From Halichondria panicea (Eukaryota > Porifera > Demospongiae > Suberitida > Halichondriidae): a stretch of 64,000 bases of DNA. This document shows, piece after piece, positions 1 to 64,000 of the stretch. The DNA is taken from contig NC_087379.1 of NCBI RefSeq assembly GCF_963675165.1, positions 620,001 through 684,000 of the forward strand, given 5' to 3'. Position numbers and translations under genes: made by a program. Under the pieces are notes generated by a model. That model was not told the DNA's origin. It was given only the letters and a program-made list of their open reading frames with translations, and did not search any database. Position 1 is the first letter of the stretch, and each line of letters opens with the position of its first letter.

Positions 1-134
1 ACACGTTACGTATAAGCTCTGCGTCTTGACTAAAATCATAATTATTTGATAACTATCGGAAAAAAATTTTAATTTACACATTATTATCACTGTACATGCA
101 CACATGCTGACTCCGCCCACTCTGCCCCCTCCAG

Positions 135-3100
135 GCGGCCTCTGTACCTTCACCTCCCTTGTTAGATAGTGGTATATACTCGGACCCAATATCTGCTGAC
201 ATCGGTATAAAACAGATGAAAGCTGCCACTCTGGAGAGGAAGAAATCGAGTGTGACTGACCCAGGCTCCGCCCACTTCCGCCCCCTCATGTCACCTGATA
301 TAACAGACAGTCCTTTCCCCGAGGGAGACTACGCCAGTGTTGAGGATGCCGTGAGATTTCAAGGGAATACACTGGCAATGTTCAACACTCTGGAACGTCA
401 ACGACAGACCCTACGCAGTCCCAGCATGTCCCCTCCCCCTGTTCCTATTTCTCCCACTGATACTGAGATATCCATACTCGATGGAGGCAGCGATGAGGAG
501 GAGCCTAACAGTATGTACGCTACCGTGCAGACCACTCCTAGACAACGCGCTTCTAAACTGGCTGCCAATAGAGGCTACGATCATTTAGAGGCCTCTCCCG
601 AGGTACAGCGTAAGAAACCACCCAGCTATGACCGTCTCAACCCTCCACCTATACCGTCCAGAACTGACTCACTACCGGTTATCCCTCGACAACCGCCCCC
701 CACACCTCTCACACTCCCCACACCCTCACAGACCACCTCCCTCGAGGATATGTACGCTACAGTGGACCTATCGGCTAAGACTCGTCGGCCCCCGCCCACA
801 CACAGCAGACACAGGTCCGAGGATAACACACTCAACAACAACGAGGCCCTGTACTCCACCGTGATCAAGCCTCCGCGCACCAAACCCAAACCTTCCCCAC
901 GGAGATCAACCACACCGGATGAACCTGTTTATAGTCTACCAGAGAAAGTCGTACGAGGTCGCCGTAGTCCACCCATCCCAGCCAAGACTCCGCCCCCTAT
1001 TGCCCCGAAGCCATCTAAGAAGTCCCCAACTCCACCCATTGGTATGTGACAATATTTAGTTAATGTACTTTTAAGTATGCAAAATTATGTACCTTATATC
1101 AGGGTTTCAAATGCGACGTTCTTTTGATTGCAAATTGCAAAATTCGCAACAAAAGAGTGAGCATGCAATATCCCATGTTTGGTATGCAATTCACAATAGT
1201 TAGAAACACAATCGATGCTTGTACAGTGTCATTTGCAATCGATTAACCTTTTGCATTCAAAACCCGATGTAACAGTACGGTGCTTTGTAAAATGTTATAC
1301 CGGTAAGTATTTTGTGTTCAAGGCATGCTTGTTTGTGTTGCAGGTCGCAACCCTCGTGTCAGTGGGAGAGCAGAGTCATTTAATACTGGTGTGCGTACTA
1401 AACCACCGCTGCTGTCTAGTGATAAAATGGGGAGGAGTTACTCCATGGACAAGAGGCAGGGTATCAAGAGTCCACTCACACCATCCAGGGAACACTCTGT
1501 AAGAGTTCAGTATTTGAGAGCCCGTAATTTGTGTTCAGATTGTCCGATTTTAAAACTAATTGATGCATTCAATAGCTCTCAGAATTACCTTTCCAGTGAT
1601 GTGCTTAGAGATACACTCTGTAAACTGTACTTCACTGCATTTGTTTGTTGATTGATATTATTGTAATCCATTGCTAAAAGACTGCGTTTCATTCTACCCC
1701 TCCCCCTCCACAGTTTAGTTTGCCCAGAGACTATCGCCATGATGGTGTTCAGGAGAATGGCCACGCTCTCACCCGATCACTAGAGAGCTCCCTCGAGGAG
1801 GGCCCTCCCTCTATACCAGCCAGGCGCTACCAGCCAACGTTAGTACTATATCTCACTCAGACACCCTGTACTTGTGTGGGGTGGGTGGGAGAGGTGCACC
1901 ACTTTGAGAGCCCGTCACTTGAATTTCATTGGTCCAATTTCATAATTGTAAAGGGCTTCCATTTAGAGTGCTTAGTATCATTTTTTTGACTCAATTTTGG
2001 CCAAATAGCATGGACTGTATTATAGCCCATAATTATTATAATAATACGTCTTTTTCCTGAAAATGATAAAATTCAGTGTGTTCAAAATTTGTGGGTTGGT
2101 TATGCTATTTTATAGAGCTTCTTCTAAGCTTTCAGAAAACTCATTGAAACTGGACCACCAGTTATGGCATTTCAAATATGCATAAGTTAGTTTGTTGAGA
2201 ATGTATCACCATTGTGGTATGTACGTGTGTCTACCCTTCAGTGATTTGGACCTCGATGATGAAGCCCCGCCCCTTCCTCCTCGGGTATACAACTGGTCTG
2301 ACTTTGAGGACAACGATGACGAGTTGTTCCAGAGTGAGGATGAACTGGACGACCATTCCTGGACCGTATCAGACCAACAGAAACTCTACGCCACGGTAAA
2401 GACCTTTCAAAATCAGGCCTGTTTTTTCTAACTTATATTAGGAACGTCCGATTTCAAATCTAAAAGTTGCTGTTGCCTACGAGGGTGTTCTTATATTAAA
2501 TCTAAGTGATTTCTTTTCGGCCCAAATTTCCATTTTTGAAAAAAACATAGGCTAATATAATTATTGTAGGTTCTTTTTCTGGGTATTTTTTCGAAACTAA
2601 CTTTGAGGATCCATAACATTTATATTGTGTGCTAGTAGATGTACTTTTTGCGAGGCAAGAAGTGTGCCCAGTGTGTGTGTGTGTGTGTGTGATACGCCCC
2701 CTCCCCTCACAGATCACACAAGCCACACAGCGCAGTGACAGTATGAGTGGTGTGGAGGCAGTGTACCACGTTGTCAACAAAATGGTACTGATGAGTGACA
2801 ACATACAAGTGGCCAGAGAGAGCTCGTTGACACAAGAGGAGGAGTCGGCTTATGATACACTGGAGAATGTACTCAAGAGCATGAGGACAGAGGGACACAC
2901 CCCCTACTCCCCCACACGCACGGAGGGTGGACACAGGAGCATGGTCCCACAACCACAGCAGGGGAAACCTGCCACACCTCCTCAAGCAAGATCACCACTC
3001 TCTAGGGAGAACCAGGCACAAGGACTCCAGTCGACTGTGAGTAGTGTGTGGTGTGTGGGTGTGTGTGTGTGTGTGATTGTAATGCAGTGGTGGTTGTAGC

Positions 3101-5052
3101 CTTCATTTCTAGCGGGCCCCCCTTTCAATTATTATACCAACTATTGTCCCCCATACACGCACACACACACACACACACACAGATCCACACACACATTTAC
3201 ACCCACCCACCCCCCACACACACAGCCACTGACAGCTGGTGAGATTAAGAATCTACGAAAGACTCAGAAATTGCTAAAACAATTGGAGAAACAGGCTCAA
3301 AAAGAAGCAGCTCGTCGGCACGCTAGGGAGGCTAAAAAGAAGAAAAGAGACTATGATGATAAAAGAAGGAAAGATGGAAAAAAGAAGACCCGGAAAGGAA
3401 AGGTATGTTACTTTTAAATGCTTACTCAGCATTTTCACATGCCCCACCCCCTCTTGTAGAAAGAACCGGAGCTGAATCGTTATTTTGGATCCCCGTTGGA
3501 GAGTGTGGTTGATGAGGGGGGAGTCCCCGTGTTTGTGAGGAAGTGTGTGGAGTTCGTGGAGCGTGAGGGGCTGAGGTCAGAGGGTATCTATCGAGTACCG
3601 GGGAAGAAAGAGAACGTTCTGTTACTACAGGACAAGTTTGAAGAGAGTGAGTTACAACACATCACATATGTACATTGTAGATGTACCATCCCATATGGTA
3701 CATGTATCTTATTAATATATGTACTAATGACGCTGTTTAAGTATTATGCTAATCCATGAATTGAAATCCGAGAAACGTGACTAGCTGCTAGAAGCCTATA
3801 CTTGACTTAGATTGATCATTGAGTTGTAGCAGTCTACACACAGACACACACCACTCTCTGTATGCCTTACTGTTTCTAGCATCCCCCCTCATCTATTGTA
3901 GCTATTCTGTTCTCTTTGCATGCTTACAGAGTTAGTTACATGACCTGTCCCCCCCCTCCCCTCACAGACCATGAACTGGACTTCACCAGCCTGGATATAT
4001 ACGAGAGTGCAGTGAGCAGCACACTCAAATCATTCTTCAAGTTACTACCTAATCCACTTATAGCAGAGAGTGTGGCTGCGCAACTACTGGTCGTCAATTG
4101 TAAGTAGACAAAGAACTCATAAATTATATATAACTATATAATTATCATTATTATAGTTCAATGTACACACACACATTGGCTGTACTGTTATAGAACTCTA
4201 CGTAGTTCAGATCTGCATGACTCTACTGCAGCTATAACGTTTCCAATGGTGTGATTCAATACATGTTACAAGTTCTGTGACTGTAAAAATCAACCATAAC
4301 ATTTTTCAAAGGCTACAATCGGGGACTCTTTCAGCTGCCATAACTTGAAATCTGTGGATCCAATTTCATTTCTGAAAGCTTAGAAGGAGACCTTTCAAAT
4401 GGTGTCATCAAATTTCATATTTGAGCGATAAAATTGTTTGCCAATTTAGCCATACCATGAATAATAGCCCATGGTCCAAGGCCGAAAAATGACAAATTAG
4501 GGCCCCAACAAAATTTTGGATTGAAACACATCATTTGAAAGGTCTCTTTCTAAGGTTTCAGAAACTCATAACATTTTTGACATTGGATCAACGGTACAGA
4601 AGTTATGGTGTTCAAAGATTCATCATTTTTATTATAATAGCGCTGTTACAGTAGCAAACTTTGAGTGTTTGGAACTTGTGTTCATATCAAAACTAGCTAA
4701 TTGACATTCTCTCAATAGTTGTTCATTCTTAGCGTCACCCCCTCCCACCCACGCACACACCCCACACACAGCACTGGACGCAGACTCCCAGAAGACACGT
4801 GTCCACGAGCTCCTCTCCTCCCTCCCCCATCCGAATATAAGCACACTCAAGTTCATGATGGAACACTTGAACCACATCCAAGAGGAGCATGAGGTCAACA
4901 AGATGACCCCTAGTAACCTGTCTATAGTGTTCTGGCCCACACTAATGCGACCGCCACTCATGGACCTGGCCGACCCTAGCAAGCAGTTAGGCTGGCAACT
5001 GATCATGACAAGAATGATACAATGTCCAGATTTTGTACCCAATGTGAACTGA
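135..5052 (+). CDS. p190-type RhoGAP, 3' part (5' end outside window)
   Basis: GTPase-activating protein for Rho-family GTPases. Exons joined by GT-AG and frame: 135-1041, 1344-1498, 1714-1838, 2242-2395, 2713-3036, 3226-3402, 3460-3646, 3968-4099, 4772-5052 (TGA). The first exon follows an acceptor at 131-134 and is open from its first codon, so the protein starts further left. The N-terminal visible half is proline-rich and disordered, with repeated tyrosine motifs (MYATV, MYATV, LYSTV, VYSLP, LYAT, AYDTL) that look like kinase/SH2 sites. A lysine-rich helix lies in exon 3226-3402. The C-terminal RhoGAP domain starts at RYFGSPLES, has the arginine-finger stretch EGIYRVPG, KSFFKLLPNPL and the NLSIVFWPTLMRP block, and ends at the C-terminus as in ARHGAP35/ARHGAP5. 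The GAP domain is certain; assignment to the p190 subfamily is by similarity of that domain only. Confidence 0.9.
4300..4625. repeat. fold-back repeat in RhoGAP intron
   Basis: Same family as 12235-12605, outside the array: AGCTTAGAAGGAGACCTTTC with ATGAATAATAGCCCATGGTC in the middle and AAAGGTCTCTTTCTAAGGTT as the other arm. This shows the family is dispersed and not a product of the array itself. Confidence 0.8.
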
Positions 5053-5361
5053 CCCCTTGTGAATTTTTTTATTTCCTAAAATTAATAGCCTGATATTTTT
5101 TATAATTATATAATAGCCACACCCAATAGTGTTGTTTTTTCAAGCCATTATTAAATGCACAGAGATGAATAATAATAATAATTATTATGGTCAATTTTAT
5201 TATTGTTCTAATTATAAGAAATTGAAATTGGAGATAAGAAATTTCGCAGCAGCTTAAAAAGGTCATCAAAACAATAAAATTTATCTCGCTTGCTTGCTGT
5301 GGATATAGCTCAATCTTCGATCTCGATCTCCGCGGCTTTATAGATTGTCCAAGCAGCCATC
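5053..5361 (+). promoter_or_regulatory. RhoGAP 3' end and VPS26 5' leader
   Basis: About 310 bases between the RhoGAP stop and the VPS26 start. The left two thirds are AT-rich (probable 3' UTR of RhoGAP, with AATAAA-like runs). The stretch from about 5280 to 5361 runs directly into the ATG and is the likely VPS26 leader; the promoter must lie within these few hundred bases. No TATA box is obvious. Confidence 0.45.
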
Positions 5362-6343
5362 ATGGTAAGTGCATGTGTGTGGTGAAGCTTAGCTGCGTGT
5401 GCTGTGTGTGTGTGTGGTATCTAGGGCTGATAGCCATGATCACATGATCAGTGCATGGAAAAGGCTTATAACAAAGCTTTCAGTAAAAGCGTGTAGCATT
5501 TGCTGTGCTTGTGTTTGCTGTGTGCAAAATTCTACATACGCATAATTATGTATAAAGTGTGCATGATGACAGACACGCCCCCTTTTGTATTCCCTTTTGT
5601 ACTGTGGATAAATTGTTCCTGACCCCCACGATGTTTGGCCCCCCCCCACGTACAGAGCTTCCTGTTTGGTCAGAGTGCTGAGGTCGTCATTGAGTTGGAC
5701 GGAGAGGACAAGAGGAAAAAAGTCGACGTCAAAAATGAGGAAGGGAAGAAGGAAAAGTTGGCCCTCTACTTTGATGGAGAATCCGTCTCTGGAAAGGTGG
5801 ACGATTATGATGCGTAATATAAATTTTGTGAGCGTACATGCAATGTAGTTGATGAACTCTAGTTGCTCCGAGTGACCCCCCTTTCGTCTGTGTTGTCATG
5901 ACTACAGGTCCACGTGAAGCTGAAGGGCAAGAGCATGGAGCATAAAGGAATCAGAGTTGAGTTTGTGGGACAGATTGAGATGTTCTATGATCGAGGCAAC
6001 CACCACGACTTCCTGTCTCTGGTACGACAGTTACAACCTCCCGGGGAGCTGTCCTCGTCCACCACCTTCAGCTTTGAGTTCTCTCAAGTGGAGAAGCCGT
6101 ATGAGAGCTACACAGGGACTAACGTTAGACTGAGGTGGGTGTGGTCTCACTGGTCATGTGACTGCATACTCTGATGCAGGATCTAGTACAATCTTTGTAG
6201 CTTTGTATCTCACTTAGAAAATGCAAGCTGTACGTATAATCACTTTTACTATAAACGTATTGTGCTTTCAACTTTTTCCTTGTAGTATGTAGCATAATTT
6301 GCTTGACAAGTACTCGTGCATGTGTGTGTGTGTGTGTGCGTGC

Positions 6344-6385
<42 letters not shown>

Positions 6386-7544
6386 GTGTGTGTGCGTGTG
6401 TGTGCGTGTGCATGTGTGTGTGTGCGCGTGGGTGTGGGTGCGTGCGTGTGGGTGTGTGTGTGTGTGTGTGTTACTGTTATCGTTGATTGCAGGTACTTTA
6501 TGCGTGTGGTGATTGTGAGAAGACTTGCTGACATCAGCAAAGAGTTGGACGTGGCTGTACACACACTGTCTCACTTCCCAGACATGAACAACTCACTCAA
6601 AATGGAAGTGGGTATCGAAGATTGTCTGCACATTGAGTTCGAATACAACAAAGCAAAGTAAGTAGACTAGTGGGTAGGGGAGAGGGAGGGGTTACCGTGA
6701 TGTGTGTGTGTGTGGGTGGGGAGGGGTTACCGTGATGTGTGTGTGTGGGTGGGGAGGGGTTACTGTGATGTGTGTGTGTGGGTGGGGAGGGGTTACTGTG
6801 ATGTGTGTGTGTGTGTGGGTGTGTGTGTGGGGGGGGTTTGACTCTGTTTTTTCTTCTCACCTCAGATATCATCTTCGAGATATTGTGGTGGGAAAGATCT
6901 ACTTTCTACTAGTGAGGATAAAGATTAAACACATGGAGATAGCCATCATCAAGAAGGAGACCTCTGGATCACGTGAGTAGCTCCACTAGCTGTAGCTGCA
7001 TGATGGTGGGGAGAGCTTTGTTACTTAGTGGTGTGGATTTTAAAACCTTGAAAAAAGCGGTAGTAATTAATTTCTGGCAGTTTCTATAGCAAAATAAATG
7101 ATTTCATGTGTTTACATACCCACAGCTCCTAATATCTACACTGAGAATGAACAGGTGGCCAAGTATGAGATCATGGATGGTGCTCCAGTGAGGGGGGAGT
7201 CCATCCCCATCCGACTGTTCCTGGCAGGCTATGACCTCACTCCCACTATGAGGGACATTAACAAGAAGTTCAGTGTCCGCTACTACCTCAACCTTGTGTT
7301 AGTGGATGAGGAGGAGAGGAGATACTTCAAACAGCAGGTGAGGGGGTGTGGTGTTGCTAGCGGGGTTGCTAGGGGTACTGTAAGGGAGGGGTACTGTAAG
7401 GGAGAGGCATTGTACAGCTAGTGAGCCAGAAACTACACTTTTATCTGTTACACTCCATGTAACTTAACTCCTCCCCTGCAGGAGATTGTGCTGTGGAGGA
7501 AGGGAGACCCAAAGACAGCGAGGAAAAGTGTCCCCAAGAATTAG
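5362..7544 (+). CDS. VPS26: VPS26 retromer subunit, complete
   Basis: Arrestin-fold subunit of the retromer cargo-recognition trimer (VPS26-VPS29-VPS35), which recycles receptors from endosomes. Exons: 5362-5364 (ATG alone), 5656-5796, 5908-6134, 6493-6657, 6866-6972, 7126-7337, 7482-7544 (TAG); total 305 residues, against roughly 330 in vertebrates. Family blocks are present in order: [133 protein letters not shown]. The usual acidic/Ser-rich tail is short, ending at RKSVPKN. The first intron follows the start codon directly (GTAAGT at 5365). Intron 3 holds a long GT microsatellite, and intron 4 a GT-rich minisatellite at about 6690-6830. Confidence 0.97.
6318..6475. repeat. (GT)n microsatellite in VPS26 intron
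   Basis: About 150 bases of GT dinucleotides with GC interruptions, immediately upstream of the exon beginning at 6493. It creates long spurious open frames on both strands. It could act as a polypyrimidine-poor barrier or splicing modulator, but no function is visible. Confidence 0.95.
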
Positions 7545-7577
7545 CCCACTGACTCTGATAAGACTGCACTAGCTGTG

Positions 7578-7610
<33 letters not shown>

Positions 7611-7705
7611 AATATTGTCTGGAGAAAGAATAATGATTTGCAATGTGGGGGCGTTAGGTGAAACACTAATATGCAAAGTGGGGGCGGGGCTGGTATAGTA
7701 CAAAG

Positions 7706-9587
7706 ATGACTCGATCTGGAGATGGTGTCTTGTTTGGTGGAGGAGTGGAATGGAGCAGCTCTCCCGTTACCTTCCATAGGAATACGGGGAAGTATGTTGA
7801 GCTAACAAAGAGCGACACAGTAGCCACTAGAGTGAGAGATAAAGACTATGGTATAGTGTTCACCCGTGAGCCAATGGTTGTTGGACAGATGCTCAAGGTC
7901 ACTATGACAGAGAGGGAGGGAGGTTGGGATGTTGGAATGGTGAGAGCTCGTGTGCATTGCATGGATGCACTCATCACATTATGTATCATCAATCTCTGCT
8001 GCTCTCTCTGACAGGATATTGGTTTCACTGGAGAGAACCCGGAGGACTCCACGCTGACACAGTGTGAGGCGTTGGACTGGCAAATAGAGCACAAGCATTT
8101 ACTGTGTACTTGCCTTTATAGTCTCAAATATATGAGCAAGGAACTCTGTAGACTGGGTTTCAACACTGATGCTTTGGTAGTGGGTGATTCCTTAGGAATG
8201 TTGCTGACGCTGGAGAAGGAGGTCCACTGGTTTGTGAATGATGTGTGGATAAGGTCTGCACGTGTGAAGGACTACCCCCTGGACACACCTATGTGGGGGG
8301 TCGTGGACGTGTATGCACTGTGTAAACAAGTCAAGGCAGAGATTTGCACTGGTAAGCTATTACTAGTACAGTGTATGTGTAGTCACATGTGTTCACTACC
8401 CCACAGTGTCCAGGTACAACCCTGACACAGAGAGGAGGCTGAGAGAGATGGGACTAGTACAGGATGCAAGACCTCAAGTAGCCGGAACACAGTCATTGTT
8501 TGCAAGAATGCTAGGGTTTGGATCAACTAAGTCACAAGATGATGTCACTAAAACAGTCGATGGCCAACTTCAGCAACAGCTCACACAATCATGCTCAGAC
8601 ATTCAAGAGCTTCGACGAGAGGTGGCAGAAAAAGGCCAAGAAATCACTCAACTACAGCAACAACTAACAAGAGCCAACGAAAATTTGACAAGAACTAATG
8701 AAGAGCACGAAGAGCTGATAGCAGCCCTCAGACAACAATTGGATGCTCTCTCAGCCACCAATCGTAGCAGCCACCCTCAGGAGGTGGAGTTATGGCAGGT
8801 GTCTCCAGAGGAGGTGTCTATTAGAGAGGACGAGATTCTTGGCCGAGGGGCCTGGGGCTACGTTACCAAGGGAACCTTTAGAGGAACAACAGTGGCCGTC
8901 AAACGAGTGTATCCTGAAATCCTACGACAGACTACGGTGGATCGAATTCGTCGTGAGATTCGCACCATGGCTCAGATCCGCCACCCCAACCTTGTCCTCT
9001 TTGTTGCTGCCGTCCTCAACGAGCAAACCGGTCCCATGATTGTCACAGAGCTCCTGGATACCTCTTTACGTTCTGCCTACCAGGACAATCGTGTTGGTCC
9101 CAACAAGGTAAAGATCTTTGGAGACATATCCTCAGCTCTGGTTTATCTCCACCGACAGAGGGAACCCATCATCCACAGAGATGTGAGCTCTGCTAATGTC
9201 CTCCTTCTCTCTCTACCCAACAACAAATGGCTTGCCAAACTGTCTGACTTTGGATCAGCCAACCTAGCTCGAGATGCCACTACTCCTGGAGAAGGTGCTA
9301 TCCTGTACACTGCCCCTGAGGCCTATCCCCAACCACCTTCATCACTTCAACCACCACCACAACAGACGACAAAGATCGATGTGTACAGTTTTGGAGTGCT
9401 TGCTTGTGAAGTGGTGACTCGAACATTTCCGAAATCTGAACTGTTTTATCGTCTGCTATCGAGTATGGAAGCTATATGGCGGGAGCTCCACCCACTCATC
9501 ACCTCCTGTGTCTCTCACTCCCCTCAGGACAGACCCTCCATGGACACTGTGCTACACCACATCAGACAATTGGACTCGGAGCCTTAG
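7706..9587 (+). CDS. NHR (Neuralized) domain - coiled coil - TKL-like protein kinase
   Basis: Three exons, 7706-7939, 8015-8351 and 8407-9587 (TAG), give 583 residues. Residues about 20-188 form a Neuralized homology repeat: an FHRNTGKYVELT start, VATRV, YGIVFTREPMVVGQ, WDVGMDIGFTGENPED, a GDSLGMLLTL...VHWFVNDV block and VDVYALCK. Residues about 240-305 are a glutamine/leucine-rich coiled coil. Residues about 328-580 are a complete kinase: glycine loop GRGAWG (336-341), VAVK lysine 356, helix-C glutamate 374, HRD 447-449 with metal-binding N454, DFG 471-473, APE 493-495, and the subdomain IX block DVYSFG. All catalytic residues are present, so it should be active; the TKL grouping is by general look. 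NHR domains bind proteins and usually sit with a RING finger; pairing with a kinase is unusual. There is no signal peptide. The ATG chosen precedes the NHR, and an upstream exon cannot be excluded. Confidence 0.9.
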
Positions 9588-9895
9588 GACATTTAGTGAC
9601 TGTCATTTCTAAACGTGTGAAATAAATTTTCAACTACCCCATGTTCATCATTATTAATTTTTGTACTTAATATATTTTGTGTGATTATTATTTTTAGCAT
9701 TCTAGCATCCATGACTAGGACTGTTTTGTAATTACAATTTTTTTTAGTACATGTATTCTGCAAACAAAGTGGGGGAGGGGCTGCTCAAGATGAGGGGGTG
9801 TTGAATGGGGTCAGAGATCAGAAAGCCATGTGGACTCACTGAAAGAGCTATAAACTACATGAACTATCTCTCTTAATATACTACTAGATATCAAG
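9588..9895 (+). promoter_or_regulatory. kinase 3' UTR with poly(A) signal; upstream region of NUP210 exon 1
   Basis: AATAAA at 9621-9626 is a likely polyadenylation signal for the kinase gene. The block from about 9755 (around AAAGTGGGGGAGGGGCTGCT) to 9895 recurs ahead of every NUP210 exon-1 copy (about 23890, 35720, 45530, 58245). It is therefore the ancestral 5' leader/promoter of NUP210, separated from the kinase by under 300 bases. Confidence 0.55.
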
Positions 9896-10064
9896 ATGAA
9901 GGCAGCCTTGATAGCAGCCACGGTCCTCACACTGGTCTGCTCCCTTCATAAAGCCAGCTCTCTGGGGAAGCTGAACGTACCAGTGGTTTACTTCCCTATG
10001 TCCCCTCCAGCACTGGAGTCAAGGTCAGCTTCACTCTGAGCTCCCCTCAAGGTTGCTTCTCTTG
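9896..10064 (+). pseudogene. NUP210: NUP210 signal-peptide exon, copy 1 (frameshifted)
   Basis: Starts ATGAAGGCAGCC and encodes MKAALIAATVLTLVCSLHKA, a signal peptide, then the start of the mature gp210/NUP210 luminal domain. One T is missing relative to copies 3 and 5 in the GTGGTTTTACTTCCC stretch (about 9990), so the frame is lost. The donor follows 10064 (CTTG|GTCAGT). NUP210 is a nuclear-pore membrane glycoprotein of about 1900 residues; only N-terminal exons occur in this window. Confidence 0.8.
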
Positions 10065-10183
10065 GTCAGTGTACCTACTGTGTGTGTGTAGGGGGGAGGG
10101 GGGATACTGGTGCAAGCTGTGACCGTGATCTGTGTCTAGTGTTACAATTAATGAGTAGATGATGAGCGTCTAACCTTTTGATT

Positions 10184-10660
10184 TGAGATTGAAGAGTTAG
10201 AGGGATAGGAAACGGAGTGGTACGTGATGACCGCGTTACGCCCTATGAACGAGGCTATTAAGCACATTTTTGCCAGGTAACTCCCAAAGCTGTGTTTCCT
10301 CGAGACATCATCTCTTTCAGCAATTTATAACACGCCTAGTCCATGAGCCACGTGTAGTACTTGCTAATGACTGACCACACCCAGTAAAAAGAGACTTTCC
10401 AATAAAATTATGTTCCCAAGGCTGTTTTAGAGCTATTGGAACATATAACGTGTATGCGTGCTGGTTATGACTACTACAATAGGTATAGACCTTGAAATAT
10501 AAGTGAGTTGCACGGACTAAGCACAGTTACTTGTAGTTTATTATGCACTGGGTGTAGAAATAGGTATTGTTGTGATGGCCTCGATTAAACCGCGGGGAAA
10601 CACGGATTGTACCACGAGGGTGCTTCCGTTTCCAATCCCCTTTTCCTTTATCTATGGTCT
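10184..10660. mobile_element. degenerate copy of the 498-bp TIR element
   Basis: Begins with GATTGAAGAGTTAGAGGG, the left terminus of the element at 49954-50451, and matches its interior for several hundred bases (for example ACACGCCTAGTCCATGAGCC and AGTGAGTTGCACGGACTAAG). The right terminus is diverged. It lies in intron 1 of the first NUP210 fragment, and the other units lack it there. Confidence 0.75.
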
Positions 10661-10894
10661 AACTCTACATAGGTGTGGGAATCACATATCGTGTGTTTTC
10701 TTAAACACCGCATTGCCTTATAAGAAATTGTGTGCAAGTATGTGTACATAAATACTTGTGTGTGTTGTGTGTGTGTGTGTGTGCGTGTGTGTGGGGGGGG
10801 GGTGATCTGGTTTGTGTGGGTTGGGTCTAACAGGTCCACTACTGTCTAGAGCTTTGCTTAATGGTTCTATACACGCCCACACACACACACGCAG

Positions 10895-11027
10895 GTTGAG
10901 CACTAAACCGGACATAGTGTCAGTGAAGCCGCTGTATTTGGAGCGAGGTGCTATCGGGAGGCAGAACTCACGGCTCAGTCCACTCAGCCAATCAGATTGA
11001 GCAGTATTAGCATCGCTGAGGAGATTG
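10895..11027 (+). pseudogene. NUP210: NUP210 exon 2, copy 1 (damaged)
   Basis: Follows a CACACGCAG acceptor. With exon 1 it would read CFSW-LSTKPDIVSVKPLYLE, which matches the N-terminal NUP210 pattern of aromatic-Trp-Leu-Ser-Thr. The frame is lost around GAGCGAGGTGCTATC (about 10940). The end reads GAGATTG|GTGAGA, a good donor. The full-length form of this exon survives only in units 1 and 4. Confidence 0.75.
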
Positions 11028-11526
11028 GTGAGAAGTGTAACTTACTTTAAAACTAAGACACTATATTTACCTGTATGCCAAACTAACGTTGAAAATAATT
11101 ATGACAAATAAACGGCCTGTTGGGACAAATGGTAGCCTAGGGACTCGGCTAATTAGAGTGAGTTTAGGTCTCTCAAGTATTTACACACAATATGTTAGGA
11201 GCTACATAAATCGACCATTCTACCAGGTAGCTATACTGGAACAGGGAGAAGAACACAAGGCATTATTAGTCTTTGGTTATTGGTATAATTTTTATTGTGT
11301 TAATTGGTGGCTGTGATTATTATGCTCTCTGTCTCATAATGCATTGAGCACCTCTCCACAGAAGAAATGGATGGTCAGAACTCTCTATTGTACAAAAAAT
11401 AGATCATACTGCTGAATAGTAGTATTCATTTTTAAGAACAGAAATCTAACCATGCAGTTAGCATACTTGTAGTGATACACGTGTGTCTCTCCCCTTCCCT
11501 AACCACACCCCCTCACACACGTGCAG
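11028..11526. other. non-coding stretch shared by units 1 and 4
   Basis: About 500 bases of AT-rich sequence repeated nearly unchanged at 46197-46684. In units 2, 3 and 5 this stretch and most of NUP210 exon 2 are deleted between GTGTCAG and the AACCATGCAG motif. I see no gene in it. Confidence 0.6.
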
Positions 11527-12155
11527 GTGTTGGAAAGTCCACCCTCCTCCGCTCTATGGCGTGTTGTGAGCTGCGTCTACCAGCTGGTGTGAGTGTACTA
11601 CACGTGGAGCAAGAGGTCACCGGGGACAACACATTAGCACTGGATAGTGTACTCGAGTGTGACACTGAGAGAGTGCAGCTACTCGCTAGAGAGGGGGCCT
11701 CAGAGGACAAGGACACAGCAGCAGGCAGGTCTGTGTACCAGGGTGGGGGGTGTTTTAAGTATATGTTATTACCAAAATAATTAGTATCCAGCTATAATTA
11801 GGGTTACCAGTGTGTAGGTGTCCTAGTGTGTAGTGTACTGTGTGTTTGACTGCTAGTGAGCATTCGTATGATTATGGTTTGTGTGTATATTTTCAGTACT
11901 TATTTTCAGTACTTTATTTACCTTTCATCTGCCCCTCCCTCTGTATGTGTAGCGCTTCTGATGAACTGGCTGAGGCATACCTTCCACTACAGGAGATAGA
12001 CGCTGACAAAGCACCAGCAAGGTAACTGTACCCAGTAGATCAAGTACCATCTTACACACTGTGCTCACTCACTCACAGAGCTGGCTGTATTCTGGCTGGT
12101 CTGGGGTTCACTCCACAGAAGAATGAGATTTTATCTGGCCAAGACACTTTGCAAG
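11527..12155 (+). pseudogene. ABCF3: ABCF3 fragment, copy 1 (three exons)
   Basis: Exons 11527-11728, 11953-12021, 12079-12155. The first starts inside a Walker A motif (GVGKSTLLRSMA) and continues LPAGVSVLHVEQEVTGDNT...SVLECDTER. The second reads SDELAEVYLPLQEIDADKAPAR type sequence (here AEAYLP). The third reads AGCILAGLGFTPQKNE. These match the first nucleotide-binding domain of ABCF3, a cytosolic translation-associated ABC-F ATPase. The N-terminal part, the rest of the P-loop, the ABC signature, Walker B and the whole second domain are absent, so no ATPase can be made from it. Confidence 0.85.
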
Positions 12156-12234
12156 GTAAGCAGTTTTTGTGAGACGGAAGTGCTGACATTAATTAATCTT
12201 CTGTTTTCTGGGGTAAGGCGTGGGTGTTTTTTTA

Positions 12235-12605
12235 GAATCAGGCCTGTTTTCAGAGCTATCTTTTAGCTGCCATAACTTGAATTCCGTGGATACAATTTCA
12301 ATGGTTTTTTGATTTTCTGAAAGCTTAAAAAGAGACCTTTCAAATGGTGTCATCAAAGTTTATATTCGAGAGATAAAAGTATTTGCCAATTTGGCCATAC
12401 CATGAATAATATCCCATGGTCCAAGGCGGAAAAATTACAAATTAGGGCCCCAACAAAATTTTGGATCGAAACACATCATTTGAAAGGTCTCTTTCTAAGC
12501 TTTCAGAAAATCATGACATTTTTGACATTGGATCAACGGTATTAAAGTTAATGGCTGTTGAAAAATCAGGTTTGTTTTTAGAGCTATCTTTTAGATGCCA
12601 TAACT
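12235..12605. repeat. fold-back repeat (unit 1)
   Basis: Left arm near 12310-12350 (CTGAAAGCTTAAAAAGAGACC then TTTCAAATGG) and right arm near 12475-12510 (ATTTGAAAGGTCTCTTTCTA then AGCTTTCAG) are near-perfect reverse complements, with about 130 bases between them. Outer parts also pair imperfectly (CCATAACTT... against ...AAAGTTAATGG). The same repeat occurs between ABCF3 and FARSB pieces in every unit and in an intron of the RhoGAP gene. Confidence 0.8.
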
Positions 12606-12748
12606 TGTGTTAGGAACGTCCTATTTAACAAACTCAAAGACGCATTCTGTAGCTCTGAGAAAGCACTATTGTATACAATTAAAGTGTCTTAAAACCGCTA
12701 ATTGCTCGCAGTGCCAAAGCTCACTAATTTGTGTGTCCTATGCTGTAG

Positions 12749-13217
12749 ATGTGGGAACACGGAACCATCGTTGGTTGTGTGCAGTGTATTATAGTCGTAC
12801 CCCCGGGTTTGAAGTGATCCATGGACTACTGGACCGTGTCATGCAGCTGCTGGAGGTGTCCTTCACCAAAGATGGCAGTGGATACTTCCTGAAGGCAGCT
12901 GAAGGTGAGGGTTGCATAAGCACAGCTGTGTATGTGTGTTAGGGACTTGTGAAGGAACTACTGTATATGCATTCAGTCCAGTTTGTTGGGAATTAGTGGC
13001 CTTGAGGTTTTTTGTAAGTGTATGTGTTGGGAAGATTATTTTGTCATAATTAATTCCTACAACTACACTTGCTCACTGCCCACACTTCTGCACTGCTTGT
13101 GTTTACCGCCCCCTCCCCTGCACACACACTCCACAAACTCTACCTAGTTCCCGGGCCTTTGTGCAGATGTGTGTGTACGTGGGAAGGTGATCGGGAAACT
13201 GGGCGTGCTCCATCCTG
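12749..13217 (+). pseudogene. FARSB: FARSB C-terminal fragment, copy 1
   Basis: Exons 12749-12904 and 13138-13217. The first encodes [36 protein letters not shown], the second FPGLCADVCVRGKVIGKLGVLHP. Both match the C-terminal catalytic-fold region of the cytosolic phenylalanyl-tRNA synthetase beta subunit. In this copy the second exon has lost its acceptor (CCACAA in place of CCACAG) and has an in-frame TAG (ACC TAG TTC). The last FARSB exon and everything upstream are missing. Confidence 0.85.
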
Positions 13218-13273
13218 GTGTGTCTGTTGTGCAGCTCTAGTGTGTGTGAGACTTTGAGGTGTGTCTGGTGCAG

Positions 13274-13341
13274 CTGTTCTCACGGCCTCCTCCAACCAGT
13301 ACCTGCCCTCCGTACTCTCCAGGGAGAACCTATTTCCTCAG
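13274..13341 (+). other. unrecognised exon U, copy 1
   Basis: Acceptor GTGCAG, open frame AVLTASSNQYLPSVLSRENL-x-PQ, donor CAG|GTTAGT. Conserved in all five units (26224, 38233, 48422, 60628). In the last unit it is followed at 61359 by a phase-compatible exon (LTALEDDAVIAAYLLP). I do not recognise the protein. Confidence 0.5.
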
Positions 13342-13949
13342 GTTAGTATGTGTTTCATCATGACCTCCTTGACAGTATGTACCCAGGTGTGTGTTTAGGG
13401 TCAATACTGCAAGGTCATGTACTGTACATAATTATGTCATGTACATATAATTATAGCCTGGATCCATCCCAGGGTAGGCCAGTGAACGAGGTAATCCTTT
13501 GTTTGTAGTTAGTGTGCTTTAGTAACCATTAAAGATCTATCGTACTCTTCTTGAGGGGAGGGGTAGTTAAACACATTATTTTAGTACCGTTGATCCAATG
13601 TCAAAATTTATCGTATTTTTCGGCATTGGACCATCAGCTATTATCCATGGTTGTGTCCAAATTAGTTTTGTAGCTCAAAATAATATGAACTTTGATGGCA
13701 AGATTTGAAAGGTATATTATCTTGTTGAAATTGAATGCCCAAATTAAGATCGTTCTATTGTTTGATGTAGTAGTGAGATGAGCAAAATGTAACCCACGTG
13801 ACAACGTTAGAATCTTTATCTCCATTTTGAAGATGTTCTTTCTTTGCAGCTAATTTAATACCATGACGATTATAGGCTCATGTGATTCCCATATCTGGGT
13901 ATCATAATTATTAGCTTGTACATGTAGCTACATGTACAATCAGTGTAAT

Positions 13950-14900
13950 CTAACCTCGGTTCTAATTATTAGTATGTATGTATGTGTGTGTGTGGGTTGT
14001 AGTACGTGATCTATGAAGTGGGAAGAAGGGGAAAGCATGGAATTAGAATGGGAAATTATTGGTCATACATTTTTTGTTGATTTTTGGTATTCCTTAGAAT
14101 TTAGGAGGTAAAAATTAATTTCTGGTAGTTTCTTGTAGTTGATGTTCTATATCTTGAGTTGGTGTTGTTGTGTTAATCTGTACGTACTTTGGTCACAGAG
14201 TACAAGAGAGCATTGTTGTATGTAGTCGTCCGTATCTATGCCAAGATTTGTGTCTGCTGGTTTTATGGTGACTTCGGTTCTTTAGTTTGGCGTGGGCATA
14301 TCGTGTGTTTGTTCAGGTTGGATGTTGTTTGGTTAAATATAAGTGGTAGTTTGTCGTCCAATTTTGTTTTTGAAGTGGGCATTTGTGAATATACTTGAGT
14401 GTAAGTTACATAATTCGATTTCGGTAAAAATTTCATTCGTCTGTAGATATAATTATGGTCTATCTGTAAGGGATTGTTCAGGTTGTTCTCTTTTGGTGGG
14501 TGTTACATGTATGTTCGGTTTTGAAACTGCGTGTGTGTAGATTGGTCTAGGTGATCTTGTGAACTCATTGTATTGACGTAGTAGTTGGGGATGTTATCAA
14601 TGTTAGGGGTTGGTGTGAAGGAGAGTCCTTTAGTGAGTAGTGTTAGTTGTTCAGTGTTCAGAGATCCTGAGCTGAGGTTATGGACGGTTACGTTGGGAAT
14701 GTTGTGCGTGGTAGAAAATCTATCTTTGTTTGTTTTGTTGAATGTGGTTGGGGTTCCTGGGATTTTCTTTTTTGCCACGTGTTGATTGTTTCGTCTCTGT
14801 CTCGCTGGGTATCTCCTGGTGCGTTATTGAGCTTGTATATATTGCTCATCCCTTCAACATTGGATTATTGTCATTAGCAAGAAAAGTTTTGATACGTAAA
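13950..14900 (-). mobile_element. Penelope-like element remnant (unit 1)
   Basis: Reading the minus strand from about 14880 down, 14778-14503 encodes VHNLSSGSLNTEQLTLLTKG followed by LSFTPTP, typical of the region ahead of the reverse transcriptase in Penelope-like elements. Further down the frame is fragmentary, and the reverse-transcriptase start, clearer in unit 4 (49795-50064), is only partly kept. It is non-autonomous, with no full ORF. Confidence 0.65.
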
Positions 14901-15318
14901 TATCCCGACCACAAGAGAAGGTCGGTGGTGTGAGTGGGTGGGGCAATGGAGTCCACTCAACCATGCATCTCATGGACCCAATTAAGAGTGTTCTAACATA
15001 ATTATACACATAGAGATTATCATCTGTATGTATGTATGTATGTATGTATGCTGATTTTTGTATTATGATGAATTTGAACTGATCTTGTGTGTGTGCATTG
15101 GGTGCATGATGTGAGATCAATTTCAACATGGTATGGAGTGTTGTTAACATGGAGGGTGACATTGTATGAGTGTGTGTTGTCTGTATCTCAGGCAACTGGT
15201 CAGAGGGCTAGCAATAGATCTAGAGTGGGTGTAGAATGTTGCTAGGCAATATAGCCACAAGTATGTGTGTACCATTATGGTCTAACCATAATCAATACTT
15301 TGATCCTATATGAATATT
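14901..15318. other. upstream region of TRIM-NHL copy 1
   Basis: Contains a TATG microsatellite (about 15027-15050) and a stretch shared with the TRIM copy 4 upstream region (52060-52310: GTGCATTGGGTGCATGATG). Copies 2 and 3 carry a different sequence at this place. No gene seen. Confidence 0.5.
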
Positions 15319-15422
15319 GTTGTGCATGCATCACCTGACCTGTCACTGTGAGAGCTGTGAGTCTATAGCTGCTTTTGCCAAGCTTTGAGCTTTTCTTTCT
15401 ACTACTAAACACTTTTCTAAAG
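15319..15422 (+). promoter_or_regulatory. conserved leader exon of TRIM-NHL copy 1
   Basis: The block GCATGCATCACCTGACCTGT ... ACTTTTCTAAAG|GTGAGC is almost identical ahead of all four TRIM genes and ends in a consensus donor. A 140-base intron then leads to the acceptor CCCCCCTCAG at 15562, 10 bases before the ATG. I read it as a non-coding first exon with the promoter just upstream. Confidence 0.6.
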
Positions 15423-15572
15423 GTGAGCATAATTATTGTACACGTTCTGATACATTCGTTTAAGTTTGTAGTTTTCGTTGCTTGAATTCTTTGCTATTAT
15501 TATTATAAAGCTTGACACGCCCCCTTTTTAGCCTATTGTTATCCTTTTCTCTCCCCCCTCAGTTTTGTGTCA

Positions 15573-18482
15573 ATGGCTGAGAGGCCGAGTGCTGCTCAAG
15601 AAGCTCTCTCCAAAGTGGAGGACCAGCTGTCATGCCTAGTCTGTCTGGAGCCCTACACCAACCCTCGACTGCTCTCCTGTTTCCACGTCTACTGTCAACA
15701 TTGTCTCGAGGATATAGTTGCCCACAATCGACAAGGCCAGCTGGAATGCCCCAAGTGTCGCCGGCCCACCCCCCTACCCCCCACTGGTGTGAGTGGCCTC
15801 CAGGCTGCCTTCAATGTACACCATCTCTTTGACATTCAGGAAACACTCAAGAAGGTGAAAGAGCCTCAGAAATTGGCCTGTGAGAAATGTGTGAAAACGA
15901 CTCGTAAAGCCACCAGCTTTTGCCGACAATGCACCAAGTTCATCTGCGAGAAGTGTACTGATATGCACAAAGAATGGGAGGAGTTTGAAGGTCATGAAGT
16001 GGTTACTATCAAAAAAATTGAGGGAGATTTGATTCGCTTGGTCTCCCCAAAGAAGACGTCCCCTCGCTGCCCCAAACATGACGACAACATGAGACTTTAT
16101 TGTGAAACTTGTGGAGAGTTGATTTGCCGAGATTGTATTGTTCATATACACAAAGACCACAAGTACTGTGTGATTGCCGACACCTTTGAGAGCCACAAGA
16201 AAGAGATCCTGGACTCCCTGGGACCCGTTGAGAAACAGCTAGAGGCCACCGACACAGCTCTCGTCAATCTGGATGGACGTCATGCTGAAATTGTTGAACA
16301 CGGAGGAAAAGTTGCGACCAATATCCACTCGAAATTCGATGAACTCCATCAAGCTCTGTATGCTCGTGAGGGGGAGCTTATGGCCGAGTTGGAAAGCCAC
16401 ACCCAACAACAGCTCAAGAGCCTCTCTGCTCAGCGAGAGGAGGTGGAGATCCTCCAAACCCAACGTAGCAGCTGCCTGCATTTCGTGAGGGAGAGCATTC
16501 GTACCGGGTCTCCAGGAGACGTGCTCAAGATGAAGCAAGGTGTGGTGAAGCAAGTGAGAGAGCTGGTGGACACCTTTTACCCCAACACCCTAGAGCCTCG
16601 TGAGACAACCAACACCTGTTTTGTGCCTTCTGCTCAGCTAGTCAAAGATTGCAAGAAATACGGTGCCTTGTGTTGTGTTAATATTCCTCAAAAAGCAATC
16701 GCTGATCAAAAAGTAACTGCATATTGTCGATTCCTCTCCGCCAAAAATTCAACACCGCCAGAACTCTGGGCAGTTAAGGCCTGGGTCAGGCACTGATAAG
16801 ATTAATTTTATTCATTGCCTACATTTTATGTAGATCATGTAGATCATGTAGTGTTAATGAGATTCATAATGTTTATTAATGTTATTCATTGCACATGACG
16901 TCATAAGGTCAATGTATTTGCTTAGCTAGCTGCTAGAACTATTATAGATTATCTTTGGCAACAAATACGGCGGACTTAAACAAGGTAAGAGTAGCTGTTT
17001 AGGCCCTCAAAAGATAGATTATGTTGTTATGATTATGTTTCCTTGATGGGAAGTAAAAATGTCCAAAACTTTCTTAGCTATGCTAGCTTCTTTAGCTCTG
17101 ACAGCCACCCTAGAGGTAGGCTATTTTGTGTATCTCAAGAATACAATAACTCCTACTCTTCCCATCAAGGATACTAGTACCTAGCTATGAGATGTTCATC
17201 TAGCCTTGTTTTTGAAGATTGATCTTGGCATCTTCAACGCCGTATTTGCACTTCTCTTTCTGAAAGTGGCATGACGTCATCATCATTTATGGGACTAATT
17301 AGCATAATTGAATTAAGCTAATTAGTTTTTTGGAAAAAGAAAACATTGAGCTTCATTTTGGATCATTTTGATGCAGCATACACTGTATATTGCAAATAAT
17401 ACAGCAGTATGAACATAGTGTAAATTTTGGTGTTAAAATCTGGACCCGGGCCTTAAGTGCGCAGAGAAGCCAAACTTATCTCGAAAATAATTGACAAAGC
17501 CACAAAATGTGTTGTGAAGGAACGAGGGAAGGGAGAGTACGAGATCTCCTACCAGCCGACAGTGGGCGGGGCCAGCGAGCTGATTGTGAGAGTGGGTGGA
17601 GAGGAGGTGGCAGGAAGTCCATTCCCTGTGGCAGTTAAGACTCCGATCGATAAACTAGGAACTGTTATCAAGACTATCAATGATCCCAAGTCACCTTATG
17701 GAGTTGCACTCAACCTAGCTGGGGAGATAATTGTGGCTGAACAGGTTGCTGGTATTGTCTCGATATTTAGCCCCACAGGAGACAAGCTGCGAACATTAGA
17801 CACTCGAGGCACAGCTGTTGGGGAGATGAAGAATCCTCGTGGTGTGTCAGTGGACGGTGATGACAATATTCTGGTGGTGGACGCTGGTAATAGTCGACTG
17901 TTGAAGTTCTCACGTGGAGGAGACCTGATCCCAGCAGTTGGTAGTCATGACGATGGTGCTGGACAGTTTAACAATCCGATTGGTGTTTGTGTCAACAGTG
18001 TCAATGGGAAGGTGTACGTGGTTGAGTATGGTGCTGACTGTGTTCACATCTTCAACTCTGACCTCACCTTCTCCAGCCAGTTCGGCAGTAAAGGCAGTGG
18101 TAATGGACAGTTTAGTCTTCCCTGGGACGTTGCATCCGATCGTAGTGGTTGTGTGTATGTGGTTGATTATTATAATTGTCGAGTGCAAGTCTTCACACCC
18201 GATGGTGGCTATCTGAAGCAGTTTGGGAAGAGAGGCAGTGGAAATGGAGAACTTACCTACCCTGTCAGTATCTGTGTGGACAGTGATGATCTGGTGTATG
18301 TGGGGGAGCTTGGGAACGATCGTGTCTCAGTGTTCACGTGTGAGGGAGTGTTTCTCAAGTCGTTTGGATCAAAGGGATCTGGACCAGGACAGTTTGATTG
18401 TCCTTTTGGCATAGCAGTAGACCAGTGTGGTGTGGTGTATGTGTCTGATTATCGCAACAATAGAGTGCAAATATTATCCTAG
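15573..18482 (+). pseudogene. TRIM-NHL copy 1, split by a transposon insertion
   Basis: Putative E3 ubiquitin ligase of class VII TRIM type (TRIM2/3/71-like). Coding parts are 15573-16763 and 17465-18482, separated by a 701-bp TIR element that introduces a stop (TGA at 16794). Left part: RING (CLVCLEPY ... CPKCRR), B-box 1, B-box 2, coiled coil and the start of a filamin-like segment. Right part: the rest of the filamin repeat (KGEYEISYQPTVGG, GSPFPVAV) and six NHL blades. The two parts are in the same frame across the duplicated AGAA, so the gene was intact before the insertion. The linker (type A, KYGALCCVNIPQKAI) matches copy 4. Translation begins at the ATG after GTGTCA, not at the earlier GTG. 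Confidence 0.9.
16764..17464. mobile_element. 701-bp fold-back TIR element in TRIM copy 1
   Basis: Flanked by AGAA on both sides (16760-16763 and 17465-17468); the other TRIM copies have a single AGAA or equivalent there. The termini are imperfect inverted repeats (CTCTGGGCAGTTAAGGCCTG at the left; the right end reads CGGGCCTTAAGTGCGCAG). Internal pairs also invert: ACGTCAT at about 16898 and 17273, ATACGGCG against CGCCGTAT, CCTTGATGGGAAG against CTTCCCATCAAGG. The whole element could fold into one long hairpin. No transposase is encoded. Confidence 0.8.
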
Positions 18483-18654
18483 TTTATTTTTGTTATTAAA
18501 TTTGGTTGAGTTATTGTAACATTGCTAATGAATATTGAAATTGAAACCAGTGAATTCTTTGCCCATGCTGTCCCTGTGTACGTGTGTACTGAGTCTCTCC
18601 TGTTATAGTCGTACCTTTAGTATCGTACCTCACCCTACCCCCCCTCCGCTGCAG

Positions 18655-18865
18655 GGTCTCCATGGTGATATGGTGCTGTTAGCGGGCAGCAACACTGGTA
18701 TGGCCAAGGTCAAGGTCCGTCTGAGAGAGATGGCGTTACAGGGGGTGGAGCCTGATATCATCAAGCTACTAGTCATTGAGAACATGATGCTACAACCCTC
18801 CATGGATGTGTACATTCTGCCACTGCCACCCACGGAGGTCAAGGGTCACCGGACTGGACGCCATC
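18655..18865 (+). pseudogene. NUP210: NUP210 internal exon (GDMVLLAG), copy 1
   Basis: Acceptor CCGCTGCAG at 18654. Encodes GLHGDMVLLAGSNTGMAKVK ... VEPDIIKLLVIENMMLQPSMDVYILP, which matches the NUP210 region around residues 200-260. Relative to copy 4 about 110 bases are deleted after the CTGCCACTG stretch, fusing it to CCACCCACGGAGGTCAAGG. Open as far as shown, but isolated from upstream NUP210 exons by the TRIM gene. Confidence 0.75.
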
Positions 18866-18950
18866 CTACAAGACAACTAAATTATTGTGTGTGGGTGTGT
18901 GGATCATTGTCTCGTTGCTTAATAATACAGAGATACATTTGTCCTTGCAG

Positions 18951-19050
18951 AATCTTTTGTGCCGAGCCTGTTTCCATGACGATAAGACCAGTGATTGGTC
19001 ATATGCCAAACTGCCCTCTATTGACTCAGACCAAAAATCACAATATTCAG
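18951..19050 (+). other. unrecognised exon-like block, copy 1
   Basis: Acceptor TGTCCTTGCAG followed by AATCTTTTGTGCCGAGCCTG; one frame reads NLLCRACFHDD in the sister copies (32698, 43034). It is absent from unit 4. It may be a further diverged NUP210 exon; I cannot place it. Confidence 0.35.
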
Positions 19051-19949
19051 GTACACTCTAAAGTTCTAAGATTTTGTGATTTTGTCAAACAACAATACTT
19101 TCAATGTCTTAATTAATGCAGTTTTTCCTGTGCGGCCTTCCAAATGAAATAACACTGTATGGGGCGTTTGTCAACTTCACATCACTGCATTGGATGTGGT
19201 GATTGTCCAATCAGAATGCTCTACCCACCCCCCAGACCTCCTCACTACAACACAAGGACTCAGATAGTAAGTGTGTTGTTGAGGGGGACAACTTTTGCCA
19301 CTGATTTTAGCATACCATTACTTTGATAGAACTTCCTATAAGAGTTACATGTGTATACAGTGGTGGCTGTACGACTTTGAGAACCTGTAACTTGATATTG
19401 TGATTTTCTGAAACAAGGAGCTCCTTCATTATTTTGGTATGCTTAAATCATAGCTGGCCCAATTTCTGCTAATATTGGACAGTGCATGATAGCCCATGGT
19501 ATTTTTCGAGAAATTGTTGTGTGTTCAAAATGTGTGTGTTGATTATGCCATTTTAACAAGCTAGCTCACTGATATAGTTGACAAACACTCTCTGGGAACA
19601 AAAACCATTGTGTGTAGCTCTTATTTCAATATTTCACAAACTTCCTTGCTTTGGAATAAGTAGCGCTTATAATTTATTGCAGAATGCAGAGGCTGCAAAA
19701 ACGCATTGATTTTACGATGACTTCAATGTAAAAGGGTGTACCAGCTCAGCATAATTTTACTGCGGAAGCTATATCAGAAGTAGTTAGTGGGCGTTCGAAA
19801 AACAATCAAAATTCCAGGCTCTTACACGAATATAGGACTATTCTATTGATGTGAGTGTGCTAGCTAGCTGTTGAGACCCTGTGTAGGGTACGAGCTGGGC
19901 TTGTAAATGGGTTGTATTCTGCTTGTAATACATAGATATAAGATAGATG
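19051..19949. other. non-coding stretch, unit 1
   Basis: Contains the block ending ACACAAGGACTCAGATA|GTAAGT (about 19230-19270), present in all units and possibly a degenerate exon end. The rest is AT-rich sequence with dispersed-repeat similarity. No gene seen. Confidence 0.4.
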
Positions 19950-20025
19950 TGGCTTAGTGGTTAGGGTGGTGGCTTAGTAGATCACGCAACGACGTGGATT
20001 TGATTCCCTTCTAAAGACTTTTCTT
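19945..20025 (+). repeat. tRNA-derived SINE-like block
   Basis: TGGCTTAGTGG (19950-19960) fits a pol III A box and GATTTGATTCC (19998-20007 region) fits a B box, about 35 bases apart as in tRNAs. The block is flanked by unrelated sequence and lacks tRNA stem complementarity, so it looks like a SINE head or tRNA pseudogene. It occurs only in unit 1. Confidence 0.45.
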
Positions 20026-20088
20026 CATTTTTTTGCATTTCAGTGAGTAGTTTCCCTAAGTTTTGAATGCATTATACTCTTGGAAGTA

Positions 20089-20150
20089 CATAATCAAGTT
20101 GGGTCGTCGCCCGGTTTCCGTTTCGGAAATTGGGCAACAACCCAACTTGC
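20089..20150. repeat. short palindromic element
   Basis: CAAGTTGGGTCGTCGCCCGG and TTGGGCAACAACCCAACTTG face each other as imperfect inverted repeats around a GTTTCCGTTTCGGAAA core. This is a 55-60 bp hairpin, either a minimal MITE or a transposon end. Confidence 0.55.
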
Positions 20151-21490
20151 GCCAATAATATCATTACTAATAGGTAGATTAATTAGGTTCTGTCTTTGTT
20201 TAATTCACATTTTGTAGAATCGAAGTGGCCAAGATATTCCACTATACTAAAATATGGGGCATATCCAGTATACAGGCTGGCTCACTAAGACTAAAATGGT
20301 AGCCGTGGATACCAACAATACGGCTCAGTTGATGAAACAGAGGTACCGTACATTGTACAGTATGTATATTGCCAGGAGTACATGAAGGGGAGTAAGCAAC
20401 TACTATACACACCATATGCATTCATTGCTGTCTCTCTGTCACAAAACCAGGAGACAAAACTTATAGTAATGTAAACTGTTTTGTTTGACATAACCATGTG
20501 TGCATGGCTAAGGCAGCCAGGCTACAATCAGAAATTCTACCAAGTGCTTGCACAGTACATGTAATTAACCACAGTGTTTGAGTGCAGCCACTTGAGATGT
20601 GGGCATTTTACACACATGTATGACAGAGTCAGACTACAACACGTTTGTATGGGCTGTATACCGTAAACTATAGCGCGAAATTTTCGAGGCACTTATATTT
20701 CGTGGATTGGCCTCTAAAAACCATTTCGTTGCACAATGTTCGCGGAATGACTGCTTACCGGAAGCCACGCCTTTAAATATTTGCACGATAGCAGGTACCC
20801 TTCATGTACTCCTGATATTGCCCATTTGTACTGTATAGTCCTCACCTGTTAGACCTTTGTCACGGTGTTTGGACGAAAAATTGGCAAATTAGCAATATAG
20901 CAGTGCATATACCCTCGACCCATAATTATAATAATTATTATGCTAATGGCATTACTTGGTTGACCCATAGGTATGAGACATAATAATAGTGGCAGCTATA
21001 GGTGACCCCAGAGGAGGTCCCACAACCGTGCATGCGCCTAGCATTAATTTTTGTTGCATCAGCATTTAATAAAACTTGCTTTTACAGATCGATGCTGCAT
21101 TGAGAGAGTTAGAGCTCCTGTTACTAAAACTATACAAGACAGAGGACTAAGTCTAAGAAGAGTGCTACACGTATCTCTAAAGGCAAGTTTTATGAAAATG
21201 CTGATTCAGCAAATATTAATGTTAGGCGTACGGTTGTCGGACCTCCTCTGCACACACACACACAAACACACTACCGTAACCTCGCTTGCGCATGCGCACC
21301 GAGGCATAATTATAGTTGGCCCAATTTCAGTTCAATACCGTGAACTACAGTCCTGGTCTTTTTCTAATTTTGTGTAGCATTCAAAATGTGGGGGTTGATT
21401 GCGCCATTTTATAGAGCTTCTTCTTAGGTTTCATAAAACCATAAAACTATTGAAATTGCATACATACAAAATGCACACATACACCTACAC
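20151..21490. other. unit-1-specific non-coding stretch
   Basis: About 1.3 kb with no recognisable gene. It includes two copies of a phrase on variable-strand context (GTAGCCGTGGATACCAA at about 20300, also at 56515 in unit 4) and a fragment of the CCGTATAGCG MITE family near 20660. Confidence 0.4.
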
Positions 21491-21492
21491 AC

Positions 21493-21629
<137 letters not shown>

Positions 21630-21630
21630 T

Positions 21631-21703
21631 GCAAGTGACCCCCAAACACCTCGTCATTCCCTGGGACCCCCAAACAGAGTTCAAATACCAGCACCAATTG
21701 AAT
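21631..21703 (+). pseudogene. NUP210: NUP210 exon (VTPKHLVI), copy 1, 5'-truncated
   Basis: Only QVTPKHLVIPWDPQTEFKYQHQLN-coding sequence remains, ending AAT|GTGAGT. The acceptor and the DTGEVHDLPTLITKHQ part are lost to the CA repeat. Confidence 0.75.
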
Positions 21704-22109
21704 GTGAGTGTGCTAGCTAGCTTGTTAGAGCTAAACCTGTGTAGGGTACCAGCTACATAGGCTTGTACATGGCTTGTAATAATAATTACCGTATAGCGAG
21801 TAATTTACGTGAGGTGGAAATGTTCGTATTTTTCGTATTGTAGAGCATCATACGAAAATGAAAACTGCTCTACCGCTATAGGTTCAACGTCACTATCCTG
21901 AGCTATACCAATATTTAGAATACAAAGTGCACGTAAGAACAGTTCATACGAACATTTGCATCAAAGAAAAGTGTAGTAGACAGTTGTATAATTCCGATTG
22001 TAACAGAATGAGCTCATAAAGAAGATTATCCATGCAACTCCCACGCACACTCCATTCTGATCTGTTTAGAATAAATCTCATATTTGGCCGACATTGATGA
22101 ATTAGCATG

Positions 22110-22400
22110 CAGGGGAGGGGGTAGTTGAACATCTTTCAATAGCCATAACTTTAGTTCCGTTGATCTAATGTCAAAACTCTCACGATTTTTCTGAAAGCTT
22201 AGAAAGAGACCTTTCAAATGATGTTTTTCGATCTAAAATTTTTTTGCAGCCAGAATTTGTTGTTTTTCGGAAGTAATGAACTTTGATGTCTCTTTCTAAG
22301 CTCACACAAAATCAGAAAATCGTTGAAATAATTATGATCCACTGAATTCAAGTTTTGGCAACGTAAACATGCACTCCTCAGACCATTGATTAAACTGATG
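22110..22400. repeat. fold-back repeat relative
   Basis: CTGAAAGCTTAGAAAGAGACC (22193 on) and GTCTCTTTCTAAGCTCACAC (22289 on) are the two arms of the same family as 12235-12605. Repeated at 56690-56920 in unit 4. Confidence 0.65.
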
Positions 22401-22537
22401 GGGTTGTTGAACGGCCCTAACTTTAGTGTTATTGATCCAGTGAAAAGTCCTAGAGCAAATTTTAGGATGAGGGGGGGCTGGTGTTTAATAATTATGTTTA
22501 AAAGCTCCCTCTAATTTACCCCTGTGATTAACCCCCC

Positions 22538-22568
<31 letters not shown>

Positions 22569-22600
22569 CCACACCCACACACACACGCACGCACACACGG

Positions 22601-22721
22601 CCACGGGGCAGACACTGCGTTGTGACGTATTTGTAGCGTATTGAGATCACAACTCGTACGAGGGAGCTGCTGTTGGGGGAGGAGCCCGAACGTTTCAGTG
22701 TGCAGGCTTTTTACGAGGAAG
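22601..22721 (+). pseudogene. NUP210: NUP210 exon 3 (GQTLRCDV), copy 1
   Basis: Encodes TGQTLRCDVFVA, then an 11-base deletion relative to 57065-57196 breaks the frame before RIEITTRTRELLLGEE. The acceptor is mutated (ACACGG in place of ACACAG). By homology this exon should follow NUP210 exon 2, but it lies after later NUP210 exons; the order is scrambled. Confidence 0.8.
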
Positions 22722-23321
22722 GTACGTACGTGAAAAACAGTTACAGTTAAGTAGTGGGTGTGTCGATAGTCATCCATCACTAGGTTTGCTGGGAAATTTG
22801 TAATCCATTCTCTAGAATTTATTTGTGTACCTAATTTGCTCGTTATTCTCTGACCCTTGTACTCAGAGATGTGCCCACAGAATAAGGCCTATAGTTTACT
22901 AGGATCATTTATGAGATGGAGGATTAAGATATTCCGGGCACACCACTGTCAGTGTGTACTGTATACACTATAGCAGGTAGGGTATAAAGCAACCAAGCTT
23001 GTACAAATGATTAACTTCGCATTTGGTATAGTACTGTCCTTATTCCTGTGTTGTACACTAACAGGGGGGGGGCGCCCTGGGATTTCCCACCCCCAGCCAA
23101 ACTTCCCTCTCCTAGAAATCTGAAAAATTAATGATGTCATAACAACATTTATCCAAACGTCTACAATCTCAATAAAATTAATAATTTGTCATGGTTTGAA
23201 ACACGCAATAAAAATGTCTCTGAACGACCCCAGACCACCCTGAATTAAACGTTTTCCCCTCCCAGCTAAAAATCCTGACTACTGTTTATTAATTGTTTTA
23301 TTTTCTGAAACTTTGTATATA
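22722..23321. other. non-coding stretch, unit 1 end
   Basis: Shared in its left part with 57197-57470 (GGTTTGCTGGGAAATTTGTA). The right part (22990-23320) is unique, AT-rich and gene-free. Confidence 0.4.
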
Positions 23322-23518
23322 CAGTTGAGCCTCGGTTATCCGAACACCTTTGTCCCCGGGCCCATTCGGGTAAGTGAAATATTCGGATAATCAAAAGCTG
23401 GCTTTTTGCCAGCCACGTGGGCAATTTCCTACTGCGCATGCTCAGATTGCACTATGCTCTAGCATTCGGATAATCGAGGATTCGGATAACCGGGATTCGG
23501 ATAACCGAGGCTCAACTG
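23322..23518. mobile_element. 197-bp Tc1/mariner-type MITE
   Basis: Perfect inverted ends CAGTTGAGCCTCGGTTATCC and GGATAACCGAGGCTCAACTG, flanked by TA on both sides (23320-23321, 23519-23520). The interior repeats ATTCGGATAA units. Size, TIR and TA duplication fit a non-autonomous TcMar (Tigger/pogo-like) element. A terminal fragment is seen at about 26643-26670 (CGGATAATCGAGGTTCTACTG). Confidence 0.9.
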
Positions 23519-23597
23519 TAGAGATAATGAGATTTAGATAAAATAGCATGAAGATTGTGTATTATTATTTCCTGAACCAATTTTCCCTCCCCCACAG

Positions 23598-23827
23598 TCT
23601 CATGCATGGACAAAGATGATGTGTACAGTTTTGGAGTGCTTGCTTGTGAAGTGGTGAATGCCAGATTTCCTGAAGCTGCTGTATTTCTTGGTCTGCTATC
23701 GAGTATGGAAGGTGTATGGCGGGAGCTCCACCCACTCATCACCTCCTGTGTCTCTCACTCCCCTCAGGACAGACCCTCCATGGACACAGTGCTACACCAC
23801 ATCAAACAATTGGACTCTGAGTCTTAG
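23598..23827 (+). pseudogene. kinase last-exon fragment, unit 2 (open)
   Basis: Acceptor CCCCCACAG, then MDKDDVYSFGVLACEVVNARFPEAA...SSMEGVWRELHPLITSC...QDRPSMDTVLHHIKQL and a stop. It corresponds to subdomains IX-XI of the kinase at 7706-9587 but comes from a paralog in which this part is a separate exon. ATP-binding and catalytic parts are absent. The frame is intact. Confidence 0.85.
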
Positions 23828-23995
23828 CATTGGTGCATGAGTGTGTTATTATTAATTTGTGTAAAGAATATGAAGATTATTCTTGCAAACAAAGTGGGGG
23901 AGGGGCTGCTCAAGATGAGGGGGTGTTGCATATGGGGGTCAGAGATCAGAAAGCCATGTGGACTCCACTGAAAACTGCACTAGATATCATGCAAG

Positions 23996-24153
23996 ATGAT
24001 AGCAGCCACGGTCCTCACACTCGTCTGCTCCCTTCATAAAGCCAGCTCTCTGGGGAAGCTGAAGGTACCCGTGGTTTTACTTCCCTATGTCCCCTCCAGC
24101 ACTGGAGTCAAGGTCAACTTCACTCTGAGCTCCCCTCAAGGTTGCTTCTCATG
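23996..24153 (+). pseudogene. NUP210: NUP210 signal-peptide exon, unit 2
   Basis: The first four codons after the usual ATG are deleted, leaving ATG-ATA-GCA-GCC, which still opens MIAATVLTLVCSLHKASS and GVKVNFTLSSPQGCFSW. Donor after 24153 (CATG|GTCAGT). A stub of exon 2 (LNIKPDIVS) follows at 24383-24408, after the acceptor CACACACAG, and is truncated. Confidence 0.75.
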
Positions 24154-24497
24154 GTCAGTGTACCTACTGTGTGTGTGTATAGGGGAGGGGGGATACTGGT
24201 GTAAGCTGTGACCGTGAGTTACAGTCAATAGTTAATTAAGCTTGGTGCAAAGATTTAGGCCTAAAAACAATTTTAACGTGGCTTAATATTGCTCGGTGAA
24301 TTCCAGTGTCCAATAATTATATAGTGCAATAAAAATAATTAATGATTACGTATAATTATTATGCCACGCCCACACACACAGGTTGAACATTAAACCGGAC
24401 ATAGTGTCAGATATCTATAACCATGCAGCTAGCATACTTGTAGTGATACATGTGTGTCTCTCCCCTGCCCTAACCACACCCCCTCACACACGTGCAG

Positions 24498-25151
24498 GTG
24501 TTGGCAAGTCCACCCTCTTCCGCTCTATGGCGTGTTGTGAGCTGCGTCTACCAGCTGGTGTGAGTGTACTACACGTGGAGCAAGAGGTCACCGGGGACAA
24601 CACACTAGCAGTGGATAGTGTACTCGAGTGTGACACTGAGAGAGTGCAGCTGCTCGCTAGAGAGGGGGAGCTACTGTATGGCCTCAGAGGACAAGGACAC
24701 AGCAGCAGGCAGGTCTGTGTACCAGGGGTGGGGGGTGTTTGTTTTAAGTATAGTAAAACTAATGTTACCAAATTGGTATTCAGCTATAATATTAGGGTTA
24801 CCAGTGTGTAGGTGTTCTAGTGTGTAGTGTACTGTGTGTTTGACTGCTAGTGAGCATTCGTATGATTATGGTTTGTGTGTATATTTTCAGTACTTATTTT
24901 CAGTACTTTATTTACCTTTCATCTGCCCCTCCCTCTGTATGTGTAGCGCTTCTGATGAGCTGGCTGAGGTATACCTTCCACTACAGGAGATAGACGCTGA
25001 CAAAGCACCAGCAAGGTAACTGTACCCAGTAGATCAAGTACCATCTTACACACTGTGCTCACTCACTCACAGAGCTGGCTGTATTCTGGCTGGTCTGGGG
25101 TTCACTCCACAGAAGAATGAGATTTTATCTGGCTAAGACACTATTTGCAAG
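24498..25151 (+). pseudogene. ABCF3: ABCF3 fragment, unit 2
   Basis: Exons 24498-24712, 24947-25015, 25073-25151. A 4-base insertion (CTGTATGGCC) shifts the frame late in the first exon, and the third has TCTGGCTAAG with an in-frame stop. Walker A end (GVGKST) and LHVEQEVTGDNT are kept. Confidence 0.85.
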
Positions 25152-25204
25152 GTAAGCAGTTTTTGTGAGTGCTGACATTAATTAATCTTCTGTTTTCTAG
25201 GGGA

Positions 25205-25575
25205 AGGCGTGGGTGTTTTTTCAGAATCAGGCCTGTTTTCAGAGCTATCTTTTAGCTGCCATAACTTGAATTCCGTGGATACAATCTCAATGATTTTCTG
25301 ATTTTCTGAAAGCTTAGAAAGAGACCTTTCAAATGGTGTCATCAAAGTTTATATTTGAGAGATAAAAGTATTTGCCAATTTGGCCATACCATGAATGGTC
25401 CAAGGCGGAAAAATTACAAATTAGGGCCCTGACAAAATTTTGGATCGAAACACATCATTTGAAAGGTCTCTTTCTAAGCTTTCAGAAAATCATAACATTT
25501 TGACATTTGGATCAACGGTATTAAAGTTAATGGCTGTTGAAAAATCAGGTTTGTTTTTAGAACTATCTTTTAGAG
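25205..25575. repeat. fold-back repeat (unit 2)
   Basis: Same arms as in unit 1 (GAAAGCTTAGAAAGAGACCT at about 25308; AGGTCTCTTTCTAAGCTTTC at about 25464). Confidence 0.8.
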
Positions 25576-25707
25576 GCCATCTATTTAAAAAACTCAAAGA
25601 CGCATTCTGTAGCTCTGAGAAAGCACTATTGTTACAATTAAAGTGTCTTAAAACCGCTAATTGCTCGCAGTGCCAAGGCTCACTAATTTGTGTGTCCTAT
25701 GCTGTAG

Positions 25708-26167
25708 ATGTGGGAACACGGAACCATCGTCGGTTGTGTGCAGTGTATTATAGTCGTACCCCCGGGTTTGAAGTGATCCATGGACTACTGGACCGTGTCA
25801 TGCAGCTGCTGGAGGTGTCCTTCACCAAAGATGGCAGTGGATACTTCCTCAAGGCAGCTGAAGGTGAGGGTTGCATAAGCACAGCTGTGTATGTGTGTTA
25901 GGGACTTGTGAAGGAACTACTGTATATGCATTCTGTCCAGTTGTTGGGAATTAGTGGCCTTGTAAGTGTATGTGTTGGGAAGATTATTTTGTCAGAAAAT
26001 TAATTCCTACAACTACACTTGCTCACTGCCCACACTTCTGCACTGCTTGTGCTTACCGCCCCCTCCCCTGCACACACACTCCACAGACTCTACTTATTTC
26101 CCGGGCCTTTGTGCAGAGGTGTGTGTACGTGGGAAGGTGATCGAGAAACTGGGCATGCTCCATCCTG
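25708..26167 (+). pseudogene. FARSB: FARSB C-terminal fragment, unit 2
   Basis: Exons 25708-25863 and 26087-26167, both open, with intact splice sites: [20 protein letters not shown], and STYFPGLCAEVCVRGKVIEK. The conserved glycine in VGKLGVLHP-type sequence is changed to glutamate (IEKLGMLHP). Upstream exons and the terminal exon are missing. Confidence 0.85.
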
Positions 26168-26223
26168 GTGTGTCTGTTGTGCAGCTCTAGTGTGTGTGAG
26201 ACTGGGAGGTGTGTCTGGTGCAG

Positions 26224-26291
26224 CTGTTCTCACGGCCTCCTCCAACCAGTACCTGCCCTCCGTACTCTCTAGGGAGAACCTATCTCCTCAG
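26224..26291 (+). other. unrecognised exon U, unit 2
   Basis: Open frame AVLTASSNQYLPSVLSRENL, donor CAG|GTTAGT; identical in layout to the copy at 13274. Confidence 0.5.
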
Positions 26292-27119
26292 GTTAGTGTG
26301 TGTTTCATCGTGACCTCCTTGACAGTATGTACCCAGGTGTGTGTTTAGGGTCAATACTGCAAGGTCATGTACTGTACATCATTATGTCATGTACATATAA
26401 TTTTATAGCCTGGATCCCAGGGTAGGCCGGTAAACGAGGCTAGTACATATAATCCTTTTGTTTGTAGTTAGGGTGCTTTAGTAATCATTAAAGATCTAAC
26501 GTACTCTTCTTGAGGGGAGGGGTAGTTAAACACATTATTTTAAACAGCCATAACTTTAGTACCGTTGATCCATATCATTTGCTTAAAGCTTAGAAATAAT
26601 GTGCTTCAATCCAAATTTCTTTAGTGTAATTTTTCGGCCTTGGTGTCCGGATAATCGAGGTTCTACTGTAATGGGTATCATCTTACGTTTAGGTGTTTTG
26701 TGGCTTGTAGCTACATGTACAATCAGTGTAAGATCTAACCTTGGTTCTGACAATGTGGATTTGCATGCTAATTACTTGTGTGTTTGGAAAGGGGGTATGT
26801 ATAAGATCCAACCTTGGTTGGATTTGCCATTATAATTAGTCCAAATAAAATAGATGCTATAATTAAAAGTCTATTAATTGTGTTGAGTTTGACCTTCATA
26901 AAGTTGTCATAACTTTGTCATACTTCATTGAAATTCAAAGTTTCATATACTATTGGATTCCTTGTTAAAAGCGCTTCTATCTATTATGCTGTAGAGCTCC
27001 AACCAGCTAAAAGTTAGCATTTTCCATGTAGAAGTCCCAGGCCCCCAAAGCATAAATGAAGCCATAATTGACCACATAACTTCCGGGGTCGAACCCAATG
27101 CAAATAGACTTTAGTTTTG
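26292..27119. other. non-coding stretch, unit 2
   Basis: Degenerate repeats (fold-back family near 26540; MITE end near 26643). The sequence AACCTTGGTTGGATTTGCC at 26809-26827 is the empty site of the 361-bp element found in unit 4 at 49148. Confidence 0.5.
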
Positions 27120-29300
27120 TAGGTAATCTGTGTAAGAGCGTGCGAGTGGTTGTAGTACGTGATCCATGAAGTGGGCAGAAGGGGAGAGCATGGAATTAGA
27201 ATGGGAAATTGTTGGTCGTACCGGGGTAGTGTCGTACATATTTTGTGGATTTTGGGTATTCTGTAGAACTTGGGAGGTTGTGTATTTTTGGGGTTGGGAA
27301 GTAAAAATTTTTTGAGGTTTTTGTGTATTGCGTTTAATTGTGGTGAAAAATGTCTGGTAGTTTCTTGTAGTTGATGTTCTATATCTTGAGTTGGTGTTGT
27401 TGTGTTAATCTGTACGTACTTTGGTCACAGAGTACAAGAGAGCGTTGTTACCCGAGGCGCGTGGGCGGCCACGGGTATTGTCGTCTGTTGGTCTGTTTGT
27501 TTGTTTGTTTGTCACAGGTATATATCTACTCACCTGGATGCCACAGCGCTGCGTTTACAGCATAGATAGCCTTCACACAACAATATCTTGGTTTAAATAG
27601 TGACAGATTTTGATGTTAAAGCTTCATTGTCGAGCAAAAGCTAAGAAGCTTAGCAGCTATATAACTAGCTACACGTGGCCTTGATTACGTAGTTGCAGCT
27701 GAAGTGATCCGTACCAGGAACAATTGATATAATTAATTATACAATATATGTAGTAGAAAGCTAAAATTGTGACTGGTTGTTGGCTGACTCTGGATCCTAT
27801 ACTCCAGCTAGCCTGGCAGGAGCCATACCTCTCTAAGTCCAGGCTTCTTTGCTGTGATCCCAGTCTAGTTCACAGTACATGTCTAATGTGACACACATAC
27901 CATGTACCACTAGCACTCAAAGTTTCAGCATGCCTCCAGTCTGGTTTAGTTTTATTGCTTTTGAGTTGCTCATACATGCTACATGCACTGCATTATCACT
28001 CTTCTGGTTTCATGTCACCAGCCGAGGGTTTGCACTTTAGTGCTCTAGTTGTATGTAGTCGTCCGTATCTATGCCAAGATTTGTGTCTGCTGGTTTTATG
28101 GTGACTTAGGTTCTTTGTTTTTTAAGTTTGGCGAGGGCATAATTATCGTGTGTTTGTTCAGGTTGAATGTTTTTTAGTTAAATATGAGTGGTATAGTTTT
28201 TCGTCCAATTCTGTTTTTGTTTGGTCAATGTACGCTTCTAAAGTGGGCATTCGTGAATATACTTGAGTGTAAGTTACATAATTCGATTTCGGTAAAAATT
28301 TCATTTGTCTGTAGATATAATTATGGTCTATCTGTAAGGGATTGTTCAGGTTGTTCTCTTTTGGTGGGTGTTATGTTCAGTTTGGAAACTGTGTGTGTGT
28401 AGATTGGTCTAAGTGATTGAGTTGGGTCAAGCAGGTCCAACAGTTTTAGAGCTAGGCTGGGTTTCAGTTGCACCAACTCTTAATCAATGTGTGTATTCTC
28501 AATCCCTCTCAATAATGATGTTTGTTCCTTGTACACAAGTGCACAAAATAACAGTCGGCCAGCACAATTAATTATTTCCGAGCGAAGTATAACAGTTACT
28601 GCATGTTGTTTTGTTCAATGTCTGCTCGAGTATTGGCAATACCCATTTATCCACATGGCATGCAATTATTGCTATGTCAGCTTATTCAATTGAAAACTTG
28701 AGCTAGCTAGCTAGCTACATGTAGCCTTTCAAGTAATAGTGAAAGGTCTAGACCAGGATCCGATGGTTACCGATATAGTGCTACCCCTTGTTCCTGTGGT
28801 GTAGAGAGAAGATTCATCGTCATGAAAACTAGTCATGGTGAAGATGACTTGCTAGATCTAGTTACTTTTCTCTTTACTTTTCTAGCTGATTGCGACACTT
28901 TAATTGTTATGTATAATGAACGTGTACAACTTTTGTAATCATCATTGTTCTTTGCTGATTAACAAAAATTATGTGTCTTACCAATTTTAGCTAATTTAAA
29001 TGGCCAATTAAATTTTGTTTGTTCGGACATAATTATGGCTGAACATTATTTTACAAATTGTTATTTTGTCCACTGCACAAGTGGTCTCAGGCTGCTTGTA
29101 TGGGCATTGGGTTGTGATGGACAATGAGCACTTGGAAATAATTGCCTAGTGTTGATTGTTTCGTCTCTGTCTCGCTGGGTATCTCCTGGTGCGTTGTTGA
29201 GCTTGTATATATTGCTCATCCCTTCAATACTGGATTATTGTCATTAGCAAGAAAAGTTTTGATACGTAAATATCCCGACCACAAGAGAAGGCTGGTGGTG
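27120..29300 (-). mobile_element. Penelope-like remnant with insertions (unit 2)
   Basis: Pieces homologous to the unit 1 remnant at 27120-27447, 28050-28410 and 29145-29290, interrupted by two unrelated stretches (27448-28049 and about 28411-29144). The first insert begins ACCCGAGGCGCG and contains a TTTG microsatellite. Neither insert encodes anything I recognise. Confidence 0.55.
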
Positions 29301-29734
29301 TGAGTGGGTGGGGCAATGGAGTCCACTCAACCATGCATCTCATGGACCCAATTAAGAGTGTTCTAACATAATTATACACATAGAGATTATCATCGTATGT
29401 ATGTATATATGTATGCTGATTTTTGTATGTAAAAGATTATGATTGATTTTATTAATCTATGGTGTGAATCAATCTCAAACTTAGCCAGTGTATATTTGGA
29501 TGGACCGTACCAAAACCGCATGGACCCAAAAATGCAGACAGTGCAGAAAGTGACCCACAGAGAATCAGATGATTATTTGCACACATGACCTCAGCAATAA
29601 CAGATAACAATAGAGTGGGCGTACAATGTTATACTACTGTAACAATAGCATTGATCAATAGTAATGGTCCATATTCGTACAAACGTACAATAATAGCTAC
29701 TTATACAATATAGACACAATTGATCAATGCTGTT

Positions 29735-29838
29735 GTTGTGCATGCATCACCTGACCTGTCACTGTGAGAGCTGTGAGTCTATAGCTGCTTTTGCCATGCT
29801 TTGAGCTTTTCTTTCTACTACTAAACACTTCTCTAAAG
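29735..29838 (+). promoter_or_regulatory. leader exon of TRIM-NHL copy 2
   Basis: Near-identical to 15319-15422, ending CTAAAG|GTGAGC. The intron runs to the acceptor at 29972. Confidence 0.6.
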
Positions 29839-29982
29839 GTGAGCATAATTATTGTACATGTTTTGATACATTCATTTGTAGTTTTCGTTGCTTGAATTCT
29901 TTGCTATTATTATTATAAAGCTTGACACGCCCCCTTTTTAGCCCATTGTTATCCTTTTCTCTCCCCCCTCAGTTTTGTGTCA

Positions 29983-32202
29983 ATGGCTGAGAGGCCAAGT
30001 GCTGCTCAAGAAGCTCTCTCCAAAGTGGAGGACCAGCTGTCATGCCTAGTCTGTCTGGAGCCCTACACCAACCCTCGACTGCTCTCCTGTTTCCACGTCT
30101 ACTGTCAACATTGTCTCGAGGATATAGTTGCCCACAATCGACAAGGCCAGCTGGAATGCCCCAAGTGTCGCCGGCCCACCCCCCTACCCCCCACTGGTGT
30201 GAGTGGCCTCCAGGCTGCCTTCAATATACACCATCTCTTTGACATCCAGGAAACACTCAAGAAGGTGAAAGAGCCTCAGAAATTGGCCTGTGAGAAATGT
30301 GTGAAGACGACTCGTAAAGCCACCAGCTTTTGCCGACAATGCACCAAGTTCATCTGCGATCTGTGTACGAACATGCACAAAGAATACGAGGAGTTTGAAG
30401 GTCATGAAGTCGTTACTATCGAAAAAGTGGAAGGAGATTTGATTCGCTTGGTCTCCCCAAAGAAAACGTCCCCTCTCTGCTCCAAACATGACGAGAAAAT
30501 GAAACTTTATTGCGAAACTTGTGGGGAGTTGATTTGTCGAGATTGCCTCGTTCATATACACAAAGACCACAAGTACTGTGTGATTGCCGACACCTTTGAG
30601 AGCCACAAGAAAGAGATCCTGGACTCCCTGGGACCCGTTGAGAAACAGCTAGAGGCCACCGACACAACTCTCGTCAATCTGGATGGACAACATGCCGAAA
30701 TAGTTGAACACGGAGGAAAACTTGCGATCACTATCCACTCGAAATTCGATGAACTCCATCAAGTTCTGTATGCTCGTGAGGGGGAGCTGATGGCGGAGTT
30801 GGAAGGCCACACCCAACAACAGCTCAAGAGCCTCTCTGCTCAGCGAGAGGAGGTGGAGATCCTCCAAACCCAACGTAGCAGCTGCCTGCATTTCGTGAGG
30901 GAGAGCATTCGTACCGGGTCTCCAGGAGACGTGCTCAAAATGAAGCAAGGTGTGGTGAAGCAAGTGAGAGAGCTGGTGGAAACCTTTGACCCCAACACCC
31001 TAGAGCCTCGTGAGACAACCAACACCTGTTTTGTGCCTTCTGCTCAGCTAGTCAAAGATTGCAAAGAATTTGGAGCCATTGGCACACCATCAGTAACTGT
31101 CACTCCTACAAAAAGACTCGACAAAACCAGAGTACAAGGATCCACTAGTCTTCGATTTTCAAACACAAATCCATCCTCAAGCATTAAAGCCGAACTTATA
31201 GCAAAATCAACGAATCAGACGACAAACTGTGTTGTGAAGGAACGAGGGAAGGGAGAGTACGAGATCTCCTACCAGCCAACAGTGGGCGGGGCCAGCGAGC
31301 TGATCGTGAGAGTGGGTGGAGAGGAGGTGGCAGGAAGTCCATTCCCTGTGGCAGTCAAGACTCCGATCGATAAACTAGGAACTGTTATCAAAACTATGAA
31401 TGATCTCAAGAAACCTTGGGGAGTGGCACTCAACCAAGCTGAGGAGATAATTGTGGCTGAACGGGATGCTGGTATTGTCTCAATATTTAGCCCCACAGGA
31501 GACAAGCTGCGAACATTAGACACTCGAGGCACAGCTGTTGGGGAGATGAAGAATCCTCGTGGTGTGGCAGTGGACGGTGATGACAATATTCTGGTGGTGG
31601 ACTCTGGTAATCATCGACTGTTGAAGTTCTCACGTGGAGGAGACCTGATAGCAGTAGTAGGTAGTCATGGCGATGGTCCTGGACAGTTTAACAATCCGAT
31701 TCGTGTTTGTGTCAACAGTGTCAATGGGAAGGTGTATGTGGTTGATCATGGTGTTCACTGTGTTCATATCTTCAACTCTGACCTCACCTTCTCCAGCAAG
31801 TTCGGCAGTAAAGGCAGTGGTAATGGACAGTTTTACTATCCCTGGGACGTTGCATCCGATCGTAGTGGTTGTATGTATGTGGTTGATAATGCTAATCATC
31901 GAGTGCAAGTCTTCTCACCCGATGGTGGCTATCTGAGGCAGTTTGGGAAGGAAGGCAGTGGAAATGGAGAACTTAACTTCCCTGTCAGCATCTGTGTGCA
32001 CAGTGATGACCTGGTGTATGTGGGGGAGCGTGGGAACCATCGTGTCTCAGTGCTCACGTGTGAGGGAGTGTTTCTTAAGTCATTTGGATCATATGGATCA
32101 GGACCAGGACAGTTCGATCGGCCTCTTGGCATAGCAGTAAACCAGTGTGGTGTGGTGTATGTGTCTGATGATGACAACAATAGAGTGCAAATATTTTCCT
32201 AG
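29983..32202 (+). CDS. TRIM-NHL protein, copy 2 (intact)
   Basis: 739 residues in one exon. RING C3HC4 ligands C21, C24, C36, H38, C41, C44, C59, C62; B-box 1 at about 103-141 (CEKC ... CRQC ... CDLC); B-box 2 at about 166-199 (C..H ... C..C ... H..H); coiled coil about 205-330; filamin-type repeat about 364-458 with GSPFPV; six NHL repeats 463-739. Class VII TRIM proteins use RING/B-box for ubiquitin ligation and the NHL propeller to bind RNA or proteins. The linker is type B (EFGAIGTPSVTVTPTKRLDK), shared with copy 3. NHL variable motifs include VDSGNHR, VDHGVHC, VDNANHR, GERGNHR and SDDDNNR. The start is the ATG at 29983; an in-frame GTG six bases earlier is not needed. Confidence 0.95.
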   Translation: MAERPSAAQEALSKVEDQLSCLVCLEPYTNPRLLSCFHVYCQHCLEDIVAHNRQGQLECPKCRRPTPLPPTGVSGLQAAFNIHHLFDIQETLKKVKEPQKLACEKCVKTTRKATSFCRQCTKFICDLCTNMHKEYEEFEGHEVVTIEKVEGDLIRLVSPKKTSPLCSKHDEKMKLYCETCGELICRDCLVHIHKDHKYCVIADTFESHKKEILDSLGPVEKQLEATDTTLVNLDGQHAEIVEHGGKLAITIHSKFDELHQVLYAREGELMAELEGHTQQQLKSLSAQREEVEILQTQRSSCLHFVRESIRTGSPGDVLKMKQGVVKQVRELVETFDPNTLEPRETTNTCFVPSAQLVKDCKEFGAIGTPSVTVTPTKRLDKTRVQGSTSLRFSNTNPSSSIKAELIAKSTNQTTNCVVKERGKGEYEISYQPTVGGASELIVRVGGEEVAGSPFPVAVKTPIDKLGTVIKTMNDLKKPWGVALNQAEEIIVAERDAGIVSIFSPTGDKLRTLDTRGTAVGEMKNPRGVAVDGDDNILVVDSGNHRLLKFSRGGDLIAVVGSHGDGPGQFNNPIRVCVNSVNGKVYVVDHGVHCVHIFNSDLTFSSKFGSKGSGNGQFYYPWDVASDRSGCMYVVDNANHRVQVFSPDGGYLRQFGKEGSGNGELNFPVSICVHSDDLVYVGERGNHRVSVLTCEGVFLKSFGSYGSGPGQFDRPLGIAVNQCGVVYVSDDDNNRVQIFS

Positions 32203-32374
32203 TTTATTTTTGTTAATTAAATTTTGTTGAGTTATTGTAACATTGCTAATGAATATTGAAATTGAAACCAGTGAATTCTTTGCCCATGCTGTCCCTGTGT
32301 ACGTGTGTGCTGAGTCTCTCCTGTTATAGTCGTACCTTTAGTATCGTACCTCACCCCACCCCCCTCCGCTGCAG

Positions 32375-32565
32375 GGTCTCCATGGTGATATGGTGCTGGT
32401 GGCGGGCGTCAACACTTGTATGGCCAAGGTTAAGGTCGTCTGAGGAAGAGGGCGTGGCAGGGGGTGGAGCCTGATATCATCAAGCCACTAGCTACAGCCC
32501 TCCATGGATGTGTACATTCTGCCACTGCCACCCACAGAGGTCAAGGGTCACCGGGCTGGAAGCCA
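32375..32565 (+). pseudogene. NUP210: NUP210 internal exon (GDMVLVAG), unit 2
   Basis: Reads GLHGDMVLVAGVNTCMAKVK, then a base loss (AAGGTCGTCTGAGG) creates a stop. The IIKLL stretch is followed by a deletion of the IENMMLQ codons. Confidence 0.75.
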
Positions 32566-32697
32566 TCCTACAAGACATCAGTATTCTATTTTATATTGTG
32601 TGTGTGGGTGGTGTGTGACTGTGTGTGGGTGGGTGTGTGACTGTGTGGTGTGTGGATATTGTCTCGTTACAAACTAATGCTACATTTGTCCTTGCAG

Positions 32698-32795
32698 AAT
32701 CTCTTGTGCCGAGCCTGTTTCCATGACGATACGACCAGTGATTGGTCATATGCCAGACTGCCCTCTATTGACTCAGACCAACAATCATTTAGGTA
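32698..32795 (+). other. unrecognised exon-like block, unit 2
   Basis: Acceptor CTTGCAG, then NLLCRACFHDDTTSDWSYAR in one frame and ISCAEPVSMTIRPVIGHMP in another; both are open, so the true frame is unclear. Confidence 0.35.
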
Positions 32796-32799
32796 CACT

Positions 32800-33442
32800 A
32801 AGATTTACTATGATTTTTCAGAAACTATTGTCTTATTTGTAAATGTCCAGTTTCCTGTGCTGAGTGGACGACTTTTGAAATAACGATAATTATATAAATA
32901 TGGTGGGGTGCTTTACCTTGCTGCATTGGACGTGGTGATTGTCCAATCAGAATGCTCTACCCACCCCCCAGACCTCCTCACTACAACACAAGGACTCAGA
33001 TAGTAAGTGTGTTGTTGAGGGGGACAACTTTTGCCACTGATTTTAGCATACCATTACTTTGATAGAACTTCCTATAAGATTTACATGTGTGCCCGTGACT
33101 TGAATTTCGGTTGCCCGTTTCAATGATTTTTTTTCTGAAAGCTTAAAAAGAGCTCTTTCATTTGGTGTGCTTAAATCAATATCATTTATTAGCCCATGAA
33201 ATTTTTGAAGATGGACTATGGCATGGTCTTTTTATTTAAACGAGAAATGTTGGTGAGCTCAAAATGTGTGGGTTGATTGTGCCATTTATAATAATTATGT
33301 TTGAAATTGGACCACGTACCAGAACATACGTAAGTTATATGGCATCTCAATATCAGAGGGGGTGGGGCAGGTGAAGCTGTATATATAGGACTTTGAGAGC
33401 CCGTGACTTTACATTACGTACACACATCATTATCATTTGCCA
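32800..33442. other. non-coding stretch, unit 2
   Basis: Homologous to 19051-19600 in unit 1 and 43130-43700 in unit 3. Contains ACACAAGGACTCAGATA|GTAAGT (about 32983) and fold-back family fragments. No gene seen. Confidence 0.4.
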
Positions 33443-33652
33443 TACCCTATAGCGTGTAATTTTCGTGGGGCAAAATATTCGTGGTTTTCGTGGTTGGAGG
33501 TCTGACCACGAATATTTTACCCACGAATGAAGCGACCTTGCCTACCTTTACCTGCAGTGCAAGCTGCAACCACGAAAATATTACCGATGAAATGTCTCAA
33601 TATTGCTGAACCACGAATATTTTGTCCCCCGAAAATTACCCGCTATACGGTA
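33443..33652. mobile_element. MITE of the CCGTATAGCG family
   Basis: Left end ACCCTATAGCGTGTAATTTT and right end AAAATTACCCGCTATACGGT are inverted repeats of about 24 bases. The interior repeats CCACGAATATTTT in both directions. Relatives are at 35160-35353, with fragments near 20660, 21789, 34388, 44833, 56226 and 57460. Confidence 0.8.
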
Positions 33653-33954
33653 TTTGGTTGTGTTCAAAGTGTGTCTGTTGTGCAGCTCTAGTGTGTGAAT
33701 ATTTAGAATTCGAAATGTACGTAAGGACAGTTCACACAAAAATTTGCACCAACGAAAAGTGTGGTAGCTTTCATAAAACCATAAAACTATTGAAATTGGC
33801 CCACCAGACACTCATCCTAAACATTTCTAGTATCATAAGCTAGGTATGTTAGAATTGTGTCTGACTGCAACGTGTATACTATACTCTAATACCCAGTACA
33901 TTGTATACACAATTATGTGTTATTATACTCACATCATGCATACTACTATCTACT

Positions 33955-34302
33955 CCCCTCACACACACCCACCCACCCACCCACCCACACACACACACAC
34001 ACAGTCAGTCTTCTTTTTCTCTCCTCCTTCGCAATCCACCAGAACTAACGAAATACTGCTCTTCAATCACCCTCTAAACAAGGGCGCCCTCACTATAACC
34101 CACGGCTCTGATCATTCCTGATAATGTCATTGAGTTACTTGACTGTTTGCAGCACCCAGACACTGGTGAGGTTCATGACCTCCCGACCCTCATAACCAAG
34201 CACCAGGTGGTGGAGATCAACGACCCAGTGCAAGTGACCCCCAAACACCTCGTCATTCTCAGGGACCTCCAAACAGAGTTCAAATACCAGCACCAATTGA
34301 AT
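33955..34302 (+). pseudogene. NUP210: NUP210 exons (NEILLFNHPL; DTGEVHD), unit 2
   Basis: A degenerate exon at about 34008-34115 reads TNEILLFNHPLNKGALTITH, followed by the clean exon 34153-34302 (HPDTGEVHDLPTLITKHQVV ... VTPKHLVIL ... EFKYQHQLN; donor AAT|GTGAGT). The latter matches NUP210 around residues 400-450 (VHILxVP...VEI...ITLYPSIL-type pattern). This copy has LRDLQTE where units 3 and 4 have LWDPQTE. Confidence 0.75.
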
Positions 34303-35157
34303 GTGAGTGTGCTAGCTAGCTTGTTGAGAGCTAAACCTGTGTAGGGTACCAGCTACATAGGCTTGTACATGGCTTGTAATAATAATTACCGTATAGCGAG
34401 TAATTTCCGTGAAGAAGTGAAAATTCGTTCATCTCGAAAGCGGTGATTTTCGTTTGACTTCATTGCCTGCAACCTACTGGTTTTACTAATACGTGTAGAT
34501 ATGAACAATTGTAAGGATCACGTTTATTTTGTTTCTAATACATGTATAACTATTAGATTGCATATGCAATTCCCGTACTTTGAATGCAATAATAAATCAA
34601 GCTTGTACAGTGTCATTCACAATCCATTAACTATCCGTACTCTTCAGGGAGAACCTATATATATGTCCTCAGGTTAGTGTGTGTTCATGACCTCCTTGAC
34701 AGTATGTGTACCCAGGTACATGTATAATTAGTGTGTGTAGTTGCAGTACATGTATTTGATTTCACACATCCGTCCTCTAACCACTTATCAATGCAAACAG
34801 CCACTTAGACCGCTGCACAAGTAGCTCATGTGTAATTTGCCAGAGGATATATACATTGTAACGGCTGGCTTGCGAGACTAGCTCTCATCATTCAACTAAT
34901 TTCACATTCGATGGTACTCTTGTTTTTACTAATACTACGTGATATGATGATCCCAGTATCATATTGAGTTTCAAATGCAGTGATTTTTCAATTGCAAATC
35001 TTATGTGTCGAAAGAAATGATTATAGATTGCAATTTCCATGCTTTGCATGCAATTTATTATAGTTACAACGCAATCAAGCTTGTACAGTGTCATTCACAA
35101 TCCATTAACCTCTCATTGGATAGTACTGTCCCTATTCCTGTGTTGTACACTACTGTC
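34303..35157. other. non-coding stretch, unit 2 end
   Basis: Begins with GTGCTAGCTAGCTTGTTGAG, shared by units 1-4, then a CCGTATAGCGAG MITE fragment and AT-rich sequence. Includes a stray piece of exon U and its donor (about 34625-34740: CTCTTCAGGGAGAACCTAT). No gene. Confidence 0.45.
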
Positions 35158-35159
35158 TA

Positions 35160-35353
35160 CCGTATATATATATGTTTCGTGTGGTAAAAAATTCGAGAAA
35201 AGGTGGTTTTCGTCAGTAAAAATTTCGTTTAGTCTCGTGGCTGCACGGCATTCCTACGTTCAGATAAGCCACGCCTACGTTAAAATTTCGTGGAGGTCAG
35301 CCTGCCCATAAAAATAACGAATATTTTACCCACGAAAATTACCCGCTATACGG
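35160..35353. mobile_element. 194-bp MITE with TA target duplication
   Basis: Right end AAAATTACCCGCTATACGG, left end CCGTATATATATATGTTTCG, flanked by TA (35158-35159, 35354-35355). The empty site TACTGTCTATTTAATTG is present at 45167-45183 (unit 3) and near 57884 (unit 4), so it inserted after the units separated. Confidence 0.9.
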
Positions 35354-35424
35354 TATTTAATTGTAGATTGTGTTATTTATGTTTATGTGATCAATTTTCT
35401 GAACCAATTTTCCCTCCCCACACA

Positions 35425-35646
35425 CTCTCGTGCATGGACAAAGATGATGTGTACAGTTTTGGAGTGCTTGCTTGTGAAGTGGTAAATGCCAGATTTCCTG
35501 AAGCTGCTGTATTTCTGCGTCTGCTATCGAGTATGGAAGGTGTATGGCGGGAGCTCCACCCACTCATTACCTCCTGTGTCTCTCACTCCCCTCAGGACAG
35601 ACCCTCCATGGACACACTGTGCTACACCACATCAAACAATTGAACT
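35425..35646 (+). pseudogene. kinase last-exon fragment, unit 3 boundary (frameshifted)
   Basis: Same block as at 23598. The acceptor is lost (CACACACTCTCG) and a 2-base insertion (GACACACTGTGC) shifts the frame near the end, giving MDTLCYTTSNN. Confidence 0.85.
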
Positions 35647-35827
35647 CTGAGTCTTAGCATTGGTGCATGAGTGTGTTATTATTAATTTGTGTAAAGAAAT
35701 TTTGTTAGCTTATTCTGCAAACAAAGTGGGGGAGTGGCTGCTCAAGATGAGGGGGTGTTGCATGGGGTCAGAGATCAGAAAGCCATGTGGACTCACTGAA
35801 TTAAAACTGTACTAGATATCATGCAAG

Positions 35828-35997
35828 ATGAAGGCAGCCTTGATAGCAGCCACGGTCCTCACACTTGTCTGCTCCCTTCATAAAGCCAGCTCTCTGGGGA
35901 AGCTGAACTTACCGGTGGTTTTACTTCCCTATGTCCCCTCCAGCACTGGAGTCAAGGTCAACTTCACTCTGAGCTCCCCTCAAGGTTGCTTCTCTTG
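35828..35997 (+). pseudogene. NUP210: NUP210 signal-peptide exon, unit 3 (best preserved)
   Basis: Open throughout: MKAALIAATVLTLVCSLHKA, KLNLPVVLLPYVPSS, GVKVNFTLSSPQGCFSW; donor TCTTG|GTCAGT. This matches the NUP210 start (Leu-rich signal, then a KLNxPxVLLPF-like block and VNFTLxxxxGC-aromatic-W). The exon 2 stub at 36234-36262 (LKIKPDIVS) is truncated by the deletion shared with units 2 and 5. Confidence 0.8.
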
Positions 35998-36347
35998 GTC
36001 AGTGTACCTACTGTGTGTGTGTAGGGGAGGGGGATACTCGTGCAAGCTGTGACCATGAGTTACAGTCAATAGTTAATTAAGCTTGGTGCAAAGATTTAGC
36101 CCTAAAAACAATTTTAACGTGGCTTAATATTGCTCGGTGAATTCCAGCGTCCAATAATTATTATATAATTATAGTGCAATAAAAATAATATTAATGATTA
36201 CGTATAATTATTATGCCACGCCCACACACACAGGTTGAAGATTAAACCGGACATAGTGTCAGATATCTAACCATGCAGCTAGCATACTTGTAGTGATATA
36301 TATGTGTCTCTCCCCTGCCCTAACCACACCCCCTCACACACGTGCAG

Positions 36348-37022
36348 GTGTTGGTAAGTCCACCCTCCTCCGCTCTATGGCGTGTCGTGAGCTGCGTCTA
36401 CCAGCTGGTGTGAGTGTACTACACGTGGAGCAAGAGGTCACCGGGGACAACACACTAGCGCTGGATAGTGTACTCGAGTGTGATACTGAGAGAGTGCAGC
36501 TGCTCGCTAGAGATGGGGAGCTACTGGCCTCAGGGGACAAGGACACAGCAGCAGGCAGGTCTGTGTACCAGGAATGGGGGGGGGGGGTGTTTTAAGTATA
36601 GTAAAATTACAATACTGAAAAATAAAATGTTATTACCAAATTAGTATCCAGCTATAATTATGGTTATCAGTGTGTAGGTGTCCTAGTGTGTAGTGTACTG
36701 TGTGTTTGACTGCTAGTGAGCATTCGTATGATTATGGTTTGTGTGTATATTTTCAGTCACTTATTTTCAGTACTTTATTTACCTTTCATCTGCCCCTCCC
36801 TCTGTATGTGTAGCGCTTCTGATGAGCTGGCTGAGGTATACCTTCCACTACAGGAGATAGACGCTGACAAAGCACCAGCAAGGTAACTGTACCCAGTAGA
36901 TCAAGTACCATCTTACACACTGTGCTCACTCACTCACTCACAGAGCTGGCTGTATTCTGGCTGGTCTGGGGTTCACTCCACAGAAGAATGAGATTTTATC
37001 TGGCTAAGACACTATTTGCAAC
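36348..37022 (+). pseudogene. ABCF3: ABCF3 fragment, unit 3
   Basis: Exons 36348-36558 (GVGKSTLLRSMACRELRLP ... ELLASGDKDTAAGR), 36814-36882, 36944-37022. The first two are open. The third has TCTGGCTAAG (stop) and a mutated donor (TTGCAACGTAAG). Confidence 0.85.
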
Positions 37023-37089
37023 GTAAGCAGTTTTTGAGAGACGGAAGTGCTGACATTAATTAATCTTCTGTTTTCTAGGGGAAGGTATG

Positions 37090-37560
37090 GGTGTTTTTTC
37101 AGAATCAGGCCTGTTTTCAGAGCTGTCTTTTAGCTGCCATAATTTGAATTCCGTGGATACAATTTCAATGATTTTCTGATTTTCTGAAAGCTTAGAAAGA
37201 GACCTTTCAAATGGTGTCATCAAAGTTTATATTTGAGAGATAAAAGTATTTGCCAATTTGGCCATACCATGAAGAATAGCCCATGGTCCAAGGCCGAAAA
37301 ATTACAAATTACATCTTTCAAATGGTGTCATCAAAGTTTATATTTGAGAGATAAAAGTATTTGCCAATTTGGCCATACCATGAAGAATAGCCCATGGTCC
37401 AAGGCCGAAAAATTACAAATTAGGGCTCCAACGAAATGTCGTATCGAAACACATCATTTATTTCTAAGCTTTCAGAAAATCATAATGTTTTGACATTGGA
37501 TCAACATTAATGCCATGCATTGAAGAATCAGGTTTGTTTTTAGAGCTATCTTTTAGAGGC
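37090..37560. repeat. fold-back repeat with internal duplication (unit 3)
   Basis: Same family. A segment of about 105 bases (TTTCAAATGGTGTCATCAAA ... AAATTACAAATTA) is present twice in direct orientation (about 37206-37311 and 37317-37422). Confidence 0.8.
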
Positions 37561-37710
37561 CATAACTTGTGTTAGGAACGTCCTATTTAAAAAACTCAAA
37601 GACGAATTCTGTAGCTCTGAGAAGACACTATTGTATACAATTAAAGTGTCTTAAAACCGCTAATTGCTCGCAGTGCCAAAGCTGACTAATTTGTGTGTCC
37701 TATGCTGTAG

Positions 37711-38176
37711 ATGTGGGAACACGGAACCATCGTCGGTTGTGTGCAGTGTATTATAGTCGTACCCCCAGGTTTGAAGTGATCCGTGGACTACTGGACTGTG
37801 TCATGCAGCTGCTGGAGGTGTCCTTCACCAAAGATGGCAGTGGATACTTCCTCAATGCAGCTGAAGGTGAGGGTTGCATAAGCACAGCTGTGTATGTGTG
37901 TTAGGGACTTGTGAAGGAACTACTGTATATGCATTCATTCCAGTTTGTTGGGAATTAGTGGCCTTGAGTTTTTGAAGTGTACGTGTTGGGAAGATTATTT
38001 TGTCAGAAAATTAATTCCTACAACTACACTTGCTCACTGCCCACACTTCTGCACTGCTTGTGTTTACCGCCCCCTCCTCTGCACACACTCCACAGACTCT
38101 ACCTATTTCCCGGACCGTTGTGCAGAGGTGTCTGTACGTGGGAAGGTGATCGGGAAACTGGGCGTGCTCCATCCTG
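37711..38176 (+). pseudogene. FARSB: FARSB C-terminal fragment, unit 3
   Basis: Exons 37711-37866 and 38096-38176, both open with good splice sites. Substitutions at conserved places include VIRGLLDCVM for [10 protein letters not shown] and YFPDRCAEVS for YFPGRCAEV. Confidence 0.85.
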
Positions 38177-38232
38177 GTATGTCTGTTGTGCAGCTCTAGT
38201 GTGTGTGAGACTGGGAGGTGTGTCTGGTGCAG

Positions 38233-38300
38233 CTGTTCTCACGGCCTCCTCCAACCAGTACCTGCCCTCCGTACTCTCCAGGGAGAACCTATTTCCTCAG
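38233..38300 (+). other. unrecognised exon U, unit 3
   Basis: Open AVLTASSNQYLPSVLSRENL frame with donor CAG|GTTAGT. Confidence 0.5.
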
Positions 38301-38929
38301 GTTAGTATGTGTTTCATCATGACCTCCTTGACAGTATGTACCCAGGTGTGTGTTTAGAGTCAATACTGCAAGGTCATGTACTGTACATAATTATGTCATG
38401 TACATATAATTATAGCCTGGATCCCAGGGTAGGCCGGTGAACGAGGTAATCCTTTTGTTTGTAGTTAGTGTGCTTTAGTAACCATTAAAGATCTAACATA
38501 CTCTTCTTGAGGGGAGGGGTAGTTAAACACATTATTTTAGTACCGTTGATCCAATGTCAAAATTTATCGTATTTTTCGGCATTGGACCATCAGCTATTAT
38601 CCATGGTTGTGTCCAAATTAGTTTTGTAGCTCAAAATAATATGAACTTTGATGGCAAGATTTGAAAGGTATAATTATTATCTTGTTGAAATTGAATGCCC
38701 AAATTAAGATCGTTCTATTGTTTGATGTAGTAGTGAGATGAGCAAAATGTAACCCACGTGACAACGTTAGAATCTTTATCTCCATTTTGAAGATGTTCTT
38801 TCTTTGCAGCTAATTTAATACCATGACGATTATAGGCTCATGTGATTCCCATATCTGGGTATCATAATTATTAGCTTGTACATGTAGCTACATGTACAAT
38901 CAGTGTAAGATCTAACCTCGGTTCTAATT

Positions 38930-39610
38930 ATTAGTATGTATGTGTGTGTGTGTGGGTTGTAGTACGTGATCTATGAAGTGGGAAGAAGGGGAAAGCATGG
39001 AATTAGAATGGGAAATTATTGGTCATACATTTTTTGTTGATTTTTGGTATTCCTTAGAATTTAGGAGGTAAAAATTAATTTCTGGTGGTTTCGTGTAGTT
39101 GATGTTCTATATCTTGAGTTGGTGTTGTTGTGTTAATCTGTACGTACGTTGGTCACAGAGTACAAGAGAGCATTGTTGTATGTAGTCGTCCGTATCTATG
39201 CCAAGATTTGTGTCTGCTGGTTTATGCTGGTTTATGGAGATTTCGGTTCTTTGTTGTTTAATTTTGGCGAGGGCATATCGTGTGTTTGTTAAGGTTGGAT
39301 GTTGTTTGGTTAAATATGAGTAGTTTTTGTCCAATTCTGTTTGAGTGTAGGTTATATAATTCAATTTCAGTTCATTCGTCTGTAATTTATTATGGTCTAT
39401 CTGTAAGAGGTTGTTCTCTTTTGAAGTGGTCTCAGGCTGCTTGTATGGGCATTGGGTTGTGATGGACAATGAGCACTTGGAAATAATTACCTGGTGTTGA
39501 TTGTTTCGTCTCTGTCTCGCTGGGTATCTCCTGGTGCGTTGTTGAGCTTGTATATATTGCTCATCCCTTCAACACTGGATTATTGTCATTAGCAACAAAA
39601 GTTTTGATAC
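38930..39610 (-). mobile_element. Penelope-like remnant (unit 3)
   Basis: Minus-strand frame 39469-39107 (…LTNTRYALAKIKQQRTEISI…) is the diverged piece between the N-terminal region and the reverse transcriptase. The KGLSF part is deleted here. Its right end joins TGTTGATTGTTTCGTCTCTG, common to all units. Confidence 0.5.
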
Positions 39611-40084
39611 GAAAATATCCCGACCACAAGAGAAGGCCGGTGGTGTGAGTGGGTGGGGCAATGGAGTCCACTCAACCATGCATCTCATGGACCCAATTAA
39701 GAGTGTTCTAACATAATTATACACGTAGAGATTATCATCCGTATGTATGTATGTATGTATATGAAAAAGATTGATTTTATTAATCTATGGTGTGAATCAA
39801 TCTCAAACTTAGCCAGTGTATATTTGGATGGGCTGTACCAAAATCGCATGGACCCAAAAATGTGGACAGTGCAGAAAGTGATCCACAGAGAATCAGAGGA
39901 TTATTTGCCCATGCACACAAGGAAACTATGACCTCAGTAGTGGGCGTACAATGTTATACTACTGTAACAATAACAATAGTAATGGTCCATATTCGTACAA
40001 ATGTATAATAATACTTGTCCTACATACAATATAGAATTGTACGTTTGTATGGAACATTAATCACTACTATTGATCAATGCTGTT

Positions 40085-40188
40085 GTTGTGCATGCATCAC
40101 CTGACCTGTCACTGTGAGAGCTGTGAGTCTATAGCTGCTTTTGCCAAGCTTTGAGCTTTTCTTTCTACTACTAAACACTTTTCTAAAG
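40085..40188 (+). promoter_or_regulatory. leader exon of TRIM-NHL copy 3
   Basis: Same conserved block ending CTAAAG|GTGAGC. The intron ends at the acceptor at 40311; its pyrimidine tract is shorter than in the other copies (the CCCCCC run is lost). Confidence 0.6.
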
Positions 40189-40321
40189 GTGAGCATAATT
40201 ACTGTACATGTTCTGATACATTCGTTTGTAGTTTTCGTTGCTTGAATTCTTTGTTATAAATTATACAGCTTGACACGCCCCCTTTTTAGCCTATTGTTAT
40301 CCTTTTCTCAGTTTTGTGTCA

Positions 40322-42565
40322 ATGGCTGAGAGGCCGAGTGCTGCTCAAGAAGCTCTCTCCAAAGTGGAGGACCAACTGTCATGCCTAGTCTGTCTGAAGC
40401 CCTACACCAACCCTCGACTGCTCTCCTGTTTCCACGTCTACTGTCAACATTGTCTCGAGGATATAGTTGCCCACAATCGACAAGGCCAGCTGGAATGCCC
40501 CAAGTGTCGCCGGCCCACCCCCCTACCCCCCACTGGTGTGAGTGGCCTCCAGGCTGCCTTCAATATACACCATCTCTTTGACATCCAAGAAACACTCAAG
40601 AAGGTTAAAGAGCCTCAGAAATTGGCTTGTGAGAAATGCTCCAAAACGACTCGTAAAGCCACCAGCTTTTGCCGACAATGCACCAAGTTCATCTGCGATC
40701 TGTGTACGAACATACACAAAGAATACGAAGAGTTCGAAGGTCATGAAGTCGTTACTATCGAAAAAGTTGAGGGTGATTTGATTCGCTTGGTCTCCCCAAA
40801 GAAGACGTCCTCTCGCTGCCCTAAACACGACGACATAATGAGACTTTATTGCGAAACTTGTGGAGAAGTGATTTGTATCAATTGCACCGTCCAAATACAC
40901 AAAGACCACAAGTACTGTGTGATTGCCGACACCTTTGAGAGCCACAAGAAAGAGATCCTGGACTCCCTAGGACCCGTTGAGAAACAGCTAGAGGCCACCG
41001 ACACAGCTCTCGTCAATCTGGAAGGACGACATGCCGAAATTATTGAACACGGAGGAAAAATTGCGACCAATGTCCACTCGAAATTCGATGAGCTCCATCA
41101 AGCTCTGTATGCTCTTGAGGGGGAGCTTATGGCGGAGTTGGAAGGCCACACCCAACAACAGCTCAAGAGCCTCTCTGCTCAGCGAGAGGAGGTGGAGATC
41201 CTCCAAACCCAACGTAGCAGCTGCCTGCATTTTGTGAGGGAGATCATTCGTACCGGGTCTCCAGGAGACGTGCTCAAGATGAAGCAAGGTGTGGTGAAGC
41301 AAGTGAGAGAGCTGGTGGACACCTTTGACCCCAACACCCTAGAGCCTCGTGAGACAACCAACACCTGTTTTGTGCCTTCTGCTCAGCTAGTCAAAGATTG
41401 CAAAGAATTTGGAGCCATCGGTATACCATCAGTAACTGTCACCCCTACAAAAAGACTCGACAAAACCAGAGTACAAGGATCCACTAGTCTTCGATTTTCA
41501 AACACAAATCATCCACTGATCCAAATTCCATCCTTGAACATTAAAGCCGAACTTATATCGAAATCAACGAATCAGACGACAAACTGTGTTGTGAAGGAAC
41601 GAGGGAAGGGAGAGTACGAGATCTCCTACCAGCCAACAGTGGGCGGGGCCAGCGAGCTGATCGTGAGAGTGGGTGGAGAGGAGGTGGCAGGAAGTCCATT
41701 CCCTGTAGCAGTCAAGACTCCGATCGATAAACTAGGAACTGTTATCAAGACTATCAATGATCTCAAGAAACCTCATGGAGTGGCACTCAACCAAGCTAGG
41801 GAGATAATTGTGCCTGAACAGGGTGCTGGTATTGTCTCGATATTTAGCCCCACAGGAGACAAGCTGCGAACATTAGACACTCGAGGCACAGCTGTTGGGA
41901 AGATGAAGAATCCTTGTGGTGTGGCAGTGGACGGTGATGACAATATTCTGGTGGTGGACGGTGGTAATTATCGACTGTTGAAGTTCTCACGTGGAGGAGA
42001 CATGATAGCAGCAGTTGGTAGTCATGGCGATGGTCCAGGACAGTTTAACTATCCGAATTGTGTTTGTGTCAACAGTGTCAATGGGAAGGTGTATACGTAT
42101 GTGGTTGATAACGGTGCTCACTGTGTTCATATTTTCAACTCTGACCTCACCTTCTCCAGCAAGTTCGGCAGTAAAGGCAGTGGTAATGGACAGTTTAATC
42201 GTCCCTGGGACGTTGCATCCGATCGTAGTGGTTGTGTGTATGTGGCTGATGCTGGTAATACTCGAGTGCAAGTCTTCACACCCGATGGTGGCTATCTGAG
42301 GCAGTTTGGGAAGAAAGGCGGTGGAAATGGAGAACTTTACTACCCTGCCTGCATCTGTGTGGACTGTGATGATCTGGTGTATGTGGCGGAGTATGGGAAC
42401 AAGCGTGTCTCAGTGTTCACGTATGAGGGAGTGTTTCTCAAGTCGTTTGTATCACCTGGATCTGGACCAGGACAGTTCAACAGTCCTTATGGAATAGCAG
42501 TAGACCAGTGTGGTGTGGTGTATGTGTGTGATAATGGCAACAATAGAGTGCAAATATTTTCCTAG
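40322..42565 (+). CDS. TRIM-NHL protein, copy 3 (intact)
   Basis: 747 residues, same architecture as copy 2. Differences: LKPYTNP in the RING where the others have LEPYTNP; B-box 2 of the CINCTVQIHKDH type shared with copy 4; type B linker with an eight-residue longer stretch (HPLIQIPSLN region); and a two-residue insertion in NHL blade 3 (KVYTYVVD). NHL variable motifs are VDGGNYR, VDNGAHC, ADAGNTR, AEYGNKR and CDNGNNR. All RING and B-box ligands are present. Every other statement on function is family inference. Confidence 0.95.
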   Translation: MAERPSAAQEALSKVEDQLSCLVCLKPYTNPRLLSCFHVYCQHCLEDIVAHNRQGQLECPKCRRPTPLPPTGVSGLQAAFNIHHLFDIQETLKKVKEPQKLACEKCSKTTRKATSFCRQCTKFICDLCTNIHKEYEEFEGHEVVTIEKVEGDLIRLVSPKKTSSRCPKHDDIMRLYCETCGEVICINCTVQIHKDHKYCVIADTFESHKKEILDSLGPVEKQLEATDTALVNLEGRHAEIIEHGGKIATNVHSKFDELHQALYALEGELMAELEGHTQQQLKSLSAQREEVEILQTQRSSCLHFVREIIRTGSPGDVLKMKQGVVKQVRELVDTFDPNTLEPRETTNTCFVPSAQLVKDCKEFGAIGIPSVTVTPTKRLDKTRVQGSTSLRFSNTNHPLIQIPSLNIKAELISKSTNQTTNCVVKERGKGEYEISYQPTVGGASELIVRVGGEEVAGSPFPVAVKTPIDKLGTVIKTINDLKKPHGVALNQAREIIVPEQGAGIVSIFSPTGDKLRTLDTRGTAVGKMKNPCGVAVDGDDNILVVDGGNYRLLKFSRGGDMIAAVGSHGDGPGQFNYPNCVCVNSVNGKVYTYVVDNGAHCVHIFNSDLTFSSKFGSKGSGNGQFNRPWDVASDRSGCVYVADAGNTRVQVFTPDGGYLRQFGKKGGGNGELYYPACICVDCDDLVYVAEYGNKRVSVFTYEGVFLKSFVSPGSGPGQFNSPYGIAVDQCGVVYVCDNGNNRVQIFS

Positions 42566-42744
42566 TTTATTTTTGTTATTTTGTTAATTAAATTTTGTTG
42601 AGTTATTGTAACATTGCTAATGAATATTGAAATTGAAACCAGTGAATTCTTTGCCCATGCTGTCCCTGTGTACGTGTGTACTGAGTCTCTCCTGTTATAG
42701 TCGTACCTTTAGTATCGTACCTCACCCCACCCCCTCTGCTGCAG

Positions 42745-42905
42745 GGTCTCCATGGTGACATGGTGTGAGGGAGAGAGCGTGACAAGGGGTGGAGCCTGAT
42801 ATCATCAAGCTACTAGTCATTGAGAACATGATGCTACAACCCTCCATGGATGTGTACATTCTGCCACTGCCACCCACAGAGGTCAAGGGTCACCGGACTA
42901 GAAGC
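42745..42905 (+). pseudogene. NUP210: NUP210 internal exon, unit 3 (deleted)
   Basis: GLHGDMV is followed at once by a deletion that removes the VAGxNTGxAKVKV codons. EPDIIKLLVIENMMLQPSMD and VYILPLPP remain. Confidence 0.75.
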
Positions 42906-43033
42906 CATAATACAAGACATCAGTTTTCTACTAAATTATTGTGTGTGGGTGGTGTGGGTGGTGTGGGTGGGTGTGGTGTGTGGATCATTGTCTCCTTGCT
43001 AAATAATACACAGAGCTACATTTGTCCTTGCAG

Positions 43034-43130
43034 AATCTCTTGTGCCGAGCCAGTTTCCATGACGATACGACTAGTGATTGGTCATATGCCAGACTTCCCT
43101 CTATTGACTCAGACCAACAATCACAATATT
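43034..43130 (+). other. unrecognised exon-like block, unit 3
   Basis: Same as 32698-32795 (NLLCRASFHDDTTSDWSYAR). Confidence 0.35.
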
Positions 43131-43890
43131 TAGTCTATATATATACGATTTTGTCAAACAACTATATATTTTTTCGATGTCTTAATTGTGTTTGTCTGCA
43201 GTTTCCTGTGTGGCCTTTGAACCAAAATTGAAATAATTAACGCTGTATGGGGCGTTTGAAAACTTCACATCGCTGCAATGGACGTGGTGATCGTCCAATC
43301 AGAATGCTCTACCCACCCCCCGACCTCCTCACTACAACACAAGGACTTAGATAGTAAGTGTGTCTTTGAGGGGGACAACTTTTGCCACTGATTTTAGCAT
43401 ACCATTACTTTGATAGAACTTCCTATAAGAGTTACATGTGTACAGTGGTGGCTGTACGACTTTGAGAGCCCGTAACTTGAATTTTGGTAGTCTGATTTCA
43501 ATTCTGAAAGTTAAATGGAGTTCATTCATTTGGCCATAATAGTTGGCCAGATTTCAGCTAAATACCATGGACTACAGTCCTGGTCTTTTTCTGACATTTT
43601 GTTGCTCATAATAAGGGGGTTGATTGTGCTATTTTATAGAGTATTAGCTTTCATAAAACCACAAAACCATTGAAATTGGACCACCTAAACATTTCTAGTA
43701 TCATAATTAAGCTAGGTAGTGTGTGGAATTGTGTCTGACTGCAATGTGTATACTAGCAGGGTTTCATCTAGTGGGGGGGGGGGCTGGGATGAACCTTCCT
43801 CCCCAAAATACTCATCTTCCCCCCAAATGTGTGTATAATAATGACATCATCACATTAGTACTGTCTATGATGTGCAATATGTAACTATAG
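43131..43890. other. non-coding stretch, unit 3
   Basis: Homologous to 32800-33442. Includes a poly-G tract (43780) and fold-back family fragments. No gene. Confidence 0.4.
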
Positions 43891-43905
43891 ATCTTCTGTG
43901 ATGCA

Positions 43906-44245
43906 CTAAGAGTGGGCGTAGCTCGTGGAGGGGTAAGGCTGGCAGTGGGCGTAGCTGGTGGAGGGGTAGGGCTGGCAGTGGGCGTAGCTGGTGGAGGGGT
44001 AGGGCTGGCAATGGGCGTAGCTCGTGGAGGGGTAAGGCTGGCAGTGGGCGTAGCTGGTGGAGGGGTAAGGCTGGCAATGGGCGTAGCTGGTGGAGGGGTA
44101 GGGCTGGCAGTGGGCGTAGCTGGTGGAGGGGTAAGGCTGGCAGTGGGCGTAGCTGGTGGAGGGGTAAGGCTGGCAGTGGGCGTAGCTCGTGGAGGGGTAA
44201 GGCTGGCAGTGGGCGTAGCTGGTGGAGGGGTAGGGCTGGCAGATG
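43906..44245. repeat. 33-bp minisatellite, about 10 copies
   Basis: Unit GTGGGCGTAGCTGGTGGAGG + GGTAAGGCTGGCA; variants alternate CTCGTGG/CTGGTGG, TAAGG/TAGGG and GCAGT/GCAAT. As 33 is a multiple of three and the unit lacks stops, several frames stay open on both strands. Present only in unit 3. Confidence 0.95.
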
Positions 44246-44454
44246 AGAGACATGTAATAAGGGGTGTGGTCAACAAATGTGGGAGTGGCCAAACATTATG
44301 CGGTATATGCGTAAACCTTCCCCCCTAACTTTTAATCCTGACTAGTACCCAGTACACTGTATACATAATTATGTGTTATTATACTCACATCATGCATACT
44401 ACTATCTACTCCCCCCACACACACACACACACACACACACGCAGCGATAATATT

Positions 44455-44753
44455 CTCCCGGAGTCAATTTCTTTCTTCTCTACTCCTTCGCAATCCACCA
44501 GAATTGACTTCTACTGTTCTTCAATTACCCTCTAAACAAGGGCGCCCTCACTATAACCCACGGCTCTGCTGATAATGTCATTGAGTTACTTGACTGTTTG
44601 CAGCACCCAGACACTGGTGAGGTTCATGACCTCCCGACCCTCATAACCAAGCACCAGGTGGTGGAGATCAACGACCCAGTGCAAGTGACCCTCAAACACC
44701 TCGTCATTCTCTGGGACCCCCAAACAGACTTCAAATACCAGCACCAATTGAAT
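44455..44753 (+). pseudogene. NUP210: NUP210 exons, unit 3
   Basis: Degenerate block at about 44460-44575, then the open exon 44604-44753 (HPDTGEVHDLPTLITKHQVV ... VTLKHLVILWDPQTDFKYQ), donor AAT|GTGAGT. Confidence 0.75.
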
Positions 44754-45243
44754 GTGAGTGTGCTAGCTAGCTTGTTGAGAGCTAAACCTGTGTAGGGTAC
44801 CAGCTACATAGGCTTGTACATGGCTTGTAATACCGTATAGCGGGTAATTTCCGTAAGGTGAAAATTTGTTCAACTCGAAAGCGGTGATTTTCGTTTGTCT
44901 GCAACCTACTGGTTTTACTAAATAATTATGAACAATTATAGGGATCTCCTTTATTAATTTTGTTTCAGATACAGCGACTTTTCGATTGCGAATTGCGAAC
45001 ATCGTAGCAATCTAGTCGAAAGTAACGATTTAGATTGGATATGCAATTCCCATACTTTGAATGCAATAATTATTATAGTTACAATGCAATCAAGCTTGTA
45101 CAGTGTCATTCACAATCCATTAACCTCTCATTGGATAGTACTGTCCCTATTCCTGTGTTGTACACTACTGTCTATTTAATTGTAGATTGTGTTATTTATG
45201 TTTATGTGATCAATTTCCTGAACCAACTTTCCCTCCCCCCACA
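44754..45243. other. non-coding stretch, unit 3 end
   Basis: Truncated CCGTATAGCGGG MITE fragment at about 44833, then AT-rich sequence. It carries the empty site of the 194-bp MITE at 45167-45183. Confidence 0.5.
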
Positions 45244-45244
45244 G

Positions 45245-45474
45245 TCTCGTGCATGGACAAAGATGATGTGTACAGTTTTGGAGTGCTTGCTTGTGAAGTG
45301 GTGAATGCCAGATTTCTTGAAGCTGCTGTATTTCTTGGTCTGCTATTGAGTATGGAAGGTGTATGGCGGGAGCTCCACCCACTCATCACCTCCTGTGTCT
45401 CTCACTCCCCTCAGGACAGACCCTCCATGGACACTGTGCTACACCACATCAAACAATTGAACTCTGAGTCTTAG
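45245..45474 (+). pseudogene. kinase last-exon fragment, unit 4 (open)
   Basis: Acceptor CCCCCACAG, open to the stop: MDKDDVYSFGVLACEVVNAR ... SMDTVLHHIKQLNSES. With the copy at 23598, one of two undamaged tails. No upstream kinase exons are present. Confidence 0.85.
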
Positions 45475-45658
45475 CATTGGTGCATGAGTGTTTTATTATT
45501 AATTTGTAAATAGAGATTTCTTATTCTGCAAACAAAGTGGGGGAGGGGCTGCTCAAGATGAGGGGGTGTTGCATGGGGTCAGAGATCAGAAAGCCATGTG
45601 GACTCACTGAAAGCTATAAACTACATGAACTATCTCTCCTATACTACTAGATATCAAG

Positions 45659-45801
45659 ATGAAGGCAGCCTTGATAGCAGCCACGGTCCTCACACTTGTC
45701 TGCTTCCTTCATAAAGCCAGCTCTCTGGGGAAGCATGTCCCCTCCAGCACTGGAGTCAAGGTCAACTTCACTCTGAGCTCCCCTCAAGGTTGCTTCTCTT
45801 G
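45659..45801 (+). pseudogene. NUP210: NUP210 signal-peptide exon, unit 4 (27-base deletion)
   Basis: MKAALIAATVLTLVCFLHKA, then GKHVPSSTGVKVNFTLSSPQ; the LNLPVVLLPY codons are deleted in frame. Donor TCTTG|GTCAGT. Confidence 0.75.
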
Positions 45802-46051
45802 GTCAGTGTACCTACTGTGTGTGTGTGTAGGGGAGAGGGGATACTGGTGCAAGCTGTGACCCTGAGTTACAGTCAATAGTTAATTAAGCTTTAGGTCTAA
45901 AAATAATTTTAACATGGCTTAATATTGCTCGGTGAATTCCAGCGTCCAGTAGTTATAGTGCACTGCAATAAATATTAATGATTATTATGCCACCCACACT
46001 CACACTCCACACACACACACACACACACACACAGGTTGACCACACACACAG

Positions 46052-46196
46052 GTTGAGCACTAAACCGGACATAGTGTCAGTGAAGCCGCTGTATTTAATT
46101 TGGAGGAGGAGCCTGGATGCTCTCGGGAGGTAGAGCTCACGGCTCAGTCCACTCAGCCAATCCGATTGAGCAGCATCATCATCGATGAGGATATCA
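46052..46196 (+). pseudogene. NUP210: NUP210 exon 2, unit 4 (longest copy)
   Basis: LSTKPDIVSVKPLYL in one frame and EEEPGCSREVELTAQSTQPI-RLSSIIIDEDI in another, separated by a 4-base insertion (TATTTAATTTGG). The donor ATATCA|GTGAGA has the right phase to join CCACGGGGCAG at 57065, giving DITTGQTLRCD as in the family. Confidence 0.8.
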
Positions 46197-46684
46197 GTGA
46201 GAAGTGGTTAACTTACTTTAAAACTGTATGCCAAACTAACCGTACTGAAAATAATAATTATGACAAACAAACGGCCTGTTGGGACAAATGGTAGCCTAGG
46301 GACTCGGCTAATTAGAGTGAGTTTAGGTCTCTCAAGTATTTACACACAATATGTTGGGAGCTACATAAATCGACCATTCTACCAGGTAGCTATACTGGAA
46401 CAGGGAGAAGAACACAAGGCATTATTAGTCTTTGGTCCTTTTTATTATGTTAATTGGTGGCTGTGATTATTATGCTCTCCGTCTCATGATGCATTGAGCA
46501 CCTCTCCACAGAAGAAATGGATGGTCAGAACTCTCTATTGAACATGAAAATAGAAACTGTTTCATACTGCTGAATAGTAGTATTCATTTGTAAGAACAGA
46601 AATCTAACCATGCAGTTAGCATACTTGTAGTGATACACGTGTGTCTCTCCCCTGCCCTAATCACACACCCTCACACACGTGCAG

Positions 46685-47338
46685 GTGTTGGCAAGTCCAC
46701 CCTCCTCCGCTCTATGGCGTGTCGTGAGCTGCGTCTACCAGCTGGTGTGAGTGTACTACACGTGGAGCAAGAGGTCACCGGGGACAACACACTAGCACTG
46801 GATAGTGTACTCGAGTGTGACACTGAGAGAGTGCAGCTGCTCGCTAGAGAGGGGGAGCTACTGTCCTCAGAGGACAAGGACACAGCAGCAGGCAGGTCTG
46901 TGTACCAGGGGGGGGGGTGTTTTAAGTATAGGAAAATTACAATGATGAAAAATAGTATCCAGCTATAATTATGGTTACCAGTGTGTAGGTGTCCTAGTGT
47001 GTAGTGTACTGTGTGTTTGACTGCTAGTGAGCATTCGTATGATTATGGTTTGTGTGTATATTTTCAGTACTTATTTTCAGTACTTTATTTACCTTTCATC
47101 TGCCCCTCCCTCTGTATGTGTAGCGCTTCTGATGAGCTGGCTGAGGTATACCTTCCACTACAGGAGATAGACGCTGACAAAGCACCAGCAAGGTAACTGT
47201 ACCCAGTAGATCAAGTACCATCTTACACACTGTGCTCACTCACTCACAGAGCTGGCTGTATTCTGGCTGGTCTGGGGTTCACTCCACAGAAGAATGAGAT
47301 TTTATCTGGCCAGGACACTGTTTGCAAGGTAAGCAGTT
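46685..47338 (+). pseudogene. ABCF3: ABCF3 fragment, unit 4 (least damaged)
   Basis: Exons 46685-46895, 47124-47192 and 47250-47338 are all open with good splice sites (third: AGCILAGLGFTPQKNEILSG QDTVCK). Still only a slice of the first ATPase domain. Confidence 0.85.
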
Positions 47339-47392
47339 TTTGAGAGACGGAAGTGCTGACATTAATTAATCTTCTGTTTTCTAGGGGAAGGC

Positions 47393-47765
47393 GTGAGTGT
47401 TTTTTCAGAATCAGGCCTGTTTTCAGAGCTATCTTTTAGCTGCCATAACTTGAATTCCGTGGATACAATTTCAATGTATTTTCTGAAAGCTTAGAAAGAG
47501 ACTTGTCATCAAAGTTTATATTTGAGAGATAAAAGTATTTGCCAATTTGGCCATACCATGAATAATAGCCCATGGTCCAAGGCAGAAAATTACAAATTGC
47601 CCCCAACAAAATTTCGGATCGAAACACATCATTTGAAAGGTCTCTTTCTAAGCTTTCAGAAAATCATAATATTTTTGACATTGGATCAACGGTATTAAAG
47701 TAATGGCTGTTGAAAAATCAGGTTTGTTTTTAGAGCTATCTTTTAGAGGCCATAACTTGTGTTAG
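47393..47765. repeat. fold-back repeat (unit 4)
   Basis: Same family; the left arm has lost part of AAATGGTGT (AGAGACTTGTCATC). Confidence 0.75.
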
Positions 47766-47900
47766 GAACGTCCTATTTAACAAGCTCAAAGACGCATTCT
47801 GTAGCTCTGAGAAAGCACTATTGTATACAATTAAAGTGTGTTAAAACCGCTAATTGCTCGCAGTGCCAAAGCTCACTAATTTGTGTGTCCTATGCTGTAG

Positions 47901-48365
47901 ATGTGGGAACACGGAACCATCGTCGGTTGTGTGCAGTGTATTATAGTCGTACCCCCGGGTTTGAAGTGATCCATGGACTACTGGACCGTGTCATGCAGCT
48001 GCTGGAGGTGTCCTTCACCAAAGATGGCAGTGGATACTTCCTCAAGGCAGCTGAAGGTGAGGGTTGCATAAGCACAGCTGTGTATGTGTGTTAGGGATTT
48101 GTGAAGGAACTACTGTATATGCATTCAGTCCAGTTTGTTGGGAATTAGTGGCCTTGAAGTTTTTTGAAGTGTATGTGTTGGAAAGATTATTTTGTCAGAA
48201 AATTAATTCCTACAACTACCTCACTGCCCACACTTTTGCACTACTTGTGTTTACCGCCCCCTCCCCTGCACACACACTTCACAGACTTTACCTATTTCCC
48301 GGGCCGTTGTGCAGAGGTGTGTGTACGTGGGAAGGTGATCAGGAAACTGGGCGTGCTCCATCCTG
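47901..48365 (+). pseudogene. FARSB: FARSB C-terminal fragment, unit 4
   Basis: Exons 47901-48056 and 48285-48365, open with good splice sites; the second reads DFTYFPGRCAEVCVRGKVIR. Confidence 0.85.
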
Positions 48366-48421
48366 GTGTGTCTGTTGTGCATTTCTAGTGTGTGTGAGAC
48401 AGGGAGGTGTGTCTGGTGCAG

Positions 48422-48489
48422 CTGTTCTCACGGCCTCCTCCAACCAGTACCTGCCCTCCGTACTCTCCAGGGAGAACCTATCTCCTCAG
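48422..48489 (+). other. unrecognised exon U, unit 4
   Basis: Open AVLTASSNQYLPSVLSRENL frame, donor CAG|GTTAGT. Confidence 0.5.
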
Positions 48490-49147
48490 GTTAGTGTGTG
48501 TTCATCATGACCTCCTTGACAGTATGTACCCAGGTGTGTGTTTAGGGTCAATACTGCAAGGTCATGTACTGTACATAATTATGTCATGTACATATAATTA
48601 TAGCCTGGATCCCAGGGTAGGCCGGTGAACGAGGCTAGTACATATAATCCTTTTGATTGTAGTTAGGGTGCTTTAGTAACCATTAAAGATCTAACGTACT
48701 CTTCTTGAGGGGAGGGGTAGTTAATTATTTTAAACAGCCATAACTTTAGTACCGTTGATCCAATGTCATTATTTGCTTAAAGCGACTTTCAAATGATGTG
48801 CTTGGAAACATTTGAAAGGTATATCACACAGAATATCAGAAAATCGTTGAAATTGAATGCCCAAAGATCGTACTATTGTAGTCAGAAGAGCAAAATGTAA
48901 CCCACGTGATAACGTTAGAATTTTTCTCTCCATTTTGAGGATGTTCTTTCTTTGCAGCTAATTTTAATACCATGACGATATTGTGTTTAGGCTCATGTGA
49001 TTCCCATATCTGGGTATCATCTTACGTTTAGGTGTTTTGTGGCTTGTAGCTACATGTACAATCAGTGTAGCCTTTGTTCTGACAATGTGGATTTGCTAAT
49101 TACTTGTGTGTGTGTGTGTTTGGAAAGGGGGTATGTAACCTTGGTTG
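48490..49147. other. non-coding stretch, unit 4
   Basis: Matches 26292-26820 of unit 2; fold-back fragments near 48735-48850. No gene. Confidence 0.4.
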
Positions 49148-49508
49148 CAGGGGCGTAGCCAGGATTTTGAGGATGGGGTGCTACCACGACGAAAGAGGGC
49201 GCGGAGCGCCGAAATTTGGTTGACCGGAAGCCACACCTCTTATTAATGACGTAATAATTAATAGTTGGGCTTAGCCCAATCTTCTATTTGCATAGAGAAG
49301 CCTATTTTACTACGAAAGAGAACTAGTCTATAGATCTAAGCCAGAATGTTTAAAGACCAATTCGTTTTGCTTGCCTACTAGCTAGCTAACTGCAGCAAGA
49401 TCTGGAAGAGAAGGGGGTGCTCAGCTAGACAATCAGGTACACTTTGTGTACAATCTCAGATAGAAGGGAGTGCTTGAGCACCATGAGCCCCCCCTGTCTA
49501 CGCCCCTG
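49148..49508. mobile_element. 361-bp hAT-like non-autonomous element
   Basis: Ends CAGGGGCGTAG and CTACGCCCCTG are perfect inverted repeats. It is flanked by GGTTG (49143-49147, 49509-49513). Unit 2 keeps the empty site (AACCTTGGTTGGATTTGCC at 26809). The CAGGGGCGTAGCCAGG terminus is typical of hAT-type MITEs; the direct repeat I can show is 5 bases, shorter than the usual 8. No coding capacity. Confidence 0.85.
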
Positions 49509-49794
49509 GGTTGGATTTGCCATTAGTCCATAATGAAAAGTCTATTTGTGTTGAGTTTCACCTTCATAAAGTTAACTTTGTCATACTTCACTGAAATTCA
49601 AAGTTTCATATACCATTGGATTCCTTGTTAAAAAGCGCTTCTATCTATATGCTGTAGAGCTGGTAAGCTCCAACCAGCTAAAAGTTAGCATTTTCCATGC
49701 AGAAGTCCCAGGCATACTTGTCCACCACGTAAAGCATAAATGAAGCCATAATTGACCACATAACTTCCGGGGTCGAACTCAATGCAAATAGACT

Positions 49795-51030
49795 TTAGTT
49801 TTGTAGGTAATCTGTGTAAGAGCGTGCGAGTGGTTGTAGTACGTGATCCATGAAGTGGGCAGAAGGGGAGAGCATGGAATTAGAATGGGAAATTATTGGT
49901 TGTACCGGGGTAGTGTCGTACATATTTTGTGGATTTTCGGTATTCCATAGAACCATAGATTGAAGAGTTAGAGGGATAGGAAGAGGAGTGGTGCACGTGA
50001 TTATTTTACATTGAATCTGCAGTGGAGCCTCGAAAATTATCCGCGTTACGAGGCTATTAAGCACATTTTTGCCGGGTAACTCCCAAAGCTGTGTTTCCTC
50101 GAGACATCATCTCTTTCAGCAATTTATAACACGCCTAGTCCATGAGCCACGTGTAGTACTTGCTAATGACTGACCACACCCAGTAAAAAGAACAAAGTTA
50201 TATATGTTCCCAAGGCAGTTTTAGAGCTATTGGAACATATAACGTGTAAGCGTGCTGGTTATGACTACTACAATAGGTATAGACCTTGAAATATAAGTGA
50301 GTTGCACGGACTAAGCACAGTTACTTGTAGTTTATTATGCACTGAGTGTAGAAATAGATATTGTTGTGATGGCCTCGATTAAACCGCAGCGTAGCGCGGA
50401 TGTTACTCGAGATACCAACCGTTTCCTATCCCTCTAACTCTTCAATCTATGATAGAACTTGGGAGGTTGTGTATTTTGGGGGTTGGGAAGAGGTTTTTGT
50501 GTATTGCGTTTAGTTGTGGTGAAAAATGTCTGGTGGTTTCTTGCAATTGATGTTCTATATCTTGAGTTGGTGTTGTTGTGTTAATCTGTACGTACTTTGG
50601 TCACAGAGTACAAGAGAGCATTTTTGTATGTAGTCGTCCGTATCTATGCCAAGATTTGTGTCTGCTGGTTTTATGGTGACTTTGGTTCTTTGTTGTTTAA
50701 GTTTGGCGAGGGCATATCGTGTGTTTGTTCAGGTTGGATGTTGTTTGGTTAAATATGAGTGATAGTTTTTCGTCCAATTTGTTTGGTCAATGTACGCTTC
50801 TAATTTATAAAGTGGGCATTCTGAATATACTTGAGTTTAAGTTACATAATTCGATTTCGGTAAATTTCATTCGTCTGTTGATTGTTTTGTCTCTGTCTCG
50901 CTGGGTATCTCCTGGTGCGTTGTTGAGCTTGTATATATTGCTCATCCCTTCAACACTGGATTATTGTCATTAGCAAGAAAAGTTTTGATACGTAAATATC
51001 TCGACCACAAGAGAAGGCCGGTGGTACCAT
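49795..51030 (-). mobile_element. Penelope-like remnant (unit 4), reverse-transcriptase part
   Basis: Minus-strand reading between 49935 and 49795 gives PIISHSNSMLSPSAHFMDHV-LQPLARSYTDYLQN, which fits the RT motif with R/QPI..G..S......L....LQP and Y. The element continues at 50455-51025 and is interrupted by a 498-bp TIR element. Frames are broken. Confidence 0.65.
49954..50451. mobile_element. 498-bp TIR element
   Basis: The 29-base ends are perfect inverted repeats (CATAGATTGAAGAGTTAGAG at the left, CTCTAACTCTTCAATCTATG at the right). ATAGAAC is duplicated on both sides (49947-49953, 50452-50458). It sits inside the PLE remnant; unit 2 has the uninterrupted sequence at about 27260. A decayed relative is at 10184-10660. 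No ORF of note. Confidence 0.9.
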
Positions 51031-51264
51031 TTGAAGGGTCTCTTTCTAAGCTTTCAGAAAAACATAAAATATTTGATTTTCGATCCACAGAATTCAAGTT
51101 ATGGCAGCTGAAAGATTCCCAAAATCAGATTAAACGGAGGGGGGGGTGGGTGTTTTTTAACTGCCATAACTTCAGTAAAGTTGATCCAATGTCAAATATT
51201 TTATGATTTTCTGAAAGCTTAGAAAAATACCTTTCAAATGGTGTGTTTCCACACTACCATAGTA

Positions 51265-51925
51265 GTAAAAAAATAAATGATTCTGGCCTGGTGAGTGGGC
51301 CTCGACATTTACTAAAACAATAAGTTTGTTTCTGGCCTAGTGAGTGACCAGGTAGTAAAAAAATAAAATAAAAGTTTGATTCTGGCCTGGTGAGTGGGCC
51401 TCGACATGTAGTAAAAAAAATAAGTTTGTTTCTGGCCTGGTGAGTGACCAGGTAGTAAAAAAATAAAAATAAAAGTTTGTTTCTGGCCTAGTGAGTGACC
51501 AGGTAGTAAAAAAATAAAAATAAAAGTTTGTTTCTGGCCTGTTGAGTGGGCCTCGACATTTACTAAAAAAATAAGTTTGATTCTGGCCTGGTGAGTGGGC
51601 CTCGACATGTAGTAAAAAAATAAGTTTGTTTCTGGCCTATAGTGAGTGACCAGGTAGTATAAAAATAAAAGTTTGATTCTGGCCTGGTGAGTGGGCCTCG
51701 ACATGTAGTAAAAAAATAAGTTTGTTTCTGGCCTGTTGAGTGGGCCTCGACATTTACTAAAAAAATAAGTTTGATTCTGGCCTGGTGAGTGGGCCTCGAC
51801 ATGTAGTAAAAAAAATAAGTTTGTTTCTGGCCTAGTGAGTGACCAGGTAGTAAAAAAATAAAATAAAAAGTTTGATTCTGGCCTGGTGAGTGGGCCTCGA
51901 CATTTACTAAAAAAATAAGTTTGGT
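51265..51925. repeat. minisatellite of two alternating unit types
   Basis: About 13 units built on TTTGATTCTGGCCTGGTGAG followed by TGGGCCTCGACATGTAGTAA (about 49 bp) or by TGACCAGGTAGTAAAAAAAT (about 50-60 bp), ending in A-rich AAAAATAAG. Only in unit 4, just upstream of the GTGAGTGGGTGGGGCAATGG block that precedes every TRIM gene. It generates spurious minus-strand ORFs. Confidence 0.9.
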
Positions 51926-52309
51926 GTGAGTGGGTGGGGCAATGGAGTCCACTCAACCATGCATCTCATGGACCCAATTAAGAGTGTTCTAACATAATTA
52001 TACACATAGAGATTATCATCCGTATGTATGTATGTATGTATGCTGATTTTGTATTATGATGAATTTGAATACATTTTGTGATCTTGTGTGTGTGCATTGG
52101 GTGCATGATGTGAGATCAATTTCAACATGGTATGGAGTGTTGTTAACATGGAGGGTGACATTGTATGAGTGTGTGTTGTCTGTATCTCAGGCAACTGGTC
52201 AGAGGACTAGCAATAGAGTGGGTGTAGAATGTTGCTAGGCAATATAGCCACAAGTATGTGTGTACCATTATGGTCTAACCATAATCAATACTTTGATCCT
52301 ATGAATATT

Positions 52310-52413
52310 GTTGTGCATGCATCACCTGACCTGTCACTGTGAGAGCTGTGAGTCTATAGCTGCTTTTGCCAAGCTTTGAGCTTTTCTTTCTACTACTAAA
52401 CACTTTTCTAAAG
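52310..52413 (+). promoter_or_regulatory. leader exon of TRIM-NHL copy 4
   Basis: Conserved block ending CTAAAG|GTGAGC, acceptor at 52547. Confidence 0.6.
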
Positions 52414-52557
52414 GTGAGCATAATTATTGTACATGTTCTGATACATTCGTTTGTAGTTTTCGTTGCTTGAATTCTTTGCTATTATTATTATAAAGCTTGA
52501 CACGCCCCCTTTTTAGCGTATTGTTATCCTTTTCTCTCCCCCCTCAGTTTTGTGTCA

Positions 52558-54768
52558 ATGGCTGAGAGGCCGAGTGCTGCTCAAGAAGCTCTCTCCAAAG
52601 TGGAGGACCAGCTGTCATGCCTAGTCTGTCTGGAGCCCTACACCAACCCTCGACTGCTCTCCTGTTTCCACGTCTACTGTCAACATTGTCTCGAGGATAT
52701 AGTTGCCCACAATCGACAAGGCCAGCTGGAATGCCCCAAGTGTCGCCGGCCCACCCCCCTACCCCCCACTGGTGTGAGTGGCCTCCAGGCTGCCTTCAAT
52801 GTACACCATCTTTTTGACATCCAGGAAACACTCAAGAAGATTAAAGAGCCTCAGAAATTAGCCTGTGAGAAATGCTCCAAAACGACTCGTAAAGCCACCA
52901 GCTTTTGCCGACAATGCACCAAGTTCATCTGCGAGAAGTGTACCGATATGCACAAAGAGTGGGAGGAGTTCGAAGGTCACGAAGTTGTCACTATCGAAAA
53001 AGTGGAAGGGGATTTAATTCGTCTTGTTTCTCCGAATAAGGTGACCCCTCGCTGCCCCAAACACAACAAAAGCCTCAAGTTGTACTGTGAACCTTGTGGA
53101 GAGTTGATCTGTATCCATTGCACCGTCCAAATACACAAAGACCACAAGTACTGTGTGATTGCCGACACCTTTGAGAGCCACATGAAAAATATCTTGGACT
53201 CCCTGGGACCCGTTGAGAAACAGCTAGAGGCCACCGACACAGCTCTCGTCAATCTGGATGGACGACATGCCGAAATTGTTGAACACAGAGGAAAAATTGC
53301 GACCAATATTCACTCGAAATTTGATGAGATTCGTCGAGCTCTTGATGCTCGTGAGGGGGAGCTTATGGCCGAGTTGGAAGGCCACACCCAACAACAGCTC
53401 AAGAGCCTCTCTGCTCAGCGAGAGGAGGTGGAGATCCTCCAAACCCAACGTAGCAGCTGCCTGCATTTCGTGAGGGAGAGCATTCGTACAGGGTCTCCAG
53501 GAGACGTGCTCAAGATGAAGCAAGGTGTGGTGAAGCAAGTGAGAGAGCTGGTGGACACCTTTGACCCCAACACCCTAGAGCCTCGTGAGACAACCAACAC
53601 CTTGTTTGTGCCTTCTGCTCAGCTAGTTAAAGAGTGCAAGAAGTTCGGTGTCTTATATTGTGATATTGTTATTCCTCAAAAAGCAATTGTTGGACAAAAA
53701 GTAACTGCATATTATCGATTCCTCTGTCCCCTAAATTCAGCACCACCAGAAGCCAAACTTATCTCCAAAATAACTGACAAAACCACAAACTGTGTTGTGA
53801 AGGAACGAGGGAAGGGAGAGTACGAGATCTCCTACCAGCCGACAGTGAGCGGGGCCAGCGAGCTGATTGTGAGTGTGGGTGGAGAGGAGGTGGCAGGAAG
53901 TCCATTCCCTGTGGCAGTCAAGACTCCGATCGATAAACTAGGAACTGTTATCAAGACTATCAATGATCTCAGGAAACCTCGAAGTGTGGCACTCAACCAA
54001 GCTGGGGAGATAATTGTGGCTGAACTTGATGCTGGTATTGTCTCGATATTTAGCCCCACAGGAGACAAGCTGCGAACATTAGACACTCGAGGCACAGCTG
54101 TTGGGGAGATGAAGAAACCTCGTGGTGTGGCAGTGGACGGTGATGACAATATTCTGGTGGTGGACGCTGTTAATCATCGACTGTTAAAGTTCTCACGTGG
54201 AGGAGACCTGATGGCAGCAGTTGGTAGTCATGGCAATGGTCCTGGACAGTTGAACGATCCTTATGGTGTTTGTGTCAACAGTGTCAATGGGAAGGTGTAT
54301 GTGGTTGATCGTCTAGCTCACTGTGTTCACATCTTCAACTCTGACCTCACCTTCTCCACCAAGTTCGGCAGTGAAGGCAGTGGTAATGGACAGTTTAAAT
54401 ATCCCTGGGACGTTGCATCCGATCGTAGTGGTTGTGTGTATGAGGTTGATCATGGTAATTATCGAGTGCAAGTCTTCACACCCGATGGTGGCTATCTGAG
54501 GCAGTTTGGGGCGAAGAGAGGCAGTGGAAATGGAGAACTTGACAGGCCTGCCAGCATCTGTGTGGACAGTGATGATCTGGTGTATGTGGGGGAGAGTGGG
54601 AACAAGCGTGTCTCAGTGTTCACGTGTGAGGGAGTGTTTCTCAAGTCGTTTGGATCGTATGGATCTGGACCAGGACAGTTCGACAGTCCTTATGGCATAG
54701 CAGTAGACCAGTGTGGTGTGGTGTATGTGTCTGATTGTAGCAACAATAGAGTGCAAATATTTTCCTAG
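52558..54768 (+). CDS. TRIM-NHL protein, copy 4 (intact)
   Basis: 736 residues, same architecture as copy 2. The linker is type A (KFGVLYCDIVIPQKAIVGQK), shared with copy 1; B-box 1 is of the EKCTDMHKEWEEF type shared with copy 1; B-box 2 (CIHCTVQIHKDH) resembles copy 3. It has a unique SPNKVTPRCPKHNKSLKLYC stretch and coiled-coil changes (DEIRRALDARE). NHL variable motifs are VDAVNHR, VDRLAHC, VDHGNYR, GESGNKR and SDCSNNR. RING and B-box metal ligands are intact. Confidence 0.95.
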   Translation: MAERPSAAQEALSKVEDQLSCLVCLEPYTNPRLLSCFHVYCQHCLEDIVAHNRQGQLECPKCRRPTPLPPTGVSGLQAAFNVHHLFDIQETLKKIKEPQKLACEKCSKTTRKATSFCRQCTKFICEKCTDMHKEWEEFEGHEVVTIEKVEGDLIRLVSPNKVTPRCPKHNKSLKLYCEPCGELICIHCTVQIHKDHKYCVIADTFESHMKNILDSLGPVEKQLEATDTALVNLDGRHAEIVEHRGKIATNIHSKFDEIRRALDAREGELMAELEGHTQQQLKSLSAQREEVEILQTQRSSCLHFVRESIRTGSPGDVLKMKQGVVKQVRELVDTFDPNTLEPRETTNTLFVPSAQLVKECKKFGVLYCDIVIPQKAIVGQKVTAYYRFLCPLNSAPPEAKLISKITDKTTNCVVKERGKGEYEISYQPTVSGASELIVSVGGEEVAGSPFPVAVKTPIDKLGTVIKTINDLRKPRSVALNQAGEIIVAELDAGIVSIFSPTGDKLRTLDTRGTAVGEMKKPRGVAVDGDDNILVVDAVNHRLLKFSRGGDLMAAVGSHGNGPGQLNDPYGVCVNSVNGKVYVVDRLAHCVHIFNSDLTFSTKFGSEGSGNGQFKYPWDVASDRSGCVYEVDHGNYRVQVFTPDGGYLRQFGAKRGSGNGELDRPASICVDSDDLVYVGESGNKRVSVFTCEGVFLKSFGSYGSGPGQFDSPYGIAVDQCGVVYVSDCSNNRVQIFS

Positions 54769-54921
54769 TTTATTTTTGTTATTAAATTATTGAGTTATTG
54801 TAACATTGCTAATGAATATTGAAATTGAAACCAGTGAATTCTTTTCCCATGCTGTCTCTGTGTACGTGTGTACTGAGTCTCTCCTGTTATAGTCGTACCT
54901 TTAGTATCCCCTCCGCTGCAG

Positions 54922-55240
54922 GGTCTCCATGGTGCTGGTGGTTGGTGTCAAAACTGGTACGGCCAAGGTCAAGGTCCGTCTGAGGGAGAGGGCGTGGCAG
55001 GGGGTGGAGCCTGATATCATCAAGCTACTAGTCATTGAGAACATGATTCTACAACCCTCCATGGATGTGTACATTCTTCCACTGTCCTTTGTCGAGTTCG
55101 GGTGGAGAGATGGAAGTATGGGAGGTTAGAGGTCATCACCATGCCATCAGAGCAGTATTCATTGGAGCTGACCAATACGACAGTGGGGAGACTCCACCCA
55201 CAGAGGTCAAGGGTCACCGGACTGGAACTTCAATGTACGT
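54922..55240 (+). pseudogene. NUP210: NUP210 internal exon, unit 4 (longest copy)
   Basis: VLVVGVKTGTAKVKVRLRER ... VEPDIIKLLVIENMILQPSM-DVYIL, then, after a 1-base insertion (GAGTTCGGGTGG), RWKYGRLEVITMPSEQYSLE. The last part matches the NUP210 block GKITELSMPSDQYELQL, which the other units have lost. The GDM codons are deleted. Confidence 0.8.
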
Positions 55241-55840
55241 GGTGATCGTCCAATCAGAATGCTCTACCCATGCACCCCCCAGACCTCCTCACTACAACAC
55301 AAGGACTCAGATAGTAAGTGTGTTGTTGAGGGGGACAACTTTTTTGCCACTGATTTTAGCATACCATTACTTTGATAGAACTTCCTATAAGAGTTACATG
55401 TGTACAGTGGTGGCTGTACCACTTTGAGAACCTGTAACTTGAATTTCGGTAGTCTGATTTCAATTTTCTGAAGTTATGGGAGCTTTTTTTAAGTTAAATG
55501 GAGCTCATTCATTTGGTATGCTTAAAATTGATCATAATTATAGCCAGATTTCAGCTAAATACCATGGACTACAGTCCTGGTCTTTTTCTGACATTTTGTT
55601 GCTCATAATGTGGTGATTGATTGTGCTATTTCATAAAACCATAAAACCATTGAAATTGAACCACCAGAACATAATGTAGTCTGGTATCCCAGTATCATAA
55701 GGTTGGTGGAATTGTGTTGACTGCATGCTACGTGTATACTAGTACACAATACATGTAATTCTTTATTATACTGCACACCATACTGTACTTATCCACACGC
55801 CCACACACACACACACACACAGCTCCCTGAGTGTCAATTT
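55241..55840. other. non-coding stretch, unit 4
   Basis: Contains ACACAAGGACTCAGATA|GTAAGT and the following AT-rich sequence shared by all units, then CA repeats at 55800. No gene. Confidence 0.4.
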
Positions 55841-56139
55841 CTTTCTTTCTCTCCTCCTTCGCAATCCACCAGAACTGACGTCTAATGAAATACTGCTCTT
55901 CAATCACCCTCTAAACAAGGGGGCCCTCACTATAACCCACGGCTCTGATTATTCCTGATAATGTCATTGAGTTACTTGACTGTTTGCAGCACTCAGACAC
56001 TGGTGAGGTTCATGACCTCCCGACCCTCATAACCAAGCACCAGGTGGTGGAGATCAACGACCCAGTGCAAGTGACCCCCAAACACCTCGTCATTCTCTGG
56101 GACCCCCAAACAGAGTTCAAATACCAGCACCAATTGAAT
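55841..56139 (+). pseudogene. NUP210: NUP210 exons, unit 4
   Basis: NEILLFNHPLNKGALTITHG-like block at about 55880-55945, then the open exon 55990-56139 (HSDTGEVHDLPTLITKHQVV ... VTPKHLVILWDPQTEFKYQ), donor AAT|GTGAGT. Confidence 0.75.
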
Positions 56140-56992
56140 GTGAGTGTGCTAGCTAGCTTGTTGAGAGCTAAACCTGTGTAGGGTACCAGCTACATAGGCT
56201 TGTACATGGCTTGTAATAATAATTACCGTATAGCGAGTAATTTACGTGAGGTAGAAATGTTCGTATTTTTCGTATTGTAGAGCATCATACAAAAATGAAA
56301 ACTGCTCTACCGCTAGGTTCAACGTCACTATCCTGAGCTGTACCAATATTTAGAATACAAAGTGCACGTAAGAACAGTTCATATGAACATTTGCATCAAA
56401 GAAAAGTGTAGTAGACAGTTGTATAATTCAGATTTTTTTTATATCAGGTGACTGAATGGTCTTGTGAGGTGGAGGGGATTGCTCACCACTAGGACCAAGG
56501 GGAAGTCCCTAGTGGTAGCCGTGGATACCAAAAACACGGCTCACTTTGATAAACGGAGGTACCGTACATTATGCAATATGTATTGCTAGGAGCTCATAGA
56601 GAGGATTATCCAACTCCCACGCACACTCCATTCTAATCTCCTGTTTAGCAATAAATGGCCGAAATTGATGACTTAGCATGCAGGGGAGGGATAGTTGAAC
56701 ATCTTTCAATAGCCGTAACTTTATCTAATGTCAAAACTCTCACGATACTTTTTTCTGAAAGCTTAGAAAGAGACCTTTCAAATTATGTTTTTCGATCTAA
56801 AATTTTGTTGTGGACAGAATTTGTTGTTATTCGGAAGTAATGAACTTTGAGGTCTCTTTCTAAGCTTACACAAAATCAGAAAATCGTTGAAATAATTATG
56901 ATCCACTGAATTCAAGTTTTGGCAACGTAAACATGCAGTCCTCGGACCATTGATTAAACTGATGGGGTTGTTGAACGGCCATAACTTTATCA

Positions 56993-57023
<31 letters not shown>

Positions 57024-57030
57024 CCACCCA

Positions 57031-57061
<31 letters not shown>

Positions 57062-57064
57062 CAG
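56140..57064. other. non-coding stretch, unit 4
   Basis: Counterpart of 21704-22600: CCGTATAGCGAG MITE fragment (56226), fold-back repeat relative (56690-56920), CA-rich tract (56995-57064). Confidence 0.55.
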
Positions 57065-57196
57065 CCACGGGGCAGACACTGCGTTGTGACGTATTTGTAG
57101 CCTCAATTGAGCGTATTGAGATCACAACTCGTACGAGGGAGCTGCTGTTGGGGGAGGAGCCCGAGCGTTTCAGTGTGCAGGCTTTTTACGAGGAAG
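57065..57196 (+). pseudogene. NUP210: NUP210 exon 3 (GQTLRCDV), unit 4, open
   Basis: Acceptor CACACAG, TGQTLRCDVFVASIERIEIT-TRTRELLLGEEPERFSVQAF, donor GAAG|GTACGT. Family match: GQVLRCDxxVxxIxxIxIxxxTRELYLED. Intact, but placed after exons that should follow it. Confidence 0.85.
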
Positions 57197-57961
57197 GTAC
57201 GTACGTTTCAAAGGGGTTAATGTGAAAACAGTTACAGTTAAGTAGTGGGTGTGTTGATAGTCATCCATCACTAGGTTTGCTGGGAAATTTGTAATCCATT
57301 CTCTAGAATTTATTTGTGTACCTAATTTGCTCGTTATTCTCTGACCCTTGTACTCAGAGATGTGCCCACAGAATAAGGCCTATAGTTTACTAGGATCATT
57401 TATGAGATGGAGGTTTGAAAAATTAAGATATTCCGGGCACACCACTGTCAGTGTGTACTGTATACCGTATAGCGGGTAGGGTATAAACTTTCGTAGAATG
57501 ACCGTTGAAAGGTTTTCGCGGATTTAATTTTCACGGAATAGCAGCCTTTCTGCAGCATGCATGCGATATTAAATTCTAAACCTGTGTAGGGTACCAGCTA
57601 CATAGTCTTGTACATGGCTTGTAATAATTATTATTATACGTGTATAATTATGATGATCCCATTTTGTACTACATCAGGAGTGCATGAACTCCTGGTACTA
57701 TAATAATTATTATCGGGTTTAAAATACAGCGACTTTTCAATTACAAATTGCGAAATTTGCTCAATAGATTGGTCATGCAATTTCCCATTTATAGTTACAA
57801 CGTAATCAAGCTTGTACAGTGTCATTCACATGTCCATTAACCTCTCATTGGATAGTACTGTCCCTATTCCTGTGTTGTACACTACTGTCTATTTAATTGT
57901 AGATTGTGTTATTTATGTTTATGTGATCAATTTCCTGAACCAATTTTCCCTCCCCCCACAG
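57197..57961. other. non-coding stretch, unit 4 end
   Basis: Contains a solo MITE end (CCGTATAGCGGGTAGGG, 57463) and AT-rich sequence. It carries the empty site of the 194-bp MITE near 57884-57900. Confidence 0.5.
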
Positions 57962-58209
57962 TCTCGTCCATGGACAAAGATGATGTGTACAGTTTTGGAG
58001 TGCTTGCTTGTGAAGTGGTGAATGCCAGATTTCTTGAAGCTGCTGTATTTCTTGGTCTGCTATCGAGTATGGAAGGTGTATGGCGGGAGCTCCACCCACT
58101 CATCACCTCCTGTGTCTCTCACTCCCCTCAGGACAAACCCGGCCCTCCATGGACACTGTGCTACACCACATCAAACAATTGGACTCTGAGTCTTAGCATT
58201 GGTGCATGA
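57962..58209 (+). pseudogene. kinase last-exon fragment, unit 5 (frameshifted)
   Basis: MDKDDVYSFGVLACEVVNAR ... SCVSHSPQDKP, then a 4-base insertion (AAACCCGGCC) shifts the frame. Confidence 0.85.
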
Positions 58210-58347
58210 TTATTAATTTGTGTAAAGAAATTTTGTTAGCAAACAAAGTGGGGGAGGGGCTGCTCAAGATGAGGGGGTGTTGCATATGGGGTCAGAGATC
58301 AGAAAGCCATGTGGACTCACTGAAAACTGTACTAGATATCATGCAAG

Positions 58348-58517
58348 ATGAAGGCAGCCTTGATAGCAGCCACGGTCCTCACACTTGTCTGCTCCCTTCA
58401 TAAAGCCAGCTCTCTGGGGAAGCAGAACTTACAGGTGGTTTTACTTCCCTATGTCCCCTCCAGCACTGGAGTCAAGGTCAACTTCACTCTGAGCTCCCCT
58501 CAAGGTTGCTGCTCTTG
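58348..58517 (+). pseudogene. NUP210: NUP210 signal-peptide exon, unit 5 (open)
   Basis: MKAALIAATVLTLVCSLHKA, KQNLQVVLLPYVPSS, GCCSW (phenylalanine replaced by cysteine). Donor CTTG|GTCAGT. Exon 2 stub at 58754-58782 (LSIKPDIVS). Confidence 0.8.
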
Positions 58518-58867
58518 GTCAGTGTACCTACTGTGTGTGTGTAGGGGAGGGGGATACTGGTGCAAGCTGTGACCCTGAATTACAGTCAATAGTTAATTAA
58601 GCTTGGTGCAAAGATTTAGTCCTAAAAACAATTTTAACATGACTTAATATTGCTCGGTGAATTCCAGCGTCCAATAATTATTATATAATTATAGTGCAAT
58701 AAAAATAATTAATGATTACGTATAATTATTATGCCACGCCCACACACACACAGGTTGAGCATTAAACCGGACATAGTGTCAGATATCTAACCATGCAGCT
58801 AGCATACTTGTAGTGATACATGTGTGTCTCTCCCCTGCCCTAACCACACACCCTCACACACGTGCAG

Positions 58868-59525
58868 GTGTTGGCAAGTCCACCCTCCTCCGCTCTATGG
58901 CGTGTCGTGAGCTGCGTCTACCAGCTGGTGTGAGTGTACTACACGTGGAGCAAGAGGTCACTGGGGACAACACACTAGCACTGGATAGTGTACTCGAGTG
59001 TGACACTGAGAGAGTGCAGCTGCTCGCTAGAGAGGGGGAGCTACTGGCCTCAGAGGAAAAGGACACAGCAGCAGGCAGGTCTGTGTACCAGAGGGGGGGG
59101 GGGGTGTTTTAAGTATGGTAAAATTACAATAATGAAAAATAAAATGTTATTTCCAAATTAGTATCCAGCTATAATTAGGGTTACCAGTGTGTAGGTGTCC
59201 TAGTGTGTAGTGTACTGTGTGTTTGACTGCTAGTGAGCATTCGTATGATTATGGTTTGTGTGTATATTTTCATTCAGTACTTTATTTACCTTTCATCTGC
59301 CCCTCCCTCTGTTTGTGTAGGGCTTCTGATGAGCTGGCTGAGGTATACCTTCCACTACAGGAGATAGACGCTGACAAAGCACCAGCAAGGTAACTGTACC
59401 CAGTAGATCAAGTACCATCTTACACACTGTGCTCACTCACTCACAGAGCTGGCTGTATTCTGGCTGGTCTGGGGTTCACTCCACAGAAGAATGAGATTTG
59501 ATCTGGCTAGGACACTGTTTGCAAG
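58868..59525 (+). pseudogene. ABCF3: ABCF3 fragment, unit 5
   Basis: Exons 58868-59078 (ELLASEEKDTAAGR), 59321-59389 (starts GGCTTCTGAT; acceptor context TGTAG), 59447-59525. Open, partial as in the other units. Confidence 0.85.
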
Positions 59526-59594
59526 GTAAGCAGTTTTTGTGAGACGGAAGTGCTGACATTAATTAATCTTCTGTTTTCTAGGGGAAGGCGTGGG

Positions 59595-59965
59595 TGTTTT
59601 TTCAGAATCAGGCCTGTTTTCAGAGCGCTATCTTTTAGCTGCTATAATTTGAATTCCGTGGATACAATTTCAATGATTTTCTAATTTTCTGAAAGCTTAG
59701 AAAGAGACCTTTCAAATGGTGTCATCGAAGTTTATATTTGAGAGATAAAAGTATTTGCCAATTTGGCCATACCATGAATGGTCCAAGGCCGAAAAATTAC
59801 AAATTAGGGCCCCAACAAAATTTTGGATCGAAACACATCATTTGAAAGGTCTATTTCTAAGCTTTCAAAAAATCATAACATTTTTGACATTGGATCAACG
59901 GTATTAAAGTTAATGGCTGTTGAAAAATCAGGTTTGTTTTTAGAGCTATCTTTTAGAGGCCATAA
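59595..59965. repeat. fold-back repeat (unit 5)
   Basis: Same arms as in the other units (GAAAGCTTAGAAAGAGACCT and AGGTCTATTTCTAAGCTTTC). Confidence 0.8.
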
Positions 59966-60110
59966 CTTGTGTTAGGAACGTCCTATTTAAAAAACTCAAA
60001 GACGCATTCTGTAGCTCTGAGAAAGCACTATTGTATACAATTAAAGTGTGTTAAAACCGCTAATTGCTCGCAGTGCCAAAGCTCCCTAATTTGTGTGTCC
60101 TATGCTGTAG

Positions 60111-60565
60111 ATGTGGGAACACGGAACCATCGTCGGTTGTGTGCAGTGTATTATAGTCGTACCCCCGGGTTTGAAGTGATCCATGGACTACTGGACCGTG
60201 TCATGTAGCTGCTGGAGGTGTCCTTCACCAAAGATGGCAGTGGATACTTCCTCAAGGCAGCTGAAGGTGAGCAGCTGTGTATGTGTGTTAGGGACTTGTG
60301 AAGGAACTACTGTCTATGCATTCAGTCCAGTTTGTTGGGAATTAGTGTCTTTGAGTTTTTGAAGTGTATGTGTTGGGAAGATTATTTTGTCGGAAAATTA
60401 ATTCCTACAACTACACTTGCTCACTGCCCACACTTCTGCACTGCTTGTGTTTACTGCCCCCTCCCCTTCACACACACTCCACAGACTCTACCTAGTTCCC
60501 GGGCCTTTGTGCAGAGGTGTGTGTACGTGGGAAGGTGACCAGGAAACTGGGCATGCTCCATCCTG
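60111..60565 (+). pseudogene. FARSB: FARSB C-terminal fragment, unit 5 (stops)
   Basis: Exons 60111-60266 and 60485-60565. CAG of the Gln in VMQLLE is TAG (60206-60208), and the second exon has an in-frame TAG (ACC TAG TTC), the same stop as in unit 1. Confidence 0.85.
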
Positions 60566-60627
60566 GTGTGTCTAGCCCTGTTGTGCAGCTCTAGTGTGTG
60601 TGAGACTGGGAGGTGTGTCTGGTGCAG

Positions 60628-60695
60628 TTGTTCTCACGGCCTCCTCCAACCAGTACCTGCCCTCCGTACTCTCCAGGGAGAACCTATCTCCTCAG
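60628..60695 (+). other. unrecognised exon U, unit 5
   Basis: As in the other units; followed here by exon V at 61359 in a compatible phase. Confidence 0.5.
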
Positions 60696-61299
60696 GTTAG
60701 TGTGTGTTCATGACCTCCTTGACAGTATTTACCCAGGTGTGTGTTTAGGGTCAATACTGCAAGGTCATGTACTGTACATAATTATGTCATGTACATATAA
60801 TTATAGCCTGGATCCCAGGGTAGGCCGGTGAACGAGGCTAGTACATATAATCCTTTTGTTTGTGTTTTCAATCCCTTCATTTTTGGTTGCTATTATCCAT
60901 AGTGTGGCTTGATCCTCTTTATAATCACAACAGAAATCGGTTGAGCTATCGTGCCCCAGAGGAATCAGCTTGAGATCCAGGATTTAATTGCAACCTTTGA
61001 CCTTTTATTGAATTAAGCCACAAGATATGGAAATTAGCCTTCTGTGGCTACGGTATAATTTTGATGTACTGGCTTGCTGTACTGGATAGATCTAGGTATA
61101 GTAAGCTTTCCAAGCAGGCAAATAAAGAACAGAAACGCTAAGCTGCTATATGCAGCAAAGGTCAAGAACCCAGAACAAGAATGTTTAATCTTTCATTAAA
61201 CGTGACCCTATTGACCCTGGCGTTCCTCCTCTGACACCTTCCCACCCTACACAAATACATCTTCACCCACCCACACCACACACCAAACACACCACCACA

Positions 61300-61355
<56 letters not shown>

Positions 61356-61358
61356 CAG

Positions 61359-61465
61359 TTGACAGCTCTGGAGGATGATGCAGTGATTGCTGCCTACCTT
61401 CTACCTGCTACTGGTGGTGTCAAGTCAAGAGAGATTTTGTCCTCTACAAGTTCACAGCACATGAG
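61359..61465 (+). other. unrecognised exon V, copy 1
   Basis: Acceptor CACTCCAG after a long CA tract; open frame LTALEDDAVIAAYLLPATGG then SREILSS; donor ATGAG|GTTTGT. Splices in frame with exon U. The copy at 63485-63589 has lost bases (ATTGCTGTGTCTTC) and is frameshifted. Protein not recognised. Confidence 0.45.
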
Positions 61466-61639
61466 GTTTGTTATAATTATAGTGTTGTGTTTGGAATGAT
61501 GGTAGTAAGCAGTGGGTACACTGTTAGGTTCCAGTGATCAGTACGGTAGTAACAATGTGCATAATACATACTGTGTACAGTTGCAAATTACGCAAGCTAA
61601 CATTAAGTCCTTTTGGGACAAAAGTCTCTAAATTGTGAA

Positions 61640-62760
61640 TCCAAAAGTCTTCTAATTATCTTGTAAAGTAGTTGCTGTGCGTGTCTATTGCTTGTACTGA
61701 TAAGTTTGAGGTTTTGTGATCCGAAAAATTGAAATGTACGCATACGTAGATTGTTTTGTTATTCTTAATATTCGTTCGGTGTTGGTTTATTGTGTCCTTG
61801 AGTGTTGTCTGGGTGTATCCTCCGTATTGCTTCTTACATTTAGTGCAGGTTATTAGGTAGATAATGTTGTTTGAGTTACAGGTGAATGAGTTTCTAATGG
61901 TGTATTGGCGACCTGTCGATGTGCTTTTAAATGAATTACCCGTGTTGTAGTGCTTGCAGGTTACACATCTCGGATGCTTGCATGTTGGGATTGTTGTTTT
62001 AGTATTGATGAGGTTAGGCATCATACCTGCAGCAGTCGTGTGTGGTTGACAAGCTCCTTCATTACCTAGCATAAGAATAATATATTATATAATTTGCTCG
62101 TCTGTGTGGTTGATTCGTGCTACCACTAATTCATTGCGTAGAGTTTTGTGGCCTAAAGTAATAAATCGTGGATGTGCGACGTATTTAGAAATTGTTTTGT
62201 AGTTTTGTAAGATCGTGGATTTTAACAGACTAAATACTGGTGGAGGTAAACAGTTTAGGATTGGTCGTCGCATAGAGTTTTGGGGTGGTGTTGGTGAAAG
62301 GTATCGTTGTCTATCTTTATACGCTATAGTTTTCAGTGTTTTGTTGATAAGTTGTTTGGGGCATCCTCGTTGTAATAGTGTTTGTTGGAGTAGTGTGATT
62401 GTTGCATAGTAGTTACTAGTCAGGCTGTTTGTACGTACATATCTGATGCATTCTCCTGGAATAATACCTTTGTATAATTTGCGTGAGTGGGCTGAATTGT
62501 AATGTACCTATTGATACAAGTTTGTTTGTTTTTGGTATGTTTTCGTGTCGAGTGTGTTGGTGTAGGGAAAGGTGTCGTGCTTGAAAATAGTGATGTCTAA
62601 AAAATTGGTTTGTGTTTGAGAGTGACTGGAGGTGAAATGCAGTGAGGAGTGAAAGGTGTTGAGAGCTGTGAGAAAGGTGTTTAGTTGGTCAGAGCTATGT
62701 GGCCAGATTACCAAAATATCATCAATGTAACCTTTACCAATTTAGCACTAAATCCTTTAG
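61640..62760 (-). mobile_element. 5'-truncated Penelope-like element (RT end + GIY-YIG)
   Basis: Minus strand. It begins at about 62755 inside the reverse transcriptase: KGYIDDILVIWPHSSDQLNT with the YIDD catalytic motif, through FLDITIFKHD, then KLYKGIIPGECIRYVR and RRPILNC. It ends with the endonuclease 62072-61656: a Cys/His pattern (CKHPRCVTCKH), then NNIIYLITCTKCKKQYGGYT, a GIY-YIG core. The usual YVG is YGG, and the arginine of the LKxR motif is threonine (LKDTINQH), so the nuclease is probably dead. Frames are partly broken between 62273 and 62508. Confidence 0.85.
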
Positions 62761-63435
62761 AACCTCCTCCAACCAGTACCTGCCCTCCGTACTCTCCAGG
62801 GAGAACCTATCTCCTCAGGTTAGTGTGTGTTCATGACCTCCTTGACAGTATTTACCCAGGTGTGTGTTTAGTGTCAATACTGCAAGGTCATGTACTGTAC
62901 ATAATTATGTCATGTACATATAATTATAGCCTGGATCCCAGGGTAGGCCGGTGAACGAGGCTAGTACATATAATCCTTTTGTTTGTGTTTTCAATCCCTT
63001 CATTTTTGGTTGCTATTATCCATAGTGTGGCTTGATCCTCTTTATAATCAACAGAAATCGGTTGAGCTATCGTGCCCCAGAGGAATTAGCTTGAGATGCA
63101 GGATTTAATTGCAACCTTTGACCTTTTATTGAATTAAGCCACAAGATATGGAAATTAGCCTTCTGTGGCTACGGTATAATTTTGATGTACTGGCTTGCTG
63201 TACTGGATATATCTAGGTATAGTAAGCTTTCCAAGCAGGCAAATAAAGAACAGAAACGCTAAGCTGCTATATGCAGCAAAGGTCAAGAACCCAGAACAAG
63301 AATGTTTAATCTTTCATTAAACGTGACCCTATTGACCCTGGCGTTCCTCCTCTGACACCTTCCCACCCTACACAAATACATCTTCACCCACCCACACCAC
63401 ACACCACACACACCCTCACCCACACCACCACCACA

Positions 63436-63481
<46 letters not shown>

Positions 63482-63484
63482 CAG

Positions 63485-63589
63485 TTGACAGCTCTGGAGG
63501 ATAATGCAGTGATTGCTGTGTCTTCTACCTGCTACTGGTGGTGTCAGGTCAAGAGAGATTTTGTCCTCTACAAGTTCACAGCACATGAG
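63485..63589 (+). pseudogene. exon V, copy 2 (frameshifted)
   Basis: Duplicate of 61359-61465, with an internal deletion in the AYLLP codons. Confidence 0.5.
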
Positions 63590-63769
63590 GTTTGTTATAA
63601 TTATAGTGTTGTGTTTGGAATGATGGTAGTAAGCAGTGGGTACACTGTTATCAGGTTCCAGTGATCAGTACGGTAGTAACAATGTGGATAATACATACTG
63701 TGTACAGTTATAAATTACGCAAGCTAACATTAAGTCCTTTTGGGACATAAGTCTCTAAATTGAAATTGG

Positions 63770-64000
63770 TTGCTAAAATTAATTGTGAATCCAAAAGTCT
63801 TCTAATTGTTTCAGTTCTTGTAAAGTAGTTGCTGTGTGTGTCTATTGCTTAAGCTTGTACTGATAAGTTTGAGGTTTTGTGATCCGAAAAATTGAAATGT
63901 ACGCATACGTAGATTGTTTTGTTATTCTTAATATTCGTTCGGTGTTGGTTTATTGTGTCCTTGAGTGTTGTCTGGGTGTATCCTCCGTATTGCTTCTTAC
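63770..64000 (-). mobile_element. second PLE copy, 3' end, cut by window edge
   Basis: Repeats the GIY-YIG end of the element at 61640 (CCGTATTGCTTCTTAC at the border is the CKKQYGG codon region on the minus strand). Slightly longer 3' flank (TTGGTTGCTAAAATTAATTG). Confidence 0.8.

Follow-up and report, generated by a model that had tools for sequence, protein, structure and literature searches.

What recurs, and why, at the few positions of each NHL blade where four otherwise closely similar TRIM-NHL genes of a sponge differ from one another? The window analysed here is a stretch of 64 kb of Halichondria panicea DNA (C3:620001-684000), taken from C3, a chromosome-scale contig of 8,483,533 bases in a genome of 131 Mb and 39 contigs. 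Four TRIM-NHL genes of what we call family A lie inside it, all on the + strand. Genes 2, 3 and 4 (L001, L005 and L018) are single open frames encoding 739, 747 and 736 aa at positions 29983-32202, 40322-42565 and 52558-54768 of the window, respectively, with the NHL part of gene 2 at about 31369-32199. An earlier note on this DNA, which reported four genes, was correct as to their presence, but gene 1 (15573-18482) is interrupted. Between its linker and filamin parts lies an insert of roughly 0.7 kb that carries an in-frame stop (16764-17466, +, with approximate ends placed by eye against the paralogs) and separates RING and B-boxes from NHL. The RING/B-box/coiled-coil part (15573-16796, +) ends at the stop inside the insert, and the filamin/NHL part (17457-18482, +) is an open frame with its own set of hypervariable residues. 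No flanking terminal inverted repeats of at least 14 bases were found at this insert.

The hypervariable BC loop with the motif D-xx-N-x-R reads VDYYNCR in gene 1 (18162-18182), VDNANHR in blade 4 of gene 2 (31882-31902), ADAGNTR in gene 3 (42245-42265) and VDHGNYR in gene 4 (54445-54465), all on the + strand. These sequences and coordinates are as the earlier note had quoted them, and the motifs that it listed for the remaining blades are likewise present in the gene translations. Its description of a near-identical frame also holds, but not the total silent identity that it claimed for the flanking codons, as scaffold pS among the four copies is about 0.06.

The variation seen in the window is real and extends well past it, to a family with dozens of copies in the genome. 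For family A there are at least 24 full-length copies with 75-100% identity, of which 23 lie on C3, one of them containing a stop, and one lies on C8, and at least 6 further partial copies; these counts are lower bounds, since 60 of 330 first-look candidates were scored. The C3 copies form three blocks, with a single strand used within each block. Family B, which is about 38% identical to family A, comprises 30 complete or almost complete copies, of which 28 are free of stops; 29 of the 30 are on C3, mostly at 5.9-6.3 Mb. Three short family A copies on C3, L027 (229-234 kb), L029 (1.914-1.918 Mb) and L030 (688-692 kb), keep NHL repeats and, as judged by eye, have no RING or B-boxes; the frame of L030 is also broken, and all three are possibly decoys or decaying copies. 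Other open reading frames were seen near family members. One at 18535-19116, downstream of gene 1, gives a match to NUP210 Ig-like domain 2 (PF22969) that is barely above cut-off, and by eye similar ones occur downstream of L027 and L030. A protein kinase gene (Pkinase) lies at 8406-9587, with a similar kinase-tail frame, again by eye, downstream of L029, and short-repeat frames are found between the window genes at 43812-44276 and 51312-51956.

The full family A protein has the order RING, two B-boxes, predicted coiled coil, filamin domain and six-bladed NHL propeller. In Pfam, the RING was recognised as PF13445, above cut-off in all four of the N-terminal sequences given, the B-boxes as two stretches of PF00643 in each of the four, and both the filamin domain and NHL (PF01436) were recognised as well. 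In the AlphaFold model, a long helix of moderate confidence (residues 201-311) occupies the putative coiled-coil region, and the NHL propeller is modelled confidently (pLDDT about 95). A Foldseek comparison of the model with TRIM71 gave a TMt of 0.91, and the best neighbours among solved structures include LIN41/TRIM71 (also with RNA), Thin, TRIM2/3 and Brat. The linker between coiled coil and filamin domain (alignment columns 361-433) comes in two or three modular versions across the paralogs.

Codon comparisons were performed on the 22 intact C3 genes of family A; L002, which has one stop, and the partial copies L025-L030 were dropped, and L024, on C8, was aligned and excluded from counts. 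A column was called hot where 45% or more of the gene pairs have different amino acids, a threshold of our own choosing. By this definition 34 of 275 scored NHL columns are hot among the 22 paralogs, with one site showing 11 different residues, and on average two paralogs share their residue at 28% of hot sites versus 92% of scaffold sites. The pN of hot codons exceeds scaffold pS by a factor of 6.5 (bootstrap 5.7-7.5; about 9.3 when corrected) and does so in 231 of 231 gene pairs; with pS taken from the hot codons themselves, the factor is 2.4. By either silent measure, therefore, hot pN stands above pS, and the scaffold does not share the variation (pN/pS 0.56 for the 22 genes). When sites were chosen in one half of the data and measured in the other, hot pN was 0.398, compared with a pS of 0.068 elsewhere. 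The four window copies follow suit: at sites defined by the other 19 paralogs, the 37 hot codons have pN 0.392 and pS 0.151, while the 240 scaffold codons have pN 0.039 and pS 0.056. The region from RING to coiled coil has a pN/pS of 0.32. Variation is very high in the linker as well (pN 0.31, pS 0.44), though with modular forms and high silent change, unlike the hot-site pattern. Each blade carries 20-22 distinct hot-residue sets among the 22 genes, and Tyr rises from 2% to 15% at the face that these residues form.

A comparable but weaker effect is seen in family B, for which 23 of about 30 copies entered the codon set. Here pN is 0.372 at the 37 hot columns of 270, against a scaffold pS of 0.147, a ratio of about 2.5 that is above 1 in all 253 pairs; the split-half values are 0.324 and 0.148. 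Relative to the hot codons' own pS the ratio falls to 1.6, and to 1.1 at the sites defined in family A, where pN is 0.308 and scaffold pS 0.145. The hot columns of the two families largely correspond, with 23 in common (34 in A and 37 in B, over 269 columns; odds ratio 33). Tyr at the face rises in family B only from 3% to 7%, so that marked enrichment is confined to family A. We also compared three protein-only sets, drawn by identity band from 120 listed proteins, which we infer to come from other sponges. The 34 most variable positions coincide with those of family A in 26 cases for a set of 26 proteins (about 66-70% identity), in 22 for a set of 30 (about 47-51% identity) and in 22 for a set of 45 family-B-like proteins.

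In a four-stranded blade, the DA and BC loops lie on the same face of the propeller. When the residues of the model are assigned by strand order, the BC loops have 13 hot residues out of 24, the DA loops 12 out of 65, strand A 8 out of 37 (located where the strand starts) and strand B 1 out of 31, while none of the 53 residues in the AB and CD loops is hot. Strand topology of the AlphaFold model, rather than its coordinates, thus places all 34 hot sites on one predicted face, and not scattered over the propeller. Propeller loops are often tolerant of change, and one might propose that the hot loops are merely positions under relaxed constraint. The AB and CD loops are equally loops, yet hold no hot residue. 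Relaxation also should not lift pN over pS, whereas hot pN exceeds scaffold pS by factors of 6.5 in family A and 2.5 in family B; we rule this explanation out for practical purposes. Overall, the earlier note's claim of diversifying selection on one recognition face, held on a constant frame, is strongly supported, and none of the three outcomes that it had named as refuting was observed.

A more serious challenge is that the codons are rewritten by mutation. Silent differences between gene pairs that share a residue are hardly raised at hot codons (0.064 hot versus 0.050 cold in family A, 0.103 versus 0.103 in family B), which favours selection over local hypermutation. Differences at 4-fold sites are 0.063 versus 0.059 in A and 0.153 versus 0.114 in B, while Nei-Gojobori pS is 0.178 at hot codons versus 0.067 in the scaffold for A, and 0.238 versus 0.147 for B; we provisionally ascribe the latter rise mainly to path counting in codons with multiple changes. 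Untargeted local hypermutation is disfavoured by the nearly flat same-residue silent change, but the Nei-Gojobori values and the 4-fold sites of family B are raised. An adenine-only mutator is also disfavoured, as the major base at changed positions, used here as a proxy for the template base of a putative diversity-generating retroelement, may be A, G, T or C.

Targeted hypermutation, retroelement- or deaminase-like, could still rewrite the loop codons with selection as a secondary force. The raised Nei-Gojobori pS and family B 4-fold values would suit such a process, as would the near absence of linkage from one hot site to the next (mean r 0.05 for sites 1-2 codons apart) and the concentration of changes at codon positions 1 and 2. 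Nonsynonymous steps at the third position of hot codons occur at 0.4-0.5 times the rate per opportunity of the first and second positions, which fits selection for radical changes or could alternatively be read as targeting. Besides the flat same-residue silent change and the mixed major bases, targeted hypermutation must contend with one A-ending hot site whose third A is retained in 22 of 22 genes, and with the behaviour of copies on other contigs. We compared 27 other-contig proteins among P0001-P0040 with 29 reference sequences. Ten of the 27 agree with a reference gene at all 34 hot sites, and two of these ten do so although they differ elsewhere; the other 17 match at 11-21 of the 34, with no intermediates. 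This all-or-little matching argues for stable germline genes, and we regard targeted hypermutation as very improbable. Of the 17 poorly matching proteins, ten reach a scaffold identity of 90% or more with one or another reference copy. Judged from these sequences, gene sets seem to differ either between haplotypes or between individuals.

Diversifying selection remains the preferred account of the face, and the arrangement of the loci bears on how the genes arose. Comparisons with four query loci show that loci share multi-kb units. Correlations between the pairwise distances of different segments are mostly weak (-0.07 to 0.31), that of linker with filamin (0.48) being the exception. Permutation tests gave a recombination signal for the N-terminal part (0 of 200) and none for the NHL scaffold, where 190 of 200 permutations lay at the observed value or below it. 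Five of the 22 genes, close paralogs selected for having alignable units, show differences of 1.2-1.3% in the flanks and of 37% of bases in the hot codons; NHL 4-fold sites in the same five differ by 4.7%, so part of this contrast reflects older NHL ancestry. Homogenisation of blades within a gene was rejected, since blades 2-6 average 54% DNA identity; together with an NHL length of 270-281 aa, this leaves no sign of change in repeat number or of blade homogenisation.

What the face might bind can be approached through LIN41/TRIM71 and Brat, which have the NHL propeller and the same face register in common with the Halichondria family, the filamin domain also being found in LIN41. In the parts of the LIN41 study drawn on here, 14 RNA contacts are given in the NHL domain, where one positively charged pocket takes a stem-loop (PMC5908797). 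On this account, all 14 contacts fall at P-2, P-1, P+1, D+1 or D+2 of the blade motifs. These five classes plus N+1 give 36 positions, 28 of which are hot in family A, and the other 6 of the 34 hot sites are near by. With 28 of 36 register positions hypervariable between paralogs, the conserved basic RNA-contact residues of LIN41 type are absent, and the single charged pocket of LIN41 is in this respect a contrast to the Halichondria faces. Net charge at the 36 positions averages +2.2 in family A (-1 to +7) versus +5 in LIN41, and whole-NHL charge averages -5.9 (-11 to +2) versus +1.

An RNA-recognition repertoire, in which each propeller would recognise an RNA of its own, whether viral, transposon-derived or a host mRNA, and would recruit decay or ubiquitination in the manner of LIN41 and Brat, would agree with the coincidence of 28 of the 34 hot sites with the RNA-contact register and with the presence of RNA-bound LIN41/TRIM71 among the best structural neighbours. 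The faces of family A are not uniformly basic, as the register charges show. Charge is weak evidence against RNA, however, because whole-NHL charge in family B (mean +1.1, -4 to +5) is about neutral and near that of LIN41. We read the modest face charge of family A, together with its raised Tyr, as favouring protein or mixed ligands, and consider an RNA repertoire rather unlikely, though it deserves to be kept in view.

The family is probably a germline-encoded set of RING E3 ligases whose ligand faces have been diversified, produced by tandem duplication, recombination and diversifying selection. Under this model, tandem duplication of multi-kb units and recombination between paralogs would keep the frame alike, while selection for new specificities would drive change at the face. 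Each paralog would recognise its own ligand through the face, with a protein or some other surface being more likely than a single shared RNA, and this contact would bring the RING to the target for ubiquitination. As far as sequence can indicate function, the role would most likely be recognition of microbes or non-self, and the immune, anti-transposon or self/non-self use proposed in the earlier note is plausible. A more specific and tentative version, which we hold to be possible but doubtful, is that the E3 set is haplotype-specific, its variable propellers (Tyr-rich and antibody-like at the face in family A) acting as intracellular or allorecognition detectors set per individual. The duplicates might instead have divided ordinary E3 substrates among themselves, in development or gamete interaction, with no part in defence or allorecognition. 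TRIM-NHL proteins are developmental in other animals, according to the portion of PMC9070667 used here. The copy number, a face that is unique to each gene (every blade shows 20-22 distinct hot sets across the 22 genes) and the existence of related copies that have no equivalent in the reference copies compared all go beyond what fixed substrates would require; we think such subfunctionalisation unlikely.

Among the open papers listed, judged by their titles and the beginnings of their abstracts, none deals with hypervariable or expanded sponge TRIM-NHL genes. The sections of PMC8242945, PMC12465263 and PMC12345144 that were covered hold nothing on such genes beyond NHL in one legend and general mentions of ubiquitin ligases. 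In A. aerophoba, a LIN41-annotated ubiquitin ligase is reported in the covered part of PMC11229196 to be among the genes that are lower with symbionts than with seawater microbes. The closest known kind, as far as the consulted part of PMC4986451 describes it, is that of the Podospora NWD/HNWD proteins HET-E, HET-D and HET-R, in which diversifying selection acts on a few positions per propeller repeat, at the interaction surface. Diversifying selection on a propeller interaction face is common to both systems (in family A, and more weakly in B), but on that partial description the Halichondria proteins differ in having a RING E3 front, in that no NACHT domain was found in the Pfam scan of family proteins, in the lack of repeat homogenisation and in a near-fixed NHL length. 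PRDM9 likewise varies at the contact positions of its repeats on a frame similar at silent sites, but is one gene with tandem near-identical fingers, whereas the sponge has numerous paralogs whose blades are fixed. A diversified ligand face on a repeat scaffold is also presented by lamprey VLR and plant NLR-LRR proteins; Halichondria is set apart by the RING E3 architecture and perhaps by a lack of somatic assembly, of which the genome sequence gave no hint.

The molecular means by which sponges distinguish microbes or grafts is an open question. The family described here offers a defined group of candidate receptors that can be tested and whose putative ligand face has been mapped, and suggests the TRIM-NHL propeller as a diversified scaffold, with variation falling largely where LIN41 contacts RNA.
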